From NCBI RefSeq assembly GCF_001483135.1, contig NZ_LNAL01000008.1, forward strand, positions 1,426,001 to 1,490,000: a stretch of DNA of 64,000 nt, given 5' to 3'. Below the pieces are notes generated by a model. That model searched no databases. It was not told where the DNA came from and saw nothing but the letters and a program-made list of their open reading frames with translations. The translations under genes and the position numbers were made by a program. This document shows, piece after piece, positions 1 to 64,000 of the stretch. The stretch's first letter is position 1; each line of letters starts with the position of its first letter. The DNA comes from Solirubrum puertoriconensis (GTDB lineage Bacteria > Bacteroidota > Bacteroidia > Cytophagales > Hymenobacteraceae).

Positions 1-108
1 GCCGATTGACTAAGCGCGCATGTGGCGGTCGGTTGCAGCTCTTTTCGAAGGGGCTTCGGAAGTGCCGCTAGAAGCCAAAAAACGGGCTCTGCGAACGGGA
101 AAGACGTG

Positions 109-116
109 TATATTTG
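109..116 (+). promoter_or_regulatory. Putative -7 promoter box TATATTTG
   Basis: Exact match to the Bacteroidota housekeeping -7 consensus TAnnTTTG, about 60 bases before the start of the metallo-hydrolase gene. No clear -33 element is seen. Confidence 0.5.
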
Positions 117-177
117 TAGCAAAGTACGGCTAAATCTGCGCTCGGCCGCAGCCGTGTTTATCCGCTAACTTCGCTGC

Positions 178-858
178 ATGGAACTTACCTATTACGGACA
201 CTCCTGCTTTGGTCTGCACGTGGGGAGCTCGCGCCTCCTGTTCGACCCGTTTATTCGGCCTAATGCCTTGGCTAAGGACGTACAGGTAGATCAAATCGAA
301 GCTGACTTTATCCTGCTCTCGCACGGCCACTACGACCACGTTTCGGAAGTTGAGGAGATAGGCAAGCGTACCAACGCCCCACTGGTAGGTATGTTTGAGG
401 TGCTGAGCTGGTTTGAGCAAAAAGGTTTGCAGGCGCCGTACAAGATGAATATTGGTGGCCGCGCACAGCTGCCTTTCGGTTCCGTGAAAATGGTACCGGC
501 CGTGCACAGCTCGTCGATGCCCGATGGCTCGTACGGCGGCATAGCTGGCGGCTTTGTGCTCGAAACGGGCGAAGGCAACCTGTACTTTGCTGGCGACACG
601 GCCCTCAGCTACGAAATGAAGCTGATAGGCGAGCGTACCAAGCTCGATGTAGCCCTACTGCCCATCGGCGACAACTTTACCATGGGCATCGACGATGCCC
701 TGCAGGCTGCGCAGTGGCTGGGCGTGAAGCGGGTAGTAGGCATGCACTACGACACCTTCCCGCCGATTAAGCTCGACCACGAAGCCGCTCAGCGCAAAGC
801 ACAAGCGGCTGGCGTGGAGCTGGTGCTGATGAACCTCGGGCAAACGATAAATTTGTAA
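178..858 (+). CDS. UPF0173 family metal-dependent hydrolase (YtkL-like)
   Basis: A 226-residue protein with the metallo-beta-lactamase fold of the UPF0173 family. The metal-binding motif HGHYDH is at residues 49-54, after an N-terminal strand region starting MELTYYGHSCF. A later GDTALS segment and a GMHYDTFP segment supply the other expected metal ligands. Length is normal for the family and there is no signal peptide, so it should be cytoplasmic. The substrate is not known for this family. It is a single gene with its own promoter box at 109-116; the next gene, parA, has a separate promoter box. Confidence 0.9.
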   Translation: MELTYYGHSCFGLHVGSSRLLFDPFIRPNALAKDVQVDQIEADFILLSHGHYDHVSEVEEIGKRTNAPLVGMFEVLSWFEQKGLQAPYKMNIGGRAQLPFGSVKMVPAVHSSSMPDGSYGGIAGGFVLETGEGNLYFAGDTALSYEMKLIGERTKLDVALLPIGDNFTMGIDDALQAAQWLGVKRVVGMHYDTFPPIKLDHEAAQRKAQAAGVELVLMNLGQTINL

Positions 859-894
859 AGTTGCGGAGGTAGCAGTAGTCAGTGAGCAGTTTCT

Positions 895-902
895 TACCTT
901 CG
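895..902 (+). promoter_or_regulatory. Putative -7 box TACCTTCG before parA
   Basis: TACCTTCG is a close variant of TAnnTTTG, leaving a leader of about 45-50 bases before the parA start at 952. The same TACCTT core recurs before other genes in this window (9400, 19464, 22895, 36608, 40516). Confidence 0.4.
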
Positions 903-951
903 AAATCTGACACCTGACAACTGGCCACCGACAACTGTCAACTACAGAGAA

Positions 952-1761
952 ATGGGTAAAATTATTGCGGTAGCAAACCAGAAAGGCGGCGTGGGCAAAA
1001 CCACCTCGTCCATCAACCTCGCGGCGTCGTTGGCTGCGCTGGAATACCGCACCCTGCTGGTAGATGCCGATCCGCAGGCCAACGCTACCTCCGGCGTGGG
1101 CTTCGATCCGAAGGACATTCAACACAGCATTTACGAGTGCATGGTCGATGGCATCAACGCCCAGGATATTATCCTGCAGACCAATATTCTGCCCCACCTC
1201 GATCTGATGCCCTCCCACATCGACCTCGTTGGGGCCGAGGTGGAAATGATCAACCTGCCCAACCGCGAGGAGAAGATGAAGCAGGCGCTGGCCTCGCTGG
1301 TCGATCAGTACGACTTCATCATCATCGACTGCTCGCCCTCGTTGGGCCTGATTACGGTAAACGCCCTCACGGCTGCCAACTCGGTAATCATCCCGGTGCA
1401 GTGCGAATACTTCGCTCTCGAGGGCTTGGGTAAACTCTTGAATACCATTAAAATCATTCAGAGCCGCCTGAACCCGCAGCTCGAGATTGAGGGGATTTTA
1501 CTCACGATGTACGATGTGCGCCTGCGCCTCTCCAACCAAGTAGTGGAAGAGGTGAAGCTGCACTTCCAGCAATTGGTGTTCGATACCATCATCCCGCGCA
1601 ACGTTAAGCTATCGGAATCGCCGAGCTTTGGTATTCCGGTAATCCTGCACGACGCCGAAAGCAAAGGCTCGATCAGCTACCTCAATCTGGCTCGCGAGAT
1701 TGTGGAGAAGAACTCCGTGACGCAGGACGGTGCAGCGTACGCCGAAGGCGACGCTGCCTAG
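952..1761 (+). CDS. parA: ParA/Soj family chromosome partitioning ATPase
   Basis: A 269-residue deviant Walker-type ATPase. The Walker A motif KGGVGKTT is at residues 11-18, followed by the [14 protein letters not shown] segment, and [11 protein letters not shown] is the Walker B region. ParA dimerises with ATP, binds DNA non-specifically and, with ParB bound at parS, moves replicated origins apart. The length and lack of an N-terminal DNA-binding domain match chromosomal Soj-type ParA. The usual downstream parB is absent: the next gene encodes a secreted protein after a strong terminator. The stop codon TAG lies inside a CCTAGG palindrome. Family assignment is sure; whether this is the main chromosomal ParA cannot be told from this window. 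Confidence 0.94.
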
Positions 1762-1783
1762 GTTTACTTAGGATAATAACTCC

Positions 1784-1814
1784 AAGGGCAGCCCCTAACA
1801 GGGCTGCCCTTTTG
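1784..1814 (+). terminator. Rho-independent terminator after parA
   Basis: An 11-bp GC-rich stem (AAGGGCAGCCC with its complement) around a short loop, followed by TTTT, 22 bases after the parA stop. Confidence 0.85.
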
Positions 1815-2083
1815 CTTTATCATGGCTACGCATAAGCGAAATGTATAAGCCCTATTGCGGCAACGATTGGTAAGAATGAAAGAAGCTCAATCTAAAGGGT
1901 TTATAACGAAATATAGTCCAGTTGCACTGTTTATATTATTCCTTGATTAAATAAAAATTTACGATTATTTTATCTAAACAAAACATCAAACCGTACAAGA
2001 TATGTCCTCCTACTGCTACTGCCCTTCTGCCGTGGCTTACCCGTGCTGCTTGCTAATACCCGCCCACCCTCTCTCCACTAGCT

Positions 2084-3040
2084 ATGAAGCATGCTTTACT
2101 GTTATCCCTCCTGACGATGGTTCAGGTGGGATACCTACAGAGTTCGGCTTCAGGGCAAAACCTGATCCAGAACGGAACATTTCGTAATTACCCTGCTACC
2201 CAAGCCAACGCCACAGAGCTGCCTCCCGGTGCCGACCTAGGCGGGTGGAGCAGCGGGCTAGGGTACAGTGGTACCAGTATGTACCCGCCCGACACCAAGA
2301 TATCGGTGCAAACGGGGTCGGTGGTATATTACTACAACATGGTGCGCCAGGGTATTTTTCCTGGTGATGCTGCTAACCGCGTACCTCCTTCGAATACTTG
2401 GCTGTACTCCAACGGCAACCTCAGTGGTTTGCCCATGACGGTGTGGATCCAACGCGTTGAGGTTAGGCCCAATACCGATTACTTGTTCTCCTTCTACACA
2501 TCAAACGCCATCAGTTCCGAGCGCGATTTGCAATCGGATCCGATTCTACGGATCGAGGTAGACGGCAAGCAAGTAGGGAAAGACATACAAGTGTACGACG
2601 AAGCCGATCCGCGCTCGGGCCACAAAGGGCGCGACGCTTGGGACCGGCGGGTGGTACACTTCCAAACGGGGCCCGGCGTTACTAGCATCGAGCTGAAGAT
2701 CATTGACCTGGCTACCGACAGCAACGGCGACGACCTTGCTCTTACGGCCCTCGATTTGCACCAAGCCTCCAAGGAGGAAATCATTCGGGCTACGGCGCCT
2801 AGCGGGCTGGCATTGTTTCCAAATCCCGCGGTTCGCTCTACGCGGCTCGACTTGCGCACATTGCCTGAAGGCAGCTACGAGGTAACCTTTATTGACGCGG
2901 TTGGCCGCTGGATTCGTACCGAGCAACACCTAGGCGGCGAAATGCAGGCAATTGATTTACGCGAGCTTCCTGTGGGTACCTACCTGGTGCGGGTGCGGAG
3001 CGGCAAAACCAACCACACCTTGCGCTTGATGAAAGAGTAG
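2084..3040 (+). CDS. Secreted protein with T9SS C-terminal sorting domain
   Basis: A 318-residue exported protein of unknown function. It starts with a signal peptide (MKHALLLSLLTMVQVGYLQ) and ends in a roughly 75-residue domain with the features of type IX secretion sorting signals: LFPNPA, then ARST/LDLR, LPEGSYEVTFIDAVGR, LPVGTYLVRV and a final LRLMKE. The middle, starting NLIQNGTFR, with many aromatic and Asp/Asn residues, resembles carbohydrate-binding beta-sandwich modules, but this is weak. The start at 2084 is chosen for its signal peptide; an overlapping reading frame from 2002 is judged spurious. It stands alone between the parA terminator and a 50-bp palindrome. It is probably displayed on or released from the outer membrane. 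Confidence 0.8.
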   Translation: MKHALLLSLLTMVQVGYLQSSASGQNLIQNGTFRNYPATQANATELPPGADLGGWSSGLGYSGTSMYPPDTKISVQTGSVVYYYNMVRQGIFPGDAANRVPPSNTWLYSNGNLSGLPMTVWIQRVEVRPNTDYLFSFYTSNAISSERDLQSDPILRIEVDGKQVGKDIQVYDEADPRSGHKGRDAWDRRVVHFQTGPGVTSIELKIIDLATDSNGDDLALTALDLHQASKEEIIRATAPSGLALFPNPAVRSTRLDLRTLPEGSYEVTFIDAVGRWIRTEQHLGGEMQAIDLRELPVGTYLVRVRSGKTNHTLRLMKE

Positions 3041-3093
3041 TTAAGCACCGATGCCTAGGTACTGTACGCGAGTATAACCACAGTTGAATGTTG

Positions 3094-3143
3094 CAACCGG
3101 GTCGGGCCGGAAACACCTAGGTGTTTCCGGCCCGACCCGGTTG
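3094..3143. terminator. Perfect 50-bp palindrome, probable bidirectional terminator
   Basis: The sequence is a perfect palindrome with 25-base arms and no spacer, centred on a CCTAGG. The arms are GC-rich and end in CAACC/GGTTG, followed by TTTG. It lies 53 bases after the stop of the T9SS gene and can fold into a long hairpin in RNA from either strand. Confidence 0.75.
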
Positions 3144-3489
3144 TTTGGGGTTGCTACAAACTGCAGCCAGTGTATTATGATAGACCTTTGGAACAAATAG
3201 AAAAACATTAATTATAATTTTTCTTATTGAGAAATGCTAATCCGGAAGCCGTGGTATGCCGGTGTTTCGCCGGTGAGCTGATCGTTCATAAGGATTATTG
3301 AAAATTAACCCGCCTAGCAAAAGAGCACGAAAAACGGCTTAAGCTCGCTGCTATCACATTTTATCCTCCCTTGGCGTTAGCGTGAAAGCCAGGTGCTAAG
3401 TGCGGGTGTTGCCGCCGGCTCGACTATAACCTTTAATTTTGTGCTCTATCCGGTACTTTGCCGGTAATATCACTCTTAATCATAACACG
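3144..3489 (+). promoter_or_regulatory. Intergenic region with putative -7 box TAATTTTG at 3434-3441
   Basis: This AT-rich gap holds no convincing gene. TAATTTTG at 3434-3441 fits TAnnTTTG and lies about 50 bases before the start of the PA14/ricin-like gene. A TTG at 3409-3411 is a possible -33 element but the spacing is slightly long. Confidence 0.4.
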
Positions 3490-5148
3490 ATGCGTAGTCT
3501 GATATTCTGCACTGTACTGGCCGGGCTTGCTGCCGGCCCATTTGGGTTGGTTGGCGCTGAGGCACACGCAATGAGGGGGGGAGAGGCAGCTCGGATGTTC
3601 GGTAAGGCATCATTGCGGTTTGCTCGCCCAGCGGTATTGCCCGTGCAAGGCGCAGGCAGCGGACTTACGGCCAGCTATTTTGCCAACGGCACCCTGGCCG
3701 GCGCTCCGAGCGTGCGCCGCATCGATGCCGCTATCGACTTCAACTGGGGCACCGGCTCACCTGCTGAGGGCTTACCCACCGATAATTTCTCAGTACGCTG
3801 GGAGGGCCTCCTGGCAGCACCTAGCACGGGGCGCTACCGTTTTCTGGCGCGCACCGAAGACGAAATACGCGTGTGGGTGAACGGCAAGCAGATGATTGAC
3901 ACCTGGAACGGACGCAAACCCAGCGCAGGCGAAGGCTACGTGGAGCTGGCTGCGGGCGAGAAAACCAGCATTCGCATCGAGTATGCCGACTCGGAAGGCG
4001 ATGCGCGCTTGCAGCTGCAATGGGTACCGCCAGGGCAAGCGGCGCAGGTTATTTCTACGAGCTACCTGTACCCGCTCGGCTCGCCTACCACGCCCGACCC
4101 TGTAAATCCGGCTGCAGCGGTTGCCGCTGCGCCTGCAGCTAAGCCCCAGCCAGCACCCGCCAAAAAACCGGCAGCACCAGCCGCTGCCAAGCCCGCTGCA
4201 CCCAAAACTACCGCTGCTAAGCCCGCCGAAACCAAGCCGGTGGCCAAGGCTACGCCCAAACCCGAACCCGCAAAAACCGAGGCCAAGCCGGCAAAGCAGA
4301 GCAAAGCCGACGCTAAAGCAGCTGAAACCGCTGCTGTATTGCCCGCAGGCGTGTACATCCTTACCTCGCGCGCTGGCAACAAACCGCTGGAGGTAATCGA
4401 GCCTGGCCGCCCCAACAGCCGCGCCTATACCGAGGCCGGTGCCGGCGGACCCGTCGTAGAAGGCCGCAGCACGGCCCCACAGTGGCGCATCGAAAGCCTT
4501 GGCAATGGCTACTACCGCATTGGCGTGCAAGGCAGCAACAAAGTGCTCGAAGTGCTGGGTAGTGCAACGTCAAATGGTACACCCATGAGCCTTTGGACGT
4601 ATTACAGCGGCAACAACCAGCTGTGGCGCATCGAGCCGGCCGAAGGCAGCTACTACAAGCTAATCGCCAAGCACAGCAATAAGGCCCTCACGGCTAAGGA
4701 CTCTATCGAGGGTGGCCTGCAGCAGTGGCGCTACAGCGCCCGCGTAGACCAGCAATGGAAACTGGAAGCAGTGGCGCAGGAAGATGCCGTATCGCCGGTG
4801 GCTGCTGCCGCACCTGCCGACCTTAAGGGTACCGGCTCCTACAACATGAGCATTTACCCCAACCCAAGCAACGGCGTGGTGCAACTGCGCTACGCATTGC
4901 CCGAGGAAATTCCGATGGGCTGGGTGCTCTACAACCACAACGGCGCCCCGGTGCGTGTATCCGACTACCGCCGCAAAGCCGCTGGTAACCACCACCAAAC
5001 GCTCGATTTTACGGGCTTGCCCGCTGGCGACTACAACCTGCGCATGACGGTGGGGGCTAACACTACGCGTGTGCAACTGCAGTTGCGCAAGCCCTCGGCT
5101 GGAGAGACTGCTCCAAGCGGAGAAGCCTCGGCCGTGGGCGTTAAGTAG
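3490..5148 (+). CDS. Secreted PA14 and ricin-like lectin protein with T9SS sorting domain
   Basis: A 552-residue multi-domain secreted protein. In order: signal peptide (MRSLIFCTVLAGLAAGPFG); a PA14 domain with SYFANGTLAG, FSVRWEGLL, RYRFLARTEDEIRVWVNGK and IEYADSEGDARLQLQW; a linker of about 80 residues rich in Ala, Pro and Lys; a ricin-B-like trefoil with repeated QxW-like blocks (APQWRIE, NQLWRIE, DQQWKLE); and a C-terminal sorting domain starting MSIYPNPSNGVVQLRY. Both PA14 and ricin-like modules bind carbohydrates, so it is likely a surface glycan-binding protein. The ATG at 3490 is chosen because it begins the signal peptide; the longer frame starts on a TTG at 3439 that overlaps the promoter box. 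Confidence 0.85.
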   Translation: MRSLIFCTVLAGLAAGPFGLVGAEAHAMRGGEAARMFGKASLRFARPAVLPVQGAGSGLTASYFANGTLAGAPSVRRIDAAIDFNWGTGSPAEGLPTDNFSVRWEGLLAAPSTGRYRFLARTEDEIRVWVNGKQMIDTWNGRKPSAGEGYVELAAGEKTSIRIEYADSEGDARLQLQWVPPGQAAQVISTSYLYPLGSPTTPDPVNPAAAVAAAPAAKPQPAPAKKPAAPAAAKPAAPKTTAAKPAETKPVAKATPKPEPAKTEAKPAKQSKADAKAAETAAVLPAGVYILTSRAGNKPLEVIEPGRPNSRAYTEAGAGGPVVEGRSTAPQWRIESLGNGYYRIGVQGSNKVLEVLGSATSNGTPMSLWTYYSGNNQLWRIEPAEGSYYKLIAKHSNKALTAKDSIEGGLQQWRYSARVDQQWKLEAVAQEDAVSPVAAAAPADLKGTGSYNMSIYPNPSNGVVQLRYALPEEIPMGWVLYNHNGAPVRVSDYRRKAAGNHHQTLDFTGLPAGDYNLRMTVGANTTRVQLQLRKPSAGETAPSGEASAVGVK

Positions 5149-5174
5149 CCCTAGGTCATGCAAGGCTCCGCAAC

Positions 5175-5212
5175 AAAAAGGGCTGGCTCCGAGTAGGAGC
5201 CAGCCCTTTTTT
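5175..5212. terminator. Bidirectional terminator between convergent genes
   Basis: A 14-bp stem (AAAGGGCTGGCTCC with its complement), loop GAGTA, with A-run before and T-run after, so it can work on both strands. It sits between the PA14 gene and the original end (5216) of the minus-strand frameshifted gene. Confidence 0.88.
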
Positions 5213-5215
5213 CTG

Positions 5216-5362
5216 TTAGCAGCTCTGGTGGAGCCAAACATATTTACGACCGTTCCAATAAATCATGCCCCCACCGGACGCATCCTTCCAAATCTCAATC
5301 GCAGGGCGCTGCAGCTGAACGGTACGGTCGCCGGAAATCTCACCATTTTTACCAAATAGCCC
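5216..5362 (-). pseudogene. Out-of-frame 3' end of the FG-GAP-like gene (frameshift)
   Basis: The minus strand here has an open frame, displaced from the gene upstream, that continues in protein-like style: LFGKNGEISGDRTVQLQ, then a Trp-rich end WNGRKYVWLHQSC and TAA at 5216-5218. It fits directly after STFEG of the 5263-5736 frame if one base is missing in the GAGGGCTATTTGG stretch near 5362. The stop lies 3 bases from the terminator at 5175-5212, which also suggests the gene ended here. A real one-base deletion and a sequencing error are both possible. Confidence 0.7.
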
Positions 5363-5736
5363 TCGAAGGTGCTAGGTTTGATGTAAAGCTGCCAATGGTC
5401 GGCCCATTGGAAGTTGGTGTGCAACATATCGTTGCTGAAAGCGGAGCCGGTGCCAATAACGTGTACGCCCGTTTGGCCTTGGTGCAGAATCAGCATACCA
5501 TGGCTACCCGACTGCTTGCGAATTACTGCGACGGCTACATCTAGTTTGCCGTCGCCGTTGAAATCGGCATGTAGTGCCTGCGGTTTTAGGTAAGGAACTC
5601 GACTGTATGTTTGACTGAGGCGAGCAGCCTGCCATTGGGTTTCTGCCCATGCGGGCAGTGCGTAGGGCGCCGACTGTACTGCGGATGATGTAGTTGTCAA
5701 CGCAGTAACAAGAACCAGCGAGTATCGATAACGCAT
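5263..5736 (-). CDS. Secreted FG-GAP/VCBS-like hypothetical protein, probably frameshifted
   Basis: As written this frame gives 157 residues: a signal peptide (MRYRYSLVLVTALTTTSSAV) and a single FG-GAP-like calcium-loop motif, DFNGDGKLDVAVAV, at about residues 58-71. The last roughly 30 residues (from LVKMVRFPATV) are out of character. An alternative frame from about 5362 to 5216 gives a better protein end. The intact gene was therefore likely 5216-5736, about 173 residues. Function is unknown. It follows the SerB-SerA gene on the same strand with a gap of only 17 bases (5737-5753), so the two may be co-transcribed. Confidence 0.65.
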   Translation of the reverse strand: MRYRYSLVLVTALTTTSSAVQSAPYALPAWAETQWQAARLSQTYSRVPYLKPQALHADFNGDGKLDVAVAVIRKQSGSHGMLILHQGQTGVHVIGTGSAFSNDMLHTNFQWADHWQLYIKPSTFEGYLVKMVRFPATVPFSCSALRLRFGRMRPVGA

Positions 5737-5753
5737 AGGTGTTAAGTAGCGGA

Positions 5754-7661
5754 TTAGTAAAGCACCCGAAATTTAATCGTCTGCTCTACCTGCCGGAGGG
5801 CTTTAATCACCTCTTGATCGTACTCCCGGTTCACGTCGGTAATCACGTAGCCGATGTGCTCGTTGGTTTTGAGGTACTGACCTAGGATGTTGACAGCGTG
5901 CGCCGCCAGTACGTTGTTGATGTGGGCCAGCACGCCGGGCACGTTGTGGTGAATGTGGATAAGCCGGTGGGCCTGCTGCTGTGGCGGCAATTGAATATTC
6001 GGCAGATTTACGCTTTGAAGGGTGTTGCCGGTATTCACGTAGCCCATAATGCGCTCGGGCACAAACTCGGCAATGTTGCGCTGCGCCTCGGCCGTGCTGC
6101 CGCCCACGTGCGGAGTAAGCAGTACGTTGGGCAAGCCGCGAAGCGGGCTTTCGAAAGGTTCGTCGTTGGTTTTGGGCTCGTACGGAAACACATCCACCGA
6201 AGCGCCACCTAGGTGACCCGAGCGCAAGGCATCGGCCAGGGCCTCGATATCGACGACGTGGCCGCGGGCGTTGTTGAGAAACAGGGCGCCGGGCTTCATC
6301 AAGGCAAACTCGGCCGCGCCAATGAGGTTGGTGTTTTCGCGGCGGCCATCTACGTGCAGCGTTACAATATCGGCTTGGCGCAGCAGCTCCTCCAGCGTGC
6401 GGCACTTGGTGGCGTTGCCGAGCTGCAGCTTCTCGGCAATGTCGTAGTACAGCACCTGCATGCCTACGGCTTCGGCTACCACCGAAAGCTGCGAGCCAAT
6501 GTTGCCGTACCCCACAATGCCCAGCTTTTTGCCCCGGATTTCGAACGCGCCGCGGGCCGATTTATCCCACACGCCGCGGTGCATTTGTTCGCTCTTCACG
6601 GGTAAGCGGCGGGCCAAAGCAATGATTTCACCTAGGGCCAGCTCGACAACCGAGCGCGTGTTGGAAAACGGCGCGTTGAATACGGCAATGCCCCGCTGCA
6701 TGCAGCCGAGTAAATCAATCTGGTTGGTGCCGATGCAAAAGGCACCTACGGCGATGAGGCGATTGGCGCGCTCCAGCACCCGGGCCGTAACCTGCGTTTT
6801 GGAGCGGATACCTAGTATGCTGACGCCCTCGACGCGCTCCATCAGTTCCTCCTCATCGAGCCCGCCGGGTACCACCTCCACCTGATAACCCTCTTCGCGA
6901 AACAGGCGCTCGGCCGTAGGTTCGATGTTTTCGAGCAGCAGCGCGCGAATGCGGTTTTTAGGGTAGGAGAGGGTCATCGGCAACTTGTTTTGGTACAGAA
7001 ACTCGTCGAAAGAAGGCACTACCTCATCGGCTTGGGCCACCACGGCAGGGCGGGCTACGTTTTCGGTGAAGGCGTAAAAGCGGGCTGCCAGGCCGGCTTC
7101 GCGAATCTGGTAATCGGTAATGCCGTCGCCGAGCACGTACACCGGGGCGTCGTCGAGGCCGAGCAGGTGCAGCTGCCTGATTTTGCCGCCGTCCTGGCTT
7201 AAGGGGTTGTTCGGGTCGAAGCCGGTGATGCGGCCCTCGGCATCGAAGGTGAACGTGTTGGCCAGTACCTGCTCGGGCGGAATGCCAAACTCGGCCACCA
7301 CCGGCTCAATAAACTCCCGAAAGCCGCTGCTCACGATGTACACGCGGTCGGCGTGTTGCTGAAAAAACGCCTGATTGCGCCGAATGCTCTCCGTAACCTT
7401 GGTGTGCAGGTGCTGCACCAGCTCGTGCAGGTGCTCGTGCCGGGCAGGCAGCAGCTCGATGCGTCGCCTGAGCGATTCGCTGAACGACACGGAGCCGTCC
7501 ATGCCGCCATCGGTGAGGGCTTTTATCTGAGCCACTACCTGCTCGCGCTCGGGGCGTCCGCGCAGGGCTATGTCAGCAAGCTCATCAAGCGCCTCTACCT
7601 GCGTAAAGGTGCTGTCGAAATCGATAACGATGTAAGGAAGCGGCGGTGTGGTGTTGGCCAT
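5754..7661 (-). CDS. serA: Bifunctional phosphoserine phosphatase / D-3-phosphoglycerate dehydrogenase
   Basis: A 635-residue fusion of two serine-pathway enzymes. Residues 1-225 are a HAD phosphatase of SerB type: nucleophile motif DFDST with D14 and D16, motif II at SSGF (111-114), and GDGITD at 178-183. Residues 235-560 are a D-2-hydroxyacid dehydrogenase of SerA type: NAD motif GYGNIG at 384-389 and the catalytic set R466, E495 and H518. A C-terminal ACT domain (about 565-635), starting with RLIHIHHNVPGVLAHINN, is the usual serine-feedback site. The protein would catalyse the first and last steps of serine synthesis from 3-phosphoglycerate. All key residues of both halves are present. It is cytoplasmic. 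Confidence 0.93.
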   Translation of the reverse strand: MANTTPPLPYIVIDFDSTFTQVEALDELADIALRGRPEREQVVAQIKALTDGGMDGSVSFSESLRRRIELLPARHEHLHELVQHLHTKVTESIRRNQAFFQQHADRVYIVSSGFREFIEPVVAEFGIPPEQVLANTFTFDAEGRITGFDPNNPLSQDGGKIRQLHLLGLDDAPVYVLGDGITDYQIREAGLAARFYAFTENVARPAVVAQADEVVPSFDEFLYQNKLPMTLSYPKNRIRALLLENIEPTAERLFREEGYQVEVVPGGLDEEELMERVEGVSILGIRSKTQVTARVLERANRLIAVGAFCIGTNQIDLLGCMQRGIAVFNAPFSNTRSVVELALGEIIALARRLPVKSEQMHRGVWDKSARGAFEIRGKKLGIVGYGNIGSQLSVVAEAVGMQVLYYDIAEKLQLGNATKCRTLEELLRQADIVTLHVDGRRENTNLIGAAEFALMKPGALFLNNARGHVVDIEALADALRSGHLGGASVDVFPYEPKTNDEPFESPLRGLPNVLLTPHVGGSTAEAQRNIAEFVPERIMGYVNTGNTLQSVNLPNIQLPPQQQAHRLIHIHHNVPGVLAHINNVLAAHAVNILGQYLKTNEHIGYVITDVNREYDQEVIKALRQVEQTIKFRVLY

Positions 7662-7742
7662 GGTGCGGGTAAGGTAGGGCAGAAACGATTAGGCCGCTAC
7701 CGGCAGAGCTCCAACGGAAGCAGGTAACGGCGGCACAGGGCA

Positions 7743-7778
7743 CAAAAAAGCCCGCCGGCAAATAAGGCCGGCGGGCTA
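7743..7778 (-). terminator. Terminator of the Thr-rich protein gene
   Basis: A 10-bp GC-rich stem (AGCCCGCCGG at 7749-7758, complement at 7769-7778). On the minus strand it is followed by a run of six T. Confidence 0.85.
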
Positions 7779-7804
7779 GGCTTTGAAGTGCCGAAGCAAA
7801 TCGA

Positions 7805-8140
7805 CTAGTCGTCGATTTTAGCTTTCGACTTCTTCTTCTTGTCTTTGATCTTGGCATCAGCCTTGCCGCCCGGAGCCGTCAGTACCGAAGTGCCATCGGT
7901 GGTGCCGGCAGCAGGTTGGGTGGTCATCGAGCCACCGGTGGTGGTCGATTCTACCGTGGTGGTAGTGGTTTCGGTGGTGGTAGCCGGCGTGGTAGTGGGC
8001 GTCGTCACCGGGGTTTGCGGAGCCGTTTGGGCCGGGGTGGTCGTTGTTTGCTTGGTAGTGGTAGTGGTGGTGTTGGTTTGTGCGTTAGCAGCATAGGCAC
8101 CACCTACAAGCAGGGCGGCAAGAACAACAAACTTTTTCAT
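7805..8140 (-). CDS. Small secreted Thr-rich protein
   Basis: A 111-residue protein with a clear signal peptide (MKKFVVLAALLVGGAYAANA) and then a low-complexity tract of Thr with Pro, Val and Gln, ending in a Lys/Asp-rich tail (KADAKIKDKKKKSKAKIDD). No enzyme motif is seen. Such proteins are common in Cytophagales and may be periplasmic or surface spacers; the role is unknown. The start at 8140 is preferred over the upstream codon at 8164 because it begins the signal peptide. Confidence 0.7.
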   Translation of the reverse strand: MKKFVVLAALLVGGAYAANAQTNTTTTTTKQTTTTPAQTAPQTPVTTPTTTPATTTETTTTTVESTTTGGSMTTQPAAGTTDGTSVLTAPGGKADAKIKDKKKKSKAKIDD

Positions 8141-8324
8141 GGGTAGGGAGTTTAAAACGCTCACACATAAGAAGCTTCCGGCAAGAAGCTCCTCTTTAGA
8201 TTAGCCTTCAACGATATTAAGACGTGAGGGTTACGGTTGAGGTGAAATAATTGTCGAGCTTGGGCCTAATTAAGCGAAGGTCAGGGTATTAACAAGCTGC
8301 CGAAAAAGCTGAAAACGAATTCCC

Positions 8325-9368
8325 TTGAGCAATGCGTCCCTGCCACGGGTCCATTATCTTGTCGCAGTTTTGATAGTTCAAGGTTTACTACTCGCATTGT
8401 CGACGTTATCTGGCGCGGTTACGCAGCCGCAAACAGCCACCGAGCAGCCCGTACGAATGCGCACCTTTGGGCTGGAATGCAAAACCACAATTAGCCAGGC
8501 GGCGGGCGGGGTGCTGGAGTTGTGGGTGCCCGTTCCGCGCTCCGATGCTTCGCAGCAAATACAAGCTGTGCAGGTAGAGGCAGCCTACCCCTACGAGATT
8601 GTAGAGGGCCGCTACGGCAACCGCATGCTGCACATGCGCCTGGCGCAGTCGCCCGCAACGGCATTTACCGTAACGCTGCGCTGCCAAGTAACCCGGCAGG
8701 AGCACATCAACCCGCTGCTACCTAGGGCGGCCATGCGCAAACTCCCCAAACCGCCACCCGACCCAGAGCTGAAACGTTGGCTTGGGCCTGACCGCCTTGT
8801 GCCGCTCGACGACAAGATTCGGCTTTGGGCGCACGAGGTGGTAGCCAAGGCCAATGCCAAAACCGACCTCGAAAAAGCCCGCGCCGTGTACAACCACGTG
8901 GTAAGCACCGTGCAGTACGACAAAAGCGGGCAGGGCTGGGGCCGCGGCGACATTTACTACGCTTGCGATACGCGCCGCGGCAACTGCACCGATTTCCACG
9001 CGGTGTTTATCGGTTATTGCCGCGCCCTGGGTATTCCGGCCCGGTTCAGCATCGGGCTGCCGCTGCCCCCGGAGCGCGGTACCGGCGAAGTAAAAGGCTA
9101 CCATTGCTGGGCCGAGTTTTACACCAAGCAAACGGGTTGGGTGCCCATTGATGCTTCCGAAGCAGCCAAGAACCCCGGCAAGCGCGAGTACTTTTTTGGC
9201 GCCCACGATGAAAATCGGGTGGAGTTCAGCCGCGGCCGCGACCTGGTGCTGACACCCGCCCAGCAGGGCGAACCGCTCAACTACTTTGTGTTTCCGTACG
9301 CCGAACTCAACGGGAAGCCTTACCCCGAACTGAGCTACCAATACCGCTACCGCGACGCGGCTGAGTAG
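8325..9368 (+). CDS. Exported transglutaminase-like protease-fold protein
   Basis: A 347-residue protein with an N-terminal hydrophobic export segment (LVAVLIVQGLLLALSTLSGA) and a transglutaminase-like core. The papain-like triad is visible: C221 in RRGNCTDFH, H260 in GYHCWAEFY and D276 in VPIDASEA. A beta-rich region of about 100 residues precedes it (VLELWVPVPRSD), the usual N-terminal partner of bacterial transglutaminase-like proteins. Members act as peptidases or amide-bond enzymes; the substrate cannot be named. The start is a TTG; no in-frame ATG lies before the export segment, so the exact start is uncertain. Confidence 0.85.
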   Translation: MSNASLPRVHYLVAVLIVQGLLLALSTLSGAVTQPQTATEQPVRMRTFGLECKTTISQAAGGVLELWVPVPRSDASQQIQAVQVEAAYPYEIVEGRYGNRMLHMRLAQSPATAFTVTLRCQVTRQEHINPLLPRAAMRKLPKPPPDPELKRWLGPDRLVPLDDKIRLWAHEVVAKANAKTDLEKARAVYNHVVSTVQYDKSGQGWGRGDIYYACDTRRGNCTDFHAVFIGYCRALGIPARFSIGLPLPPERGTGEVKGYHCWAEFYTKQTGWVPIDASEAAKNPGKREYFFGAHDENRVEFSRGRDLVLTPAQQGEPLNYFVFPYAELNGKPYPELSYQYRYRDAAE

Positions 9369-9399
9369 CGGCTTTGGGTAAGTAGCTCCGCAGAAATGC

Positions 9400-9407
9400 T
9401 ACCTTGC
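9400..9407 (+). promoter_or_regulatory. Putative -7 box TACCTTGC before the AraC-type regulator
   Basis: A TACCTT-type box 26 bases before the start codon at 9434, with TTTG at 9373-9376 as a possible -33 element. Confidence 0.4.
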
Positions 9408-9433
9408 CCCTATTGGCAGTGCATCCTTAGGTT

Positions 9434-10657
9434 ATGCAAATACCTTTTACTCCACTGGTTGCGCTGCTGTTTGCGGTAGTAGCGCAGGCCGTGTTTGCCG
9501 CGGGCCTGCTCTGGACGGCGCCACTCAACCGCCTGCCCAACCGCTTTTTGGCACTGCTGATGCTGGCCATTGCCCTATGGCTGCTCGATGCCTTTTTCCG
9601 GGTGGCCAACGTGTATGGGCAAAACCCCAATTGGTATTTCGCGCCCATCTACTACTCCTTCGCTTTCGGGCCGCTTTTGTACCTGTACGTGCAAAGCCTC
9701 GTCAACCACGGTTTTCGGTGGCGGGGCCGGTACTTGTGGCATTTTGTGCCGGTGCTGCTGCAAGCGGCGCTGTACTGGTGGTTGCGCTTTCAGCCCTACG
9801 AAACCCGCAACTGGTTTTGGCAAACCATTCATCGGCCCTATACCTACCGGCTCGAGTTTGTTGGCACGTGGGTGTCGTTGATGGTGTACCTAGGGCTGGC
9901 GCTGCAGCTGCTGCGCCGCTACGGGCGCTACCTCAACGACAACTTTTCCGAAACCTCGCAGCTGCGCCTGCGCTGGCTGCGCACCTTGCTGCTGGTGCTG
10001 GCGGTGGTAAGCGCGCAGTGGCTGCTGGAGCTGGTGCTGCGCGAGTTTTTTGGGCTGTACTACCGCTACGATTACTCCACCGAGTTGCTGGGTGGCGTGG
10101 TGCTGCTGATTGGCGTGGTGGGCTTGCGGCAAGCCAACATGGCGGCCGTGCATTTCGAGCCCGACGCGGAGGAGCCCTTGCTTGTGCCCGAGGCGCAACC
10201 CGCAGCGGCAGCTGCCGCGCCCAGCGCAGTGCTAGCCGCTCCCGATCGGCCGATGGTAGCCGAAACCGCTGTGGCGGCCCTGCCTGCAACCGAGGTAGCC
10301 CGCCCAAGCCAAACCACCGATGCAGCCGTGGTGGAGCGCATTCGGGAGGCCCTCGAGAACCAAAAGCTGTACCTGAACCCCACGCTTACGCTGGCCGAGC
10401 TATCGGCGCATACGGGTTTGGCACCCCGGCTTATTTCGTTTACCGTGAACAACGGCTTCGGCCAATCCTTCAATGATTTGGTGAACAGCTACAGGGTAGC
10501 CGAGGTAAAGCGGCGCCTCGCCAGCACCAACGATGCCACACGCCTTACCCTGTTGGGCATTGCTTTCGAGTGCGGGTTCAACTCCAAAACTACCTTCAAC
10601 CGCATCTTCCGGCAATTTACCGGCATGGCGCCGAGCGCCTACGTCCGGCTTCAGTAG
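9434..10657 (+). CDS. Membrane-anchored AraC family transcriptional regulator
   Basis: A 407-residue regulator. Residues 1-235 contain about seven hydrophobic segments, an integral membrane sensor region. A linker rich in Ala and Pro (about 240-290) follows, then a C-terminal AraC/XylS DNA-binding domain with two helix-turn-helix units: LTLAELSAHTGLAPRLIS and LTLLGIAFECGFNSKTTFNRIF, ending in FTGMAPSAYV. This 7TM-AraC layout is common in Bacteroidota and lets a regulator sense a signal at the membrane while bound to DNA. The ligand is unknown. It precedes the 10765-11918 gene pair, separated by a terminator, so those genes are possible but unproven targets. Confidence 0.9.
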   Translation: MQIPFTPLVALLFAVVAQAVFAAGLLWTAPLNRLPNRFLALLMLAIALWLLDAFFRVANVYGQNPNWYFAPIYYSFAFGPLLYLYVQSLVNHGFRWRGRYLWHFVPVLLQAALYWWLRFQPYETRNWFWQTIHRPYTYRLEFVGTWVSLMVYLGLALQLLRRYGRYLNDNFSETSQLRLRWLRTLLLVLAVVSAQWLLELVLREFFGLYYRYDYSTELLGGVVLLIGVVGLRQANMAAVHFEPDAEEPLLVPEAQPAAAAAAPSAVLAAPDRPMVAETAVAALPATEVARPSQTTDAAVVERIREALENQKLYLNPTLTLAELSAHTGLAPRLISFTVNNGFGQSFNDLVNSYRVAEVKRRLASTNDATRLTLLGIAFECGFNSKTTFNRIFRQFTGMAPSAYVRLQ

Positions 10658-10685
10658 TAGCCTAGGCCCACATCATGATTTGGGG

Positions 10686-10713
10686 CGCCCCAACTCCGGA
10701 AATGGGGCGTTTT
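10686..10713 (+). terminator. Terminator after the AraC-type regulator
   Basis: Stem CGCCCCA/TGGGGCG with a 10-base loop and TTTT, 29 bases past the stop codon. Confidence 0.7.
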
Positions 10714-10764
10714 GAGCTGAGGCAAACAGCACTTTTGGGTCGTTCAACATCAACCCCACGACAC

Positions 10765-11301
10765 ATGAAAACCCTGTTTGCTGCCCCTGTGCTGGGCTTG
10801 CTGATGCTAGTAGCACCTAGGGCCCACGCCCAAGCCGCCTGGCCCGACCGCACCCGTGCGCTGCCGGCCAAGCTGCGCCAAGTACCGGTAGGCCTTACGC
10901 TGTGGCACACGCCCAACCCGGTGTACCCCGAGCCCAACCCCGAAAAGCCAGGCCAATACGTGTGGAAGCACAGCACCAGCGTACGCGCCGACGTGGCCGA
11001 CCTCGAGATAGTGGAGTGCGGCAGCTTTATCTGGTACAACGAAAGCGGCTGGCAGGCCAACATGCGCGAAACCCCCGCCGAGTTTGCCGAACTGTTCGGG
11101 TGCCCCCAAGGCAAACTCCTGAAAGGCCAGACCTACACCTATGAGCGCAACTACCGCTACGCCACCAGCCGGCAGCAGCTGTACGGCGGCGATGCGCTCT
11201 GGTACATCTTGGCCCGCGACAAAAACGGGCGGCTTTTCAAAGGCATGGGCCTCATCGAAACGGAGCAGCAGCTCCAGGGTGATAACACATCAACGCGCTA
11301 A
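10765..11301 (+). CDS. Secreted hypothetical protein
   Basis: A 178-residue protein with a signal peptide (MKTLFAAPVLGLLMLVAPRAHA). I do not recognise the family. The mature part is rich in aromatic and charged residues and contains repeated Tyr/Arg stretches such as YERNYRYATSRQQLYGG. The start at 10765 is chosen for the signal peptide; an upstream in-frame start at 10675 overlaps the preceding terminator. The YceI gene begins 11 bases after its stop, so the two are probably co-transcribed. Confidence 0.75.
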   Translation: MKTLFAAPVLGLLMLVAPRAHAQAAWPDRTRALPAKLRQVPVGLTLWHTPNPVYPEPNPEKPGQYVWKHSTSVRADVADLEIVECGSFIWYNESGWQANMRETPAEFAELFGCPQGKLLKGQTYTYERNYRYATSRQQLYGGDALWYILARDKNGRLFKGMGLIETEQQLQGDNTSTR

Positions 11302-11312
11302 GCACAAAGGCC

Positions 11313-11918
11313 ATGTCAACTACAATCAACCAACGGGCAGTGGGAGTGTGGCTTGTGGGGCTGCTGTGCCTAGGTGCCTTGCTGCTGATGAGCTTCGGGC
11401 AAGCACCCACCCGCTACGTAGTGCGCCCGGCCGCCTGCCGCCTTGCCTGGACGGGCTATGCCGAGGTGGGCACCTGGGCGCCCAGCGGTACCGTGCAGCT
11501 GCGGCAGGGCAGCTTCGAGTACGACGGAACCACGCTGCGCAACGGCGTTTTCGAGATTGATATGCGCACCATAGCCCACGAAAACGCCCAACTGCAGCAG
11601 CACCTTCGTGGCGCCGACTTTTTTGCGGTAGCTGAGTTTCCGGCGGCCACATTTCGGCTGAGGCAGGTAAGCAATGGGCGGGCTACGGGTTGGCTTACCA
11701 TCAAAGGAGTTACCCAGCCTGTCGAGTTTCCGGTGCAGTTGGAGCGCCAAGGCAGCACGTTGCGCATCGAGGGAGCCGCTACGCTCGACCGCACCCGTTA
11801 CGGCATTCGCTACAACTCGCGCAGCTTTTTTGCCGACCTAGGCGACCAAGCCATCCGCAACGACTTTCGCATCGTTTTCGCAGTAGTGGCTGATGCTCAG
11901 CTCCGAGCGCTGCCCTAA
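11313..11918 (+). CDS. YceI family lipid-binding-like protein
   Basis: A 201-residue exported protein of the YceI family, a lipocalin-like beta barrel that binds isoprenoid-type lipids in known members. An N-terminal hydrophobic segment (VGVWLVGLLCLGALLLM) serves for export. The core shows the expected pattern: GTVQLRQGSFEYDG, FEIDMRTI, LRGADFFAVAEFPAATF, WLTIKGVTQPVEFPV and DRTRYGIRYNS. The exact ligand is unknown. It is 11 bases downstream of the secreted hypothetical gene at 10765. Confidence 0.92.
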   Translation: MSTTINQRAVGVWLVGLLCLGALLLMSFGQAPTRYVVRPAACRLAWTGYAEVGTWAPSGTVQLRQGSFEYDGTTLRNGVFEIDMRTIAHENAQLQQHLRGADFFAVAEFPAATFRLRQVSNGRATGWLTIKGVTQPVEFPVQLERQGSTLRIEGAATLDRTRYGIRYNSRSFFADLGDQAIRNDFRIVFAVVADAQLRALP

Positions 11919-11996
11919 GTAGCCAAACTGGCTAAGCTGATGAGAAGTCTATGCTAAAATATTTAGTTTATTATAGCTATATATTTTAGCTCTTAT

Positions 11997-12004
11997 TATA
12001 TTTG
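11997..12004 (+). promoter_or_regulatory. Putative -7 box TATATTTG before DUF3224 gene
   Basis: Exact TAnnTTTG match within a strongly AT-rich stretch (11950-12004), 27 bases before the ATG at 12032. Confidence 0.55.
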
Positions 12005-12031
12005 ACTAATCATCAGCAAAGGGGTAAGCTC

Positions 12032-12433
12032 ATGGATATACGTGCGGTTAGTACACTCGAGCTAGGTGCGTGGTCCGAAGAAACCTACCAGGAGCTAGCC
12101 GATGCGCCAGCCATGGCACGGGCCAGTGCCACGCAGCTGTTTAGCGGAGATATTGAGGGCGAAGGCCGCCTTGAGATTCTGATGACCTACTACCCCGATG
12201 GCTCGGCCAGCTCGGTAGGGTTGGAGCGGGTGGTGGGCCGCGTAGGAGGGCGCACCGGCAGCTTTGTGTTGCAGCACAGCGGCAGCCTCGAAGACGGGGT
12301 AGCCAAAGCCAACCTGGCGGTGGTGCCCGGCTCGGGTACGCACGAGCTAAACGGGCTGCATGGCCGCGGCTGGTGCGTGCGCCCCCAAGGCAAACCCGGG
12401 GCTATTACACTGGAATACAGCTTTGAGGACTAG
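12032..12433 (+). CDS. DUF3224 family protein
   Basis: A 133-residue cytoplasmic protein of the DUF3224 family, an uncharacterised beta-barrel family related to the allene-oxide-cyclase-like fold. Characteristic blocks are FSGDIEGEGRLEILMTYYPDG, GRTGSFVLQHSGSL and VVPGSGTHELNGLHGRG. Length is typical. The ATG at 12032 is preferred because the longer frame starts on a TTG inside the promoter box. An AAGGGG stretch lies about 8 bases upstream. Function is unknown. Confidence 0.88.
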   Translation: MDIRAVSTLELGAWSEETYQELADAPAMARASATQLFSGDIEGEGRLEILMTYYPDGSASSVGLERVVGRVGGRTGSFVLQHSGSLEDGVAKANLAVVPGSGTHELNGLHGRGWCVRPQGKPGAITLEYSFED

Positions 12434-12537
12434 CCCGCCGGCGCCCTAGGTATTGGGCAGGCCGAGTGCGTGTACTAGCTGAACAATACCCATTTACCGC
12501 GTCGGTAGTACAACGGAGGCCAAGTTACTTCCTCCGC

Positions 12538-13215
12538 ATGCCCACCAAGCGCCAGCCCCGCGAGTTTATTCTGCAAACCGTAACCCTGCACCAAGAGGTG
12601 AACGGGGTTGAAGAGCTAACCCTAAGTACCAATGCCGGCGACATGCCGGCTCGTTTTCACCCTACTGCCCCATACGCCAGCGCCGTGCTGTGGGTAGGGG
12701 GCGCAGGCGGTGGCCTCGATGGCCCGGCCTGGGGCATGTACCCTAGGTTGGCCGCCCAGTTGCAGCTGCACGGCATTGCCTCCCTGCGCCTGCACTACCG
12801 CTACCCCAACGACCTCGAAGCCTGCGTGTACGATGTGCTGCTGGCGGTGCAGTACATGGTACAGCACCGTTCTCTTATCAAGGTAGCGCTGGTGGGGCAC
12901 TCGTTTGGCGGAGCGGTGGTAATTGCGGCCGGGGCCATGGCCAGCGAGGTAACGACCGTAGTGGCCATGAGCAGCCAAACCTACGGCACCAACTTAGCGG
13001 CCAGGCTCAGCCCCAAGCCCTTGCTGCTGGTGCACGGCACCGACGACGAAATACTGCCACCCGCCTGTTCCGAGGACATCTTCGCGCGGGCTAGCGAGCC
13101 GAAAGAGCTGTTGCTGTACCCCGGCTGCGGCCACGGGCTCGACGAGTGCTGCGACCAGGTTGACGAGGACGTAGTAGCCTGGCTCACGCGCCACCTGATG
13201 CAGTCCAGCACCTAG
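12538..13215 (+). CDS. Alpha/beta hydrolase, dienelactone-hydrolase-like
   Basis: A 225-residue alpha/beta hydrolase. The nucleophile elbow GHSFGG has S122; the acid is in HGTDDEILP (D169 or D170) and the base is H199 in PGCGHGLDE. A GGAGGG segment at about 54-59 probably forms the oxyanion hole. There is no signal peptide, so it is cytoplasmic. The substrate is unknown; esterase or dienelactone hydrolase activity is usual for this type. An upstream GTG at 12466 could extend it by 24 residues that lack family character. The stop codon overlaps CCTAGG. Confidence 0.85.
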   Translation: MPTKRQPREFILQTVTLHQEVNGVEELTLSTNAGDMPARFHPTAPYASAVLWVGGAGGGLDGPAWGMYPRLAAQLQLHGIASLRLHYRYPNDLEACVYDVLLAVQYMVQHRSLIKVALVGHSFGGAVVIAAGAMASEVTTVVAMSSQTYGTNLAARLSPKPLLLVHGTDDEILPPACSEDIFARASEPKELLLYPGCGHGLDECCDQVDEDVVAWLTRHLMQSST

Positions 13216-13220
13216 GCCAA

Positions 13221-14039
13221 TTAGCCTTCCTTGTACAGCTTGCCCGCCTTCTCAGCTGACACTTTGATGCCCTTGATCATGGCCGAGCTGAAGCCTTGGT
13301 GCTCCATTTCGTTGAGGCCGGCAATGGTGCAGCCCTTGGGCGAGGTCACTTTATCAATTTCCTGCTCGGGGTGCGAGGCCAGCTGCAACAGCAAATCGGC
13401 GGCGCCTTTGGCGGTTTGGGCAGCCATCTTCAGGGCATCGTGGGCATGAAAGCCGATTTCGGTGCCGCCCTGCGAGGCTGCCCGAATGGAGCGCAGAAAA
13501 AAAGCAATGCCGCATGCGCACAGGGCCGTGGCCGAGGTCATCAGTTCCTCATTGATGCGGATGCTCACGCCCACGGTGTCGAAGAGGCGCTGCACCAAGG
13601 CAAAGTCATCCTCCGCAGCCTCATCAGCCGCCACGCACGTCATCGATTGGCCAATGGCAATGGCGGTGTTGGGCATGGCGCGCACCACGCGCACCGACTG
13701 CCCTAGGTGCTGCCGGATATCGGCGCAGCTCACCCCCGAAACCACCGATATCAGCAGCGGCTGCCGGCTTTGCAAAGCCGGGGCTATTTCATCGAGCAGC
13801 TTATTCAGTTGTTGCGGCAGTACGGCCAGCACCACAATATCTGCAGCCTGCACGGCGCCTAGGTTGTCGGCGGTGGTGGCGTAGCCGGCAGCGGCCAGCG
13901 GAGCCAGGGCAGCCGTGTTGCGGCGCGTAAGGGTAACGTGCGCGGGTACCGCCATGCCGGCTTTCACGAGTCCCTTGGCCAAGGAAAGGCCAATGTTGCC
14001 GCTGCCCAAAATGGCGATGTTGAGGTTGGTGCTATCCAT
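13221..14039 (-). CDS. proC: Pyrroline-5-carboxylate reductase
   Basis: A 272-residue enzyme that reduces 1-pyrroline-5-carboxylate to proline with NAD(P)H. The nucleotide-binding motif GSGNIG is at residues 12-17, VVLAVLPQQ and RAMPNTA follow in family order, and the C-terminal signature VTSPKGCTIAGLNEMEHQGF is clear. Length is normal. The start at 14039 (MDSTNLNIAIL) is favoured over 14054. Its stop is 5 bases from the stop of the convergent hydrolase, with no terminator visible between them. Confidence 0.95.
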   Translation of the reverse strand: MDSTNLNIAILGSGNIGLSLAKGLVKAGMAVPAHVTLTRRNTAALAPLAAAGYATTADNLGAVQAADIVVLAVLPQQLNKLLDEIAPALQSRQPLLISVVSGVSCADIRQHLGQSVRVVRAMPNTAIAIGQSMTCVAADEAAEDDFALVQRLFDTVGVSIRINEELMTSATALCACGIAFFLRSIRAASQGGTEIGFHAHDALKMAAQTAKGAADLLLQLASHPEQEIDKVTSPKGCTIAGLNEMEHQGFSSAMIKGIKVSAEKAGKLYKEG

Positions 14040-14252
14040 AGTCGAGAGGGGCAATTAGTGTGCGCCGCCTGGGTTATGGCCCCCCGGTTAAGCGGGCATA
14101 TAGTAAAAGTGCAGTTTGGCCCCCGAAGGTTGCAGCCTCACTTGCGTTATGGGCTGCAATCTTAATACTTCGGTAACGTGCAAGCCGCTTATACGTCAGA
14201 CCTTTGCGCTGAGGATTGCCCGCTACTGAGCTACGGGCGTAGCCTATACTGA

Positions 14253-14283
14253 AAAGCCCCGGCGCTGAGCGCCGGGGCTTTGT
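14253..14283. terminator. Hairpin terminator near the end of the YetF-like gene
   Basis: A 13-bp stem (AAAGCCCCGGCGC with complement), TGA loop, with short A- and T-runs outside, 13 bases past the YetF-like stop on the minus strand. The 200 bases between it and proC hold nothing recognisable. Confidence 0.8.
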
Positions 14284-14296
14284 GTTTGGGGTTGTG

Positions 14297-15022
14297 CTAC
14301 AAGGCCGGTTCGCTCTGCCGCTGCGCTGTGCAGGCGGGTATCCAAGCATCGGTTTGGCACTCGGGGCAAGTAGCCACGGCACCGCGCTCCAAGTGCTGCA
14401 CGTAGCCGCACTGGCAGCAGGCATGCAGCCCGGCCTTTTCTACACGCTTGCGTTCCTGCCCAAGCCGCTCGGGCCAAATGGGCAAGCCGGGCTGTACGTC
14501 TTCGGGTGTGTAGAAGTAGGCGCTGACGTTGCCGGTGGCCTCGATGTAGGCGCGGCGCACTTGCCCTAGGTGCTCTACCTGCAGCTGGCGCAACTCGCCG
14601 AATAGCTCTTTCTGCGTCAGGTTTTGGCGCTTAAAGTTTTCGAGCTGCACCCGGCCTTCCTCGATCAGCAGCACCGGAGCGCCCTCGAGCCAATTGCTGA
14701 AGCGGGGCAACTTTTCGGTAAGGCGGTTGAACAGCAGGTACATGCCGGCTACCATGGTAAACACAACCGCCACGTGCAGCAGCGGCACGTCGTCGTAAAA
14801 CATGGCGTCGCCGGCGGCCGAGCCCAGCGCCAGAATAATGCTGAGCTCGAAAATGGAAAGTTGCCGCACGCCGCGCCGGCCCGTAATGCGCAGCAAGCCC
14901 AACGTGAGCAGGTAAGTAACCAAGCAGCGGAAAGCCACCTCGAGCAAATACGCGGGCGGAGCCTCATCCGACAACAGCACGCGCTGCCAGTCGAATGGCT
15001 CGATGGATGAAAGCAATAGCAT
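14297..15022 (-). CDS. YetF/DUF421 membrane protein with C-terminal zinc ribbon
   Basis: A 241-residue protein with three N-terminal membrane segments (about residues 20-115), the TGRRGVRQLSIFELSIILALGSAAGD block typical of DUF421, and the soluble YetF domain (NWLEGAPVLLIEEGRV, then FKRQNLTQKEL). Beyond it is a Cys pair CxxC (CCQCG) and a second CPEC, which look like a zinc ribbon. Function is unknown; relatives are spore or stress membrane proteins in Firmicutes. The start at 15022 (MLLLSSIEP) is chosen because the longer frame from 15106 would translate the terminator hairpin of the upstream pectinesterase gene. Confidence 0.85.
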   Translation of the reverse strand: MLLLSSIEPFDWQRVLLSDEAPPAYLLEVAFRCLVTYLLTLGLLRITGRRGVRQLSIFELSIILALGSAAGDAMFYDDVPLLHVAVVFTMVAGMYLLFNRLTEKLPRFSNWLEGAPVLLIEEGRVQLENFKRQNLTQKELFGELRQLQVEHLGQVRRAYIEATGNVSAYFYTPEDVQPGLPIWPERLGQERKRVEKAGLHACCQCGYVQHLERGAVATCPECQTDAWIPACTAQRQSEPAL

Positions 15023-15062
15023 AGCGGCAACTAAGTAGCCTGGGTGTGACAGGTAGTAGCAA

Positions 15063-15098
15063 AAAAGCGCAGCACCGGTGTGGCGGTGCTGCGCTTTT
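15063..15098 (-). terminator. Terminator of the pectinesterase operon
   Basis: A 15-bp stem (CGGTGCTGCGCTTTT with its complement), followed on the minus strand by T-rich sequence, about 80 bases after the pectinesterase stop. Confidence 0.85.
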
Positions 15099-15176
15099 CT
15101 ACGCATCGGCAGCGGTTGGGGCTGAGGCGCAGGCGGTTTACTTTAGGTAAGCTGAACCCGCCCTAGGTGCGCTGCG

Positions 15177-16136
15177 CTACAAATCCTGCTTGGGGTTCCA
15201 GTTTCTGAACACGTTTTGCAGGGTGTACTGCTGCGCTTCGGCTGCGGTGAGCTGGTGCGCCCACAGCACGCGCTGCTTGGGCTGATAGCCCTTGCCGCGG
15301 TTGTTGTACTCGGCGTAATAGGCGGTTTGCTTGTTGCTTTCTTTCTCCCAATGGTCCCAACCCTCGGGCCGGATGTGCGGCCCGAGGTCGCAGCCGATAA
15401 ACACCGTTTTGGCATGCGGCCGCCACGGGCGCCCTAGGTAAAACGAACCCTTGGCAGCATCGGCAGCTGGCACCACGCGGCAGTTGCTGAACACGTAGCC
15501 GTAGCGGGTGCTGTCGGGCGTGGAGGCGGCCGTAACGTAGCCGTTTTGCTTGCACACAAGGGTGCAGTTCTCAAACCACGCCGTGCTCGAGCCGAAGATG
15601 AAGTCAACGGTGCCCTCGATGTAACAATCCTGGTAGTACTGGCGCGCGCCGTAGCCGTAGGTGTACAAGGTGTCCTGAAACCCCAGAAAACGGCAGTTTC
15701 GGAAACGGGCTTTATCACCCGCCACCCACATAGCCACGGCTTGGCCAACGGGCCCCGAAGAGTTCTGAAACGTCAGGTTTTCGGCCGTGAAATCGGTGCC
15801 GTAGATGTAGCAGCTCGCGGAGCCCGAAGTGCCCTTGTCTTCGCCGAAGATGTTCTTCTTCTGGTTGTAGTCGTCGTAGGTGAGGATGGTTTGGTCGCGG
15901 TCTTCGCCGATAAAACGCACGAAATTTTTCGAGCCGGCCACGATGAGCTTTTCCTTATAAGTGCCCTTCTTGATGAAGATGGTAGTCACCTTCTTGCGGA
16001 AATCGGGCACGGCGTTGATGGCCTCCTGCACGGTTCGGAACTGCCCCGATCCATCCTGCGCCACTACAAAATCATACCCTAGGGCGCGGCCGATCATCAG
16101 CCAGCTCAGGTACAAAAACGAAAGCAGATGCTTCAT
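15177..16136 (-). CDS. Pectinesterase (pectin methylesterase, CE8)
   Basis: A 319-residue exported enzyme that removes methyl esters from polygalacturonate. After a signal peptide (MKHLLSFLYLSWLMIGRALG) the right-handed beta-helix carries the CE8 signatures: GQAVA (Q132), QDTLY with D155, GTVDFIFG with catalytic D178, and YLGRPWRP with the conserved Arg near residue 240. Length is normal. Its ATG overlaps the stop of the upstream rhamnogalacturonan acetylesterase gene by 4 bases, so both are translated from one message and work on pectin together. Confidence 0.95.
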   Translation of the reverse strand: MKHLLSFLYLSWLMIGRALGYDFVVAQDGSGQFRTVQEAINAVPDFRKKVTTIFIKKGTYKEKLIVAGSKNFVRFIGEDRDQTILTYDDYNQKKNIFGEDKGTSGSASCYIYGTDFTAENLTFQNSSGPVGQAVAMWVAGDKARFRNCRFLGFQDTLYTYGYGARQYYQDCYIEGTVDFIFGSSTAWFENCTLVCKQNGYVTAASTPDSTRYGYVFSNCRVVPAADAAKGSFYLGRPWRPHAKTVFIGCDLGPHIRPEGWDHWEKESNKQTAYYAEYNNRGKGYQPKQRVLWAHQLTAAEAQQYTLQNVFRNWNPKQDL

Positions 16137-16957
16137 GGCGTGGTGGGCTGCGCGTCGGGTTTGTTAGTGGCGGGCGGCACGGCGTTTTTGGGCAGCGGCT
16201 TAGCCATGCGCTCGGCCAGCAGCGGCAGCTTTTGGGCTTGTACTTGGCCTATTACCAACTGGGCCATTTTGCGGGCACCCAACTCGCTGAAGTGCGTGTT
16301 GTCGTCGCGGCCGTAGGGGTAGTTGGGATGCTCGCCCGGGGCCAGCTGCAGAAACAACAGCTTGGAGTTTTCTTCGCCGAACTGCTGCAGCAGCTCCCGG
16401 CTGAGCTTATCAAGGTCGATGAGCGGCACCTTATGGGTTTTGGCCACCTCGGCCGTGGCCGCCGAATACGCAACGTGGGTTTCTTGCTGCTGGCCGTTCT
16501 TAAACTTGCGCCGCGTTACGGGCGTGATAAGCACCGGATAGGCCTTTTTACTCCGGGTTTCCTGCACAAACCGGATCAGGTTGTTGCGGTAATTGGCCGG
16601 CGAGGTGTAGCGGTCGGGGTGGGCTTCCGATTCGTCGTTGTGGCCGAACTGGATGAACACATAGTCGTCGGGCTGCAGCGTTTGCATCACGGCTTGCCAG
16701 CGGTTTTCGGCCAGGAAAGTGCGCGTGCTGCGGCCATTCATGGCGCGGTTATCCACTACCACCGTCGAGTCGAAGTAGGTGGGCAGCGGCATGCCCCAGC
16801 CGGTTTCGGGAAAGGTTTGCTTTACCTTCTGCGCAATCGTCGAGTCGCCGATGAGGTACAGCTTAATCTTCTTGGGCGGGGCGGGTGCCGTGGTGAATGC
16901 CGCCAGCAGCAGGAGCAGCAAGCTCAGCGGAACTAGTTTTTGATAGGGATTAGGCAT
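16133..16957 (-). CDS. Rhamnogalacturonan acetylesterase (SGNH hydrolase, CE12-like)
   Basis: A 274-residue exported SGNH/GDSL esterase that should remove acetyl groups from rhamnogalacturonan I. The blocks are GDST (block I, nucleophile Ser), NGRST (block II), GHND (block III) and DNTHF (block V, Asp/His pair). An N-terminal hydrophobic segment (LVPLSLLLLLLAAF) targets it to the periplasm. It is first in a two-gene operon with the pectinesterase, overlapping by 4 bases. A close paralogue lies upstream at 17283-18065, separated by repeat DNA. Confidence 0.93.
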   Translation of the reverse strand: MPNPYQKLVPLSLLLLLLAAFTTAPAPPKKIKLYLIGDSTIAQKVKQTFPETGWGMPLPTYFDSTVVVDNRAMNGRSTRTFLAENRWQAVMQTLQPDDYVFIQFGHNDESEAHPDRYTSPANYRNNLIRFVQETRSKKAYPVLITPVTRRKFKNGQQQETHVAYSAATAEVAKTHKVPLIDLDKLSRELLQQFGEENSKLLFLQLAPGEHPNYPYGRDDNTHFSELGARKMAQLVIGQVQAQKLPLLAERMAKPLPKNAVPPATNKPDAQPTTP

Positions 16958-17033
16958 CGGTGTTACTGATTATGACACATCCTGAGGCGCCAGCCAAAGA
17001 GCCTCCTTGTGCAAGTACGACCTAGGCAACCAA

Positions 17034-17215
17034 CGTCATTCCGTGCAAAGCGAGGAATCTCGCGTGCTGACGCTGTATAGTAGAATACTACCGGGCGAGA
17101 TGCTTAGCTGCGCTGACCTGCGGTTCGGCTAGCGCCTCTGCATGACGACCGAGGCGAAGCGGGAGAGATGCTTGGCTACGCCGACCTTCGGTTCGACGGG
17201 GCTCAGCATGAAGGC
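17034..17215. repeat. Dispersed intergenic repeat, copy A
   Basis: The gap 16958-17282 has no gene. It carries a 47-base core at 17096-17142 that matches 32518-32564 with two mismatches, and a degenerate second unit at about 17164-17200 (GAGATGCTTGG then TTCGGTTCG). The repeat starts with GTCATTCCG-like sequence and has no open frame or terminal transposase. It resembles the short dispersed intergenic repeats common in Hymenobacter. Confidence 0.7.
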
Positions 17216-17282
17216 CTAAATTGGTGTTATTTCGTTTTATGATCCTTCGGCTAACTCTTAAGCTGACAGACTATTTGTGTTG

Positions 17283-18065
17283 CTACCGGGCTTGCGGATC
17301 AACTGCCACTTTCACTTCGCGTTGCACAACGCGGTTGGCCAGCTCCAATTTCAGGGCCCGAATATCGGCCAGCACCAACTGCGCCATTTTGCGGGCGCCC
17401 AGCTCGCTGAAATGCGTGTTGTCGTCGCGGCCTTGCGGGTAGTTTGGATGCTCGCCGGGCGCCAGTTGGTTGAAGAGCAGCTTGGAGTCCTCCACCCCGA
17501 ATTGCTGCAGCAGCGCCTCGCTGCTTTTCTCCAAGTCGATGAGCGGAACTTGGTTGGCGCGGGCTACTTGGCGCACCAACTCGGCGTAGGGGTGCGTGCC
17601 CACTACTTTGCCAGCCTCATCAAATTTGCGCCGTGCCACGGGCGTGATGAGCACCGGTGTGGCTTTTTTGCTGCGCGTTTCGGTAACGTAGCGGAGTAGG
17701 TTTTGCTGAAAGTCGGCCTCGGTGGTGGCGCTTTTCTTGGTGGGTACTTCGTCGTTGTGACCGAACTGGATGAGCACGTAGTCGCCTTCGCGCAGCTGCT
17801 GCGCAATAGGCTGCCAGCGGTTTTCCTGCAGAAAAGTGCGGGTGCTGCGGCCGTTCTGGGCGTGGTTTTCAACGGCAACCAGCTCGGGCTCGAAGAAGGC
17901 CACAAAAGGTGTGCCCCAGCCGGTTTCGGGGTAGGCTTTTACCTCCTTCGTCGACATGGTAGAATCGCCCACCAGGTACACCGTAATCTTTTTAGGGGCC
18001 GGCGCCACGAAAGCCACCAACAGCAGCGCTGATAAGCAAAGCGAAGAAAGAAGGCGGGTGGTCAT
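17283..18065 (-). CDS. Rhamnogalacturonan acetylesterase paralogue
   Basis: A 260-residue SGNH esterase closely similar to the 16133-16957 protein. Same blocks: GDSTM, NGRST, GHND and DNTHF, with signal peptide MTTRLLSSLCLSALLLVAF. Shared segments such as LAPGEHPNYP and GRDDNTHFSELGARKMAQLV suggest a fairly recent duplication. It lies on the same strand but 325 bases away from its paralogue, so it probably has its own promoter. Differences near the substrate loops might give a different acetyl-position preference; this is inference. Confidence 0.93.
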   Translation of the reverse strand: MTTRLLSSLCLSALLLVAFVAPAPKKITVYLVGDSTMSTKEVKAYPETGWGTPFVAFFEPELVAVENHAQNGRSTRTFLQENRWQPIAQQLREGDYVLIQFGHNDEVPTKKSATTEADFQQNLLRYVTETRSKKATPVLITPVARRKFDEAGKVVGTHPYAELVRQVARANQVPLIDLEKSSEALLQQFGVEDSKLLFNQLAPGEHPNYPQGRDDNTHFSELGARKMAQLVLADIRALKLELANRVVQREVKVAVDPQAR

Positions 18066-18303
18066 GAGTGCAGAGGTGGGATGAAGCGGCTATGCCACAA
18101 CGCTGGCGGCGGTGCTCACTCACCAGAGTACACCACCAGCCAGCGTCGGGCATAAACACTCGTCAGGTTGATAATCAGTAATCTGGCAGCGGCACGCAAA
18201 CAAGCCGAAGCATTTTTCTGCGCACACGATGCCGGGAACGTTGCCGGCTGCCCTAGGTATTGCACCCTTCATGCACCAACAAAAGGCGCTACCCGCAAAC
18301 GCA
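18066..18303. other. Intergenic region without a recognisable gene
   Basis: Nothing convincing on either strand. It should hold the promoter of the minus-strand acetylesterase gene and contains one CCTAGG at 18252. Confidence 0.5.
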
Positions 18304-18350
18304 AACCCCGCGGCCTCGCTGCTAAGTCATAGCAACGGGGCCGCGGGGTT
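18304..18350 (-). terminator. Hairpin after the aldo/keto reductase gene
   Basis: 12-bp stem AACCCCGCGGCC with complement and a 23-base loop, 17 bases past the stop. No strong T-run, so termination strength is uncertain. Confidence 0.6.
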
Positions 18351-18367
18351 CTTGGGCTAATGTAAAC

Positions 18368-19318
18368 CTAGGCGCTGGCCTGGTTCAGCTGGCGCAAATC
18401 CTGGCCGCTCAGCTCGAGGTGCATCGAGTTGAGCAAATCCTGCACTTGCTCGGAGCTGGTGGCGCTGGCAATGGGGGCGGTGAGGCCAGGTTGGGCCATA
18501 ATCCAAGCCAAAGCAACCTGGGCCGGCGTAGCACCTAGGCGGCCCGATATTTCATCAAGGGCACTTAAAATCCGCAAGCCGTGCTCGTTGAGGTACTTGG
18601 CACCTACGCCACCGCCGCGGGCGCTCTTCTGCAAATCGGCCTCGGAGCGGTACTTGCCCGTAAGAAAACCCGCCGCCAAGCCGTAGTACGGAATCACGCC
18701 GATGCCGTGCTGCTGGCACACGGGCAGCAGGTGTGTTTCAAAATCGGCGCGGTCGTAGAGGTTGTAGAGGGGCTGCAGGCTTTCGTAGCGCGGCAAGCCG
18801 TGTTGCTCGCTGGCCTGCAAGGCTTCGGTTAGGCGCTCGGCCGAGAAGTTGGAGGCCCCGATGGCGCGCACCTTGCCCTCTTTGATAAGCTGGGCGTAGG
18901 CTTCGAGCGGCTCCGATACGGGCACCGTGGGGTCGTCTTTGTGCGACTGGTACAGGTCGATGTAATCCGTCTGCAGGCGCTTAAGCGAGCCTTCCACGGT
19001 GCGCAGAATGTAGTCTTTGGAGAGGCCTTTCTGATCGGGCGCTACTTCCCAGCCTACTTTGGTGGCAATCACGATATCGTCGCGGCGGCCGCGCTTTTTC
19101 AGCCAGTTGCCGATAATAGTTTCCGACTCGCCGCCGGTGTGGCCCGGCACCCACACCGAGTAGCCGTGGGCTGTATCGATGGCATTGCCGCCACCGTCAA
19201 CAAAGGCATCGAGCACCCGGAAAGAGGTGGCCTCGTCGGCCGTCCAGCCAAATACGTTGGCGCCTAGTACCAGCGGCGCAATGGAGAGGCCCGAGTGGCC
19301 AAGTTCGCGTTGTTGCAT
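18368..19318 (-). CDS. Aldo/keto reductase
   Basis: A 316-residue NADPH-dependent TIM-barrel oxidoreductase. The catalytic tetrad is visible: Asp in NAIDTAHGYS, Tyr in the same segment, Lys in VIATKVGW and His in LYQSHKDD. The C-terminal cofactor region includes TAPIASATSSEQV. It is cytoplasmic and resembles the YajO/general stress type that reduces sugar aldehydes or other carbonyls; the true substrate is unknown. It lies next to the pectin genes but is separated by about 300 bases, so a shared role is only possible. Confidence 0.92.
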   Translation of the reverse strand: MQQRELGHSGLSIAPLVLGANVFGWTADEATSFRVLDAFVDGGGNAIDTAHGYSVWVPGHTGGESETIIGNWLKKRGRRDDIVIATKVGWEVAPDQKGLSKDYILRTVEGSLKRLQTDYIDLYQSHKDDPTVPVSEPLEAYAQLIKEGKVRAIGASNFSAERLTEALQASEQHGLPRYESLQPLYNLYDRADFETHLLPVCQQHGIGVIPYYGLAAGFLTGKYRSEADLQKSARGGGVGAKYLNEHGLRILSALDEISGRLGATPAQVALAWIMAQPGLTAPIASATSSEQVQDLLNSMHLELSGQDLRQLNQASA

Positions 19319-19463
19319 AGTCGAATCAGGGGAAAATAAGTAGTACCAACCAGCCGGGTACCGTAAGGTTTAGGACACCTTAGGTCGGTGTGTTGCTAAG
19401 CCAGTGCTTACGCAAACCATTCAAGCGGGGGCAACAACTGCTTGGGTCTTGCCGTGTGCTGCG

Positions 19464-19471
19464 TACCTTCG
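19464..19471 (+). promoter_or_regulatory. Putative -7 box TACCTTCG, nearly leaderless
   Basis: The box ends only 5 bases before the ATG at 19477, with TTG at 19442-19444 in -33 position (19-base spacing). If real, the transcript would start at or close to the start codon. Confidence 0.4.
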
Positions 19472-19476
19472 GCTGT

Positions 19477-21126
19477 ATGCCCCAGCCAAGCCTTCCTAAC
19501 CTTTTGCGCAACCATTTTGCCAAGCACCAATTGCCGAAAACCTGTCGGCTGTGGCTGACCGCCGCGCTGCTGCTGGCTGCCGGTAGCACACAGGCCCAAC
19601 AGGCACCTAGGGCTTCGCTTATCATCCGCAACGGGCGCGTGCTCGATGGCTCAGGTAATTCTTGGTTTCGGGGCGACGTGGCCGTGCACCAAGGGCGCAT
19701 CGTAGCTGTGGGGCGCCTGCCGGCCAACTTCTCGGCCGATACCGTTATCGATGCCAAAGGCTTGGTTGTAGCGCCGGGGTTTATTGACGTGCACACCCAC
19801 ATCGAGGACGACGAGCTGCGCCAACCCACCGCCGATAACTTCATTTACGACGGCGTAACCACGGTTATCACTGGCAACTGCGGCTCCTCGCGCCCCGACC
19901 TAGGGCGCTACTTTCAGGTACTCGATAGCGCTAAGCTGGCGGTGAATGTGGCCTCGCTTATCGGCCACGGCGATGTGCGCAAGGCCGTGCTGGGCCGCGC
20001 CAAACGCCAGGCCACCGAGCCCGAGCTGCAGCAGATGGAGCAGCTGGTAGCCCGCGCGATGCAGGCCGGAGCCATGGGCCTATCAACGGGGCTGATTTAC
20101 ATACCCGGCACCTATACCCGCACGCCCGAGCTGATACGCTTGGCGCGGGTAGCCGGGCAGTACCGCGGCCTCTACGCCACACACATGCGCAACGAGGGCG
20201 ACAGCGTGCTGCAAGCCATACAGGAGGCACTGCTGATTGGCCGCGAAGCCAGCCTACCCGTGCAGATTTCGCACCTGAAAATTGGCGGGCAGCAGAACTG
20301 GGGCCGCGCTCCGCAAGCCCTGGCACTGATCGAGCAGGCCCGGCAAGCCGGCCAGGAAGTTACCATCGACCAATACCCGTACACCGCCAGCTCTACCTCG
20401 CTCAGCACCATCATTCCCGACGATGTGCAGGCCGATGGCCGCGACTCGCTGCGCGCCCGGCTGCAGCGGCCCGCCGTACGCGCCGCCGTGGAGGCCGCGA
20501 TGGTACGCCGCCTCCGGCAACGCGGCCTCAAGCACTACGACTACGCCGTGGTGGCCAGCTTTCCGCCGCAGCCCAGCTACCAGGGCTTGAGCATAGCCGA
20601 AGTAAACCAACGCCTAGGTCGCAAGCACAAAGCCGCCGCCGAAGCCGCCACCATTCTGGACTTGGTACTGCAGCACGACGCGGGCATGGTGTTCCATGGC
20701 ATGAGCGAGCAGGATGTGCAGCAGATCATGCGCTACCCCTTCAACATGGTGGCCTCCGATGCCAGCGTACGGGTATGGCAGGAGGGGGCACCGCACCCCC
20801 GCGGCTACGGCTCCAACGCCCGCGTGCTAGGCCGCTACGTGCGCGAGCTGCGCGTCATCAGCCTCGAAGAAGCCGTGCGCCGCATGACGTCGTTGCCGGC
20901 GCAAACCTTTGGCCTCGCAGACCGCGGCCTGCTGCGCCCCGGCATGGCCGCCGATATTGTGGTGTTCGACCCCGCCACGGTGCAAGACCGCTCCACTTTT
21001 GAGCAGCCGCACCAGTACAGCACGGGCATGCAGTACGTGCTCGTGAATGGCGGCCTAACGGTGGTGCAAGGCAAGCACCTAGGCACCCGCGCCGGGCAGG
21101 TGCTCTACGGCCCCGGTAAGCATTAG
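19477..21126 (+). CDS. N-acyl-D-amino-acid deacylase (amidohydrolase family)
   Basis: A 549-residue amidohydrolase of the D-aminoacylase type, which hydrolyses N-acyl-D-amino acids to D-amino acid and acid. The beta-domain start LIIRNGRVLDGSGN, the metal motif DVHTHIEDDEL, GNCGSSRPD, IGHGDVR, GLIYIPGTY, THMRNEG and QISHLKIGG occur in family order, and MVASDASVRV holds the conserved Asp. A hydrophobic N-terminal stretch (LTAALLLAAGSTQAQ, about residues 27-41) indicates export, rather than cytoplasmic. Start at 19477 follows a promoter box; the longer frame from 19390 runs through it. A role in recycling D-amino acids from cell wall is possible. Confidence 0.9.
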   Translation: MPQPSLPNLLRNHFAKHQLPKTCRLWLTAALLLAAGSTQAQQAPRASLIIRNGRVLDGSGNSWFRGDVAVHQGRIVAVGRLPANFSADTVIDAKGLVVAPGFIDVHTHIEDDELRQPTADNFIYDGVTTVITGNCGSSRPDLGRYFQVLDSAKLAVNVASLIGHGDVRKAVLGRAKRQATEPELQQMEQLVARAMQAGAMGLSTGLIYIPGTYTRTPELIRLARVAGQYRGLYATHMRNEGDSVLQAIQEALLIGREASLPVQISHLKIGGQQNWGRAPQALALIEQARQAGQEVTIDQYPYTASSTSLSTIIPDDVQADGRDSLRARLQRPAVRAAVEAAMVRRLRQRGLKHYDYAVVASFPPQPSYQGLSIAEVNQRLGRKHKAAAEAATILDLVLQHDAGMVFHGMSEQDVQQIMRYPFNMVASDASVRVWQEGAPHPRGYGSNARVLGRYVRELRVISLEEAVRRMTSLPAQTFGLADRGLLRPGMAADIVVFDPATVQDRSTFEQPHQYSTGMQYVLVNGGLTVVQGKHLGTRAGQVLYGPGKH

Positions 21127-21142
21127 CCCAATGTAGCGCGAA

Positions 21143-21375
21143 GTAGCGCGGACTTTGCAGTCCGCGTCCACAGGTAGTAAAATCAATCGTTGCCGGTGGC
21201 GCCGGTAGCGCGGCCTTCGGCGCGCGTTGGCGTGGACGAAATCGTCGGGAAGAAACTGCGCTGTACCACTCGTTCTGGCAAACGCGGGCTGAAGCCCACG
21301 CTACAGCGCATTAGCTTCCTAGGTCCAAAAACAGAAATTAGTATCTGTGGACGCGGACTACAAAGTCCGCGCTAC
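21143..21375. repeat. Inverted-repeat element with 29-base arms
   Basis: Arms at 21143-21171 and 21347-21375 are reverse complements with one mismatch, and each is also a small hairpin (CGCGGACT with complement). The interior has other GC-rich units, including 21279-21304, which matches the arm of the 26872-26972 element with one mismatch. The stop codon of the GH13 gene (21372-21374) lies inside the right arm. No transposase is present; it looks like a REP/MITE-type element. Confidence 0.75.
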
Positions 21376-22805
21376 TGCTGACCGCGCTCCAGCACGCGGT
21401 AGCTGTGCGGCGGCACGGGCAGCGTCACCTCAGGCGCAATGCTGTAGGCCTGATCCACGAACACATCCTGGTATTCGCCTACCCATTCCCTAGGTATGGG
21501 CAGCTCCTCCAGCTGGTTGCCCATGTTCACAGCTACCAGCACCGCGTTTTCGCCTTTGTGCCGCACAAAGGCGTATACCGAAGCCGGCGAGGTGAGGCGC
21601 GTAAACTGCCCGCACGGGTCGCCGTTGGCAAGGGCCGGGTTGCGCTTTTTCAGCTGCAGCAAACGGGTGTAAAAATCCTGCAGCGGGTAGCTGCCCCACT
21701 CAATTGGGTCTTTGTCGAAGAACTTCAGGCGCTTTTTCAGGGCCGACTCCTGTCCGCTGTACACCATGGGGATGCCCGGCAACAAACCCGTGAGCACGGC
21801 CTGCGGCACGGCGTTTTCACCTAGGCGCTCGTACTCCGTGCCGTCCCAGCTGTTGATGTCGTGGGAGGTGGTGAAGTTCATGAGGTAGGCACTGGCCGGG
21901 TATTTGGCGCGCTCGGCTTTCAGGTACGCATCGATGGCGGCAACGGGCTGCTGGCCGCGGGCTACGCTATCGAGCAGGTAGCGCAGGCGCAGCGCATACG
22001 TGGCATCAAAAGCCTTTTCGAGCATGCGGGTGTTCGGGTCGAACTCGCCTGGCTTCAGGAACGGCGGGTTGTGCAGCTCGTCCCACTCGGCCAGCATAAA
22101 TACCGGCTTCATCTTTTCGAGTTCCTGGCGCGTGGTATTCCAGAACTCCATCGGCACCAGTCCCGCTACGTCGCACCGGAAGCCATCCACGTCGGCCTCG
22201 CGCACCCAGTAGGCCATGCTTTCCGTCATGTACTGGCGCAGCTCGGGCTTGCTGAAATCGAGGTCGATTACGTCCTGCCAATCGGCTACGGGTGGCACAG
22301 GTTGGCCTTGGCCGTTGCGCGTAAACCAGTCGGGGTGTTCCTTGGCAAGTCTGCTGTCCCAGGAAGTGTGGTTGGCAACCCAATCGAGGATTACGTGCAT
22401 ACCGCGCTTATGCGCTTCCTGCACCAAGTGGCGCAGGTCGTCGAGGGTGCCCATTTCGGGGTTGACAGCGCGGTAGTCTTGCACCGAGTAGTAGCTGCCC
22501 AGGGCGCCCTTGCGCTTCTCTTGCCCAATGGGGTGCACGGGCATCAGCCACAAAATGCCCACGCCCATTTTTTCGAGGCGGGGCAAGTGTTTTTCGAATG
22601 CCTTAAACGTGCCCTCCGGCGTGTATTGCCGGATGTTTACCTCGTAGATGCTGGCTTGGCGGGCCCACTCGGGGTGCTTAATGGTGTACTGCGGCGGGGT
22701 AGGAGCGCAGTCGTTTTGGGCGGTGGTTTCGGTTTGGCGCTGTTGGCAGGCGTTTAGCAAAGCTGCCGACATAAGCCCCATAGAAAGAACGGTGGATAGA
22801 CGCAT
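21372..22805 (-). CDS. GH13 alpha-amylase family lipoprotein
   Basis: A 477-residue alpha-amylase family enzyme. Lipobox LLNAC with C20 anchors it to a membrane, probably facing the outside or the periplasm. The GH13 motifs are present: DWVANHTSWD (region I), DGFRCDVAG with nucleophile D212, MLAEWDE with acid/base E240 and TTSHDINSWDG with D316. Domain order is typical, with a short C-terminal beta domain. It should hydrolyse alpha-1,4-glucans; the exact specificity (maltogenic, neopullulanase-like) is not clear. Other alpha-glucan genes lie at 27-43 kb. Confidence 0.93.
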   Translation of the reverse strand: MRLSTVLSMGLMSAALLNACQQRQTETTAQNDCAPTPPQYTIKHPEWARQASIYEVNIRQYTPEGTFKAFEKHLPRLEKMGVGILWLMPVHPIGQEKRKGALGSYYSVQDYRAVNPEMGTLDDLRHLVQEAHKRGMHVILDWVANHTSWDSRLAKEHPDWFTRNGQGQPVPPVADWQDVIDLDFSKPELRQYMTESMAYWVREADVDGFRCDVAGLVPMEFWNTTRQELEKMKPVFMLAEWDELHNPPFLKPGEFDPNTRMLEKAFDATYALRLRYLLDSVARGQQPVAAIDAYLKAERAKYPASAYLMNFTTSHDINSWDGTEYERLGENAVPQAVLTGLLPGIPMVYSGQESALKKRLKFFDKDPIEWGSYPLQDFYTRLLQLKKRNPALANGDPCGQFTRLTSPASVYAFVRHKGENAVLVAVNMGNQLEELPIPREWVGEYQDVFVDQAYSIAPEVTLPVPPHSYRVLERGQQ

Positions 22806-22894
22806 GGCCTAAACATACGCGGTTGAGCTTGTTGTTGCGCCTCCACGAGCCCGCAGCACACGTTGCCCCGCATGCGCGGCAACGTTGGGCAGTG

Positions 22895-22902
22895 TACCTT
22901 TA
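22895..22902 (+). promoter_or_regulatory. Putative -7 box TACCTTTA before the histidine kinase
   Basis: TACCTTTA, one base from TAnnTTTG, 55 bases before the ATG at 22958. Divergent from the GH13 lipoprotein gene. Confidence 0.4.
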
Positions 22903-22957
22903 ATAGGATCGGCTGCAAGCCTTACTGCGGGCCGCTCGCGCATTTATCTGTTTGCTT

Positions 22958-24967
22958 ATGAAATACTTGTACTGGCTGTTGGCCGGAACGCTTCTGCTGA
23001 CGGTGGTTATGTGGGCGCTGGTGCCGGCACCCGGGCCAGTTGCTGCGGCCACGCTGGGCGGCCAAGTAGTGGAGTTTTTTGCCTTGCTGCTCGACCCAAC
23101 GGGTTTTCCGGCGAGGTGGCGTTGCGGCCGCTGGACGGACTTCCACGGCTGGCTTTACATCGCGTCCGACCTGCTGATCTGGGCAGCCTATTTCACCATT
23201 CCGTTTCTGCTGATCAGCTTTGTGCGGCAGCGGCGCGACATTCCGTTCGACCGTCTGTTCTGGGCCTTCGGGTTGTTCATTTTCGCCTGCGGCGCCACGC
23301 ACCTCATCGACGCCATAATTTTTTGGGTGCCACTCTACCGCCTCAGCGGCTTGGTGCGGCTGCTTACGGCCGTTGCCTCGTGGGGCACAGTGTGGGCCTT
23401 GGTGCTCGTGCTACCTAGGGCGCTGCTGCTGAAAACGCCCACCGAACTGGAGCAGGTAGTACAGGCCCGCACCGCCGAGCTGGGCGCCGCCAACGAGCAG
23501 CTACGCCAACGCGAAACTGAGTTCAGCACCATGGCCAACGCCATTCCGCAGCTGGCCTGGATGGCCGAGCCCAACGGCGACATTCGTTGGTACAACCAGC
23601 GCTGGTACGACTACACCGGCACCACCTTCGAGCAGATGAGCGGTTGGGAGTGGCAGCAAGTGCACCACCCCGAGCACCTAGGGCACGTGCTCGAAAGCTG
23701 GCGGCGCCACCTGGCCGCAGGCGAACCGTGGGAAGACACCTTTCCGCTGCGCCGCCACGACGGAGTATTCCGGTGGTTTTTGTCGCGCGCGGTGCCCATC
23801 CGCGACGAGCACAACCGCATTGTGCGCTGGTTTGGCACCAATACCGACGTAACCGACATGCGCGAACTGCAGGAGCAGGTGCAGCGCAGCGAAACCCAGT
23901 ACCGCGTGCTGATGGAAAGCATTCCGCAGCTGGTGTGGGCCGCCGACGGCGACGGGCACCTCACATACTGCGACGGCCGCACCACCGACTACACCGGCCT
24001 AGCGCCGGGGCAGCTGTGCGGCCACCCTTGGCTCGCCTTACTTCACCCCGACGACCAAGCCCCTGCCCAAACGCAGTGGCAGCAGGCGCGGCTAAGCAGC
24101 AACTTGCTGGAGGGCGAATACCGCATGCGGCGGCACACCGGCGAGTACCGCTGGTTTTTGGTGCAGGCCCGCCGGCTAAGCAGCTCGTTGGCCAGTGGCG
24201 AGGCCCAATGGTTTGGTACCTGCACCGATGTGCACGAGCAGCACACCCTCCGCGAAGCCCTGCAGGTGCAGAATACGGAGCTGGCCCGCACCAACCGCGA
24301 GCTTGACACCTTTGTGTACGCTGCCTCGCACGACCTCAAGCAGCCCGTGCACAACCTAATGGGCCTTTTTGCCGAGCTGAAGCGCACCGCCACCTTTGCC
24401 GACCCCGAAGCCGAACGCATGCAAGGCATGGTAACCGATGCCATGGAGCAGTTGCTGGGTACCATTCAGGCCTTGGCCGAGGTGGTGCGCGTGCAGCGCC
24501 ACGCCGAGCATTTGCCACCCGAACCCGTGCAGCTGCAGCCCTTGGTAGAGGAAGTAATCCGGACAGTACAGGACCTAGGCACAACGCCACCCACGTGGCA
24601 GCTCGATTTCTCGGCGCTGTCGGCCGTGGTGTTTGTGCGCGCCAACCTGCGCTCGGTGCTCTACAACCTGCTCAGCAACGCCGTAAGGTACGCCGACCCC
24701 AACCGGCCCGCGATTATTGTGGTGCGTACCGAGTTGGAGAACGGAGTACCCGTATTGGTGGTGCAGGACAACGGTTTGGGCATTGATCTGGCGCGGCACG
24801 GGCACGAAATGTTCCACTTGTTTCGCCGCTTCCACGACCATGTACCCGGCACCGGGGTAGGCTTGTATCTGGTGCAGCGCTTGGTGGAGCAAGCTGGCGG
24901 ACGACTGGAGGTGCAAAGCCAGGTAGGCGTCGGAACTACGTTCAGGGTATACCTACACGCGGAATAA
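22958..24967 (+). CDS. PAS sensor histidine kinase with ethylene-receptor-like membrane domain
   Basis: A 669-residue sensor kinase. Residues 60-150 form three membrane segments that match the ethylene-binding domain of plant ETR1 and cyanobacterial Etr1: SDLLIWAAYFTIPFLLISF with D71 and, in the second segment, CGATH with C111 and H115, the pair that binds Cu(I) in ETR1. PAS domains follow at about 190-305 and 320-430, then a HisKA-like helix with phospho-acceptor H458 (AASHDLKQPVHNL) and an HATPase domain with NLLSNAV (N box), DNGLGID (G1) and GTGVGLYL (G2). No receiver domain is attached and no response regulator is adjacent. The start is ATG 22958; a TTG six bases upstream is less likely. 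Confidence 0.9.
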   Translation: MKYLYWLLAGTLLLTVVMWALVPAPGPVAAATLGGQVVEFFALLLDPTGFPARWRCGRWTDFHGWLYIASDLLIWAAYFTIPFLLISFVRQRRDIPFDRLFWAFGLFIFACGATHLIDAIIFWVPLYRLSGLVRLLTAVASWGTVWALVLVLPRALLLKTPTELEQVVQARTAELGAANEQLRQRETEFSTMANAIPQLAWMAEPNGDIRWYNQRWYDYTGTTFEQMSGWEWQQVHHPEHLGHVLESWRRHLAAGEPWEDTFPLRRHDGVFRWFLSRAVPIRDEHNRIVRWFGTNTDVTDMRELQEQVQRSETQYRVLMESIPQLVWAADGDGHLTYCDGRTTDYTGLAPGQLCGHPWLALLHPDDQAPAQTQWQQARLSSNLLEGEYRMRRHTGEYRWFLVQARRLSSSLASGEAQWFGTCTDVHEQHTLREALQVQNTELARTNRELDTFVYAASHDLKQPVHNLMGLFAELKRTATFADPEAERMQGMVTDAMEQLLGTIQALAEVVRVQRHAEHLPPEPVQLQPLVEEVIRTVQDLGTTPPTWQLDFSALSAVVFVRANLRSVLYNLLSNAVRYADPNRPAIIVVRTELENGVPVLVVQDNGLGIDLARHGHEMFHLFRRFHDHVPGTGVGLYLVQRLVEQAGGRLEVQSQVGVGTTFRVYLHAE

Positions 24968-24982
24968 AGCAGCGCCCCAGGC

Positions 24983-25154
24983 CGCTGTTGGGCCCCGGAA
25001 CTAGGTTGGCATCACTCAGCAAATTCAGGAAGCGCTGTGGCGAAAGACACTTGCGGCAACGCACCACTTCTTCCTCCATCAGGGCTATGTGAGCGGCAGG
25101 TCCGCCACAGGCGGTGGCACCTTGGCGTAGGAACAGCCAAGCCAGCTTAGTCAA
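24983..25154 (-). pseudogene. chrA: Truncated 5' remnant of a chromate transporter gene
   Basis: The minus strand encodes about 57 residues with strong ChrA N-terminal character: LAWLFLRQGATACGGPAAHI, then ALMEEEVV and FLNLLSDANLVPGPNS. In intact ChrA the sequence continues through several membrane segments, but here similarity stops at the PGPNS motif, where the 3' end of the histidine kinase gene is joined. An intact transporter (about 380-400 residues) is missing. It marks a deletion or rearrangement breakpoint. Whether the fragment is expressed is unknown. Confidence 0.75.
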
Positions 25155-25397
25155 CGTGGTTCGCGCTCCGGGTGGCTGAGACGTTAGATGCTGAATTACG
25201 GAGCGAGCAATATATGACGCCCAAAAAGCGAGGTGGTTATCATCTGATTAACAGTTTGTTGCAGGCGCTTTCTGGCGATACAGTGCGCAGGCGGATTATC
25301 AACAAGGCGCTGAAGTACGTAGTTGTACGCCGAAGTCCGTTTTAATCCCTGCGCCATGCAGGTGCCCTCAGGCAGGGCAAGTTCATGCCCATTCGCT
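25155..25397. other. Intergenic region, no recognisable gene
   Basis: A 43-codon basic open frame on the plus strand (25214-25345, starting MTPKKRGGYH) is seen, but nothing supports it being a gene. The promoter of the bestrophin-like gene should be near 25330-25390. Confidence 0.4.
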
Positions 25398-26312
25398 ATG
25401 CTGCTCGAAACCAAGTTGCCGATACGCTACATCTTTAGGCGCATCATGCCCGATGTGCTGCGGGTGTTGTTTATTTCCCTTGCATTTCAGCTGATCAAGG
25501 AGGTATTCGGGTCTTACCTGCCGCCCGTACCGCTGCAGCTGCCAACCATTCTGGGTAGCTCAATTTCGTTGCTGCTGGCGTTTAAAATCAGCCAATCGTA
25601 CGACCGGTGGTGGGAGGCCCGCCGCATTTGGGGCGCCATCGTAAACGATTCCCGCTCACTGGTGCTGCAGCTCAGCAGCTTTCTGAAACCCGAAGCCCAG
25701 GTGCCAGGCCCCGATCAGCGCACACCGGTGCAGGCTGTGACCTACCGCCAAATCGCCTGGGCCTATTGCTTGGGCCAATCGTTGCGCGGCCTCGATCCGC
25801 TCGATGGCATACAGAGCCTGCTTACCGACCATGAGTTGGCCTACACCAAGACGCATAACAACAAGCCCTTGGCAATAATGGCGTTGCACGTGCAGCAACT
25901 GCGCGACCTGGCTAACCAACAGTTTCTCAATTCCTTTCAGCAAATTCAGCTCGATGCCACCTTGGTACGCCTCACGGAATCGATGGGCGCCGCTGAGCGC
26001 ATCAAAAGCACCATCTTCCCAACGAGCTACCGCCTGATGGTGTACTTCTTTATTTACTTGTTTCTATTTACGTTGTCCCTAGGTCTGGTAGAAACCATTG
26101 GGCTGTGGGAGGTGCCGGTGCTGCTGCTCACGGCCTCCACGTACTTTTTGCTCGAGCGCACCGCCCGCTACCTGCAGGACCCCTTCAACAACAAGCCCAC
26201 CGACACCCCCGTGACGGCCATTGCGCGCAACATCGAAATAAACCTGCGCCAGCTGCTCCACGAAACCGATGTGCCCAAACCATACCCGCCCGGCCCGTAC
26301 TACCTGATGTAG
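25398..26312 (+). CDS. Bestrophin-like anion channel family protein
   Basis: A 304-residue membrane protein of the bestrophin/RFP-TM (YneE) family, pentameric chloride-type channels. Typical blocks: ETKLPIRYIFRRIMPDVL, the hydrophobic segment SSISLLLAFKISQSYDRWWEAR, IKSTIFPTSYRLMVYFFIYLF, and the C-terminal DPFNNKPTDTPVTAIARNIE. Four membrane helices are expected. The start at 25398 (MLLETKLPI) is preferred over 25323. It stands alone, convergent with the small membrane protein gene. Ion selectivity is not readable from sequence. Confidence 0.92.
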   Translation: MLLETKLPIRYIFRRIMPDVLRVLFISLAFQLIKEVFGSYLPPVPLQLPTILGSSISLLLAFKISQSYDRWWEARRIWGAIVNDSRSLVLQLSSFLKPEAQVPGPDQRTPVQAVTYRQIAWAYCLGQSLRGLDPLDGIQSLLTDHELAYTKTHNNKPLAIMALHVQQLRDLANQQFLNSFQQIQLDATLVRLTESMGAAERIKSTIFPTSYRLMVYFFIYLFLFTLSLGLVETIGLWEVPVLLLTASTYFLLERTARYLQDPFNNKPTDTPVTAIARNIEINLRQLLHETDVPKPYPPGPYYLM

Positions 26313-26362
26313 TGCGCAACCCTAGGGCAGCGTACCCAACGGGTTCCTGCGCTACAGTTGCC

Positions 26363-26818
26363 CTAATGAAACTTGCGCAGTCGCTTTTTGCTGAGCTCGT
26401 AGCTGATGATGGCCGGTACGTAGAACGTAACATCGGCCAGCAGCTTGGCCAGCAATATGCCGCCCGAAAGGCTGCCCATCATGGCCGGTAGTGCGTACAT
26501 CAGCGCGGGCCGAATCACGAAGCTGTCGGCCAGCTCGGCCACGCCAAACTCCACAAACAGCGCCCGCAGGTTTTTCAGGAAAGTACGCCCGGTGTAGGCT
26601 TTGCCGTGGGCGTGGCGGGTGCGGCGGGCGTGCAGCACATCAATCAGCAAAATATAGCCGAAGTAGGCCACGTTGCCGCCCCAGGTGCCGGCTAGCGCAG
26701 TAGTAAGGCGGTTGCCGATAGCCCAGTGCGCCCAGGCCGCGCACACCAGCGTAGCCACCACCGAAAGCACCTCGGCGGGCAGATAGCGGCGCAGCCATTC
26801 CTTTACTTTCTGTTTCAT
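26363..26818 (-). CDS. Small multi-pass membrane protein of unknown function
   Basis: A 151-residue protein with a basic N-terminus (MKQKVKEWLRRYLPAEVL) and about four hydrophobic segments, with conserved-looking soluble parts GNRLTTALAGTWGGNVAYFGY and RNLRALFVEFGVAELADSFV. The C-terminus ends in a basic helix (ISYELSKKRLRKFH). I cannot name the family with confidence, although similar proteins with this layout occur in other bacteria. It has its own promoter space but no obvious partner genes. Confidence 0.7.
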   Translation of the reverse strand: MKQKVKEWLRRYLPAEVLSVVATLVCAAWAHWAIGNRLTTALAGTWGGNVAYFGYILLIDVLHARRTRHAHGKAYTGRTFLKNLRALFVEFGVAELADSFVIRPALMYALPAMMGSLSGGILLAKLLADVTFYVPAIISYELSKKRLRKFH

Positions 26819-26871
26819 GCCGACAGTGGGCAGGCTGTTGCTGTTTCTGATGATGGTATTGGGCGAGCGAG

Positions 26872-26972
26872 GTAGCGTGGGCTTTAGCCCGCGTTTGCCT
26901 GCACGAATACTGCCGAACGATGTCGTAACAAAGTAAGTCGTTCGAGAAAATGCGGGCTAAAGCCCAAGCTAC
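26872..26972. repeat. Imperfect inverted repeat, REP-like
   Basis: Arms 26872-26896 and 26951-26972 share the core TGGGCTTTAGCCCGC in opposite orientation. The left arm also matches 21279-21304 in reverse complement with one mismatch, so this is a dispersed family rather than a local hairpin. Confidence 0.7.
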
Positions 26973-26981
26973 AGCCAAGCA

Positions 26982-27022
26982 AGCAGCCCCGCCTTAGGTA
27001 CGTATCCGAGGGCGGGGCTGCT
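26982..27022 (-). terminator. Hairpin terminator of the secreted GH31 gene
   Basis: 12-bp stem AGCAGCCCCGCC with its complement and a 17-base loop, 25 bases past the stop. No clear T-run. Confidence 0.6.
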
Positions 27023-27047
27023 GAATTGCTGGGAGCTGGGTAAGCGG

Positions 27048-29966
27048 TTAGCGCATGACCAAAATGCGCTGGCGCTGACCTTGAGCTTCGAAGTAGTACA
27101 CGCCAGCCGGTACTTGCTGCTTCTGGTCGTTTTGGGTGTCCCAGCGCAGCGTACGCTCGCCGGGCTTGGTACCATCAGCAAAGAGGGTGCGCACCACTTG
27201 GCCGGCAGCGTTGCGTACCTGCACCGCATATTGGCCGGGTGTGTGTACTTGGTACTGCACCTCGGTGCCGCTGTTGGTGCTGCGGTCGGCCACGGCACCT
27301 AGGGTAAAGGCCACGGGCGAGCGGTCGGGCTGGGCGGTTTCGGTGGGCAGCAGGCGCACACCGCGCAGGGCCAACTCCACGTTCTGGCCGCGCTGTTGCA
27401 GCGTGTTGATACGCAGCGTGCGCGTGGCGGCATCGTACTGCCACGCCGACGAGGCCAACGGTTGCCCGTTCAGCGTAGCCGCGGTGGGCGCGGCAGCTAC
27501 CCTAGGTATCCACCACTGCACGGTGCGGCGGGCAGGTTCGTTGGGGTAACCTTTGCCGGGGTACAGCTCGGTGCCTAGCGTCAGCTGCAGTTCGGTGCCG
27601 GTGTTGTTGGCGCGCAAGGCCCAGCGGCGGTACTGCTCGGCAGCCAGGGCTTGGGCGTTTTTGCCGTCGTCTTCATACAGTTTGCTTTCCGAGTATTTAA
27701 CGCCGGGAGCGGCGTAGTAGCGCACGTACAGCGTATCGGTGGGGGCTTGCGTGGTGTTGGGCCCCACTTGCGCCATGGGCAGCAGCGCCCCAGCTCGCAC
27801 CAACAGCGGAATATCACCTAGGGGCGCCGAGGCACCGATGGTTTGGCCGCCGCGCACCGGCGTGCCGGTGTGGTAATCGGCCCAGGTGCCGGTGGGCAGC
27901 ACTACGTTGCGGCGGCGCTGGCCGGGCTGCGTTACGGGCGCCACCAGCAAATCGCGGCCCAGCAGGTACTGGTCGTTGAGGTTGGCGAGGCGTTCGTCGG
28001 TAGGGTGCTCGTAGTTCATGGGGCGGGCCAGCGGCGCACCCGTAATGGTGTTGTCGTGGGCGAGGGTGTAGAGGTAGGGCAGCAGCGAGTAGCGCAGGCG
28101 CACGTAGCGGCGCACAATGCTTTGGTAGGGCTCGGGGTAGTAAACGGGCTCGGGCGGAACGCCTTCGCCGTGCGGCCGCAAAATGGGCGACAAGGCCGAG
28201 TGCTGCAGCCAGCGCGTGTACAGCTCGGCATCGTAGGGGCCTACGCAAAAGCCGCCCGCATCGGAGTGCATGTAGCCCACACCCGAAAGGCCCATGCCTA
28301 GCATAATGGGCACCTGCGCCTGGTACCCGCTCCACGAGCGGTTAATATCGCCCGACCACGGGAATACGCTGTGGCGCTGCATGCCCGCCCAGCCCGAGCG
28401 GGCCAGCAAAAACAGCCGCTCGTTGGGGTACTTGGCGTAATGGTTTTCGCTTAGGATAGAAGCCCAAGCCTGCCCGTACGCGTTATGAATCTGGCGGGTA
28501 GTGCCGCCGTCGTACACCATGTCGAAGGGCTGGTTTTCCGGCTCGCCCAGGTCGAACCACCAGCCGCCCACGCCGTCGCGCTTCAGGCGGTCGTACTGCT
28601 CCCACATCCACTGGCGCGTGGCCGGCCGAAACATATCGAGCAGCGTAGCCGGCCCGGCCCAAAACGACTCCACCGTGTACGGCTGGCCTTTCTGGTCGCG
28701 GCCCACCAGGCCCCGGCTGCGCACCAGCGCGTCGTTGCGGGAGGTGCGCATTACGTAGGGTTCCGAAATCAGGATGGTTTTGACGCCCGCCGAGTCGAGG
28801 CGGCGCATCATGCGCATGGGGTTCGGGAAGTTGGGCGCATCCCAGGCAAAATCGCCCTGCCGCTTGGTGCCGCCAAACCAGTACAAGTCGAGCACCACGC
28901 CGTCGATGGGAAAGCCTCCGGCGCGCATCTTGCGCGCAATACCTTCGGTTTCGGCCTCGGTGCGGTAGCCAAAGCGGCTCTGAATCAGGCCCAACGCCCA
29001 GCGGGGCGGCAGCGGCTGCGTGCCCGTGAGGGTGGTGTAGGCTTCGAGTACTTGCTGAAAGGGCTGCGATTCTACATCGGCCGAGCCCTGGTTGGGGCGC
29101 GGGGCTTCGCCTACCAGCAGGTAATACGTCAGGTTTTCGAGGCCTTCGCCGTCGTAGCGGAGCACGTTGGGCTCGGTGGCGCCTAGGTCGAAAGTGCCGG
29201 GAGCGTGGTTGTCGAAGAACAGGCCATACCCGCGCGACGACAGCACCACCGGCAGGTTGGTATTCAGCTGCGGGTCGCCGTTTTGGTAAGCGTAGTGCGC
29301 CACGTTGTAAAGCGTGAGCTTGCGGCCGCGCCGATCGACGGGCAAAGCGCGCGAACCAGTGCCGTAAAGGTGCTCGGTGGGGTTGAGGCGGAAGCTTACG
29401 CCCGCGCCGCCGGTGGCCGTAGCAAAGTTGGCTTGGCGCGTGTACAGCCCACCGGCATCGGCCAAGAGCGTATCGGCGCCGCGCATAAAGCTGATGCGCA
29501 ACGGGCTCTTCTGCACCAATACCTCAAGCAAGCCACCTAGGGGTTGCGGGTTCACGCGCAGCGAAGCGGCCGATTGCTGCAGTTTGGGCTGCTGCGTAAT
29601 GGCTTGGCCGCGGCCGGGCGCCGAGCTAAACGCCGTGATGGGCCGCTGCAAGCGCAGGCTTATCGAGGAGTCGCGGGGTGCGGGCGAGCCGCTGGGGTAA
29701 AAATCGACGCGGTAGGCCTCGCCGCTGAAGCCGGCCCCGGGTGCAAACCACGGCTGCACGCGCACGGTGGCGCCGGTAGTGGTGCGGATGGTGAGCACCT
29801 TGCCCTGCAGGGCGTGGCTCTGGTAGTTACCAATGCTGCTAACGGGCGCTTCGGGCCGCTGAAACGGGTCGTCGGCGGGCGGGCCGCCACCTTCGCGTTG
29901 GGCCACGGCAGCGGTGGCGGCTGACAAAAACAGCAAGGGCAACAGGCGGCGGAAATGCGCAGGCAT
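27048..29966 (-). CDS. Secreted GH31 alpha-glucosidase with FlgD-like C-terminus
   Basis: A 972-residue glycoside hydrolase family 31 enzyme. Signal peptide MPAHFRRLLPLLFLSAATAA, N-terminal beta-sandwich, then the catalytic barrel with nucleophile D472 in GGWWFDLGEPE and acid/base D569 in MHSDAGG. A proximal and distal beta domain follow, and the last 90 residues (YQVHTPGQYAVQVRNAAGQ, GTKPGERTLRWDTQN) form a FlgD/Ig-like domain that often ends T9SS cargo. It should hydrolyse alpha-linked glucosides or xylosides outside the cell; specificity is uncertain. Start at 29966 is chosen for the signal peptide; the frame extends to 30098. Confidence 0.93.
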   Translation of the reverse strand: MPAHFRRLLPLLFLSAATAAVAQREGGGPPADDPFQRPEAPVSSIGNYQSHALQGKVLTIRTTTGATVRVQPWFAPGAGFSGEAYRVDFYPSGSPAPRDSSISLRLQRPITAFSSAPGRGQAITQQPKLQQSAASLRVNPQPLGGLLEVLVQKSPLRISFMRGADTLLADAGGLYTRQANFATATGGAGVSFRLNPTEHLYGTGSRALPVDRRGRKLTLYNVAHYAYQNGDPQLNTNLPVVLSSRGYGLFFDNHAPGTFDLGATEPNVLRYDGEGLENLTYYLLVGEAPRPNQGSADVESQPFQQVLEAYTTLTGTQPLPPRWALGLIQSRFGYRTEAETEGIARKMRAGGFPIDGVVLDLYWFGGTKRQGDFAWDAPNFPNPMRMMRRLDSAGVKTILISEPYVMRTSRNDALVRSRGLVGRDQKGQPYTVESFWAGPATLLDMFRPATRQWMWEQYDRLKRDGVGGWWFDLGEPENQPFDMVYDGGTTRQIHNAYGQAWASILSENHYAKYPNERLFLLARSGWAGMQRHSVFPWSGDINRSWSGYQAQVPIMLGMGLSGVGYMHSDAGGFCVGPYDAELYTRWLQHSALSPILRPHGEGVPPEPVYYPEPYQSIVRRYVRLRYSLLPYLYTLAHDNTITGAPLARPMNYEHPTDERLANLNDQYLLGRDLLVAPVTQPGQRRRNVVLPTGTWADYHTGTPVRGGQTIGASAPLGDIPLLVRAGALLPMAQVGPNTTQAPTDTLYVRYYAAPGVKYSESKLYEDDGKNAQALAAEQYRRWALRANNTGTELQLTLGTELYPGKGYPNEPARRTVQWWIPRVAAAPTAATLNGQPLASSAWQYDAATRTLRINTLQQRGQNVELALRGVRLLPTETAQPDRSPVAFTLGAVADRSTNSGTEVQYQVHTPGQYAVQVRNAAGQVVRTLFADGTKPGERTLRWDTQNDQKQQVPAGVYYFEAQGQRQRILVMR

Positions 29967-29991
29967 TGGCAGAGCAGGAATACTTGAGCTA

Positions 29992-29999
29992 GCAAAATA
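29992..29999 (-). promoter_or_regulatory. Putative -7 box TATTTTGC before the secreted GH31 gene
   Basis: On the minus strand, TATTTTGC, close to TAnnTTTG, 25 bases before the start codon. Confidence 0.35.
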
Positions 30000-30170
30000 C
30001 GCGTTCGGGCCGCATTGGGCAGAACGGCGCGCAAAAAGCCTTGGAGCAGTACTTGATGATGGGGCGGCGCCTAGGTACAGGTGCTGGTGCGTAACCACAA
30101 CAGTAACAACGATAAAGCTGGCCCCGCGTACGCCCTAGGTACGTTCCGCAACTAACCTAAGCCAGCCGTC

Positions 30171-30515
30171 ATGCAAGCATCCGGAAGTGAAAATACTCCG
30201 CAACTAAACGCCACCGTGCAAGCCCTGCAATCGGCCGACTTGCTGCAGCAAGGCCCGCAAGCCCAGCAATACATCCGCGAATGGGCCCAGGCCCTGCGCC
30301 GCTCTACCAACACGCAGCTCTCCGATATTGCCTCCGAGCTCGATCGGCTCAACGACCTGCTGCAAACCGCCTCGCCCGATAAAGACCGCGTGCGCCAATC
30401 GTTGCAAACCCTGGCCGAGTACACCGAGCGTGCCGCCGAAAGCATCGGCGCTTCGAGCGGCGACATGCAGCAGCTCAGCCATGCACTTAATGGAGCGGCC
30501 AACCAGTTGCGGTAG
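30171..30515 (+). CDS. Small helical hypothetical protein
   Basis: A 114-residue cytoplasmic protein, rich in Gln, Ala, Ser and Leu with heptad-like spacing (LDRLNDLLQTA, VRQSLQTLAEYTERAAES), so probably a helical coiled-coil. There is no Cys, signal or catalytic motif. I do not recognise the family. It stands alone, upstream of the serine hydrolase gene. Confidence 0.6.
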   Translation: MQASGSENTPQLNATVQALQSADLLQQGPQAQQYIREWAQALRRSTNTQLSDIASELDRLNDLLQTASPDKDRVRQSLQTLAEYTERAAESIGASSGDMQQLSHALNGAANQLR

Positions 30516-30574
30516 CAGCACCTAGGGATTTTGGTATACGGAGCTGGTGTTCCGGTAGACTAAGGGTAATATTA

Positions 30575-30658
30575 AGCCGAATATATATTATTCGGCTGGG
30601 GCAACCGTGCGCCATCGGCAAGCATCTGCCCAGCTGCAAGTGCGCTTCAGCGCTTGCA
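30575..30658 (+). promoter_or_regulatory. Two small hairpins upstream of the serine hydrolase gene
   Basis: 30575-30597 is a 9-bp stem (AGCCGAATA, loop TATAT) without a T-run; 30635-30658 is a second imperfect stem around TGCGCTTCAGCGC. They lie in the 180-base leader region and could be an operator, leader structure or weak terminator of the upstream gene. Confidence 0.35.
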
Positions 30659-30697
30659 AAGCAGCTTACATACTTAGTCCTACTTATCACCACCACC

Positions 30698-32179
30698 GTG
30701 AAAAAACGTTTCCGCCTATTCTCCTTTGTAATCAGTGGCGCTTTTGCTCTGTTGCTGAGCAGCCCTGCCGCCGCGCAAACACAAGCACCTGCCGACAGCG
30801 TTGATATGCTGGTAAAACAGGCCATGCAGCAATTGCGCATACCTGGCTTGCAGCTGGCCGTGGTGCGCCACGGGCAAGTGGTGAAGTTGGGCAACTACGG
30901 CCTGAGCAACGTGCAGGACTCGGTGCCGGTAACCAGGCAAACGCGCTTTTTCCTGAACTCTATCACCAAAGCCTTTGTGGGCGTGGCTGTAATGCAACTG
31001 GTAGAGGCCGGTAAGCTCGATGTAGCCGCGCCGGTTGGCCGCTACCTGCCCGAGCTGCCCGCCGCTTGGCACCCCGTTACGGTGCGGCAGCTGCTTACGC
31101 ATACCTCCGGCCTGCCCGACATCATGCCCGAGGATGCGATGGTCACCGAAAACAACGAAAAGGCCGCCTGGGCGCAGGTGCAAACCCAACCGCTCGACTT
31201 CCCGGCCGGCCAGCAATTTGCCTACAACCAAACCAACTACCTGCTCCTGGGTAAGCTCATCGATAAGCTCAGCGGGCAGCCCTTTGCGCAGTTTATCCGG
31301 CAGCGCCAGCTCGAGGTAGTGGGCATGCCCCGCACCACCGCCGGCGACGCCCACGACGTGCTGCCCCGCATGGCCCGAGGCTACACCTACACGCAGTACA
31401 TTGATGGGCAGGTGCGCCGTGGCAAGCAGATGCGCAATTTGTTCGAGGTATTCCCGCCCTCGCTGCGCACGGCTGCGGGCATGAGCTCCACAGCCGAGGA
31501 AATGGCCCGCTGGGTAATTGCCCTGCAACAAGGCAAGCTGCTGCAACCCGCCAGCATCACCACCCTCTGGACGCCTGGCCGCCTCAACGACGGTACGCAG
31601 CGCAGCTTCGGCGGCAAGCTCACCGGCTACGCCCTAGGTTGGCCCACGGTTGACAGGCCCGAGCACCCGGCCGTGGCGCCCGTTGGGGGCGGCCGCTCGG
31701 CCGTGTTCGTGTACCCCCACGACGACCTCGCCATTGTTGTGCTCACCAACCTGCAAGGCGCCAGCCCCGAGCGGTTCGTCGACGAGCTGGCAGCCTGCTA
31801 CATTCCCGATATGCGCGCGGCCGATGGCTTTGGCTTGCCGCCCGTGGTGCGCGCCCTGCACCGCACGTTGCGCCAGCGCGGTTTCCAGCACGCCGAGGCC
31901 GAGGTGCGCAAAGCCAAGCGCCAAAACCCCAATTACCAGCTAACCGAAGCCGACGTGAATGCCTGGGGCTATATCCTGATGCAGCAAGGGCAAATGGCCA
32001 ACGCCCTGTCCGTGTTTCAGTTGAACGTGCGTTTGTACCCCAACAGCGCCAACACCTACGACAGCCTGGCCGAAGCCTACGCCGAGATGGGCAACAAGAA
32101 GCTGGCAACCCAGAACTACGCCCGGGCTTTGCAGTTGAACCCGCAAAACAAGACGGCCGCTGAGTACCTGAAAAACTAA
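30698..32179 (+). CDS. Beta-lactamase-fold serine hydrolase with TPR tail
   Basis: A 493-residue exported protein. Signal peptide MKKRFRLFSFVISGAFALLL, then a class C beta-lactamase/esterase fold with SxxK at S88-K91 (NSITKAF). The second motif, usually YxN, here reads Y176-N-Q178 (FAYNQTNYLLLG), with Gln in the Asn position. The last 130 residues (about 365-493) form TPR-like helices (YILMQQGQMANALSVFQLN and TYDSLAEAYAEMGN). The start codon is GTG. It may act on peptides or esters in the periplasm. A strong terminator follows. Confidence 0.88.
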   Translation: MKKRFRLFSFVISGAFALLLSSPAAAQTQAPADSVDMLVKQAMQQLRIPGLQLAVVRHGQVVKLGNYGLSNVQDSVPVTRQTRFFLNSITKAFVGVAVMQLVEAGKLDVAAPVGRYLPELPAAWHPVTVRQLLTHTSGLPDIMPEDAMVTENNEKAAWAQVQTQPLDFPAGQQFAYNQTNYLLLGKLIDKLSGQPFAQFIRQRQLEVVGMPRTTAGDAHDVLPRMARGYTYTQYIDGQVRRGKQMRNLFEVFPPSLRTAAGMSSTAEEMARWVIALQQGKLLQPASITTLWTPGRLNDGTQRSFGGKLTGYALGWPTVDRPEHPAVAPVGGGRSAVFVYPHDDLAIVVLTNLQGASPERFVDELAACYIPDMRAADGFGLPPVVRALHRTLRQRGFQHAEAEVRKAKRQNPNYQLTEADVNAWGYILMQQGQMANALSVFQLNVRLYPNSANTYDSLAEAYAEMGNKKLATQNYARALQLNPQNKTAAEYLKN

Positions 32180-32198
32180 GGCAGCATAACGTGACCTC

Positions 32199-32249
32199 CA
32201 GGAAGTAAAAAAGCCTCGCCTACAACCGGTGAGGCTTTTTTACTTCCTG
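32199..32249 (+). terminator. Strong hairpin terminator after the serine hydrolase
   Basis: 19-base arms (CAGGAAGTAAAAAAGCCTC with complement) and a 13-base loop; the arms carry A6 and T6 tracts, so it may work in both directions. Confidence 0.88.
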
Positions 32250-32258
32250 AAGGTATTC

Positions 32259-32434
32259 CTGGCGCGAGCCGTAGCGCTTTCAGCGCGCGACTCGTGCCTT
32301 TTGATGGCGGGGAGTTCCCGGACTCCCGTACCGCGCAGGTGCCCAAGTAGCATCGTTCAACGCCCGGGAGTCCGGAGACTCCCACCCATGCGGCGGCGCG
32401 AGTCGCGCGCTGAAAGCGCTACGGCTCGCGCCAG
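32259..32434. repeat. Nested inverted-repeat element, about 176 bp
   Basis: Outer arms of about 40 bases (32259-32298 and 32394-32434) are near-perfect reverse complements. Inside lies a second pair (about 32308-32329 and 32361-32383) built around GGGAGTTCCCGGACTCCC and GGGAGTCCGGAGACTCCC. There is no open frame. The size and nesting look like a MITE or a composite REP element. Confidence 0.8.
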
Positions 32435-32517
32435 GGTTGCTTAGAACAAAAGCGTCATGTCGAGTTTAAAGCAAAACATCTCGCGTCTTGGCGCTGGAAA
32501 GTAAATAGACTATCTGT

Positions 32518-32564
32518 CGAGATGCTTAGCTGCGCTGACCTTCGGTTCGGCTGGCGCCTCTGCA
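32518..32564. repeat. Dispersed intergenic repeat, copy B
   Basis: 47 bases matching 17096-17142 with two mismatches (GAGATGCTTAGCTGCGCTG and GCGCCTCTGCA). It lies between the nested inverted repeat and the ggt gene end. Confidence 0.75.
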
Positions 32565-32594
32565 CAAAGACCTGAGGAAAAGCAGACAAGCTGG

Positions 32595-34349
32595 CTAATA
32601 CCCCGCCGCCGTATCGTCGCCGCGTGGGTCGGCGCCGCCTACCAGGGTACCATCATGGCGCCGCTCAATCATATCGATGCGGCCCCAGGGGCTGCGTGGG
32701 TTTAGTTTGTAGCCGCGGCGCTCCAGCTCGGTGCGGGCAGCGGGGGAGAGGGCGCCTTCTTCCACGTCGATGTGGTCGGGGAGCCACTGGTGGTGCAGGC
32801 GGGGCGCCGCCACGGCCTGTTGCGGATCGAAGCCGTATTCGAGCACATTGAGCGTAGCCTGCAGCACGGAGGTGATGATGGTACTGCCGCCGGGGGTGCC
32901 TACTACTAAGCACACCTGGCCTTTTTCGGTAACGATAGTGGGCGTCATGGACGAAAGCATGCGCTTGCCGGGCCCGATTGCGTTGGCCGTGCCGCCAATT
33001 ACCCCATACATATTTGGTACGCCGGCCTTCACCGAAAAATCGTCCATTTCGTTGTTCAGCAGAAAGCCCGCGCCTTGCACCACTACCAGCGAGCCGTAGC
33101 CGCCGTTAAGCGTGGTGGTGCAGCTTACCGCGTTGCCCTGCGCATCTACAATGCTGTAATGGGTCGTCTGGTCCGACTCGTAGCCGGGTAGCCCTGTACC
33201 GGCCGTTACCTGCGCCGAGGGCGTGGCCACGCTGGTTGGCGCAACGCCCTGCATACGCTGCTTAAGGTATTTGGCATCGAGTAGCTGCGCCACGGGTACC
33301 TGGCCGAAATCTGGGTCGCCGAGGTAAGTGGCGCGGTCGGCGTACACGCGGCGCTCGGCCTCGGTAATAAGGTGTACACCTGCGGCGGAGTGCCAACCTA
33401 GGCGGCCGAGGTTATACGGCTCCAGCATCTGCAGCATCTGGAGCAAGGCCACGCCCCCCGACGAGGGCGGCGGCATGCTGATGATGTCGTACTGGCGGTA
33501 GCGGCCGCGCACGGGCTCGCGCCATGCGGGTTGGTATTGGTCGAGGTCGGCCTGGCTGATGATGCCTCCGCCGCGCTGCATTTCGGCCAGCAACAGGCGG
33601 GCGGTTTCGCCCTGGTAAAAGCCCGCGCGGCCGTTTTGCTGAATCCGACCTAAGGCCGCTGCCAGCTCAGGATACTTGATAACGTCGCCGGGTTGCCATG
33701 GGCGGCCTTCGGGGTGGACATAGGTCGGCACATGCTTATTAACACTTAGCATATGCGGCCGAACCGAGTTGAGCCCCGCTGCTTCCTTAGACGTTAGCTG
33801 CAAGCCTTGGGCAGCCAGCTCGGCGGCGGGGCGCACCAAATCGGCCCACGGCAACTTACCCAGTTTCTGATGCAACGCTACCATACCCGCCACCGTGCCG
33901 GGCACGCCGGCGGCCAAGTGGCCCCGCGTGCTCAGGCCGGCGCGCACGTTTCCTTGGGCATCGAGGTACATATCGCGCGTGGCTGCCAGCGGCGCTTTTT
34001 CGCGAAAATCAAGCGCGCCCACCGAGCCATCGGCGGCGCGGTACACCACAAAGCCGCCGCCGCCAATATTGCCCGCCACAGGCAGCGCCACGGCCAAAGC
34101 AAACTGCACCGCCACAGCTGCGTCGTAAGCGTTGCCGCCTTGCCGCAGTACCTCCAGGCCAATGCGCGTAGCCTCGGGGTGCGCCGATACCACCATGGCC
34201 TGGCGGGCCGTAACGGGCGCCGCAGCCCTAGGTGCCGGCAGGGCAGTAGCAGCGGCGGAGGCAGTGTTGGCAGCCGGTTGGCGTTGGCAAGCGGGCGAGC
34301 CAACCAGCACAGCGGCCAGGCCCAGAGCAAGTAAGGAGCGGTGGAGCAT
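32595..34349 (-). CDS. ggt: Gamma-glutamyltransferase
   Basis: A 584-residue N-terminal nucleophile hydrolase that cleaves and transfers gamma-glutamyl groups from glutathione and related peptides. A lipobox, GSPAC, at about residue 21 makes it a lipoprotein. The substrate-binding segment GGFVVYRAADG and the active Thr in QTTHYSIVDAQGN are clear; cleavage before this Thr yields two subunits. Later blocks MLSSMTPTIV and LVVGTPGGSTIITSVLQ fit. Length is normal. It is divergent from the OmpA/PD40 gene with only 54 bases between the starts. Confidence 0.95.
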   Translation of the reverse strand: MLHRSLLALGLAAVLVGSPACQRQPAANTASAAATALPAPRAAAPVTARQAMVVSAHPEATRIGLEVLRQGGNAYDAAVAVQFALAVALPVAGNIGGGGFVVYRAADGSVGALDFREKAPLAATRDMYLDAQGNVRAGLSTRGHLAAGVPGTVAGMVALHQKLGKLPWADLVRPAAELAAQGLQLTSKEAAGLNSVRPHMLSVNKHVPTYVHPEGRPWQPGDVIKYPELAAALGRIQQNGRAGFYQGETARLLLAEMQRGGGIISQADLDQYQPAWREPVRGRYRQYDIISMPPPSSGGVALLQMLQMLEPYNLGRLGWHSAAGVHLITEAERRVYADRATYLGDPDFGQVPVAQLLDAKYLKQRMQGVAPTSVATPSAQVTAGTGLPGYESDQTTHYSIVDAQGNAVSCTTTLNGGYGSLVVVQGAGFLLNNEMDDFSVKAGVPNMYGVIGGTANAIGPGKRMLSSMTPTIVTEKGQVCLVVGTPGGSTIITSVLQATLNVLEYGFDPQQAVAAPRLHHQWLPDHIDVEEGALSPAARTELERRGYKLNPRSPWGRIDMIERRHDGTLVGGADPRGDDTAAGY

Positions 34350-34353
34350 GCAG

Positions 34354-34367
34354 CTAAATTACGTTTG
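34354..34367. promoter_or_regulatory. Overlapping divergent -7 boxes between ggt and the OmpA/PD40 gene
   Basis: TACGTTTG at 34360-34367 (plus) is an exact TAnnTTTG match 36 bases before the OmpA/PD40 start. On the minus strand TAATTTAG at 34354-34361 is a near match and ends 4 bases before the ggt start. The two boxes overlap by two bases. Confidence 0.45.
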
Positions 34368-34403
34368 TTGGTGTTTTTGCTACTGATTCCGCTCTGCCAC
34401 ACC

Positions 34404-36491
34404 ATGCACCACCGTTCCTGTCTGCCCTTCCTGTTTCTGCTTGGCGCGCTGGCGCCGGCCGCTTCGGCCCAGACGCTGCCGCCTAATTTGTTGCTCGACG
34501 ATACCTTCGACGACAACCGGCAGGGCTGGCGCGTGGCCGCCGATGCCAATGGCAGTTTCGCGCTCGAGGGTGGCACTTACCGCGTGCGCAACCAGCAGGG
34601 CGTGAGCCTGGAGCTGAAAACCTTGCCCCTGAACCTAGGAGCCGACTACGCCCTCGAGGCAACTGTGCAACTGCAAGGCGAGGGGCGGGGCGGCTTGTTT
34701 TGGGGCGCTGCCGACGACGATAATGGCAACGTATTCGCCCTCGAAAACGACGGCCGCAGCTACGTAATTGGCCGTTGGCAAAAAGGCAAGTGGGAAGAGC
34801 TGCGCCCGGCCACTGCCGTGCCGGGCAACGCCGGTGGCAAGCCGCACACCCTGCGCGTGCTGGTGCGCGGCAACGAAGCCCGCTACTACATTGATGGCAC
34901 GGAGGTGTGGAAGCAAGCCGGGCTGCGCACCTACGGCACCGACCTAGGGCCCTACGCCAGCCGCCAGGCCGAGCTGCGCCTCGATCGGTTGCGTGCCTGG
35001 CACAAAGCCAGCATCAGGCTAGCGCCCGATCTGCCGCTTACCATGCAGCGCGAGCACCTAGGCGTGGCTATCAACGAGCCCGACGTACGCGAAACCAACC
35101 CGCGTGTCAGCCCCGATGGCCGCCAACTGTACTTTGCGCGCGATGTGCAGCAAGGCACTACCCAAAACCTCGACGTGTTTGTGGCGCAGCGCCAGCCCGA
35201 TGGCCGCTACGCCGATGTGCAGCCCCTAGGTAAACCGCTCAACAACGAAGGCAACAACGCCGTGGAAAGCATCACGCCCGATGGCAACACGGCCTTGCTC
35301 ATGAACCTCTATAAGCCCGATGGCAGCAGCCGGCCCGAGCGCGGCGCCTCCGTGGCGCGCCGCCGCCCCGATGGCAGCTGGGGCACGCCTGAGCAGGTGC
35401 GCTTTCGGGCTTTGCCACCTGCCGCCGAGCGCGCCGACTACTGTCTGGCCGCATCGGGCAACGTGATGCTGCTGGCACTCGATGCGCCCACGCACCCGCA
35501 GAAGTGCGACTTGTACGTGAGCCACCAAACGCCCAAAGGCGACTGGACCGAGCCCAAACCCCTAGGGGGTACCATCAACACACCCGGCGACGACTACGCC
35601 CCGTACTTGGCGCCCGATGGCCGCACGCTGTATTTCGCCTCCAGCGGCCACCCCGGCTTTGGCGGCGACGACATTTTCGTGACCACGCGCCTCGACGAAA
35701 CCTGGACGAAGTGGAGCCCACCGCTGAACCTAGGGCCGGGCATCAACACCCTGCAAGACGACGGTTATTTCTCCGTTACAGCCTCCGGCGACCATTCTTT
35801 TTTGGTAGGCACCAACGACCGCGGCAACTACGACCTTTACCGCGTAGCCCTGCCACCAGCGCTGCGCCCCAAAGCCACTGTTCTGGTACGCGGCCGCACC
35901 CTCGATGCCCGTACCAATCAACCCATAGTAGCCGATATCAAGGTGGAGCTGCAGCCCAAGGGCACCGCCGCCGGCGAGGCCCGCGCGGCTACGGCGGGTC
36001 GCTTTCAGCTAACCTTGCCCGGCGGCTCGACCTACGTGGTGCGCGCCACCGCCACCGGCTACTTGCCCACCACCGAGCCCCTCGACTTGAGTAGCAACGC
36101 ACAGTACTCCGAAATCAGCCGCGATATATTGCTTGCGCCGCTATCGGCCGGGCAGCGCATTGCGCTCAACAACTTGTTTTTTCAGCAGAGCAAGCCCGAT
36201 TTGCTGCCCACCTCGCAGCCCGAGCTCGATCGGCTGGTGCAGGTGCTGAAAGACAACCCCGAGTTAAAAATTCGCCTCGAGGGCCACACCGACAACCAAG
36301 GCGACCCCAAGCTGAACGTGAAGCTCTCGGAAGAGCGCGTGCAGCACGTGCAGCAGTATTTGGTAGGGCAGGGCATTGCGGCTGCGCGCCTTCAAACCGT
36401 GGGCTTCGGCGGCAGCAAACCCGTAGCGCCCAACGACAACGAGTACAACCGGCGCAAAAACCGCCGTGTAGAGCTCGTAGTGGTTGAATAA
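34404..36491 (+). CDS. OmpA family protein with PD40 repeats
   Basis: A 695-residue exported protein. Signal peptide (MHHRSCLPFLFLLGALAPAA), a concanavalin-like domain of about 180 residues (LLLDDTFDDNRQGWRV, YIDGTEVWKQAG), then PD40 beta-propeller repeats (NPRVSPDGRQLYFARDV, APYLAPDGRTLYFASSG, GGDDIFVTTRL), a carboxypeptidase-regulatory-like domain and a C-terminal OmpA domain that binds peptidoglycan (GHTDNQGDPKLNVKLSEERV, NRRKNRRVELVVVE). Such proteins, similar to the T9SS/gliding PorE group, link outer-membrane machinery to the cell wall. The start at 34404 fits the signal peptide; the frame runs on from 34341 across the ggt start. Confidence 0.9.
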   Translation: MHHRSCLPFLFLLGALAPAASAQTLPPNLLLDDTFDDNRQGWRVAADANGSFALEGGTYRVRNQQGVSLELKTLPLNLGADYALEATVQLQGEGRGGLFWGAADDDNGNVFALENDGRSYVIGRWQKGKWEELRPATAVPGNAGGKPHTLRVLVRGNEARYYIDGTEVWKQAGLRTYGTDLGPYASRQAELRLDRLRAWHKASIRLAPDLPLTMQREHLGVAINEPDVRETNPRVSPDGRQLYFARDVQQGTTQNLDVFVAQRQPDGRYADVQPLGKPLNNEGNNAVESITPDGNTALLMNLYKPDGSSRPERGASVARRRPDGSWGTPEQVRFRALPPAAERADYCLAASGNVMLLALDAPTHPQKCDLYVSHQTPKGDWTEPKPLGGTINTPGDDYAPYLAPDGRTLYFASSGHPGFGGDDIFVTTRLDETWTKWSPPLNLGPGINTLQDDGYFSVTASGDHSFLVGTNDRGNYDLYRVALPPALRPKATVLVRGRTLDARTNQPIVADIKVELQPKGTAAGEARAATAGRFQLTLPGGSTYVVRATATGYLPTTEPLDLSSNAQYSEISRDILLAPLSAGQRIALNNLFFQQSKPDLLPTSQPELDRLVQVLKDNPELKIRLEGHTDNQGDPKLNVKLSEERVQHVQQYLVGQGIAAARLQTVGFGGSKPVAPNDNEYNRRKNRRVELVVVE

Positions 36492-36607
36492 GCTGTGCAG
36501 CAGTGTAAGTAAGAGAAGCTGAGCGCAAAGCAGTGGTTTTATTTGCGCAGTTTCTTTAACAACTTGGCCGGGCAAAGCCACGCCCGCGTACCACCCCGGT
36601 ACGCGCT

Positions 36608-36615
36608 TACCTTTG
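36608..36615 (+). promoter_or_regulatory. -7 box TACCTTTG before the branching enzyme gene
   Basis: Exact TAnnTTTG match 23 bases before the ATG at 36639. It supports that start over an in-frame one at 36543. Confidence 0.5.
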
Positions 36616-36638
36616 CTCCGAACCAAACGCCTGCTCCG

Positions 36639-38696
36639 ATGGATACTGCCGAAGTTACTGCCCCGGTTACTGCTGCCGAACCGCAACTGCCCTTGGTGCA
36701 ACAAGACCCTTGGCTGGCTCCTTTTGCCGACGTAATTCAGCGCCGGCTTGCGCGCTTTGAGCAGCGACTAACCGAAATCCAGGCCGAATGCGGCTCCTTG
36801 GCGCGCTACGCTTGCCGCCATCAGCAATTCGGCTTGCACTACGATGCGCGCCGCCGTGGCTACTGGTTCCGGGAGTGGGCGCCGGCTGCCGAGGCCGTGT
36901 CCATCATGGGCGACTTCAACCAGTGGGATAGGAACTACACCCCGCTCGCGCGCCGCGCCGATGGCGTGTGGGAAGTATTCCTGAGCGAGCAAACCTTCCC
37001 GAACCTGGTGCACGGCTCGCGCTACAAAGTGCACATAGTGGCCGCCAACGGCGCGCGCGACCGGCTGCCTGCCACCGTGCGCCGCGTGGTGCAAGATGAG
37101 CACAGCAAAGACTTTGCGGCCCAGGTGTGGCGGCCCGAGCACCCGTTTCAGTGGACGGACCAGCAGTTCCGAGTGAACAACTACGTGAAGGAGCCGCTCA
37201 TTTACGAGGCGCACGTGGGCATGGCCCTCGAGGAAGGCCGCGTAGGTACCTGGCGCGAGTTTGCCGACTACATTCTGCCCCGCATTCAGGCCGATGGCTA
37301 CAACGTGGTGCAGCTCATGGCCGTGGCCGAGCACCCGTACTACGGCTCGTTTGGTTACCACGTGGCCAACTTCTTTGCGCCCTCGGCCCGCTTCGGCACC
37401 CCCGAAGACCTGAAGTACCTAGTAAACGAGGCGCACCGCCGCGGCTTGGCCGTGGTGATGGACGTGGTGCACTCGCACAGCGTGAAAAACGAAGCCGAAG
37501 GCCTGGGCAACCTCGATGGCTCCGATAACCTGTACTTCCACAAGGGCGAGCGGGGCAAGCACCCTGGCTGGGATTCGCTGCTATTCGACTACGGTCGGCC
37601 CGAGGTGCAGCAGTTCTTGCTCAGTAACCTGCGCTACTGGCTCGAGGAGTTCCACTTCGATGGGTTCCGGTTCGATGGCGTAACCAGCATGCTGTACCAC
37701 CACCACGGAGAGGGCACGGCTTTCACCGAGTACGCGCAGTACTTCGGCCCCGAAGCCGACGACGACGCCATTCTGTACCTGCAGCTGGCTACGGCGCTGG
37801 TGAAGGAATGCAAGAAATCGGCCTTGCTGATTGCCGAAGACATGAGCGGCTTGCCGGGCCTGGCGCGCCCCCTGAAAGGAGGTGGCATCGGCTTCGACTA
37901 CCGCTTAGGTATGGGCCTGCCCGATTTCTGGATTAAGACCCTAAAGCATCAGCGCGACGAAGACTGGAACCTAGGCGGCTTGTGGCACCAACTCAGCAAC
38001 CGCCGCGCCGGCGAAAAAACGGTGGCCTACGCCGAGTCGCACGACCAGGCTTTGGTAGGCGACAAAACCCTCTCGCACTGGCTGCTCGATGCGCGGGTGT
38101 ACAGCAGCATGTCGCGCCTCAACTCGCCCGACATTGAAACCGTGCGCGGCGTGGCCCTGCACAAGATGATTCGGTTGGTTACCCTAGGTGCCGGTGGCGA
38201 GGCCTACATGAACTTCATTGGCAACGAATTCGGCCACCCCGAGTGGGTCGATTTTCCGCGCCAAGGCAACAACTGGAGCCACCACCACGCCCGCCGGCAG
38301 TGGTCGTTGGCCGACAACCCCGACCTGTACTACCACGCCTGGCTGCAGTTCGACAAGGCCATGATTGCTTTGGAGCGCCGCACGCGTTTCCTGAACGCGG
38401 GCCCGGCCCGCCTGCTCCACATCGATGAGGACAATAAAATAATGGCCTTCGAGCGCGGCGGCCTGGTGTTCGTGTTCAACTTCGACCCCGAGCGCAGCCT
38501 GCCCGATTACCATTTTTTCGCCGGTACCGCTGGCAGCTACATACCCGTGCTTGACTCCGACGAGCCGCAGTTCGGCGGCTTCGGGCGCATCACAGCGGGT
38601 ATCAAGCACTTCACCCAACCCGACGAGCACGGCACGCCGTTCCTAAGCCTGTATTTGCCCACCCGCACCGCTCAAGTGTTGCAGCGGGTGAAGTAG
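36639..38696 (+). CDS. glgB: 1,4-alpha-glucan branching enzyme, eukaryote-type (GH13_8-like)
   Basis: A 685-residue cytoplasmic enzyme making alpha-1,6 branches in glycogen. After an N-terminal CBM48 (about 75-160; FREWAPAAEAVSIMGDFN), the barrel carries DGFRFDGVTSM with D346, LLIAEDMSG with E400 and AESHDQALVG with D469. The wording of several blocks (YHHHGEGTAF, LHKMIRLVTLGAGGEAYMNF, GNEFGHPEWVDFPRQGNN) is that of human/yeast and some Bacteroidota enzymes, not of E. coli GlgB. No glycogen synthase is adjacent, but GH31 and a half-length glycosyltransferase lie nearby. Confidence 0.94.
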   Translation: MDTAEVTAPVTAAEPQLPLVQQDPWLAPFADVIQRRLARFEQRLTEIQAECGSLARYACRHQQFGLHYDARRRGYWFREWAPAAEAVSIMGDFNQWDRNYTPLARRADGVWEVFLSEQTFPNLVHGSRYKVHIVAANGARDRLPATVRRVVQDEHSKDFAAQVWRPEHPFQWTDQQFRVNNYVKEPLIYEAHVGMALEEGRVGTWREFADYILPRIQADGYNVVQLMAVAEHPYYGSFGYHVANFFAPSARFGTPEDLKYLVNEAHRRGLAVVMDVVHSHSVKNEAEGLGNLDGSDNLYFHKGERGKHPGWDSLLFDYGRPEVQQFLLSNLRYWLEEFHFDGFRFDGVTSMLYHHHGEGTAFTEYAQYFGPEADDDAILYLQLATALVKECKKSALLIAEDMSGLPGLARPLKGGGIGFDYRLGMGLPDFWIKTLKHQRDEDWNLGGLWHQLSNRRAGEKTVAYAESHDQALVGDKTLSHWLLDARVYSSMSRLNSPDIETVRGVALHKMIRLVTLGAGGEAYMNFIGNEFGHPEWVDFPRQGNNWSHHHARRQWSLADNPDLYYHAWLQFDKAMIALERRTRFLNAGPARLLHIDEDNKIMAFERGGLVFVFNFDPERSLPDYHFFAGTAGSYIPVLDSDEPQFGGFGRITAGIKHFTQPDEHGTPFLSLYLPTRTAQVLQRVK

Positions 38697-38744
38697 TACC
38701 TAGGGAAACGTTCACCCAGCACTGAACAAAAAGCTACTAGGCTA

Positions 38745-38794
38745 AAAACCGCACCGCCCGAATCCTAGCAGCAGGAGTCGGGCGGTGCGGTTTT
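38745..38794 (+). terminator. Terminator after the branching enzyme gene
   Basis: 17-bp stem AAAACCGCACCGCCCGA with its complement and a 16-base loop, ending in TTTT. The A-run on the left makes it bidirectional. Confidence 0.85.
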
Positions 38795-38900
38795 CGGTTG
38801 GTGCGAGCTGAACGTTTGTGCCACGAGAGGAGGGATTGACGCCGCTCGATGCGCAGAATGTCGTGCCCCCTCGCAATGGCAGGCCGGGGAACGGTTGCCC

Positions 38901-39389
38901 TTAGCTCCGCTTCTTACCGGCCTTAATCATGCCCACGGCTTTGCGCATGCGCTCGTACCGAATTTCGGTGCTCTTGGCGGCCTCAATCCAGCGGGTGTAT
39001 TCTTTTTGGTGCGTGTAAGAGAGCAGGTCGAATTTCTCGCGGGCACCGGGTTCGGCGGCCAGCACGCGAGCAAACTCTTCCGATAATTCCACCACGCGCG
39101 GGTTGGTGTCGCGGGCCAGCTCCACGTGTACCTCGTGGCCCCAGGTTTTGTCGATGGCACCGCGCACTTGCTTGGGCACAATCAGGCAGTGCGTGCCGTC
39201 GCCGAGGGGCATGAGGCTGCCTTGGTACGGAAAGCCATCGAAGGTAGCCAGCACTTTCACCTGCCCGCGGGTGCCGTACACTTCTTTTACATCGAAGGGC
39301 ATGAGCACAAACACGCCGCCGCTTTCGCTATCGAGTTCTAGCGGGGCGTCGAAGGTGTGTTCGGGGGTGAAAGCGGGTACGTTGGACAT
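38901..39389 (-). CDS. DUF1905/YdeI-like protein
   Basis: A 162-residue cytoplasmic protein. Residues 10-95 match DUF1905 (FDAPLELDSESGGVFVLMPFDV, FDGFPYQGSLMPLGDGTHCL), followed by the YdeI/OmpD-associated bacteriocin-protection domain (LLSYTHQKEYTRWIEAAKS, ERMRKAVGMI). This pairing is common; the function is not established. It is last in a minus-strand pair with the half-length glycosyltransferase gene, with 15 bases between them. Confidence 0.88.
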   Translation of the reverse strand: MSNVPAFTPEHTFDAPLELDSESGGVFVLMPFDVKEVYGTRGQVKVLATFDGFPYQGSLMPLGDGTHCLIVPKQVRGAIDKTWGHEVHVELARDTNPRVVELSEEFARVLAAEPGAREKFDLLSYTHQKEYTRWIEAAKSTEIRYERMRKAVGMIKAGKKRS

Positions 39390-39404
39390 GGGGCAAAAGT
39401 AAGG

Positions 39405-40442
39405 TTAAGCAAAAAGGCGCGGGTCGAGCACGAGGGCGGCCGTAAGGTCGGGAGCAGTGCCAGGGGCTTGCACGTGCAGGCGCTCGGCGGGTATGCGGTA
39501 CATGGCTTGCAGGCGCTCGGCGGTATGCTGATCGGGCACCAGCACGCGGTCGGCATGGGGGAGAGCCAAGCGTTCCAGGGCCTCACCCCAACCCCGATCT
39601 ACGGGTGAAAGTAGGTCGGTGGCCAGCTGCGTAACACGCAACACCAGCGGCCGGTGGGTAATATGCCGAATTTCAACTCCGGCCAGCCACACTGGCCAAT
39701 CCGGCGCGAAAACCACATCAAAGGTAGTGCTGTGGGCCAAACGCACGGCGTGGCGGGCGTATTGGATGATGCGAAAGTTCATGCCGTCGAGGTCAGCGGC
39801 CGAGCTCAGTACGGGTTCTGGCTGCGCCGAAACCGACTCATCGAGCCGCTCCGGAGCGTGCTCCACGGCTGGCGCGTTGGCAGGCGCCAATTGCCCGGGC
39901 ACCGCCGAGGCGAAAGTTGGTACGTCGGCGGGGGGGCTCTCGGGCTTGGGAGCGGGTGCGGTTGCCTCCGGTGCGGCGTTGTCGGCAGGAGCACCTAGGG
40001 GCAGGTCGTCGGCCTGCTCGTCGAAACTCGTGTATGGGCTGCTCAGCTCGGCGGCTTCCAGCACCCCGGGCTCGGAGGCGGGTTGCCGTTCCAGCACTTC
40101 AGGTGTAGGAGTGCTGCCGATGTAGGGCGTAGCAGGTACCTGAAAGCCGCTTGGCTGCTCATTGGTCGGTTTGCTGCTGGCCGTGGTGTAGGTGCTGCTT
40201 CCGATGTAGGGGTAGGCCGGGGCGGCGGTACCTAGGGTGGCAAAATCGGGAGCCGGGGGCAAGGCGCCGCCTAGGTGCTGCGCGGTGGCATTGCCGGGCA
40301 GGGCAGCGGCCGCAACGGGCTCGGCAAGCCATAGCTGAATACCGGCGGTAGCGGGCAAGGCATGCGCCAGCGGTAGCGCTTCGGACGCGGCGTCCCAGCC
40401 CAGTAGCAGCACAGAAGCAGAAGCGGTGTTGAGCATAGGCAT
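39405..40442 (-). CDS. Half-length glycosyltransferase-like protein with disordered insert
   Basis: About 345 residues. The N-terminus (SVLLLGWDAASEALPLAHAL) and the later part (FDVVFAPDWPVWLAG, LVLRVTQLATDLL, DRVLVPDQHTAERLQ) look like the acceptor-binding half of GT4/GT5 glycogen-synthase-like enzymes, which read FDVIHAHDW at that place. The C-terminal nucleotide-sugar domain is missing; the protein ends soon after the helix. In between is about 150 residues of Pro/Ala/Ser/Glu-rich, probably disordered sequence, with the repeated PYIGS. It may be a non-catalytic partner or a decayed gene. Starts at 40442 and 40436 are both possible. Confidence 0.6.
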   Translation of the reverse strand: MPMLNTASASVLLLGWDAASEALPLAHALPATAGIQLWLAEPVAAAALPGNATAQHLGGALPPAPDFATLGTAAPAYPYIGSSTYTTASSKPTNEQPSGFQVPATPYIGSTPTPEVLERQPASEPGVLEAAELSSPYTSFDEQADDLPLGAPADNAAPEATAPAPKPESPPADVPTFASAVPGQLAPANAPAVEHAPERLDESVSAQPEPVLSSAADLDGMNFRIIQYARHAVRLAHSTTFDVVFAPDWPVWLAGVEIRHITHRPLVLRVTQLATDLLSPVDRGWGEALERLALPHADRVLVPDQHTAERLQAMYRIPAERLHVQAPGTAPDLTAALVLDPRLFA

Positions 40443-40515
40443 GAGCAGTGTACGAGCCAGCGCTAACCTAGCACCGGGGCAGCGGGCAAACAACACAAAT
40501 CGCGCGAAACCTGCT

Positions 40516-40523
40516 TACCTTGC
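40516..40523 (+). promoter_or_regulatory. Putative -7 box TACCTTGC before the cytoplasmic GH31 gene
   Basis: Same form as the box at 9400. It leaves a leader of about 65-70 bases that contains the hairpin at 40530-40555. Confidence 0.4.
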
Positions 40524-40529
40524 ATGCTA

Positions 40530-40555
40530 GCCCGACCGGAAGCCTCCGGCCGGGC
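40530..40555 (+). promoter_or_regulatory. Leader hairpin, possible attenuator of the GH31 gene
   Basis: 11-base arms (GCCCGACCGGA and TCCGGCCGGGC, one mismatch), a 4-base loop and a pyrimidine-rich tract (GTCTTTCTTC) after it. It lies 39 bases before the start codon and may terminate or slow transcription. No upstream plus-strand gene needs a terminator here. Confidence 0.45.
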
Positions 40556-40593
40556 GTCTTTCTTCACCTAGTTTGCCGCAACCCTGAACTGAC

Positions 40594-43053
40594 ATGGACA
40601 ATACCACGATTCAGGAAAACAATTACATGATTAACGACTTGGCCCAGAAGGCTAAGCAGGATTTTACGCCTGGCCAAGTCGTAAGTGCCGAAGTCGTTCC
40701 GGGTACCGCCGATTTCCGCTTTACCGCCGACAACGGGGTGGTGCTGCTCGTGCAGGTAATCACCGATAAAATTTTGCGCTTCCGCTACAGCACCGACGGC
40801 TACTTCGCGCCCGATTTCAGCTACGCCTTCGAGGGCGGGGTGCCGCCTCGCGAAACCACCACGCTGCTCGAGTTTGTAGAAAAGGACGACCACTACCGCC
40901 TCACCACGGGCCGCCTCATCTGCATCGTGGGCAAGGAGGGCATGCACGTGCGCCTGCTCAACCGCTCGGGCGTGGTGCTGTGCGAGTACGAGAAGGGTTT
41001 CCACTGGGAGTACGATTACGAGTCGGGCAACGACATCGTGAAGATGAGCCAGCAGGTGCAGCCCGGCGTGCATTACTTCGGCCTCGGCGACAAGCCCGCC
41101 AACATGAACCTGCGCGGGCAGCGCTTCTGCAACTGGGGCTCCGATACCTACGGCTACGTAAAAGGCTCCGATCCGCTCTACAAGAACATTCCGTTCTTCA
41201 TGGCCCTGCACCAAAAGCTGGCCTACGGTCTGTTCTTCGACAACTCCTTCAAGAGCTACTTCGACTTTGCCGCCGAGCGCGCCGACGTAACCTCGTTTTG
41301 GGCGCACGGGGGCGAGATGAACTTCTACTTCATCTACGGCCCTACGCTGCTCGAAGTAACCCAGCAGTACACCCACTGCCTCACAGGCACGCCCGAGATG
41401 CCGCCGCTGTGGGCCCTAGGTTACCACCAGTGCAAGTGGAGCTACTACCCCGAAAAGCTGTTCCGCGGCATCGGCGAGGAGTTCCGGAAGCGCCAGATTC
41501 CCTGCGATGCGCTGTACCTCGACATCGACTACATGGATGGATACCGTTGCTTTACCTGGCACCCCGAACACTTTCCTGAGCCCAAAAAGATGGTGCAGGA
41601 GCTGGCCAACGACGGCTTCAAGACCATCGTCATCATCGACCCCGGCATCAAAATCGACCCGCAATACCCGGTGTGGCAGCAGGGCTTCGAGAACGACTAC
41701 TTCTGCCGCCGCGGCGACGGGCCGCTAATGAAAGGCTCGGTGTGGCCGGGCCTGTGCCACTTTCCCGATTTCACGCGCACCACGGTGCGCGAGTGGTGGA
41801 GCGGCCTGTTTAAGGGCCTGATCGAGGACGTGGGCGTGCGCGGCGTGTGGAACGACATGAACGAGCCGGCCGTGTTCGAGAAGGGCACCTTCCCCGACGA
41901 TGTGCGCTTCGATTACGACGGCAACCCCTGCACGCACAAAAAGGCGCACAACGTGTACGGCATGCAAATGGCCCGCGCCACCAACGAGGGCGTAAAGCGC
42001 TTTGCGCACCCCAACCGGCCGTTCACCATCACGCGCAGCACCTACTCAGGCGGGCAGCGCTACTCTTCGGGCTGGACGGGCGACAACGTGGCCTCGTGGG
42101 AGCACCTGTGGCTGGCCAACATTCAGTGCCAGCGCCTAAGCATTTCGGGCTTCTCCTTTATCGGCTCCGATGTGGGCGGTTTCATCAACACGCCCGATGG
42201 CGAGCTGTACGTGCGCTGGGTTGCCTTGGCGGCGTTTCACCCGTTCTTCCGTACGCACTCGTCGGGCGACCACGGCGACCAGGAGCCTTGGTCGTTTGGC
42301 GAAGAGTTTACCGACCTGGCGCGCCACTTCATCGAGCTGCGCTACCGCCTGCTGCCCTACATGTACACCACGTTTTGGCAGTACGTGCAGCACGGCACGC
42401 CCATGCTGCGCCCTTTGGCGTTCATCGACCAAAATGACATCGAGACGTACCAGCGCATGGCCGAGTTTGCCCTTGGCGACCACCTGCTGGTGTGCCCCGT
42501 AACGCAAGCCGGCGTGGATGGCCGCTGGATGTACCTGCCCAAAGGCCAGTGGTACTACTGGTGGACCGACGAAGCCCGCGACGGTGGCGCCGAGGTTTGG
42601 GCCCCCGCTGGCCTCGACCGCATTCCGCTGTACGTGCGCGCCGGGGCTGTAATTCCGCTGCGCCCCGTGATGCAATACGTGGAGGAGCTGCCCGTAACCG
42701 AGCTGACGCTGCACGTGTACTACAAAAACGGCAAGGAAACCAGCACCCTCTACGACGACGGCGGCGAAGGCTACGGCTACCAGCAAGGCCAGTACACGCT
42801 GCGCCGCTACACCGTAACGGGCACCGCTACCAGCCTGAAGCTGCAGCAAGAAACCGAAGGCGAGCTGACGCCCAGCTGGGCCACTTGCCGCGTGGTGCTG
42901 CACGGCCTGCCCCTAGGTGCCGAGCTGCTGGCCGTTACGGCCGATGGCAAAGAGCTGGCGGTGGAAGTTGCCGCCGCGGCCAATGGCGGCCAGGAGCTAC
43001 CGCAGGTGGTGGTGCCAGCCGGCTTTGCCGAGCTGGTATTTCGCACGGCATAA
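40594..43053 (+). CDS. GH31 alpha-glucosidase, cytoplasmic type
   Basis: An 819-residue GH31 enzyme without a signal peptide. The nucleophile is D421 in GVWNDMNEPAVF, and the acid/base Asp is in FIGSDVGGF. GYHQCKWSYY and the C-terminal beta domains (RIPLYVRAGAVIPLRP) match cytosolic alpha-glucosidases of Bacteroidota. It should release glucose from maltose-type oligosaccharides after import. Together with glgB and the secreted GH31 it forms an alpha-glucan group. A possible attenuator precedes it and a 38-bp palindrome terminator follows. Confidence 0.95.
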   Translation: MDNTTIQENNYMINDLAQKAKQDFTPGQVVSAEVVPGTADFRFTADNGVVLLVQVITDKILRFRYSTDGYFAPDFSYAFEGGVPPRETTTLLEFVEKDDHYRLTTGRLICIVGKEGMHVRLLNRSGVVLCEYEKGFHWEYDYESGNDIVKMSQQVQPGVHYFGLGDKPANMNLRGQRFCNWGSDTYGYVKGSDPLYKNIPFFMALHQKLAYGLFFDNSFKSYFDFAAERADVTSFWAHGGEMNFYFIYGPTLLEVTQQYTHCLTGTPEMPPLWALGYHQCKWSYYPEKLFRGIGEEFRKRQIPCDALYLDIDYMDGYRCFTWHPEHFPEPKKMVQELANDGFKTIVIIDPGIKIDPQYPVWQQGFENDYFCRRGDGPLMKGSVWPGLCHFPDFTRTTVREWWSGLFKGLIEDVGVRGVWNDMNEPAVFEKGTFPDDVRFDYDGNPCTHKKAHNVYGMQMARATNEGVKRFAHPNRPFTITRSTYSGGQRYSSGWTGDNVASWEHLWLANIQCQRLSISGFSFIGSDVGGFINTPDGELYVRWVALAAFHPFFRTHSSGDHGDQEPWSFGEEFTDLARHFIELRYRLLPYMYTTFWQYVQHGTPMLRPLAFIDQNDIETYQRMAEFALGDHLLVCPVTQAGVDGRWMYLPKGQWYYWWTDEARDGGAEVWAPAGLDRIPLYVRAGAVIPLRPVMQYVEELPVTELTLHVYYKNGKETSTLYDDGGEGYGYQQGQYTLRRYTVTGTATSLKLQQETEGELTPSWATCRVVLHGLPLGAELLAVTADGKELAVEVAAAANGGQELPQVVVPAGFAELVFRTA

Positions 43054-43073
43054 GTAGTACAACTGACACCCAC

Positions 43074-43111
43074 AAAAAGCCCTAGGTGCTGCGCAGCACC
43101 TAGGGCTTTTT
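43074..43111. terminator. Perfect 38-bp palindrome terminator
   Basis: Perfect 19-base arms without a spacer; starts AAAAAGCCCTAGG and ends CCTAGGGCTTTTT, so each arm has one CCTAGG and the structure works in both directions. It lies 20 bases past the GH31 stop. Confidence 0.88.
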
Positions 43112-43149
43112 GCTTATTGTTGTGCCGTTAAGCTTAACCGTATCAGCTT

Positions 43150-43674
43150 TTGCAGAATCAAAATACTGGTGTGCCTAGGCGCTGGGCGAAACACATGGCA
43201 GCGGCGCTAAGCTTGCTGCTGTGGGCTGGGGCACCGGCTGCCGCCCAACGCATCGTGCTGCCTACGGGCGAATACATGGATACCACCAGCCTGCGGAATC
43301 CTGGGTGTGGTGCGCCGTTCTACCAGTACTATCAGGTAAAGGGCAAGTACCCAGTTGCCTCGGCTACCCTTGCCCGGCAAGCGCAGGCTTTTTTGCAGCA
43401 GCGAAATGGCCGCTACACCGGTACTGGGCTGATTACCTTTCGCTTTGGCATCGACTGCGAAGGCAAGCGGCTGCCCTGGACCAAGGTACTGCAGACCGAT
43501 GCCGCCTACCGTCCTACGCATTTCGCGCCGGCGTTGGTCGAGGCGCTTTATGCCTATCTGCAAACCCTCACCGAGTGGCGGCGGGCAGCGGGACCCAACC
43601 GCGAACCGGCCAATTACCTAACCTTGCTAAGCTTCCGCATTCAGGATGGAAAAGTTGTGGCCGTTACTCCTTAG
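43150..43674 (+). CDS. Secreted hypothetical protein
   Basis: A 174-residue protein with an export signal: basic n-region (RRWAK) then AAALSLLLWAGAPAAAQ. The mature part has two Cys (NPGCGAPFYQYY and FGIDCEGKRLPW) that could form a disulfide, and a Tyr-rich core; the FRFGIDCEGK segment resembles TonB C-terminal-like domains seen in other Bacteroidota proteins, weakly. The start is a TTG at 43150; ATG 43195 would remove the basic n-region. Its 3' end overlaps the TPR lipoprotein gene by 29 bases, so they are probably translationally coupled. Confidence 0.7.
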   Translation: MQNQNTGVPRRWAKHMAAALSLLLWAGAPAAAQRIVLPTGEYMDTTSLRNPGCGAPFYQYYQVKGKYPVASATLARQAQAFLQQRNGRYTGTGLITFRFGIDCEGKRLPWTKVLQTDAAYRPTHFAPALVEALYAYLQTLTEWRRAAGPNREPANYLTLLSFRIQDGKVVAVTP

Positions 43675-44500
43675 CCTAGGTGGCCTACTGAGCTTGGGCG
43701 GTTGCCAAACGGAGGCCAAGCCCACCGCTGTTGCCGACCCATGCCTCAATCGGGCGTATCAGGCCAAGCTGATTGAGCGGTACATTGAAAAGGGCGCTCA
43801 GCGCTACGGCTACAACCACCCCAACTGGGAGGTGTACTGCGACAGCCTGATTGCCGCTTGCCCGAACGTTGCAGTAGGCTATCAGGAGAAAGCCATACCG
43901 TACCTGAAAAACGGCGACTACGCCCGCGCCTTCGCGCTCGAAGACAAAGCCGTAAGCCTCGATCCCAAAACCTGGACCGCCTACCGCGGCTTCCTGTACT
44001 GCATCTTCACGAAGGACTACCCAGCCGCCCTGCGCGACTTTGAGCAGGCCGAAAAGCTAGTGCCCGGCGGCTACCAGATGGACCATACCTACTGGTTCTA
44101 CCGGGGTTTATGCAACCTGGAGCTGGGCGACCTAAAGGCCGCCGAAGCCGATTTGCTACGCGATGTGGCCGCCCAGCAGCAAGGCAACGCCAGCACGGCG
44201 GCGCATTTCAACTCACTGTTTTACTTGGGCGTGGTGGCATACGAAGCCAAGCAACTGCCCAAAGCCGCCGACTACCTGCGCCAAGCCCTGCAGCAGTACC
44301 CCCAGCACCCCGACGCCCATTACTACCTAGGGCTTACCGAGCAAGCCATGGGCAAAGCCAACAGCGCTCAGCAGCACCTAGCCCAGGCCCGCCAGTACCT
44401 GCAGCAAGGCTACAGCATGAGCGAGGACAACCTGTTTTACGCGAACTACCCACACCAAATAACCGCTTACGAGGTAGCGCAGGCGCTAACCGCCAAATAA
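43646..44500 (+). CDS. TPR-repeat lipoprotein
   Basis: A 284-residue lipoprotein: signal with lipobox LSLGGC (C20), then TPR-like helical repeats from residue 75 (KAIPYLKNGDYARAFALEDK, YLGVVAYEAKQLPKAADYLR, AHYYLGLTEQAMGKANSAQQ). TPRs mediate protein contacts; the partner is unknown. It overlaps the upstream secreted-protein gene by 29 bases in a different frame. Confidence 0.83.
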   Translation: MEKLWPLLLSLGGLLSLGGCQTEAKPTAVADPCLNRAYQAKLIERYIEKGAQRYGYNHPNWEVYCDSLIAACPNVAVGYQEKAIPYLKNGDYARAFALEDKAVSLDPKTWTAYRGFLYCIFTKDYPAALRDFEQAEKLVPGGYQMDHTYWFYRGLCNLELGDLKAAEADLLRDVAAQQQGNASTAAHFNSLFYLGVVAYEAKQLPKAADYLRQALQQYPQHPDAHYYLGLTEQAMGKANSAQQHLAQARQYLQQGYSMSEDNLFYANYPHQITAYEVAQALTAK

Positions 44501-44525
44501 GCCGCCGACGTGGTAGTTGACGAAG

Positions 44526-45605
44526 TTATGCGCTAGCCAGCAGGCGCGTGCGCAGGTAATCGTATACCTCTGGATTGGCGAGCAGGGTGCCGTGGTGCTG
44601 CCGCGAAAACACCTGCACTTGCACCTGGCCGTGGTCGGAAGGCGCGCTCTTGAATACGCTGCCCGTTGCCGAGCCACCACCTACCAGCCCATCGCCGAAG
44701 TACTGGGCCAGCCACGATTCGGCGTTCTTCAGCAGCGAGGCGGCCAGTACGTGGTAGCGCACCCCGGGCAGCGGCGGCACAGGAGTGCGAGGTGGCACCA
44801 GGTCGTCCGCGTGCGGATTCTGCCAATCTTCGTCCACCAGGCGGGCATGACGCAAGTCGCGGATGCCGTTGCTGCGCCGGTCGATGGTATCGGCGAGCAA
44901 GCGCGCCAGGCGCAAATCGAAGCGGCGGAGCATCAGGGCCGTCAGAAAGCTGTGTTGCTCCAGGAAAGAACCCTCGTTGGGCACAGCCAGCAAAAACACT
45001 TGGCGCAGTTGGCTTAGCCACGGGGCCTGGGTTTGCTGCCCATAGTAGCCGGCGCTTCGGATAACCAACCCGCCCATGCTGTGGCCCACCAGCACCAGCC
45101 CGCTTATGGCGCCGGGCCACTGCTCAACCAGCGCCGTAAGCAGCTGGCTCAGCTCGCGGCCGTTCTGCGAAATGTGGCGGCCCGAGTTGTAGCGTACGTA
45201 CAGGCTGCGCACGCCTAGGTCTTGCTCGAGGCGCGGGCCGTAGCGGGGTACTTCGGGCGCACCCGTTTGCCAAATGTGTTCGTCGCCCATCAGGCCATGC
45301 ACCCACACAAGGGTGCGTTTGGGGCCGTCGGTAAGGTCGAGGTCGGCCACGGCTACATCGGCCCCTTGGCGCCGAAAGCTAAACCGAATGGCGCGGTGGT
45401 CGCCGCGGGTTTCGAGCTGGTCGCCAATGGCGCCGTTGAGAGCCGGCAGCAAAAAGTGGCGGTAGCTGCGGCCGGTTTGGTACAAAGCCTCGGCGCCGGT
45501 AAACGGAGCGGTGGCAGCCCGGCGCAAAGCCGCCGTGGCCCGCCGCCAGCGCGGCTTATCGTCGGCCGAATCGGAGTTGGGCGGATTGCGGTTGAGGCTA
45601 GCCAT
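44526..45605 (-). CDS. Lipase-like alpha/beta hydrolase
   Basis: A 359-residue hydrolase resembling PGAP1/lipase-like esterases. LVWVHGLMGDEHIW begins the fold, GHSMGG holds the nucleophile Ser, NEGSFLEQ follows, and a late HHGTLL segment could give the catalytic His. No signal peptide; the N-terminus is Arg/Ala-rich. The substrate is unknown. Its stop is 25 bases from that of the convergent TPR lipoprotein gene. Confidence 0.86.
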   Translation of the reverse strand: MASLNRNPPNSDSADDKPRWRRATAALRRAATAPFTGAEALYQTGRSYRHFLLPALNGAIGDQLETRGDHRAIRFSFRRQGADVAVADLDLTDGPKRTLVWVHGLMGDEHIWQTGAPEVPRYGPRLEQDLGVRSLYVRYNSGRHISQNGRELSQLLTALVEQWPGAISGLVLVGHSMGGLVIRSAGYYGQQTQAPWLSQLRQVFLLAVPNEGSFLEQHSFLTALMLRRFDLRLARLLADTIDRRSNGIRDLRHARLVDEDWQNPHADDLVPPRTPVPPLPGVRYHVLAASLLKNAESWLAQYFGDGLVGGGSATGSVFKSAPSDHGQVQVQVFSRQHHGTLLANPEVYDYLRTRLLASA

Positions 45606-45735
45606 GCTGCGGTGGAGCTTGTGCGCGAAAGTACGCGGGCGACGTGGGGGTGATTAGGGGCGATGCGGGCAGACGGCCTAGGTCAGAAACAACTTAGTTG
45701 CTCGGCCAACCTAGGCCTAGGCGGCCAGCCGTTGC

Positions 45736-46656
45736 TTACCGAATTACCAACCGGCGCGTAACAGTGCCAGCAGGCGTTTCAAGGCGCAGCAGGTACATGC
45801 CCGGTTGTTGGTTTTGTAAGCGCAGGGCCCGGCCGTTGTAGAGGCCGCGCGGCGCGGCGCCCTCGCGGTACACCTCCCGACCTAGGGCATCGGTTACGCT
45901 GAGCGGGGCCGTAGCTACGGCCGGGTTATCGAGCGAAGCCAATGCAAACTCGCCGGTGCTGCTGGGGTTGGGGTACACGCTCAGGGCTGCTGCCAGCGCA
46001 GCCGATTGTTTGTTGGAAGTAACCCGCGAGCCGAACGTTACCTCATCGACAATAAGCGTAGAGCTGGCCGTTGCATTGCCGGTACCCACCACAAAACCCA
46101 GGCGCAGGGTGTCGGGAGTAAGCGTGCCGGGCTCGTACTCGATGTTGTAGGCAGCTTGCCCAAAGGTGCTGCGAGCGGGCAAATCGAGGCCGCCGGTGCC
46201 AATAAAGTTGCCCTGGGCAGTGCGCGGACCGCGCGAAAGCGCCGCCAAAGCCGCCGCCGAATCGTTGGGGGCCAAGGTGAGCTTGTACCAGAACCGCACG
46301 CTGCCCGGCCGGCTCGTAAAGGGTATGCCGCCCGCCGTTTCGGGGTTTTGCGGATCAATTTTAGAACCCACAAACACTACCGAAGGCACATAACCCGTGA
46401 ATGGCAAACCCGGGAAAGCAATTTGCTTGCTCTGCAGCTGCACCGCAAAGTTGCCCGCGTGCCGGTCGGTGCTTTTGGTGGCGAAACCTAGGGAGAAGGG
46501 CAACTGCGTGGCCACTAGGTCGTCGAGGGAGTACCAGCCGTTCAGGCTTTCGCGCAGGCCGCTGGTCGTCCAGTTCTCGAAACCGTTGTTGGGCAGCGTT
46601 TGGGCTTGTAAGGCGGCAGGAGCAAGCAGGCCGAATAAGAGTAGGAATTTTTTCAT
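45736..46656 (-). CDS. Secreted protein with PCMD-like fold and T9SS sorting domain
   Basis: A 306-residue exported protein. Signal peptide MKKFLLLFGLLAPAALQAQ, then a beta-sandwich-like region (NNGFENWTTSG, FWYKLTLAPNDSAAALAAL, STLIVDEVTFGSRV) similar to putative carbohydrate-metabolism or glycan-binding modules. It ends in a T9SS sorting domain (LSVYPNPSSTGEF, VTDALGREVYREGA, GMYLLRLETPAGTVTRRLVIR). Function is unknown. Just downstream is a double CCTAGGCCTAGG at 45710-45721. Confidence 0.82.
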   Translation of the reverse strand: MKKFLLLFGLLAPAALQAQTLPNNGFENWTTSGLRESLNGWYSLDDLVATQLPFSLGFATKSTDRHAGNFAVQLQSKQIAFPGLPFTGYVPSVVFVGSKIDPQNPETAGGIPFTSRPGSVRFWYKLTLAPNDSAAALAALSRGPRTAQGNFIGTGGLDLPARSTFGQAAYNIEYEPGTLTPDTLRLGFVVGTGNATASSTLIVDEVTFGSRVTSNKQSAALAAALSVYPNPSSTGEFALASLDNPAVATAPLSVTDALGREVYREGAAPRGLYNGRALRLQNQQPGMYLLRLETPAGTVTRRLVIR

Positions 46657-46767
46657 AGCGGGCTTGGGCGAAGTGAGCAATGGTTGAGCTCGGGCGGGTA
46701 TACGTAAACGAAAGGTCTGGTTTCAAGCCGACATTCTCAATGACCTGAATCAGGGAGGCCGAGTACA

Positions 46768-47553
46768 CTACGGATGCGCGTTGGCGGTGCGGGGTTGCAG
46801 CAGCGGCCAAGCTAGCAGGGCGCCGGCCAACAAGCCGCCTAGGTGCGCCGCATGATCGACGTTGGGGTTGAGGTTGCTGGCGAAGTTGGTGCCCACCAAA
46901 TACAGCGTGTGTACAAACAGCGCCGCCCGCGCCGAGCGGCTAAGGCGGGTGGCGTGGGTAGCTGCCAGCGTAAGCATAGCCCCGTACAGCCCGAAAATGG
47001 CCCCCGATGCACCAACGCTGTTCACGCCCGCGCTGTGCCACCACAAGCTGGCCAGGCTGCCACCTAGGCCGCTAAGCCAATACAGCACCAGCAGCCGCCA
47101 CCGGCCTACCAGCGGCTCGAGCAAAGCCCCGATAAAGAGCAGCGCGTAAGTATTCAGCAGCAAGTGCCACAGGCCGCCGTGCAGGGCGCAGGCCGTAAGT
47201 AGCCGCCACCACTGGCCACCTAGGGTAAGCGGCGTAAAATTGGAGCCCCACAAAATCAGGTCGCGGCCGGCGGGCTCTACGGCATCCACGCCGCTGGCCA
47301 CCATCAGCAGGTACACCAGCAAGTTCAGGCACGCGAGGGCAAGCGTTACGGCTACCACCCCAATGCCGGGAATGGTAGCAGGAGGTGGGGGACTGGTTGG
47401 TTCGGGAGCGGGCACTTGGCCGCGGCGCTGCAACTCGGCCCAGGCTGCCTGTACCAACTCGGGCGCAAACGACCTAGGGTGCTGCGTGAGGTAGAGCAGC
47501 TCGGCGTCGGTTTTGCGGGCAAATGCCTGGGCTAATGGCGAACCTGGTTCCAT
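46768..47553 (-). CDS. Rhomboid family intramembrane serine protease
   Basis: A 261-residue protein with a cytoplasmic N-terminal segment (about 1-60) and six membrane helices. Catalytic Ser is S183 in GASGAIFG and the His is H237 in DHAAHLGG; HGGLWHLLLNTYAL supplies the conserved HxxxN region. It cleaves membrane protein helices; the substrate is unknown. The frame extends upstream to 48066, but that part is the shadow of the 47689 gene, so the ATG at 47553 is chosen. Divergent from the hydrophilic gene cassette. Confidence 0.92.
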   Translation of the reverse strand: MEPGSPLAQAFARKTDAELLYLTQHPRSFAPELVQAAWAELQRRGQVPAPEPTSPPPPATIPGIGVVAVTLALACLNLLVYLLMVASGVDAVEPAGRDLILWGSNFTPLTLGGQWWRLLTACALHGGLWHLLLNTYALLFIGALLEPLVGRWRLLVLYWLSGLGGSLASLWWHSAGVNSVGASGAIFGLYGAMLTLAATHATRLSRSARAALFVHTLYLVGTNFASNLNPNVDHAAHLGGLLAGALLAWPLLQPRTANAHP

Positions 47554-47688
47554 GCCAAAGCGCCCCGCCACAAGCAGGCCAACTAGCTGAAGCCCGACAA
47601 CTTGGCAACCCTGTGAGGGCAACTGCGGCTGAACCGCGGCGCCAGCCTGCCGTATAGCCAGAGCCACACCACCCGAACCGAAAACACC

Positions 47689-48048
47689 ATGGAACAGGAT
47701 CCAATTCAGCAAGAACCCTACAACCAGGAGATGAACGCCCGCGAAGCAGGCCCCGAGTACGACGCCCAGGCCACGGCCTCGGGCCAGTCGCCGGCCGAGC
47801 AGGAGCGCGACCCGCAGGGCCGCTTTGGCATGGGCGACCGAATGGGCGTGCTCACCGGCGACAACGCCGACGATAACTCGGGCAGCGGCGGCAACGTGGG
47901 CGGTCAAGCAACCAAAGGCCCCAACGTAAGCCGCAGTACCGAATACAACAACCCTGGCAACGCCGACGAAGGTGACGTGGGCGGCAGCACGGCCTCGGCC
48001 GGCACCGGCACCTCGGCCGGCCAACCCGGCCAGATTCCGATGATTTAA
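47689..48048 (+). CDS. Disordered hydrophilic small protein (cassette gene 1)
   Basis: A 119-residue protein rich in Gly, Asn, Asp, Gln, Ser and Ala, with no Cys or Trp, no signal and no membrane segment. Blocks include ERDPQGRFGMGDRMG and NADDNSGSGGNVGG. Such composition is that of hydrophilins/LEA-like disordered proteins, which protect against drying, freezing or osmotic stress in other organisms. Codon use fits its neighbours. It is first of three close genes (next start 37 bases after its stop), so the three probably share a message. Confidence 0.75.
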   Translation: MEQDPIQQEPYNQEMNAREAGPEYDAQATASGQSPAEQERDPQGRFGMGDRMGVLTGDNADDNSGSGGNVGGQATKGPNVSRSTEYNNPGNADEGDVGGSTASAGTGTSAGQPGQIPMI

Positions 48049-48084
48049 CCTTCCCTTCAACATCACCCCGACCTACCTACAGCT

Positions 48085-48315
48085 ATGAGCAAGCAACCCC
48101 AAAAGGAAAACACCAACCCCACCAACCAGGAAAGCAGCGGCGCCGATAAGGTGGGCATGGCCAACAGCGGCCAAAATCAGTTTCCGTTGAAGAAAGATGC
48201 CAAAGACGCTGCCGACCGCAACGGCAAGCAAAACGATATGCCCAGCGCCGGCTCGCAAGTACGCAGCGGCGCCAAGCACGTGGATAGCGGCAAAGGCAAT
48301 CAGGATCAACAATAA
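48085..48315 (+). CDS. Disordered hydrophilic small protein (cassette gene 2)
   Basis: A 76-residue protein, almost all Lys, Asn, Gln, Asp, Ser, Gly and Ala, with one Phe and no Cys, Trp or Tyr. It contains QVRSGAKHVDSGKGN; the AKHV tetrapeptide recurs in the next protein, so the two may be paralogues. No recognised domain. Gap to the next start is 12 bases. Confidence 0.72.
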   Translation: MSKQPQKENTNPTNQESSGADKVGMANSGQNQFPLKKDAKDAADRNGKQNDMPSAGSQVRSGAKHVDSGKGNQDQQ

Positions 48316-48327
48316 TTTCCCAGCAAC

Positions 48328-48780
48328 ATGAAAGGCTCTTCCGATAACAACAATCAAAACCAAGGCGCCCAGAGGCCTAGCGCAGCGCCGGGCTCGGCCC
48401 CCATCGATAAAACCAGCCCCGACGGCAACATCAACCGCAGCGAGGCCAAGCACGTGGGCGGTGCCAGCCCGAGCAGCGTAGGCAGCCCCGAGGCCAACCG
48501 CAGCACTACCGGCCAGCACGGCGGCAACCACGGCAACGACCGCGACAACCGCAACGAGCAACCTGCTTCGGGCGAAAACGCCAAGGGTAGCTCGAACCGC
48601 GGCGGGCAGGTGCCTACTTCGCAGCAAAACCAAGGCGGCGGCCAGGATACCGACCACGCCAAGCACAACCAAAACCAGCGCAAAGGCGAGTCGAACGACT
48701 ACGCCAACGGCAGCCTCTCGCGCAGCTCCGCCAACGACGGCGGCACTATTGATGACTCGAACAACCGCGACGCCAAGTAG
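48328..48780 (+). CDS. Disordered hydrophilic small protein (cassette gene 3)
   Basis: A 150-residue protein with no Cys, Trp or Phe, very rich in Asn, Gly, Ser, Asp and Gln (NRSEAKHVGGASPSSV, GNHGNDRDNRNEQ, KHNQNQRKGESND). It shares the AKHV motif and general make-up with gene 2. Predicted to be disordered and soluble. Function is unknown; a stress-protection role is inference from composition. Confidence 0.72.
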   Translation: MKGSSDNNNQNQGAQRPSAAPGSAPIDKTSPDGNINRSEAKHVGGASPSSVGSPEANRSTTGQHGGNHGNDRDNRNEQPASGENAKGSSNRGGQVPTSQQNQGGGQDTDHAKHNQNQRKGESNDYANGSLSRSSANDGGTIDDSNNRDAK

Positions 48781-48797
48781 CACGCAGGTTTGGGCCC

Positions 48798-48819
48798 GCT
48801 AGGCCGATTGCGGCCTAGC
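48798..48819 (+). terminator. Short hairpin after the hydrophilic cassette
   Basis: 9-bp stem GCTAGGCCG/CGGCCTAGC with ATTG loop, 18 bases past the last stop of the cassette; no T-run. May act with the hairpin at 48834-48884. Confidence 0.5.
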
Positions 48820-48833
48820 ACGGCTGTAATTAG

Positions 48834-48884
48834 AAACCGGTTCATCGGCGCCATGAAGTATCTTCCGGCACGATGAACCGGTTT
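48834..48884 (+). promoter_or_regulatory. Terminator-like hairpin that includes the next gene's start codon
   Basis: 14-base arms (AAACCGGTTCATCG at 48834-48847 and its complement at 48871-48884), followed by TTTG. The ATG of the serine hydrolase gene (48873) is within the right arm. The hairpin could end the cassette transcript, and in any transcript reading through it would hide the start codon. Confidence 0.7.
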
Positions 48885-50150
48885 TTTGTGCTCTTGCCTT
48901 TGCTGGCCGCCTGGCCCGCCGCGGCCGCCCAGGCCCAATTGGGTAACCCACTCAAGCAGTTGCTGCGCCGCGACACCACGGCCGCCGTGCGCCGCGTAAT
49001 GGTCGACCCCGATGCGCACCGGGTGCAAATCATCTACACGCAAATCAGGCGCGATGCCGCGGGCAAACCGCAGTTCAAGTCGTACGCGTATCGGCTGAAG
49101 CCCAGCGAGTACTTCTACCCGGCCAGCACCGTAAAGCTGCCCGCCGCGGCCGTGGCCTTGCAGAAAATGCGCCGGCTGAACGCGGCTAAGCTGGAGCCTG
49201 AAACCCCGTTGCGCATCGATTCGGCCTTTGCAGGCCAAACGCGCGTGCTGCTCGATAGCAGCGCCCTAGGTTACCGGCCCACCATTGGGCAATACATCCG
49301 CAAGGTGCTGCTGGTGAGCGATAATGATGCATTTAATCGGCTGTACGAGTACGTGGGGCAGCAAGAGCTGAACGCGAGCTTGCGGCAAGTTGGCCTTGCG
49401 CAAACCCGCATCATCCACCGCCTATCCATAGGTGATAAGGAGCCCGGCTCGCGCCACACCAACCCCGTCACCTTCTTCGCCGATACCACGCTGCGCACCG
49501 AGCTGTACCGCCAGCCCGCCGCGTTCAACGAAGGCGCGCTGCCGCCCATGGCGGCAACCGACATCCACATCGGCAAAGCCTACATGGACGGCAGCCGGCG
49601 CGTGGAGCAGCCGCTTGATTTCAGCACCAAAAACGAGTTTCCGCTCCGCGACCAGCAGCAGGTGTTGCGGGCATTGCTCTTTCCGGAGTCGGTGCCGCCG
49701 CAGCAGCGCTTCGACCTAACGCCCGACGATTACGCTTTTCTGCGCAAGTACATGCGCTTGCTGCCGCGCCAAAGCCGCTACCCTAGGTACAACCCCGCCG
49801 AATACCCCGACAACTACGCCAAGTTTCTGCTGACCGGCGGCAAAGCGGCCGCGCTGCCCGAGGGCGTGCGCATCTACAACAAAATTGGCCAGGCCTACGG
49901 CTTTCTGATCGATAATGCCTGCATTGTCGATTCGCTGCGCGGGGTGGAGTTTATGCTCTCGGCGGTGGTGTACGCCAACCACGACGAAGTACTCAACGAC
50001 GACCAGTACGACTACGACACCGTGGGCTTCCCGTTTCTGCGGCGCCTAGGTGAGCTGGTGTACCGGTACGAGTTGGGCCGCACCGCGCCGCGCCGCCGCA
50101 AGCAGGTGCGCACGTATTGGAGCGAGCAACACGAACGCGCCACGCCCTGA
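48873..50150 (+). CDS. Beta-lactamase-type serine hydrolase (class A-like)
   Basis: A 425-residue exported protein. The signal peptide (MNRFFVLLPLLAAWPAAAAQ) fixes the start. Penicilloyl-transferase-fold motifs are SxxK S85-K88 (PASTVKLP), SDN 149-151 and KIG in NKIGQAYG. It is longer than class A beta-lactamases (about 290), with extra segments in the middle. It may be a peptidoglycan-related peptidase or a beta-lactamase-like protein. The VanX-type gene overlaps its stop (TGATG), so they are translated together. Confidence 0.9.
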   Translation: MNRFFVLLPLLAAWPAAAAQAQLGNPLKQLLRRDTTAAVRRVMVDPDAHRVQIIYTQIRRDAAGKPQFKSYAYRLKPSEYFYPASTVKLPAAAVALQKMRRLNAAKLEPETPLRIDSAFAGQTRVLLDSSALGYRPTIGQYIRKVLLVSDNDAFNRLYEYVGQQELNASLRQVGLAQTRIIHRLSIGDKEPGSRHTNPVTFFADTTLRTELYRQPAAFNEGALPPMAATDIHIGKAYMDGSRRVEQPLDFSTKNEFPLRDQQQVLRALLFPESVPPQQRFDLTPDDYAFLRKYMRLLPRQSRYPRYNPAEYPDNYAKFLLTGGKAAALPEGVRIYNKIGQAYGFLIDNACIVDSLRGVEFMLSAVVYANHDEVLNDDQYDYDTVGFPFLRRLGELVYRYELGRTAPRRRKQVRTYWSEQHERATP

Positions 50151-50794
50151 TGCCTGCTCCCGAAATTCCGCTGAACAGCTACGGCCTGCCCGTGCTTACC
50201 GACGCCGCCCAGTATTGGCAGTTGGTGCGCCTCAACCCCGAGCACGAGCTCATCGACCTAGGCGCGTTCATTCCTGGCGTACAGCTCGATATCCGTTACG
50301 CCACCGCCAACAACTTTTTGGGCGAGGCCGTGTACGCCGAAGCGGCCGCCTACCTGCGCCGCCCCGTGGCTGAGGCCCTAGGTGCTGCGCAGCAGGCGTT
50401 GGGCAAAGTAGGAGTGGGGCTAAAGGTGTTCGATGCCTACCGGCCGTACAGCGCTACGGTGCGTTTCTTCGAGAAGATACCCGACGAAACTTACGCGGCC
50501 CCGCCGTGGCGCGGCTCGCGCCATAACCGGGGCTGCTCCGTCGATGTGGCCCTGATTGACCTAGGCACCGGCGCCGACTTGCCCATGCCTACCGAGTTCG
50601 ACGCCCTAGGCCCCGAAGCGCACTCCGACTACCTAGAGCTGCCCACCGCCGTGCTGCAATACCGGGCGCTGCTCCATACCGTGCTGGCGCAGCACGGATT
50701 TGTGAACTACCGGGCCGAGTGGTGGCACTTCGACCACCAACGCTGGGCCGATTTTCCGCTGCTCGACCTTGCATTTGCTGAGCTGCGGCGTTGA
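50150..50794 (+). CDS. D-alanyl-D-alanine dipeptidase (VanX/DdpX family)
   Basis: A 214-residue zinc dipeptidase that splits D-Ala-D-Ala. The core has R98 in DAYRP, the zinc ligands H125 and D132 in SRHNRGCSVDVA, and E190-H193 in EWWHFD. No signal peptide is seen, so it is likely cytoplasmic, unless exported another way. In this setting, with a serine hydrolase and a wall glycosidase, recycling of cell-wall D-Ala-D-Ala is more likely than vancomycin resistance, since vanH/vanA are absent. The start overlaps the upstream stop (TGATG). Confidence 0.93.
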   Translation: MPAPEIPLNSYGLPVLTDAAQYWQLVRLNPEHELIDLGAFIPGVQLDIRYATANNFLGEAVYAEAAAYLRRPVAEALGAAQQALGKVGVGLKVFDAYRPYSATVRFFEKIPDETYAAPPWRGSRHNRGCSVDVALIDLGTGADLPMPTEFDALGPEAHSDYLELPTAVLQYRALLHTVLAQHGFVNYRAEWWHFDHQRWADFPLLDLAFAELRR

Positions 50795-50884
50795 GCCTCG
50801 GCTATATGGTGTGTAAATTGCATCGGATTTTGGTGGGCGGCCGGTATTGGCCGCTGGTTGGTAGTTGCTTGTTGTATTTTCTTG

Positions 50885-52693
50885 ATGCGCTGTTGTTTGC
50901 CCTTTGCCGCCTCGCTGGCGTTGCTGTTCTCTTCGGTTACCGCGTGGGCTCAGCCGTCGGCCGCTACGGCGCCGCTTACCAAGTTTAAAAGCCCGGTACT
51001 TACCACGCCCATTTCGGCGCCGCCGCCCAAGCGCGAGCTGCGCGGCGTCTGGATTGCCACCGTCGAGAACATCGATTGGCCGAGCCGGCGCAACCTCACG
51101 CCCGAGCAGCAGCGGCAGGAGTATATCCGTATGCTCGATCAGCAGCAGCGCACGGGTATCAACGCAGTGTTTGTGCAAGTGCGGCCCGCCTCCGATGCCT
51201 TTTACCAGAGCAGCCTGGAGCCCTGGAGCAAGTGGCTCACGGGCCAGCAGGGCAAGGCACCGGGCTGGGACCCGCTGCCCTTCCTTATCGAGGAGGCGCA
51301 CAAGCGCAACATGGAGTTCCACGCCTGGTTCAACCCGTACCGCGGCAGCACCGATACCACTACGGCCCGCCTCGCGCCCAACCATCCGTACCGCCAGCAC
51401 CCCGATTGGTTTTTCCGCTACTCGGGTAAGTTGCTCTACAACCCCGGCCTGCCCGAGGTACGCAACTACATCACCAAAATCATCATGGATGTGGTGCGCC
51501 GCTACGACATCGACGGCGTGCACTTCGACGACTACTTTTACCCGTACCCCGACCCTGGCCAGGTTATTCACGACGAGCGCGCCTTTGCCCAGTACAACGA
51601 GCAGCAGCTTAGCCTGCCCGATTGGCGCCGCCGCAACGTAAACCAGCTGGTGCAACAGGTGCACGACTCCATCGACGCCGAAAAGCGGTGGGTGAAATTC
51701 GGCATCTCGCCCTTCGGCGTGTGGATGAACCAAGCCAGCCACCCCGACGGCTCCGATACCAAAGCTTTTCAGGGCCACACTGGCCTTTACGCCGATGCAC
51801 TGGAGTGGCTGCGGCAAGGTTGGGTTGATTACGTGTTGCCGCAGCTGTACTGGAGCACCAACTTCAAGTTGGCCAGCTACGCTACGCTGATCGAGTGGTG
51901 GTCGCGCAACCGCTACGACCGGCACCTGTACATTGGCCACGGCGCCTACCGCATGTTCGAAAGCACCAAATCGGATACCACGTGGCGCAACCCCGGCGAG
52001 CTGCCCAAGCAAGTGCGCCTCAACCGCTCGTACCCCACCGATATCAGCGGTAGCGTGTTCTTTTCGGCCAAATCGGTGCTGAACAATCCGCTGAAAACCA
52101 CCGACTCGCTGCGCGAAAACCTGTTCCGCTACCCAGCGTTGCTGCCCACCATGCCTTGGAAGGATGCCGTGCCGCCCCGCACGCCGCAAGGCCTTACGCT
52201 GGTGCGCGCCGGCGGCCCCGTTACGCTTACCTGGCGCCCCGGCCCCGCCGCTGCCGATGGCGATTCGGCCCACGCCTTTGTGGTGTACCGCTTTGCCCGC
52301 GGCGAGCAGCCCACCCCCGACGACCCCAAGCACATCCTGCTGATTCAGCCACGCGCCGGCCGCAACAGCCTGGCTTTCATCGACACCACCGCGCAAGTAG
52401 GCATTGACTACGCCTACTACATCACGGCCATCGACCGCCTGCAAAACGAGAGCGGCCCCACTCGGGTAACCACCCTAGGCTCAGCCGCCGGCCCCGTTAT
52501 CGCACAATCCGATGCCGAGCCCGCTGCGGCCGCTACGCCGCCGGTTGTGCCCACCCCGCCCGTAGCCGCCGAACCCGCCGTTACCGAAAAGCCAGGCACC
52601 ACTAAAATCACGCGCAGCGCCGGCAGCGTCACCATCAAAACAAAAGCCAAGACCAAGAAGCGCGGCTTCTTTAGCAGGTTGTTCGGGCGCTAG
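50885..52693 (+). CDS. GHL10 (DUF187) family glycosyl hydrolase, DigH-like
   Basis: A 602-residue exported protein. Signal peptide MRCCLPFAASLALLFSSVTA, then the GHL10 barrel: ELRGVWIATVENIDWPS, NAVFVQVRPASDAFY, FHAWFNPYR, DIDGVHFDDYFYPYP and VDYVLPQLYWS. E. coli DigH of this group cleaves denuded peptidoglycan glycans. A fibronectin-III-like domain follows (about 430-530), then a Pro/Ala linker and a basic tail (KAKTKKRGFFSRLFGR). With the two upstream genes it suggests a cell-wall turnover cluster, though a gap of 90 bases separates it from the VanX-type gene. Confidence 0.9.
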   Translation: MRCCLPFAASLALLFSSVTAWAQPSAATAPLTKFKSPVLTTPISAPPPKRELRGVWIATVENIDWPSRRNLTPEQQRQEYIRMLDQQQRTGINAVFVQVRPASDAFYQSSLEPWSKWLTGQQGKAPGWDPLPFLIEEAHKRNMEFHAWFNPYRGSTDTTTARLAPNHPYRQHPDWFFRYSGKLLYNPGLPEVRNYITKIIMDVVRRYDIDGVHFDDYFYPYPDPGQVIHDERAFAQYNEQQLSLPDWRRRNVNQLVQQVHDSIDAEKRWVKFGISPFGVWMNQASHPDGSDTKAFQGHTGLYADALEWLRQGWVDYVLPQLYWSTNFKLASYATLIEWWSRNRYDRHLYIGHGAYRMFESTKSDTTWRNPGELPKQVRLNRSYPTDISGSVFFSAKSVLNNPLKTTDSLRENLFRYPALLPTMPWKDAVPPRTPQGLTLVRAGGPVTLTWRPGPAAADGDSAHAFVVYRFARGEQPTPDDPKHILLIQPRAGRNSLAFIDTTAQVGIDYAYYITAIDRLQNESGPTRVTTLGSAAGPVIAQSDAEPAAAATPPVVPTPPVAAEPAVTEKPGTTKITRSAGSVTIKTKAKTKKRGFFSRLFGR

Positions 52694-52702
52694 TAGTCGC
52701 AT

Positions 52703-52786
52703 CCTGCCCCTAGCTCACAAACCAAAAGACGCCCCGCCTGGCAGCTGCCAGGCGGGGCGTCTTTTGGTTTGTGAGCTAGGGGCAGG
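52703..52786. terminator. Perfect 84-bp palindrome, terminator-like
   Basis: Arms of 42 bases are exact reverse complements without a spacer (starts CCTGCCCCTAGCTC, centre TGGCAGCTGCCA). The core, ACGCCCCGCCTGG with complement followed by TTTTGG, looks like a terminator; the outer 20 bases extend it well beyond normal size. A further stem (GGTACTGGC, 52785-52793, with GCCAGTACC, 52812-52820) follows. Confidence 0.85.
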
Positions 52787-52903
52787 TACTGGCACGGGTT
52801 CTAAGACTCGCGCCAGTACCCGGGTTTAAGTAATTTCGCTTGCTCGAATTGTTTGTTGTCAGCCTTATCATTTACAACAAAGCTCTTTGACTTAGCATTT
52901 TCT

Positions 52904-53377
52904 ATGAAACACATTTTCTTTCCTGTCTTAACTATCTTCATTATTGCTTGCAGTAGAAGTAAAGATGAGTTACCAACACCTAAACCGATGCCTGCAGAAA
53001 TGCTGCAAGCCAAAACCTGGGTCGTATCCGGGCGAAGCGTGACTAACGGGCAAGGCCACGTCGCGGACTTGTATACCGGCTGGCCAGCGTGTTACCAAGA
53101 CGACTTCTTTCTGTTCCACGCCGGGGGGAACCTAGTCTTCGACAACGGCGCAGCCAAGTGTAGCCCGTCGGAGCACCAAAGCACAACCGGCACCTGGGTG
53201 CTAAATTCCGACGGATCAGCTCTGCAAATCAACTTTTCATCGCTGACCACCAACACCGTCCCGCAGCAGATTCGCGGCCGCGTCGAGGAATTAACTCCGG
53301 CCAAACTGGTCTTTGTGCACACCGATACGGTGAACGGGCAGGTTTTCGCAATCCGTTACACTTACCGAGGGCAGTAA
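52904..53377 (+). CDS. Lipocalin-like lipoprotein
   Basis: A 157-residue lipoprotein: short signal with lipobox FIIAC (C16). The mature part has lipocalin-like or DUF-type beta strands (KTWVVSGRSVTNG, FFLFHAGGNLVFDNG, GTWVLNSDGSALQINF, LVFVHTDTVNGQ). Two further Cys could form a disulfide. Function is unknown. The 5' region is less GC-rich than its neighbours, which may reflect transfer. Start at 52904 is set by the signal peptide. Confidence 0.78.
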   Translation: MKHIFFPVLTIFIIACSRSKDELPTPKPMPAEMLQAKTWVVSGRSVTNGQGHVADLYTGWPACYQDDFFLFHAGGNLVFDNGAAKCSPSEHQSTTGTWVLNSDGSALQINFSSLTTNTVPQQIRGRVEELTPAKLVFVHTDTVNGQVFAIRYTYRGQ

Positions 53378-53476
53378 GATTAGGGGGCCAAAGCGGCCAG
53401 CTAGCGCTCTGTTGCGCTTGTACTTACCAACCTAGCCCATGCCGGCACTTAGGTCTATAACATAGGTAACTAGATA

Positions 53477-53510
53477 TAAGGCCCCCTTGGCAGCTGTCGA
53501 GGGGGCCTTA
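53477..53510 (+). terminator. Hairpin terminator after the lipocalin-like gene
   Basis: 11-bp stem TAAGGCCCCCT with complement and an apex TGGCAGCTGTCG, close to those of 52703-52786 and 53597-53633. Confidence 0.7.
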
Positions 53511-53596
53511 CTGTTCAACTTAATTTGAAACTACAGTCAGAAAAGTTGCGAGTTAATACCATGGATAATAGCTTATGAATAACGATGCCTTACAAG

Positions 53597-53633
53597 AAAA
53601 AAGCCCGCTTGGCAACTGCCGAGCGGGCTTTTT
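53597..53633 (-). terminator. Terminator of the susC-susD operon
   Basis: AAAAAAGCCCGCT stem with complement and apex TGGCAACTGCCG, T-run on both strands, 24 bases past the last gene of the operon. Confidence 0.88.
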
Positions 53634-53656
53634 GCTTGCGGTACCTAGGGTACTGC

Positions 53657-54958
53657 TTACAGCGCCTTGATATCCATGGTCAGGGTAACACCCGTGGCCG
53701 TGCGGTTGATGCCCGTAACGGTGAAGATGGCGTACTGATCGGCGTTGCGCAGGCGCGCAATGACCACGTCGCCAACTACTACGTTGTCGAGCTGGGCTAC
53801 CTGGTTAGCGGCGGCAGCCGTTTGGTACGTTTGGCGGATGCTGTTCAGAGTAGCGTTGGTATAAGCCGCAGCGCCACCGCTGGTGTAGCGGAAGAACTTG
53901 GTCGTGTTCAGCGCCTTTAGCTGCACGGCGTTGCTGGCCGTGCTGGTGATGGCAACGTCCTTGCTGGCGGTGGCACCCGGTTGGGCTACGGTCGCAAAAG
54001 TCGTCAGGTCGTAAGCGGCTTGGTCGCCACCGGTGGTGCCGGTGTAGGTAAGGGTAGCATTGCGCGGCGCGGCCAAAGCTGTAGTGGTAGTTGGCGTGAT
54101 GGGCGCGGCCGTGGCCGTGGCCGAGCGTATGCTAGGAGCACCAGCCGGTAGCGGCAGGGTGGGCTTGTCCTGGAAGCGCGACTTCACCTCGAAGCGGTAC
54201 ACCACGTCTTGGCCACTTGAGTTGGCGGGCAAGGTCAGGTCCACGTTCACGGTAGTGGCCGCGCCCGATTGGGCTGCTGTGCCCACCGGCACGCGCTGGC
54301 GTGCTACCCGGCGCTCGGCGCCCGTACCCACGCGCATGTAGGTAATCAGGCTGTCGATATCCTTGTAAAGCGTGCCGGCCGTGGTAAGCGCGGTGGCCGT
54401 GTTGATGCCGCCCGTATTCAGCTTCACCGGGAAACGCACCACGTCGCCGGGCACGCGCGAGGCGTTGTTGGGAGCGGTCAGGTTGGTTGGCGCATCCACG
54501 GTAATAGTGGGCACGGGCTCGGCCAGGCGGAAGCTGAACGAGCGGGTTTTAACCTGGGTGTTCTCCGACACTACTACCGCATCAACGCGCACGTTGGCCT
54601 TGTTCTGGCCGGCCGGCACGGTGTAGTTTACCACCAGCGTATCGGCGTTGCGCAAGCGCGAGAAAGCCGCCCGGTACGGAATGGTTTGCACCAGCGTAGA
54701 GTCGCGGTTCGGCTCGATTTTCTGCAAAATGCGGATTTCCTTAATGGGCGCCGTTTGCTGGGCAAAGCGCAGCTCAAAGCTCACCACCTCGCCGGTAGCG
54801 TACTTGGTTGACGTACCTAGGGCGTTGTCAACAAACGTTGGGAACTGGCCATCTACCTCGTTGTAAAAGGTATCCAGTTCCGATTCGCAGCCGGCCAGCA
54901 CCGGGCCCGCGAAGGCCAGCAGCAAAGCACCGCGGCGTAGATATATCGTTGATTTCAT
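53657..54958 (-). CDS. SusE/F-position lipoprotein
   Basis: A 433-residue lipoprotein, lipobox LAGC at about residue 23. The rest is beta-rich, Thr/Ala-rich, with Ig-like strands (YATGEVVSFELRFAQQT, TLVVNYTVPAGQNKANVRV, VVYRFEVKSRF) and a final ITGINRTATGVTLTMDI. It follows susD by 45 bases in the operon, in the place where surface glycan-binding proteins (SusE/F-like) are usually found. The sequence family is not identified. Probably outer-membrane, facing outward. Confidence 0.8.
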   Translation of the reverse strand: MKSTIYLRRGALLLAFAGPVLAGCESELDTFYNEVDGQFPTFVDNALGTSTKYATGEVVSFELRFAQQTAPIKEIRILQKIEPNRDSTLVQTIPYRAAFSRLRNADTLVVNYTVPAGQNKANVRVDAVVVSENTQVKTRSFSFRLAEPVPTITVDAPTNLTAPNNASRVPGDVVRFPVKLNTGGINTATALTTAGTLYKDIDSLITYMRVGTGAERRVARQRVPVGTAAQSGAATTVNVDLTLPANSSGQDVVYRFEVKSRFQDKPTLPLPAGAPSIRSATATAAPITPTTTTALAAPRNATLTYTGTTGGDQAAYDLTTFATVAQPGATASKDVAITSTASNAVQLKALNTTKFFRYTSGGAAAYTNATLNSIRQTYQTAAAANQVAQLDNVVVGDVVIARLRNADQYAIFTVTGINRTATGVTLTMDIKAL

Positions 54959-55003
54959 GAAAGTAGATTCGGCGGAAGAAGCTGAAACAAAAGCCTACGG
55001 GCA

Positions 55004-56593
55004 CTACTGCTGGTCCCACCACATGGGCTTGGTGATGTAATCGTCGGAGTTGGCGGCGCCAACCGACGAAAACAGCTGCGCCACGTTCTGCGGGTTGTAC
55101 TGCACCTCCGTCAGGGCCGGCAACATGCGGCGCGGCCAACGGTCTTTGTAGTCGGGCTTGGCGGCCAGCACCGGGTTGGCGTTGTTGGGGTAGCGCAGGT
55201 TCACGTAGATATCGGTGCTAAAATCGAAGCGGCGCAGGTCTGTCCAAGATTCCGGGTTCAGGAACATGGCAATGTACTTCTGCTCCATGATGCGCTTCAG
55301 ATCCAGCTCGCCCTCGTTCTGGGCCACCGCCGCGCTGGCCATGTAGGCATCAATCTGCGCCTGCGTAATCACCGGGAAGGTTACAGCCGGTACGGCGTTC
55401 GAGCCGCCCACGCCAATCTTGCGCATGTGCGCCTGAATGCCCTCGCGGTAGGCGCGCAGCGCACGGCCTTTGTCGCCGGCCCGGAAAGCAGCCTCGGCCT
55501 CGATGAACTTCAGCTCGTGGTAGGTAATTACCTCAAAGTACCCTAGGTCGCGGGCGTACCAGCTCGAGTAGAAATCGGTAGCATTGCCGGTAGCGGCGCT
55601 GATGGGCGTACCACCACCCACGCCGGGGTCGCCGCCGGTGCTGTTGGCCGTAGCAATAATCGGGAAGCGCGGGTCGGTTACGCCGGGGTAAGTAGCACCG
55701 GGCGCACTGCCATTCAGGTACTTAATGATGTTGGTAGAGAACGTAGCCGAAAACGCCGCCGAAGCAAAGTTGGCGCGCGTAGTACCGAAGATGTTGGTGC
55801 TGCCCGTTACCGGCGCCACCGCCACCTCAAACTGCAGCTGCGCATCGTCGGCGGTAGCACGGAAGCCTTTATCTACCAAGGCCAGCACAGCCTGCGGGTT
55901 GTAGCTGCCCTTTTTGGTGAGGTGGTTCAGCTGGCGGGCCTTAAGCGAGTTGGCCAACCGAATCCACTTCTGCACGTCGCCTTTGTACAGAATGTCGCCG
56001 CTGATGCTGGGCGAGGTAACGTAAAGTGGGCGGAAGTTGGCCGAAGCCGGCTTCTGCATTTCCACGATGCCCTCGTCGAGCAGCTTGTCGATGGTGGCGT
56101 AAATCTGCTCCTGCGGATCGTACTTGGGCGTGTAGTTAGCCGCCCCCTGAAACGCCTCCGAGTATGGAATGTCGCCGAGCATGTCGGTGGCGTGAGCCAT
56201 CGTCATGGCCAGCACAATTTTGCCGGCGCCCACGTAGTACGGCGAGCCTTCTTTCTGGCCTTCGTCGATTACATAGCGGCCGTTGCCGGCCGAGTAGAAG
56301 TACAGGTAGTTGAAGGTGTTGGTGCTGTTGCCGTTCGTCAGGTAAAACTGATCGGTGCTGGCCAGCGCCGGCCGACGCACGATGTATTGCGAGATGTACG
56401 AGGTCGTCAGGGCCGTGAACATCTGCTGCTGAATGCCCTGCGAAATCGCGCCGGGCAGCAGGAAGTTGGGCGTGGCCGTAATGGGGTTGTTGGGGTCGGT
56501 GTTTACGTCCAGAAACTTTTCGCACGACGTAAGCACCCCGCTGCTCATGAGCAGGCCCAACGCGAGGATGTATTTTTTCATCTTGAATGACAT
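55004..56593 (-). CDS. susD: SusD/RagB family nutrient-binding lipoprotein
   Basis: A 529-residue outer-membrane lipoprotein that caps the SusC channel and binds its ligand. Lipobox LTSC is followed by EKFLDVNTDPNNP, typical of the SusD-like_2 group. YISQYIVRRPAL, MAHATDMLGDIPYSEAF, YDPQEQIYATIDKLLDEGI and WIRLANSLKARQLNHLTK are family blocks. It is downstream of susC (gap about 60 bases) and upstream of the SusE/F-position lipoprotein. A start at 56581 is also possible. The ligand is unknown; no hydrolase gene lies in this operon. Confidence 0.93.
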   Translation of the reverse strand: MSFKMKKYILALGLLMSSGVLTSCEKFLDVNTDPNNPITATPNFLLPGAISQGIQQQMFTALTTSYISQYIVRRPALASTDQFYLTNGNSTNTFNYLYFYSAGNGRYVIDEGQKEGSPYYVGAGKIVLAMTMAHATDMLGDIPYSEAFQGAANYTPKYDPQEQIYATIDKLLDEGIVEMQKPASANFRPLYVTSPSISGDILYKGDVQKWIRLANSLKARQLNHLTKKGSYNPQAVLALVDKGFRATADDAQLQFEVAVAPVTGSTNIFGTTRANFASAAFSATFSTNIIKYLNGSAPGATYPGVTDPRFPIIATANSTGGDPGVGGGTPISAATGNATDFYSSWYARDLGYFEVITYHELKFIEAEAAFRAGDKGRALRAYREGIQAHMRKIGVGGSNAVPAVTFPVITQAQIDAYMASAAVAQNEGELDLKRIMEQKYIAMFLNPESWTDLRRFDFSTDIYVNLRYPNNANPVLAAKPDYKDRWPRRMLPALTEVQYNPQNVAQLFSSVGAANSDDYITKPMWWDQQ

Positions 56594-56653
56594 GGTAGAA
56601 ACGGTGCGCTGCCTAGGTCCTTGGAGCTGGTTAGGCATTGTGCACCTAGGAAT

Positions 56654-59600
56654 TTAGAAGTTGGCACGCAGCGACATATCCACACCGCGGGTAGCAGGCA
56701 CGCTGCCGTAGTCGAAGCCCGTAGAGCCACCGCCGCGCACGCCGGCACCAGCGGCCGAGGTTTCGGGGTCGACGCCGGAGTACTTCGTGAAGAGCAACAA
56801 GTTGCGGCCCGTAACGCTTAGCTCAATACCCTTGATGGTGCCCGAGTTGCCGAGCCAGGTTTTGGGCAAGCTGTAGGTAAGCGTAGCGTAGCGCAGGCGC
56901 GTCCAAGAGGCATCTTCGATGAAGGGTGTACCCACGGCACCCAGGATGCTGGTGTAGTAAGCTTGCGTCAGCTCCACGGGGCGCGTGTTCGGCGTGTAGG
57001 TGCCGTCGCCTTTGGCTACTACGCCATCAAACACCACTTCCTTGTAGCGGTCGAGGGTACGCTCGCTCAGGCCGTTGCGGGTAGTCAGCCAGTCGTTGCC
57101 GTTCACCACTTTGCCGCCCTTGCGGAAGTCCCACATAAAGCTAAACGTGAGGCCGTTGTAACTGAAGGTATTGGTTACCTGCGTGGTGTAATCGGGGGCG
57201 CGGTTGCCAGCATATTGGTACACCGCCGTGTTGATGGTGGGGTAGCCGTTGGCGCCAATGATGATTTTACCAGCGTCGGGGCCCGATTGCACGCGCTGGA
57301 AATCGTAAGCGGCAATGGAGGTAATCGGGCGGCCGGGGAAAGCACTACCGCGAGCCACGTCGATGATCGAGGCATCCGACTGGTTTACCTCCGTCAGGAA
57401 GCCGGGCAGCTGCTTGGCTTCGTTGCGGTTAGCCGTAAAGTTGGCTAGGGCAGTCCACTCGAAACCGTTGGCCAGCTTCACGGGCGTACCCGACAAGGCC
57501 ACCTCGATACCGCGGTTAACTACCGTACCGCCGTTGATGTACTGTAGAATAAAGCCCGAAGCCTGGCTTACGCGCGGAGCAATCAGCTGGTCGCGGGTTT
57601 CCTGGTGGTACACGCTGGCGTCCAGACCTAGGCGGCCGCGCAAAAACTGCAGGTCGAGGCCGGCTTCGTAAGCGCGGGTGCGCTCCGGTTTCAGCAGGCG
57701 GTTCGAGCCGAAGAAGCCTTGGCGGAAACCACCCCCAATGTACGTTGACTGCGCCAAGGGCGAATCAACGCGGTAGGGGCCAGTGTCCTTACCCACCTCA
57801 GCCACCGAAGCACGGATTTTGCCGTAGTTCAGCACAGGGTTGGTATCCAAGCCCAGGGTGCGGCTGAACTCCCAGCCACCGGCCGCTGAGCCGTAAAAAT
57901 AGCCTCGGCCATAGTTTTTGTTCTGGCCGGGGCGGGGCAAGGAGGATGAGAGGTCGTAGCGGCCGTTCAGCTCCAGCGTGGCTTGCTTAAAGAAGTCGAA
58001 GCTCAAGCGGCTGAAGTTACCCACCCGGCGGCTCGTGCGGTTGTTGGTAAGGGCGTTGCGGTTTACCGTGTTGTTGATCGATACGAAATTCGGGTTCTGG
58101 AAAATCAACCCGATGACGTCGGTGGTTTCGTACGCGCCCTGCTCCACGGTATTGCCGAATACCAGCGAAGTGCCCACATTCTCGCTGAAGTCGTGGGTTA
58201 AAGTGGCCAGGAAGTTGGAGTTCAGCAGGCGCACGAAGTTGGTGGTTTCGGCAATGCCCCCGTTCTGGTTGTTGGGCTGTGAGGTACCCACGGCGCGCAC
58301 CGAGCGAAACTTCTCGGTGTACACGTCGGTGCCTAGGTTATAGCTCAGGCGTAACCACTTGGCCGGGTCGTAGGTGAGCTGCGTGTTGGCAATTACGCGG
58401 TTCGTGCGGTCGGTTTGGGGGTTGAACTCCGTCGTCCAGTAGGGATTGTCGGCGTCGTTGGTGCCTACCGATAGCGGCGTGAGGCGGCGGCGCGTGCCGT
58501 CGGGGTTCAGGTAGTTGCTGGCGTCGTCGTTGCGGGGCCAGTTCAGCAAGCTCACGAAAAAGCCGCCCGTACCGCCGAACAAGCCGGGGCCCTGCAGCGG
58601 CCGGCGGCCGCCCGAGTTCAGGTACTGCGCCGAGCCCGAGGCGCCCAGCTTGGGCGACAGCTGCACCTGGCCGTTTAGGCGCACGGTGGTTTTGTCGTAG
58701 TTGTTTTGCGGCGTTACACCCTTGGTATCCTGGTGCGAGGCCGATACCATGAAGTTGGCCTTGTCGTTGCCACCCGACATGGTGAGGTAGTTCTGGAACG
58801 AGGTGCCCTTCTCGAAGAAGTTGCTTACGTTGTCGTACACCTGCTCGCCGGGCGCAAAGCGCGGACCCCACGAGTTGCGCGTGGTGGGGTCGAACACGCC
58901 ACCTGCGCCTTGCTTGTACTGGTCTTGCAGCTTGGGCAGGCGGTTTACCTCATCTACCGAAAACTGCGTGCGGTAGCTGATGCTGGTAGCACCTGCCCGG
59001 CCGCGCTTGGTGGTAATGATAACGGCGCCATTGCCGGCGCGCGAGCCATAAAGTGCCGCGGCGGCTGGGCCTTTCAGCACCGTCATGCTTTCAATATCCT
59101 CGGGGTTGATGTCGGCTGCCCGGTTGGTGGAGGCTACCGAACGACCTAGGATGCCGTTGAAGGCCGAGCCCCCGCCCGGCGCCGTCGACTCCACAAAGGA
59201 GGAGTTATCCATGATAATCCCGTCGATAACGAACAGCGGTTGGTTGTCGCCATCAAGCGAGTTGCCACCCCGGATTACGATGCTGGCGCCTTCGCCGGCG
59301 CCACCGCCCGAAGAGGTAATCTGCACGCCGGCCACCTTGCCCTGCAGGGCGTTTACAATGTTGGTCTGGCGCGTTTCAATGATATCCTTCGAGGTTACCT
59401 GCTGCGCGGCGTAGTTTACCTCGCGGCGCTCCTGCTGAATGCCGTAGGCCGTGGTAATTTGTACTTCCTGCAGGGTAGTGGAGGAGGCTTCCAGGGATAC
59501 GTCGATGTTGCCATCGGCCCCCACGGTGCGCTCCAGCGTATTGTAGCCAATGAAGCTGAACACCAGCGTGGCGCCCGGGGCTACCTGCAGCGAGTAGCTG

Positions 59601-59779
59601 CCATCGGCCCCGGTTTGGGCACCTGTGGTGCCGCCCTTTACCACCACGTTCACCCCGGGTAGGGGCGTGCGGTCGGCCGCGGCCGTTACCACGCCGGTAA
59701 CGGTGCGCGTTTGCTGGGCCTGCACCTGCTGCGCCAGCAGTACGCCGGGCAGCATGATAGACCATAAAGATTTCTTCAT
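56654..59779 (-). CDS. susC: SusC/RagA TonB-linked outer membrane receptor
   Basis: A 1041-residue TonB-dependent transporter. Signal peptide MKKSLWSIMLPGVLLAQQVQ, carboxypeptidase-like regulatory domain (VTGVVTAAADRTPLPGVNV, about 25-105), plug domain (NALQGKVAGVQI, FVIDGIIMDN, ESMTVLKGPAAAALYGSRAG) and a C-terminal beta-barrel ending with LRANF. The start at 59779 begins the signal peptide; the frame runs on to 59980 through the leader. It forms a SusCD uptake pair with the next gene; the substrate cannot be told, although a peptide or glycan is expected. The leader has an imperfect hairpin at 59824-59847. Confidence 0.95.
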   Translation of the reverse strand: MKKSLWSIMLPGVLLAQQVQAQQTRTVTGVVTAAADRTPLPGVNVVVKGGTTGAQTGADGSYSLQVAPGATLVFSFIGYNTLERTVGADGNIDVSLEASSTTLQEVQITTAYGIQQERREVNYAAQQVTSKDIIETRQTNIVNALQGKVAGVQITSSGGGAGEGASIVIRGGNSLDGDNQPLFVIDGIIMDNSSFVESTAPGGGSAFNGILGRSVASTNRAADINPEDIESMTVLKGPAAAALYGSRAGNGAVIITTKRGRAGATSISYRTQFSVDEVNRLPKLQDQYKQGAGGVFDPTTRNSWGPRFAPGEQVYDNVSNFFEKGTSFQNYLTMSGGNDKANFMVSASHQDTKGVTPQNNYDKTTVRLNGQVQLSPKLGASGSAQYLNSGGRRPLQGPGLFGGTGGFFVSLLNWPRNDDASNYLNPDGTRRRLTPLSVGTNDADNPYWTTEFNPQTDRTNRVIANTQLTYDPAKWLRLSYNLGTDVYTEKFRSVRAVGTSQPNNQNGGIAETTNFVRLLNSNFLATLTHDFSENVGTSLVFGNTVEQGAYETTDVIGLIFQNPNFVSINNTVNRNALTNNRTSRRVGNFSRLSFDFFKQATLELNGRYDLSSSLPRPGQNKNYGRGYFYGSAAGGWEFSRTLGLDTNPVLNYGKIRASVAEVGKDTGPYRVDSPLAQSTYIGGGFRQGFFGSNRLLKPERTRAYEAGLDLQFLRGRLGLDASVYHQETRDQLIAPRVSQASGFILQYINGGTVVNRGIEVALSGTPVKLANGFEWTALANFTANRNEAKQLPGFLTEVNQSDASIIDVARGSAFPGRPITSIAAYDFQRVQSGPDAGKIIIGANGYPTINTAVYQYAGNRAPDYTTQVTNTFSYNGLTFSFMWDFRKGGKVVNGNDWLTTRNGLSERTLDRYKEVVFDGVVAKGDGTYTPNTRPVELTQAYYTSILGAVGTPFIEDASWTRLRYATLTYSLPKTWLGNSGTIKGIELSVTGRNLLLFTKYSGVDPETSAAGAGVRGGGSTGFDYGSVPATRGVDMSLRANF

Positions 59780-60128
59780 TGAGTGGAGGGGGGAATAGGT
59801 GGGGAAAAAGGCCAAAATGAAAAGCGCGCGACTATATAGCCGCGCGCAGGTGCGCTTCAGAACAAGCAGGTGCCGCAATACAACAAGGGATGAAAACAGC
59901 TGACATAGAGGCGAATCAGCAAGAAAATGAGAAATCAACCGTGTATAAGGCGAGTTGAAAACTGCACCCAAGAAACCCAATGCGGCACAAAAGTGGGTTT
60001 AAAGCTAAGCCCGCAGTTGGGTTAAGTCAAGGTTAAATATGGGGTTGACTCAACAGAAGTATGCAAACGGTTGCGGAGGGCACCCAAAAGCGTTTACATT
60101 ACCGGCGTCTACCATCCCCCACTTCGTT
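59780..60128. promoter_or_regulatory. Divergent promoter region between susC and the NagB/PIG-L gene
   Basis: No gene is seen. An imperfect palindrome at 59824-59847 (GCGCGCGACTATATAGCCGC) lies in the susC leader, 45 bases from its start. A TAGCTTTA (minus) near 60000-60007 may be a -7 box for susC. Confidence 0.4.
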
Positions 60129-62045
60129 ATGCATCCCGTAATCACCCCCGAGCGCGTACCCGTAAGTATCTACTCCGATTCGGAGCAGGCATCGGTAGCA
60201 GTGGCCCAGCAAATCGCCGATCTTATCCGGCAGCGCCACGGCGAAGGCCGGCCTTGCGTACTAGGTTTGGCTACTGGCTCGTCGCCCACGCGGGTGTACG
60301 AGGAGCTCGTGCGCATGCACCGCGAAGAGGGGCTGTCGTTCCGCAACGTCATCACCTTCAACCTCGACGAGTACTACCCCATGCAGCCCGATTCGCTGCA
60401 GAGCTACGTGCGCTTTATGCACGAGTACTTGTTCGACCACGTCGACATTCCGGCCGAGAATATCCACATCCCCAACGGCACCATTCGGCAGGAGGAGGTA
60501 GCCGAGTATTGCCGCCGCTACGAGGCCGATATCGAAGAAGCTGGCGGCATCGATTTGCAGCTGCTAGGCATTGGCCGCACGGGCCATATCGGCTTCAACG
60601 AGCCGGGCTCGGGAGCTAGCTCGCGCACCCGCCTTATCACGCTCGACCACATTACGCGCACCGATGCGGCCTCCGATTTCTATGGCGAGGAAAATGTGCC
60701 GCGCCGCGCCCTCACGATGGGTGTAGGCACCATCCTGGAGGCGCGGCAAATTGTGCTAATGGCCTGGGGCGAAGGCAAAGCCGCCGTAATCAAGCGCATG
60801 GTCGAAGGCGAACCCACCGACTCGGTACCCGCCACTTACCTGCAGCGCCACCCCGCCGTGCAGGTGGTGCTCGATGAGGCCGCCGCCGCCGAGCTGAGCC
60901 CCCGCAAAACGCCGTGGCTGGCGGGCATTAGCTCGAACTGGCAACACGAAGCCACGGTGCGCAAAGCCGTAACCTGGCTGGCGCGCCACCTGCAAAAACC
61001 CATTCTGAAGCTCACCGACGAGGATTACAACGAAAACGGCCTGTCGGATTTGCTGGCCGAATCGGGCCAAGCGTACGGCATCAACATTCGGGTGTTCAAC
61101 CAGCTGCAGCACACCATTACCGGCTGGCCTGGCGGCAAACCCAACGCCGACGACTCGCACCGGCCCGAGCGAGCTACGCCGTTCCCCAAACGCGTGCTCA
61201 TCTTCTCGCCGCACCCCGACGACGACGTAATTTCGATGGGCGGCACGTTGCTGCGCCTCGTCGACCAGGGCCACGACGTGCACGTGGCTTACCAGACCTC
61301 AGGCAACATTGCCGTGTTCGACGACGAGGCTATTCGCTTTGCCGAGTTTGTGGCCGATTACGACGCCGCCCTAGGTTTGCCCGGCGAGAAACCAGCCGAG
61401 AGCTTGTACAAGCGGGTGGTTGATTCGCTTCGCCAGAAAGCGCCCGGGCAGGTAGACACCCCTGAGGTGCAGCAGATTAAAGGCTTGATTCGGCGCGGCG
61501 AGGCTAAATCGGCGTGCCGCCTGGCGGGCATTCCCGACGAGAATGCGCACTTCATGGATTTGCCTTTCTACGAAACCGGCCGCGTGCGCAAAAAGCCCCT
61601 AGGTGAAGAAGACATTCAGCTGACCATCGACCTGCTGAACAAGATTCAGCCGCACCAGATCTACGCCGCCGGCGACTTATCTGATCCGCATGGCACGCAC
61701 CGCGTGTGCTTGTCGGCCATTTTCCAGGCCGTGGAACGCCTGAAAGCCGAAGGCACCGAGTGGCTAAAGGATTGCTGGGTGTGGCTGTACCGCGGCGCGT
61801 GGCAGGAGTGGGACATCGACCAGATTGAAATGGCCGTACCCATATCGCCCGAAGAGCTAACGCGCAAGCGCCGCGCCATCTTCAAGCACCAGTCGCAGAA
61901 AGACCGGCCGTTGTTTCCGGGGGCCGACCAGCGCGAGTTCTGGCAGCGAGCCGAAGAGCGCAACCGCACCACCGCCAAAATTTACGACCAGTTAGGCCTG
62001 CCCGAGTACGAAGGCATTGAGGCCTTTGTACGCTGGAAATACTAG
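60129..62045 (+). CDS. nagB: Glucosamine-6-phosphate deaminase-like / PIG-L deacetylase fusion
   Basis: A 638-residue cytoplasmic fusion. Residues 1-265 are NagB-like: LATGSSPTRVYEEL, FNLDEYYPM with D80, and GRTGHIGFNEPGS with H153 and E158. The position of E. coli NagB Asp141 is Thr151 here. Residues about 355-560 are PIG-L/LmbE-type: FSPHPDDDVISMGGTL (zinc motif HPDD near 362-365) and a late SDPHGTHR. PIG-L proteins remove acetyl groups from GlcNAc derivatives; NagB turns GlcN6P into Fru6P and ammonia. This pairing suggests sequential amino-sugar use. The start is set at 60129; the frame extends to 60039. Confidence 0.93.
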   Translation: MHPVITPERVPVSIYSDSEQASVAVAQQIADLIRQRHGEGRPCVLGLATGSSPTRVYEELVRMHREEGLSFRNVITFNLDEYYPMQPDSLQSYVRFMHEYLFDHVDIPAENIHIPNGTIRQEEVAEYCRRYEADIEEAGGIDLQLLGIGRTGHIGFNEPGSGASSRTRLITLDHITRTDAASDFYGEENVPRRALTMGVGTILEARQIVLMAWGEGKAAVIKRMVEGEPTDSVPATYLQRHPAVQVVLDEAAAAELSPRKTPWLAGISSNWQHEATVRKAVTWLARHLQKPILKLTDEDYNENGLSDLLAESGQAYGINIRVFNQLQHTITGWPGGKPNADDSHRPERATPFPKRVLIFSPHPDDDVISMGGTLLRLVDQGHDVHVAYQTSGNIAVFDDEAIRFAEFVADYDAALGLPGEKPAESLYKRVVDSLRQKAPGQVDTPEVQQIKGLIRRGEAKSACRLAGIPDENAHFMDLPFYETGRVRKKPLGEEDIQLTIDLLNKIQPHQIYAAGDLSDPHGTHRVCLSAIFQAVERLKAEGTEWLKDCWVWLYRGAWQEWDIDQIEMAVPISPEELTRKRRAIFKHQSQKDRPLFPGADQREFWQRAEERNRTTAKIYDQLGLPEYEGIEAFVRWKY

Positions 62046-62077
62046 CCCCGCTGGGTGCCCCTACGCAGTAGCTCAGC

Positions 62078-62118
62078 AGCCCCTAGGTGCCCACCCAGCA
62101 GTGCGGTACCTAGGGGCT
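62078..62118 (+). terminator. Terminator after the NagB/PIG-L gene, CCTAGG in both arms
   Basis: 11-bp stem AGCCCCTAGGT/ACCTAGGGGCT with a 19-base loop and TTT after it, 32 bases past the stop. Confidence 0.82.
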
Positions 62119-62294
62119 TTGCTCTGAAGCCGGTAGCGAAGTTACAATGCCTTGTTTAGCTGGGTTTTGGTAGCGAAAGGCCGAGCTTTTCAGTTGGTTT
62201 ATTCATAATCGCAATACTTGTATTTTAAATAGGTAAAATATTATAAATTGACGGAGAGTAGCTTTTCATTCCCACACCATACTCCCTGTCAACT
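62119..62294. promoter_or_regulatory. AT-rich leader region before the second susC-like gene
   Basis: A strongly AT-rich stretch at about 62195-62255 suits a promoter, but no exact TAnnTTTG is seen. No gene. Confidence 0.4.
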
Positions 62295-64000
62295 ATGCCC
62301 AACACCTACTCGCTTTCGAGGCGGCCTCTGCTGTGGAGCTGGCTCGCAATATGCCTATTGCTCTGCCTAGGTACTACCAGCCAAGTCTACGCTCAGCAGC
62401 AGACATATACCCTGCAAGGCCGCGTTACGGATGAGCGCGGACAGGGCCTGCCCGGCACCACGGTGTTGGTGGGCGGCACCACGCAAGGCGCCTCTACCGA
62501 TGCCGACGGCAATTACAGCTTCAGCGCGCAGCTGGCGCCGGGCAGCTACAGCCTCACGTTTTCGAGCATTGGCTACACGGCCCAAAGCCGCTCGCTTACC
62601 CTAGGTAGCACCACCAGCATCACCACCAACGTAACCATGCGCGAGGCCCGCCAAAGCCTCGACGACGTGGTAGTGGTGGGCTCCACGGTAAGCACCAACC
62701 GGCGCGAGTTGGGCAATGCCATCAGTACCGTATCGGGGCAGGAGCTAACGCGCAGCGGCACAGGTGCGGTGCTGAACTCGCTGCAGGGCAAAGTGCCCGG
62801 CGCGCAAATCGTGCAAAACTCCGGCGACCCATCGGGCTCTATTTCGGTGCGCCTGCGTGGCATTAAGTCGCTGTCGGGGCCTTCCGATCCGCTGTATGTA
62901 ATCGATGGTGTTATCATCAGCAACAACAGCACCAACGTGTCGCAGCTGGCCTTGTCGAACGACGTGGGCACGGCGCAGGTGGGCCAAAACCGCTTGGCCG
63001 ATTTGAACCCCAACGACATCGAGAGCATCAACGTCATCAACGGAGCGGCGGCGGCGGCCATCTACGGCTCGCGTGCGGCCAACGGGGTAGTGCTGATTAC
63101 GACCAAGCGGGGCCGTACCGGCGAGGTGCAGGTATCGGCCTACGCCAGTGTCAACCTAAACGAGCTGCGTAAATCGGTGCCCGTAAATACCTTCGGCAAG
63201 CAATTTGGCTTCCGCGATTTGCGCCTCTACACCATTGGCGGCGTAACGCCGGCGCAAGTAGCCGCCAACCCCGGCACCACCACCATCGGCATCAACCGGG
63301 CGGGCGTAACCACGCAGCTGGCCTCTAATCTGGTAGATGTGCAGCGTTACGACTACTTCAATGACATTTTCCGCCGGGGCTACGGTACCGATAACGGGGT
63401 GTCCATATCGGGCGGTACAGAGAATACGCAGGCTCTTGTGTCGCTGGGATATTTCCAGAACCAGGGCATCATCGAAGGCACCAACTTCAGGCGCTACAAC
63501 ATTCGGGCACGCCTGAACCAACGCATTACCAAGTGGGCCAGCCTAACGGCCGGGGTAGCTTACAACAACAGCGACGCCGACGAAAAAGCCAACGGCAACG
63601 TGTTTTACAGCCCCATCAACTCCGTTAACATCACCAACAATATCTACGACATCAACCAGCGCGATGCCAACGGCAACCTGCAGGCCGTGGAGCCCACCCG
63701 CGTAAACCCGCTCTCGACCATCGAGGACATGACTTTCACGCAGCGCGTGAACCGCACCATCAGCGACGTGCAGCTGAAACTGACTCCTTTTAAAGGCTTT
63801 TCGGTGGACTACCTGATTGGGGCCGATGTGTACGGGCAAGCGGGGCAGAGCTACATTCGGCCGTACCCGTACCAAGCGCAAGCCGGCCTGCCACTGGCGC
63901 GCTACCCCTTCGGTTTTGCCTCGAATGCCCAAGCCAACTCGGTGCAGATCAACTCCGACCTGAACCTGGCTTACGACCGGCAAATAGGCGAACAATTTAA
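62295..64000 (+). CDS. susC: SusC/RagA TonB-linked receptor, partial (runs off the window)
   Basis: An open frame from ATG 62295 to the window end with no stop, at least 568 residues. Signal peptide (LLWSWLAICLLLCLGTTSQV), carboxypeptidase-like regulatory domain (LQGRVTDERGQGLPGTTVLV), plug domain (LNSLQGKVPGAQIVQNSGDP, YVIDGVIIS, IESINVINGAAAAAIYGSRA) and the first barrel strands. It differs clearly from the other SusC at 56654-59779, so it transports something else. A susD partner would be expected just after the window. It lies 249 bases after the NagB/PIG-L gene, on the same strand. Confidence 0.95.
   Translation, partial: MPNTYSLSRRPLLWSWLAICLLLCLGTTSQVYAQQQTYTLQGRVTDERGQGLPGTTVLVGGTTQGASTDADGNYSFSAQLAPGSYSLTFSSIGYTAQSRSLTLGSTTSITTNVTMREARQSLDDVVVVGSTVSTNRRELGNAISTVSGQELTRSGTGAVLNSLQGKVPGAQIVQNSGDPSGSISVRLRGIKSLSGPSDPLYVIDGVIISNNSTNVSQLALSNDVGTAQVGQNRLADLNPNDIESINVINGAAAAAIYGSRAANGVVLITTKRGRTGEVQVSAYASVNLNELRKSVPVNTFGKQFGFRDLRLYTIGGVTPAQVAANPGTTTIGINRAGVTTQLASNLVDVQRYDYFNDIFRRGYGTDNGVSISGGTENTQALVSLGYFQNQGIIEGTNFRRYNIRARLNQRITKWASLTAGVAYNNSDADEKANGNVFYSPINSVNITNNIYDINQRDANGNLQAVEPTRVNPLSTIEDMTFTQRVNRTISDVQLKLTPFKGFSVDYLIGADVYGQAGQSYIRPYPYQAQAGLPLARYPFGFASNAQANSVQINSDLNLAYDRQIGEQF

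Follow-up and report, generated by a model that had tools for sequence, protein, structure and literature searches.

A highly iterated CCTAGG motif with dialects in Hymenobacter, tentatively read as a DNA uptake watermark

The window, that is the whole stretch of 64,000 nucleotides analysed here, carries 102 copies of CCTAGG. An order-3 model predicts 20.7 copies and 100 dinucleotide-preserving shuffles gave a mean of 15.83 (sd 3.87, maximum 29), and CCTAGG shows the largest deviation among the 4096 hexamers scored in the window. The initial annotation had estimated about 100 copies against a random expectation of about 20, and the observation is confirmed in a stronger form than it was given; its GC content of roughly 62% was somewhat high, the measured value being 60.8%. 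Most CTAG tetramers do lie inside CCTAGG, as was claimed (102 of 163). The whole genome (4.80 Mb) has 6212 copies of CCTAGG and 136 of the reversed word GGATCC, so the enrichment extends beyond the window and is far from what is expected. The site family and the arrangements that illustrate it are listed below.

1 to 64000, no strand: the family of 102 CCTAGG sites, of which 92 read ACCTAGG[A/C/G] on either strand (word count).
1757 to 1762, plus strand: a CCTAGG in which TAG (1759-1761) serves as stop codon for the ORF at 952-1761.
33397 to 33402, no strand: an isolated site, as most of the family are, with its nearest neighbours at 31633 and 34227.
40231 to 40275, no strand: inverted pair in the other arrangement, ACCTAGGG...GCCTAGGTGC, 39 bp apart.
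43075 to 43110, no strand: AAAAGCCCTAGGTGCTGCGCAGCACCTAGGGCTTTT, a perfect palindrome made of two inverted copies of GCACCTAGGGC; terminator-like hairpin on both strands, starting 22 bases past the last base of the ORF that ends at 43053.
45677 to 45721, no strand: inverted pair at 33-bp spacing (45677 and 45710) with a third copy directly after it (45716).
56612 to 56650, no strand: CCTAGGT...GCACCTAGG, an inverted pair with the favoured 33-bp spacing (from site positions).
62076 to 62120, plus strand: inverted pair with CCTAGG at 62082 and 62109; the hairpin it forms is terminator-like, has TTT after it and starts 31 bases past the last base of the ORF that ends at 62045.

Among eight genomes of the genus, three are high in CCTAGG (5325-6212 copies), namely that of the window (G000) and its sisters G005 and G006, and five are low (123-249 copies). 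Density is 1.27 per kb in 264 kb of G000 and 1.27-1.39 per kb across samples of the three high genomes, versus 0.02-0.04 per kb in samples of three low congeners; the low congeners measured for identity, also three, are approximately 79% identical. The next word, CCTAGC, differs only about twofold (34 per 100 kb in G000 versus 14-19 in low congeners), and no other iterated word as strong as CCTAGG was found in samples of G007, G003 and G002. The description of a highly iterated word therefore stands: it spans the genome, is kept between sister species and has a HIP-like density.

By simple gene models, 72 of the window's sites are coding, 27 are intergenic and 3 lie on gene edges. By such models, density in the high genomes is 1.8-2.6 per kb between genes and 1.0-1.1 per kb in coding sequence. 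Inside genes the word was said to force the rare Leu codon CTA. This is borne out by samples in which CTA makes up 5.7-9.0% of Leu codons in the three high genomes versus 2.8-3.9% in three low ones; 31-42% of the CTA codons in the high genomes fall in C-CTA-GG.

The unit is larger than the palindrome CCTAGG. In the window 87 of the 102 copies read ACCTAGGS, a form that makes up 75-84% of CCTAGG copies in the clade. To describe the motif as a palindrome, as the initial annotation did, fits the core but is too narrow: the flanks are asymmetric and other family genomes carry the non-palindromic CCTACCC. Moreover, an inverted partner half-site is enriched about 26 bp from the core in the clade: among 1086 oriented sites TGCC lies at -26 in 98 and at -27 in 35, against a median of 8 per offset, and the second element as a whole is GGTGC(C) at -28 to -23. 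Counted from the core start, G109, of the CCCTAGG type, has A-rich positions at +21/+22 and G083, of the CCTACCC type, has one at +22; no second element was seen in G070 or G060. Inverted half-sites at the favoured 33-bp spacing form 7 pairs among 472 sites in G005 and 3 each in G000 and G006. The motif is also strict, with perfect ACCTAGGS at 96-116 per 100 kb versus an excess of one-mismatch copies over low congeners of 20.5-40.5; raw one-mismatch totals (144-164 per 100 kb) exceed the perfect copies because 123 are already present in low congeners.

Strand counts of ACCTAGG[A/C/G] were 132/146, 203/212 and 181/212 in one sampled region from each of the three high genomes, and in the CCTAGG clade the two strands carry similar numbers both in total and in the majority of 40-kb bins, which speaks against the replication-linked mark that had been suggested, insofar as such a mark is polar. 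CCTAGG is present in 7/100, 11/124 and 12/126 intergenic terminator-like hairpins of the high samples, and in 0/126, 0/67 and 0/64 of those in low samples. Motif-bearing terminators are a minority (7-10%), and in each high genome three hairpin entries contain an inverted pair. No match to the full 39-bp inverted pair turned up in genome_contigs or viral_contigs, which may lack near relatives and so carry little weight here.

Aligned to three low congeners, 7/167, 5/142 and 5/121 sites were gapped (3.5-4.2%), compared with 2.5-3.0% of background hexamers; on the aligned sequences the sites arise by point mutation, not by insertion. The commonest alternative at aligned sister sites, CCCAGG/CCTGGG, differs by a single transition and accounts for 24 of the 79 differences in G005 and 67 of the 105 in G006. 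CCCAGG itself is approximately halved in G000 and G005, with no clear reduction in G006. Conversion of CCCAGG was rejected as the sole source, as the gain of about 125 CCTAGG per 100 kb exceeds the drop in CCCAGG and the numbers do not balance. At 75 intergenic sites the core C and G positions diverge by 0-5% between G005 and G006, against an average of 16% away from the site and 19-38% at the three positions flanking it on each side. DNA aligned to neither sister has 0.65 sites per kb versus 1.32-1.43 per kb in DNA aligned to both, and 2.36 per kb in the 16 kb that aligned to just one sister. A two-of-three parsimony rule within the clade, which scores shared gains as losses, gave changes away from CCTAGG at 93 of 504 and 31 gains; with losses above gains, CCTAGG may not be accumulating at present.

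Across 204 genomes of the family, 13 have more than 1000 CCTAGG and 14 others have more than 1000 CCTACCC per strand, with no overlap; 177 fall below both thresholds. Flanks vary among the CCTAGG-bearing family genomes, some of which have a full palindrome such as ACCTAGGT, and CCTA is common to all dialects found. On a tree built from one gene, with 49 rows, the dialect labels are clustered, requiring 5 changes versus a shuffled mean of 8.8. A survey of one stretch from each of 20 genomes low or middling in CCTAGG (18 readable, contigs of 1.0 and 1.6 kb having been dropped) found CCTACC prominent in two of the 18; such a survey misses CCTACCC genomes, as G124 and G162 were unflagged in their single stretches yet have more than 1000 CCTACCC per strand genome-wide. 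Some stretches of 20 kb in CCTACCC genomes are strand-uneven (for example 30/10 and 10/29). In G060 CCTACC is found 122 times on the coding strand and 46 times on the other; the corresponding counts for G083 are 90 and 24. The strand imbalance of CCTACC largely tracks gene orientation.

Taken together, these data are best read as an uptake-sequence-like watermark with dialects in Hymenobacter, and at the level of sequence the evidence is good. By analogy with the DNA uptake sequences of Neisseria and Haemophilus, CCTAGG may be the core of a watermark for self-recognition, a reading to which we give a probability of about 0.48. The motif has a strict short core, ACCTAGGS in the clade; there and in two other sampled genomes a weaker second element lies 20-30 bp from it. 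Inverted-pair terminators, intergenic preference, point-mutation origin and the surplus of perfect copies match published traits of uptake sequences, as listed for the USS and DUS in passages of PMC1626085 and PMC3630211. Under such a scheme, for which we infer competence, a receptor and the function of the watermark, a surface DNA receptor of the natural-transformation machinery would prefer DNA with the CCTAGG core, recombination of the DNA preferentially taken up would enrich the motif by molecular drive, and changes in the receptor would give rise to new dialects. Weighing against it, changes away from CCTAGG exceed gains under the parsimony rule, the CCTACCC genomes G060 and G083 are not orientation-neutral, G070 and G060 showed no second element, the strict part is 6-8 bp here and the USS core is given as 9 bp (PMC1626085), the great majority of family genomes fall under both thresholds and motif-bearing terminators are few. 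The CCTACC strand imbalance lowered our probability from 0.50, slightly lowered that of an independently evolved system (below) and slightly raised that of a polar signal. The DUS is longer than the 9-bp USS core, and neither of them is palindromic.

The main rival to uptake, though unlikely, is an abundant protein of the chromosome that recognises the sites, either associated with the nucleoid or organising the chromosome and probably a dimer, with selection keeping about one site per kb and dialects reflecting changes of specificity. The inverted half-sites at 33-bp spacing, TGCC mostly at -26 and -27 and the bipartite sites of about 40 bp all fit a DNA-bound dimer, and the conservation of the intergenic core also speaks for such a protein. 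However, the consensus is very strict, with a one-mismatch excess well under the perfect copies (strictness that PMC1626085 describes as atypical of regulatory binding sites), the word is lacking in five congeners, and swapping a dialect at thousands of sites by selection at each would presumably be hard. A signal with polarity for recombination or replication, of the kind of Chi, KOPS or a segregation mark, could leave the strand-uneven stretches of CCTACCC genomes, and PMC1939737 does compare Chi and HIP1 with uptake sequences; yet the CCTACC imbalance mostly follows gene orientation, fully palindromic versions are unable to carry direction and the strands of the CCTAGG clade are near-balanced in the regions sampled; we regard a polar signal as unlikely in that clade and as highly improbable overall.

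A HIP-like ratchet, in which a methyltransferase reading the word would act with mismatch repair to create and keep copies, follows a proposal by Elhai for cyanobacterial HIP1 and alternate HIPs (PMC4390886), and we consider it improbable. It would suit the palindromic core, a density that falls within the range given for HIPs (500-2500 per Mb) and words that differ between genomes, as in the same paper, and G006 has matches to both Vsr (PF03852) and PF00145. Against this, a profile search of G000, G005 and G006 for PF00145, PF01555, PF02086 and PF02384 found no family common to all three, and the solitary methylase that had been envisaged is not supported by these four families. The sole match in G000 was a PF01555 gene on a 12.5-kb plasmid-like contig with only 2 CCTAGG, G005 had a single match (PF02384) and G006 matched PF00145, PF01555 and PF02384. 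Vsr/m5C repair was rejected as the cause in the clade, since neither PF03852 nor PF00145 had a match in G000 or G005. Moreover, asymmetric flanks, a partner about 26 bp off and the non-palindromic CCTACCC misfit a methylase site of 6-8 bp. A neutral mutational or gene-conversion bias toward CCTAGG, requiring no dedicated recognising protein, would explain why CCCAGG/CCTGGG is the usual sister alternative and why CCCAGG is halved in two genomes, but the excess of the gain over that drop, the CCCAGG level of G006 and the flanks, partner element and dialects, which suggest recognition over tens of bp, render it quite improbable.

Our literature search found no report of CCTAGG as a highly iterated palindrome or of CCTAGG in Hymenobacter, and no Hymenobacter methylome. 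Titles and the starts of abstracts yielded no work on natural transformation in Hymenobacter, and titles no Bacteroidetes uptake sequence with natural transformation. In PMC1939737 CCTAGG appears once, in a table beside under-represented words, and the letters CTAG are absent from the main text of PMC4390886. According to the 2006 paper (PMC1626085), DNA uptake sequences were then known only from Pasteurellaceae and Neisseriaceae. We offer, more tentatively than the uptake reading itself, that Hymenobacter may have a third, independently evolved uptake-signal system. It would be the first in Bacteroidota and would comprise at least five CCTA-core versions, some palindromic, with fast turnover within the family. 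If so, turnover would be quick enough for the birth and replacement of a watermark to be followed, and the same drive could account for HIP1 in cyanobacteria. Since several versions exist and many close relatives are free of the motif, a Bacteroidota case would allow direct tests of how uptake signals originate and are replaced, and the watermark might explain gene-flow barriers among these species. It also provides a comparison case for the unsolved role of HIP1, apparently one with no shared methylase.

Compared with known systems, the motif resembles HIP1 and alternate HIPs (Elhai 2015, PMC4390886) as an iterated GC-rich palindrome of comparable density with other words in some relatives. 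It differs in its asymmetric flanks, in having a non-palindromic dialect, its Bacteroidota host and the lack of a common methyltransferase family among the four tested in three genomes. With the USS of Pasteurellaceae (Redfield 2006, PMC1626085) it shares about one copy per kb, perfect copies above singly mismatched ones, origin by point mutation, a strong core, accompanied in the clade and in G109 and G083 by weaker one-sided flanking elements, and subclade-specific types. The USS is described there as free of orientation bias, which only the CCTAGG clade matches here, and its flank segments are AT-rich, whereas ours are a GGTGC half-site (clade) or an A-rich position (G109, G083), with no flanking element seen in G070 or G060. 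From the DUS of Neisseriaceae (Frye 2013, PMC3630211) it differs in its strict part of 6-8 bp, often palindromic, in its phylum and in that its transformation and its receptor, the counterpart of ComP for the DUS, are putative. Like the DUS, it has thousands of copies, dialects that follow phylogeny (here on a one-gene tree) and terminator-linked inverted pairs, and each system keeps a core in all its dialects, CTG in the DUS and CCTA here.

CCTAGG occurs 102 times in the window and is the top deviation among all hexamers scored there; 100 dinucleotide shuffles average 15.83 copies and never exceed 29. Most CTAG tetramers lie inside CCTAGG (102/163), as first noted. The enrichment reported by the initial annotation is neither near expectation nor confined to this stretch, with 6212 copies in the genome (4.80 Mb, 8 contigs), which holds 136 of the reversed word GGATCC. 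Across the 204-genome family set GGATCC has 0-10 copies in many genomes and 100-300 in others, its near-absence suggesting restriction avoidance. Of 8 genomes of the genus that were compared, three are high in CCTAGG (6212, 5678 and 5325) and five are low (123-249). Samples of 180-369 kb per genome, from the high genomes (the window's genome, G000, and its sisters G005 and G006) and three low congeners (G007, G003 and G002), gave densities of 1.27-1.39 versus 0.02-0.04 per kb for CCTAGG, and 18-34 versus 14-19 per 100 kb for CCTAGC. In the sampled DNA the high genomes are ~88% identical to one another and the three low congeners ~79% identical to G000. TGCGCA is ~1.7- to 2-fold enriched in all six samples. 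In the 369-kb sample of G007 a distinct repeat family containing GAGACATCTC is present in 19 copies. Some of the ten window proteins scanned have Bacteroidota-type features, namely T9SS sorting domains and SusC/RagA. A 635-aa ORF (window 5754-7661) matches phosphoserine phosphatase (SerB) at residues 11-197, below the model cut-off, and phosphoglycerate dehydrogenase at residues 230-635, an apparent SerB-SerA fusion.

Within the clade, 75-84% of CCTAGG copies read ACCTAGGS on either strand, and 83-91% read ACCTAGG followed by A, C or G, whilst ACCTAGGT is rare. Coding copies fall mostly in the frame NNC CTA GGN (214/242, 286/314 and 252/279 in the three high samples); the flank asymmetry is also present in intergenic DNA and therefore is not a codon effect alone. 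Orienting the sites by the flanking A reveals a second signal, spanning -28 to -23, which is the inner part of an inverted site copy: of 1086 oriented sites (orthologous sites in the three genomes being counted separately), 98 have TGCC at -26, whereas the median for an offset is 8. Pairs of sites 33 bp apart number 3, 7 and 3 in the G000, G005 and G006 samples, the commonest close distance in the first two and tied or exceeded by others in G006. Inverted pairs of the window include these two:

43075-43110, inverted pair just past an ORF end, forming a hairpin with a T run
62076-62120, inverted pair just past an ORF end, forming a hairpin with a T run

Using our own simple finder, in which hairpins qualifying on both strands count twice, CCTAGG was found in 7/100, 11/124 and 12/126 intergenic terminator-like hairpins of the high samples and in 0/126, 0/67 and 0/64 of the low ones.

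Aligned G000 sites are kept at 197/276 positions in G005 and 174/279 in G006, and at 2/160, 1/137 and 1/116 in the low congeners, where gaps at sites are barely commoner than at other hexamers. A comparison of G005 with G006 at 75 intergenic sites gave 0-5% divergence for the core's two Cs and two Gs and 7-13% for its central T and A and for the A that flanks it, versus an average of 16% away from the site. By a two-of-three rule, 411 of 504 sites are kept; the 93 changes against 31 gains speak against strong present-day accumulation, although the rule scores shared gains as losses. Perfect ACCTAGGS reaches 96-116 per 100 kb in the high samples, and the surplus of one-mismatch words over the low congeners is 20.5-40.5 per 100 kb, mainly at the flanking A.

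DNA aligning to neither sister has 0.65 CCTAGG per kb. One mostly unaligned region of ~33 kb (G000:C8:1368114-1401621) contains four of the six longest stretches lacking CCTAGG (11.0, 6.5, 6.0 and 4.3 kb); these have no or almost no alignment to sampled relatives, and the region is probably an island. A mobilisable, plasmid-like 12.5-kb contig (G000:C4), matching three Hymenobacter plasmids over their mobilisation genes, has 2 copies and carries the sole PF01555 methyltransferase match of G000; an 89-kb contig has 25 in the 20 kb read. pHB, a related plasmid from Hymenobacter sp. APR13, has an annotated DprA gene beside a phosphoribosyltransferase (L255 10347-11940).

More than 1000 CCTAGG were counted in 13 of the 204 family genomes. 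The ten of these that lie outside the clade were sampled at 10-40 kb each, and G070 and G109 later at 120 kb. G070, G076 and G158 prefer ACCTAGGT or ACCTAGGC, with CCTAGC more frequent; C preferentially precedes the core in G109 and G125; G140 has mixed flanks, ACCTAGGS included; G080, G082 and G172 lean toward GGCCTAGGCC (34 sites together); and G164 yielded 6 sites. In a further 14 of the 204, CCTACCC exceeds 1000 copies per strand, the other 190 having 110-835; CCTAGG numbers 169-661 in these 14. Further sampling confirmed this enrichment in two of the 14, and in G060 a short CCCTAC tandem repeat supplies part of the signal. CCTACC is biased to the coding strand in the CCTACCC genomes sampled, which differs from known uptake sequences. 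GGCCTA was seen in H. wooponensis and H. fodinae (one 20-kb locus each). Every version found contains CCTA, a tetramer with ~490-940 occurrences per 100 kb where a sample bears the motif and ~260-430 in most others; counts of 450-690 are seen in several samples, mostly lower in GC, that lack a known version. GCCCCC is abundant in Hymenobacter sp. BT188, also CCCCCC-rich, and H. roseosalivarius, possibly a further version or simple C-runs. A single-gene tree was built from 45 loci of named Hymenobacter (from 80 kept; 35 from other organisms were unused) plus G000, G005, G006 and G007; on it the dialect labels need 5 changes versus 8.8 when shuffled, the named-species labels being based on 18-22 kb each with weak cases such as H. 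metallilatus labelled none.

A methylase-linked palindrome of the cyanobacterial HIP kind needs a methyltransferase in each genome with the word; among four methyltransferase families (PF00145, PF01555, PF02086 and PF02384) none is common to the three high genomes. The replication-linked mark also suggested initially, taken as a polar signal of the Chi or KOPS kind, sits poorly with the near-balanced strands of the clade and the palindromic versions in other genomes. The mechanism that remains would involve a protein, its specificity shifting between lineages, that recognises a short strict core and, in some genomes, a further element 20-30 bp from it. Recognition by a chromosomal binding protein would be one form of this, and we consider it rather improbable. 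We favour molecular drive through biased DNA uptake, at a probability a little under one half, where receptor, competence and uptake bias are all things we infer. It is preferred over the chromosomal protein because, apart from the orientation of CCTACCC and the patchy presence of the flanking element, the CCTA words share, where testable, most traits of the uptake sequences of Pasteurellaceae (USS) and Neisseriaceae (DUS), as far as these are described in the portions of PMC1626085 and PMC3630211 used for comparison.
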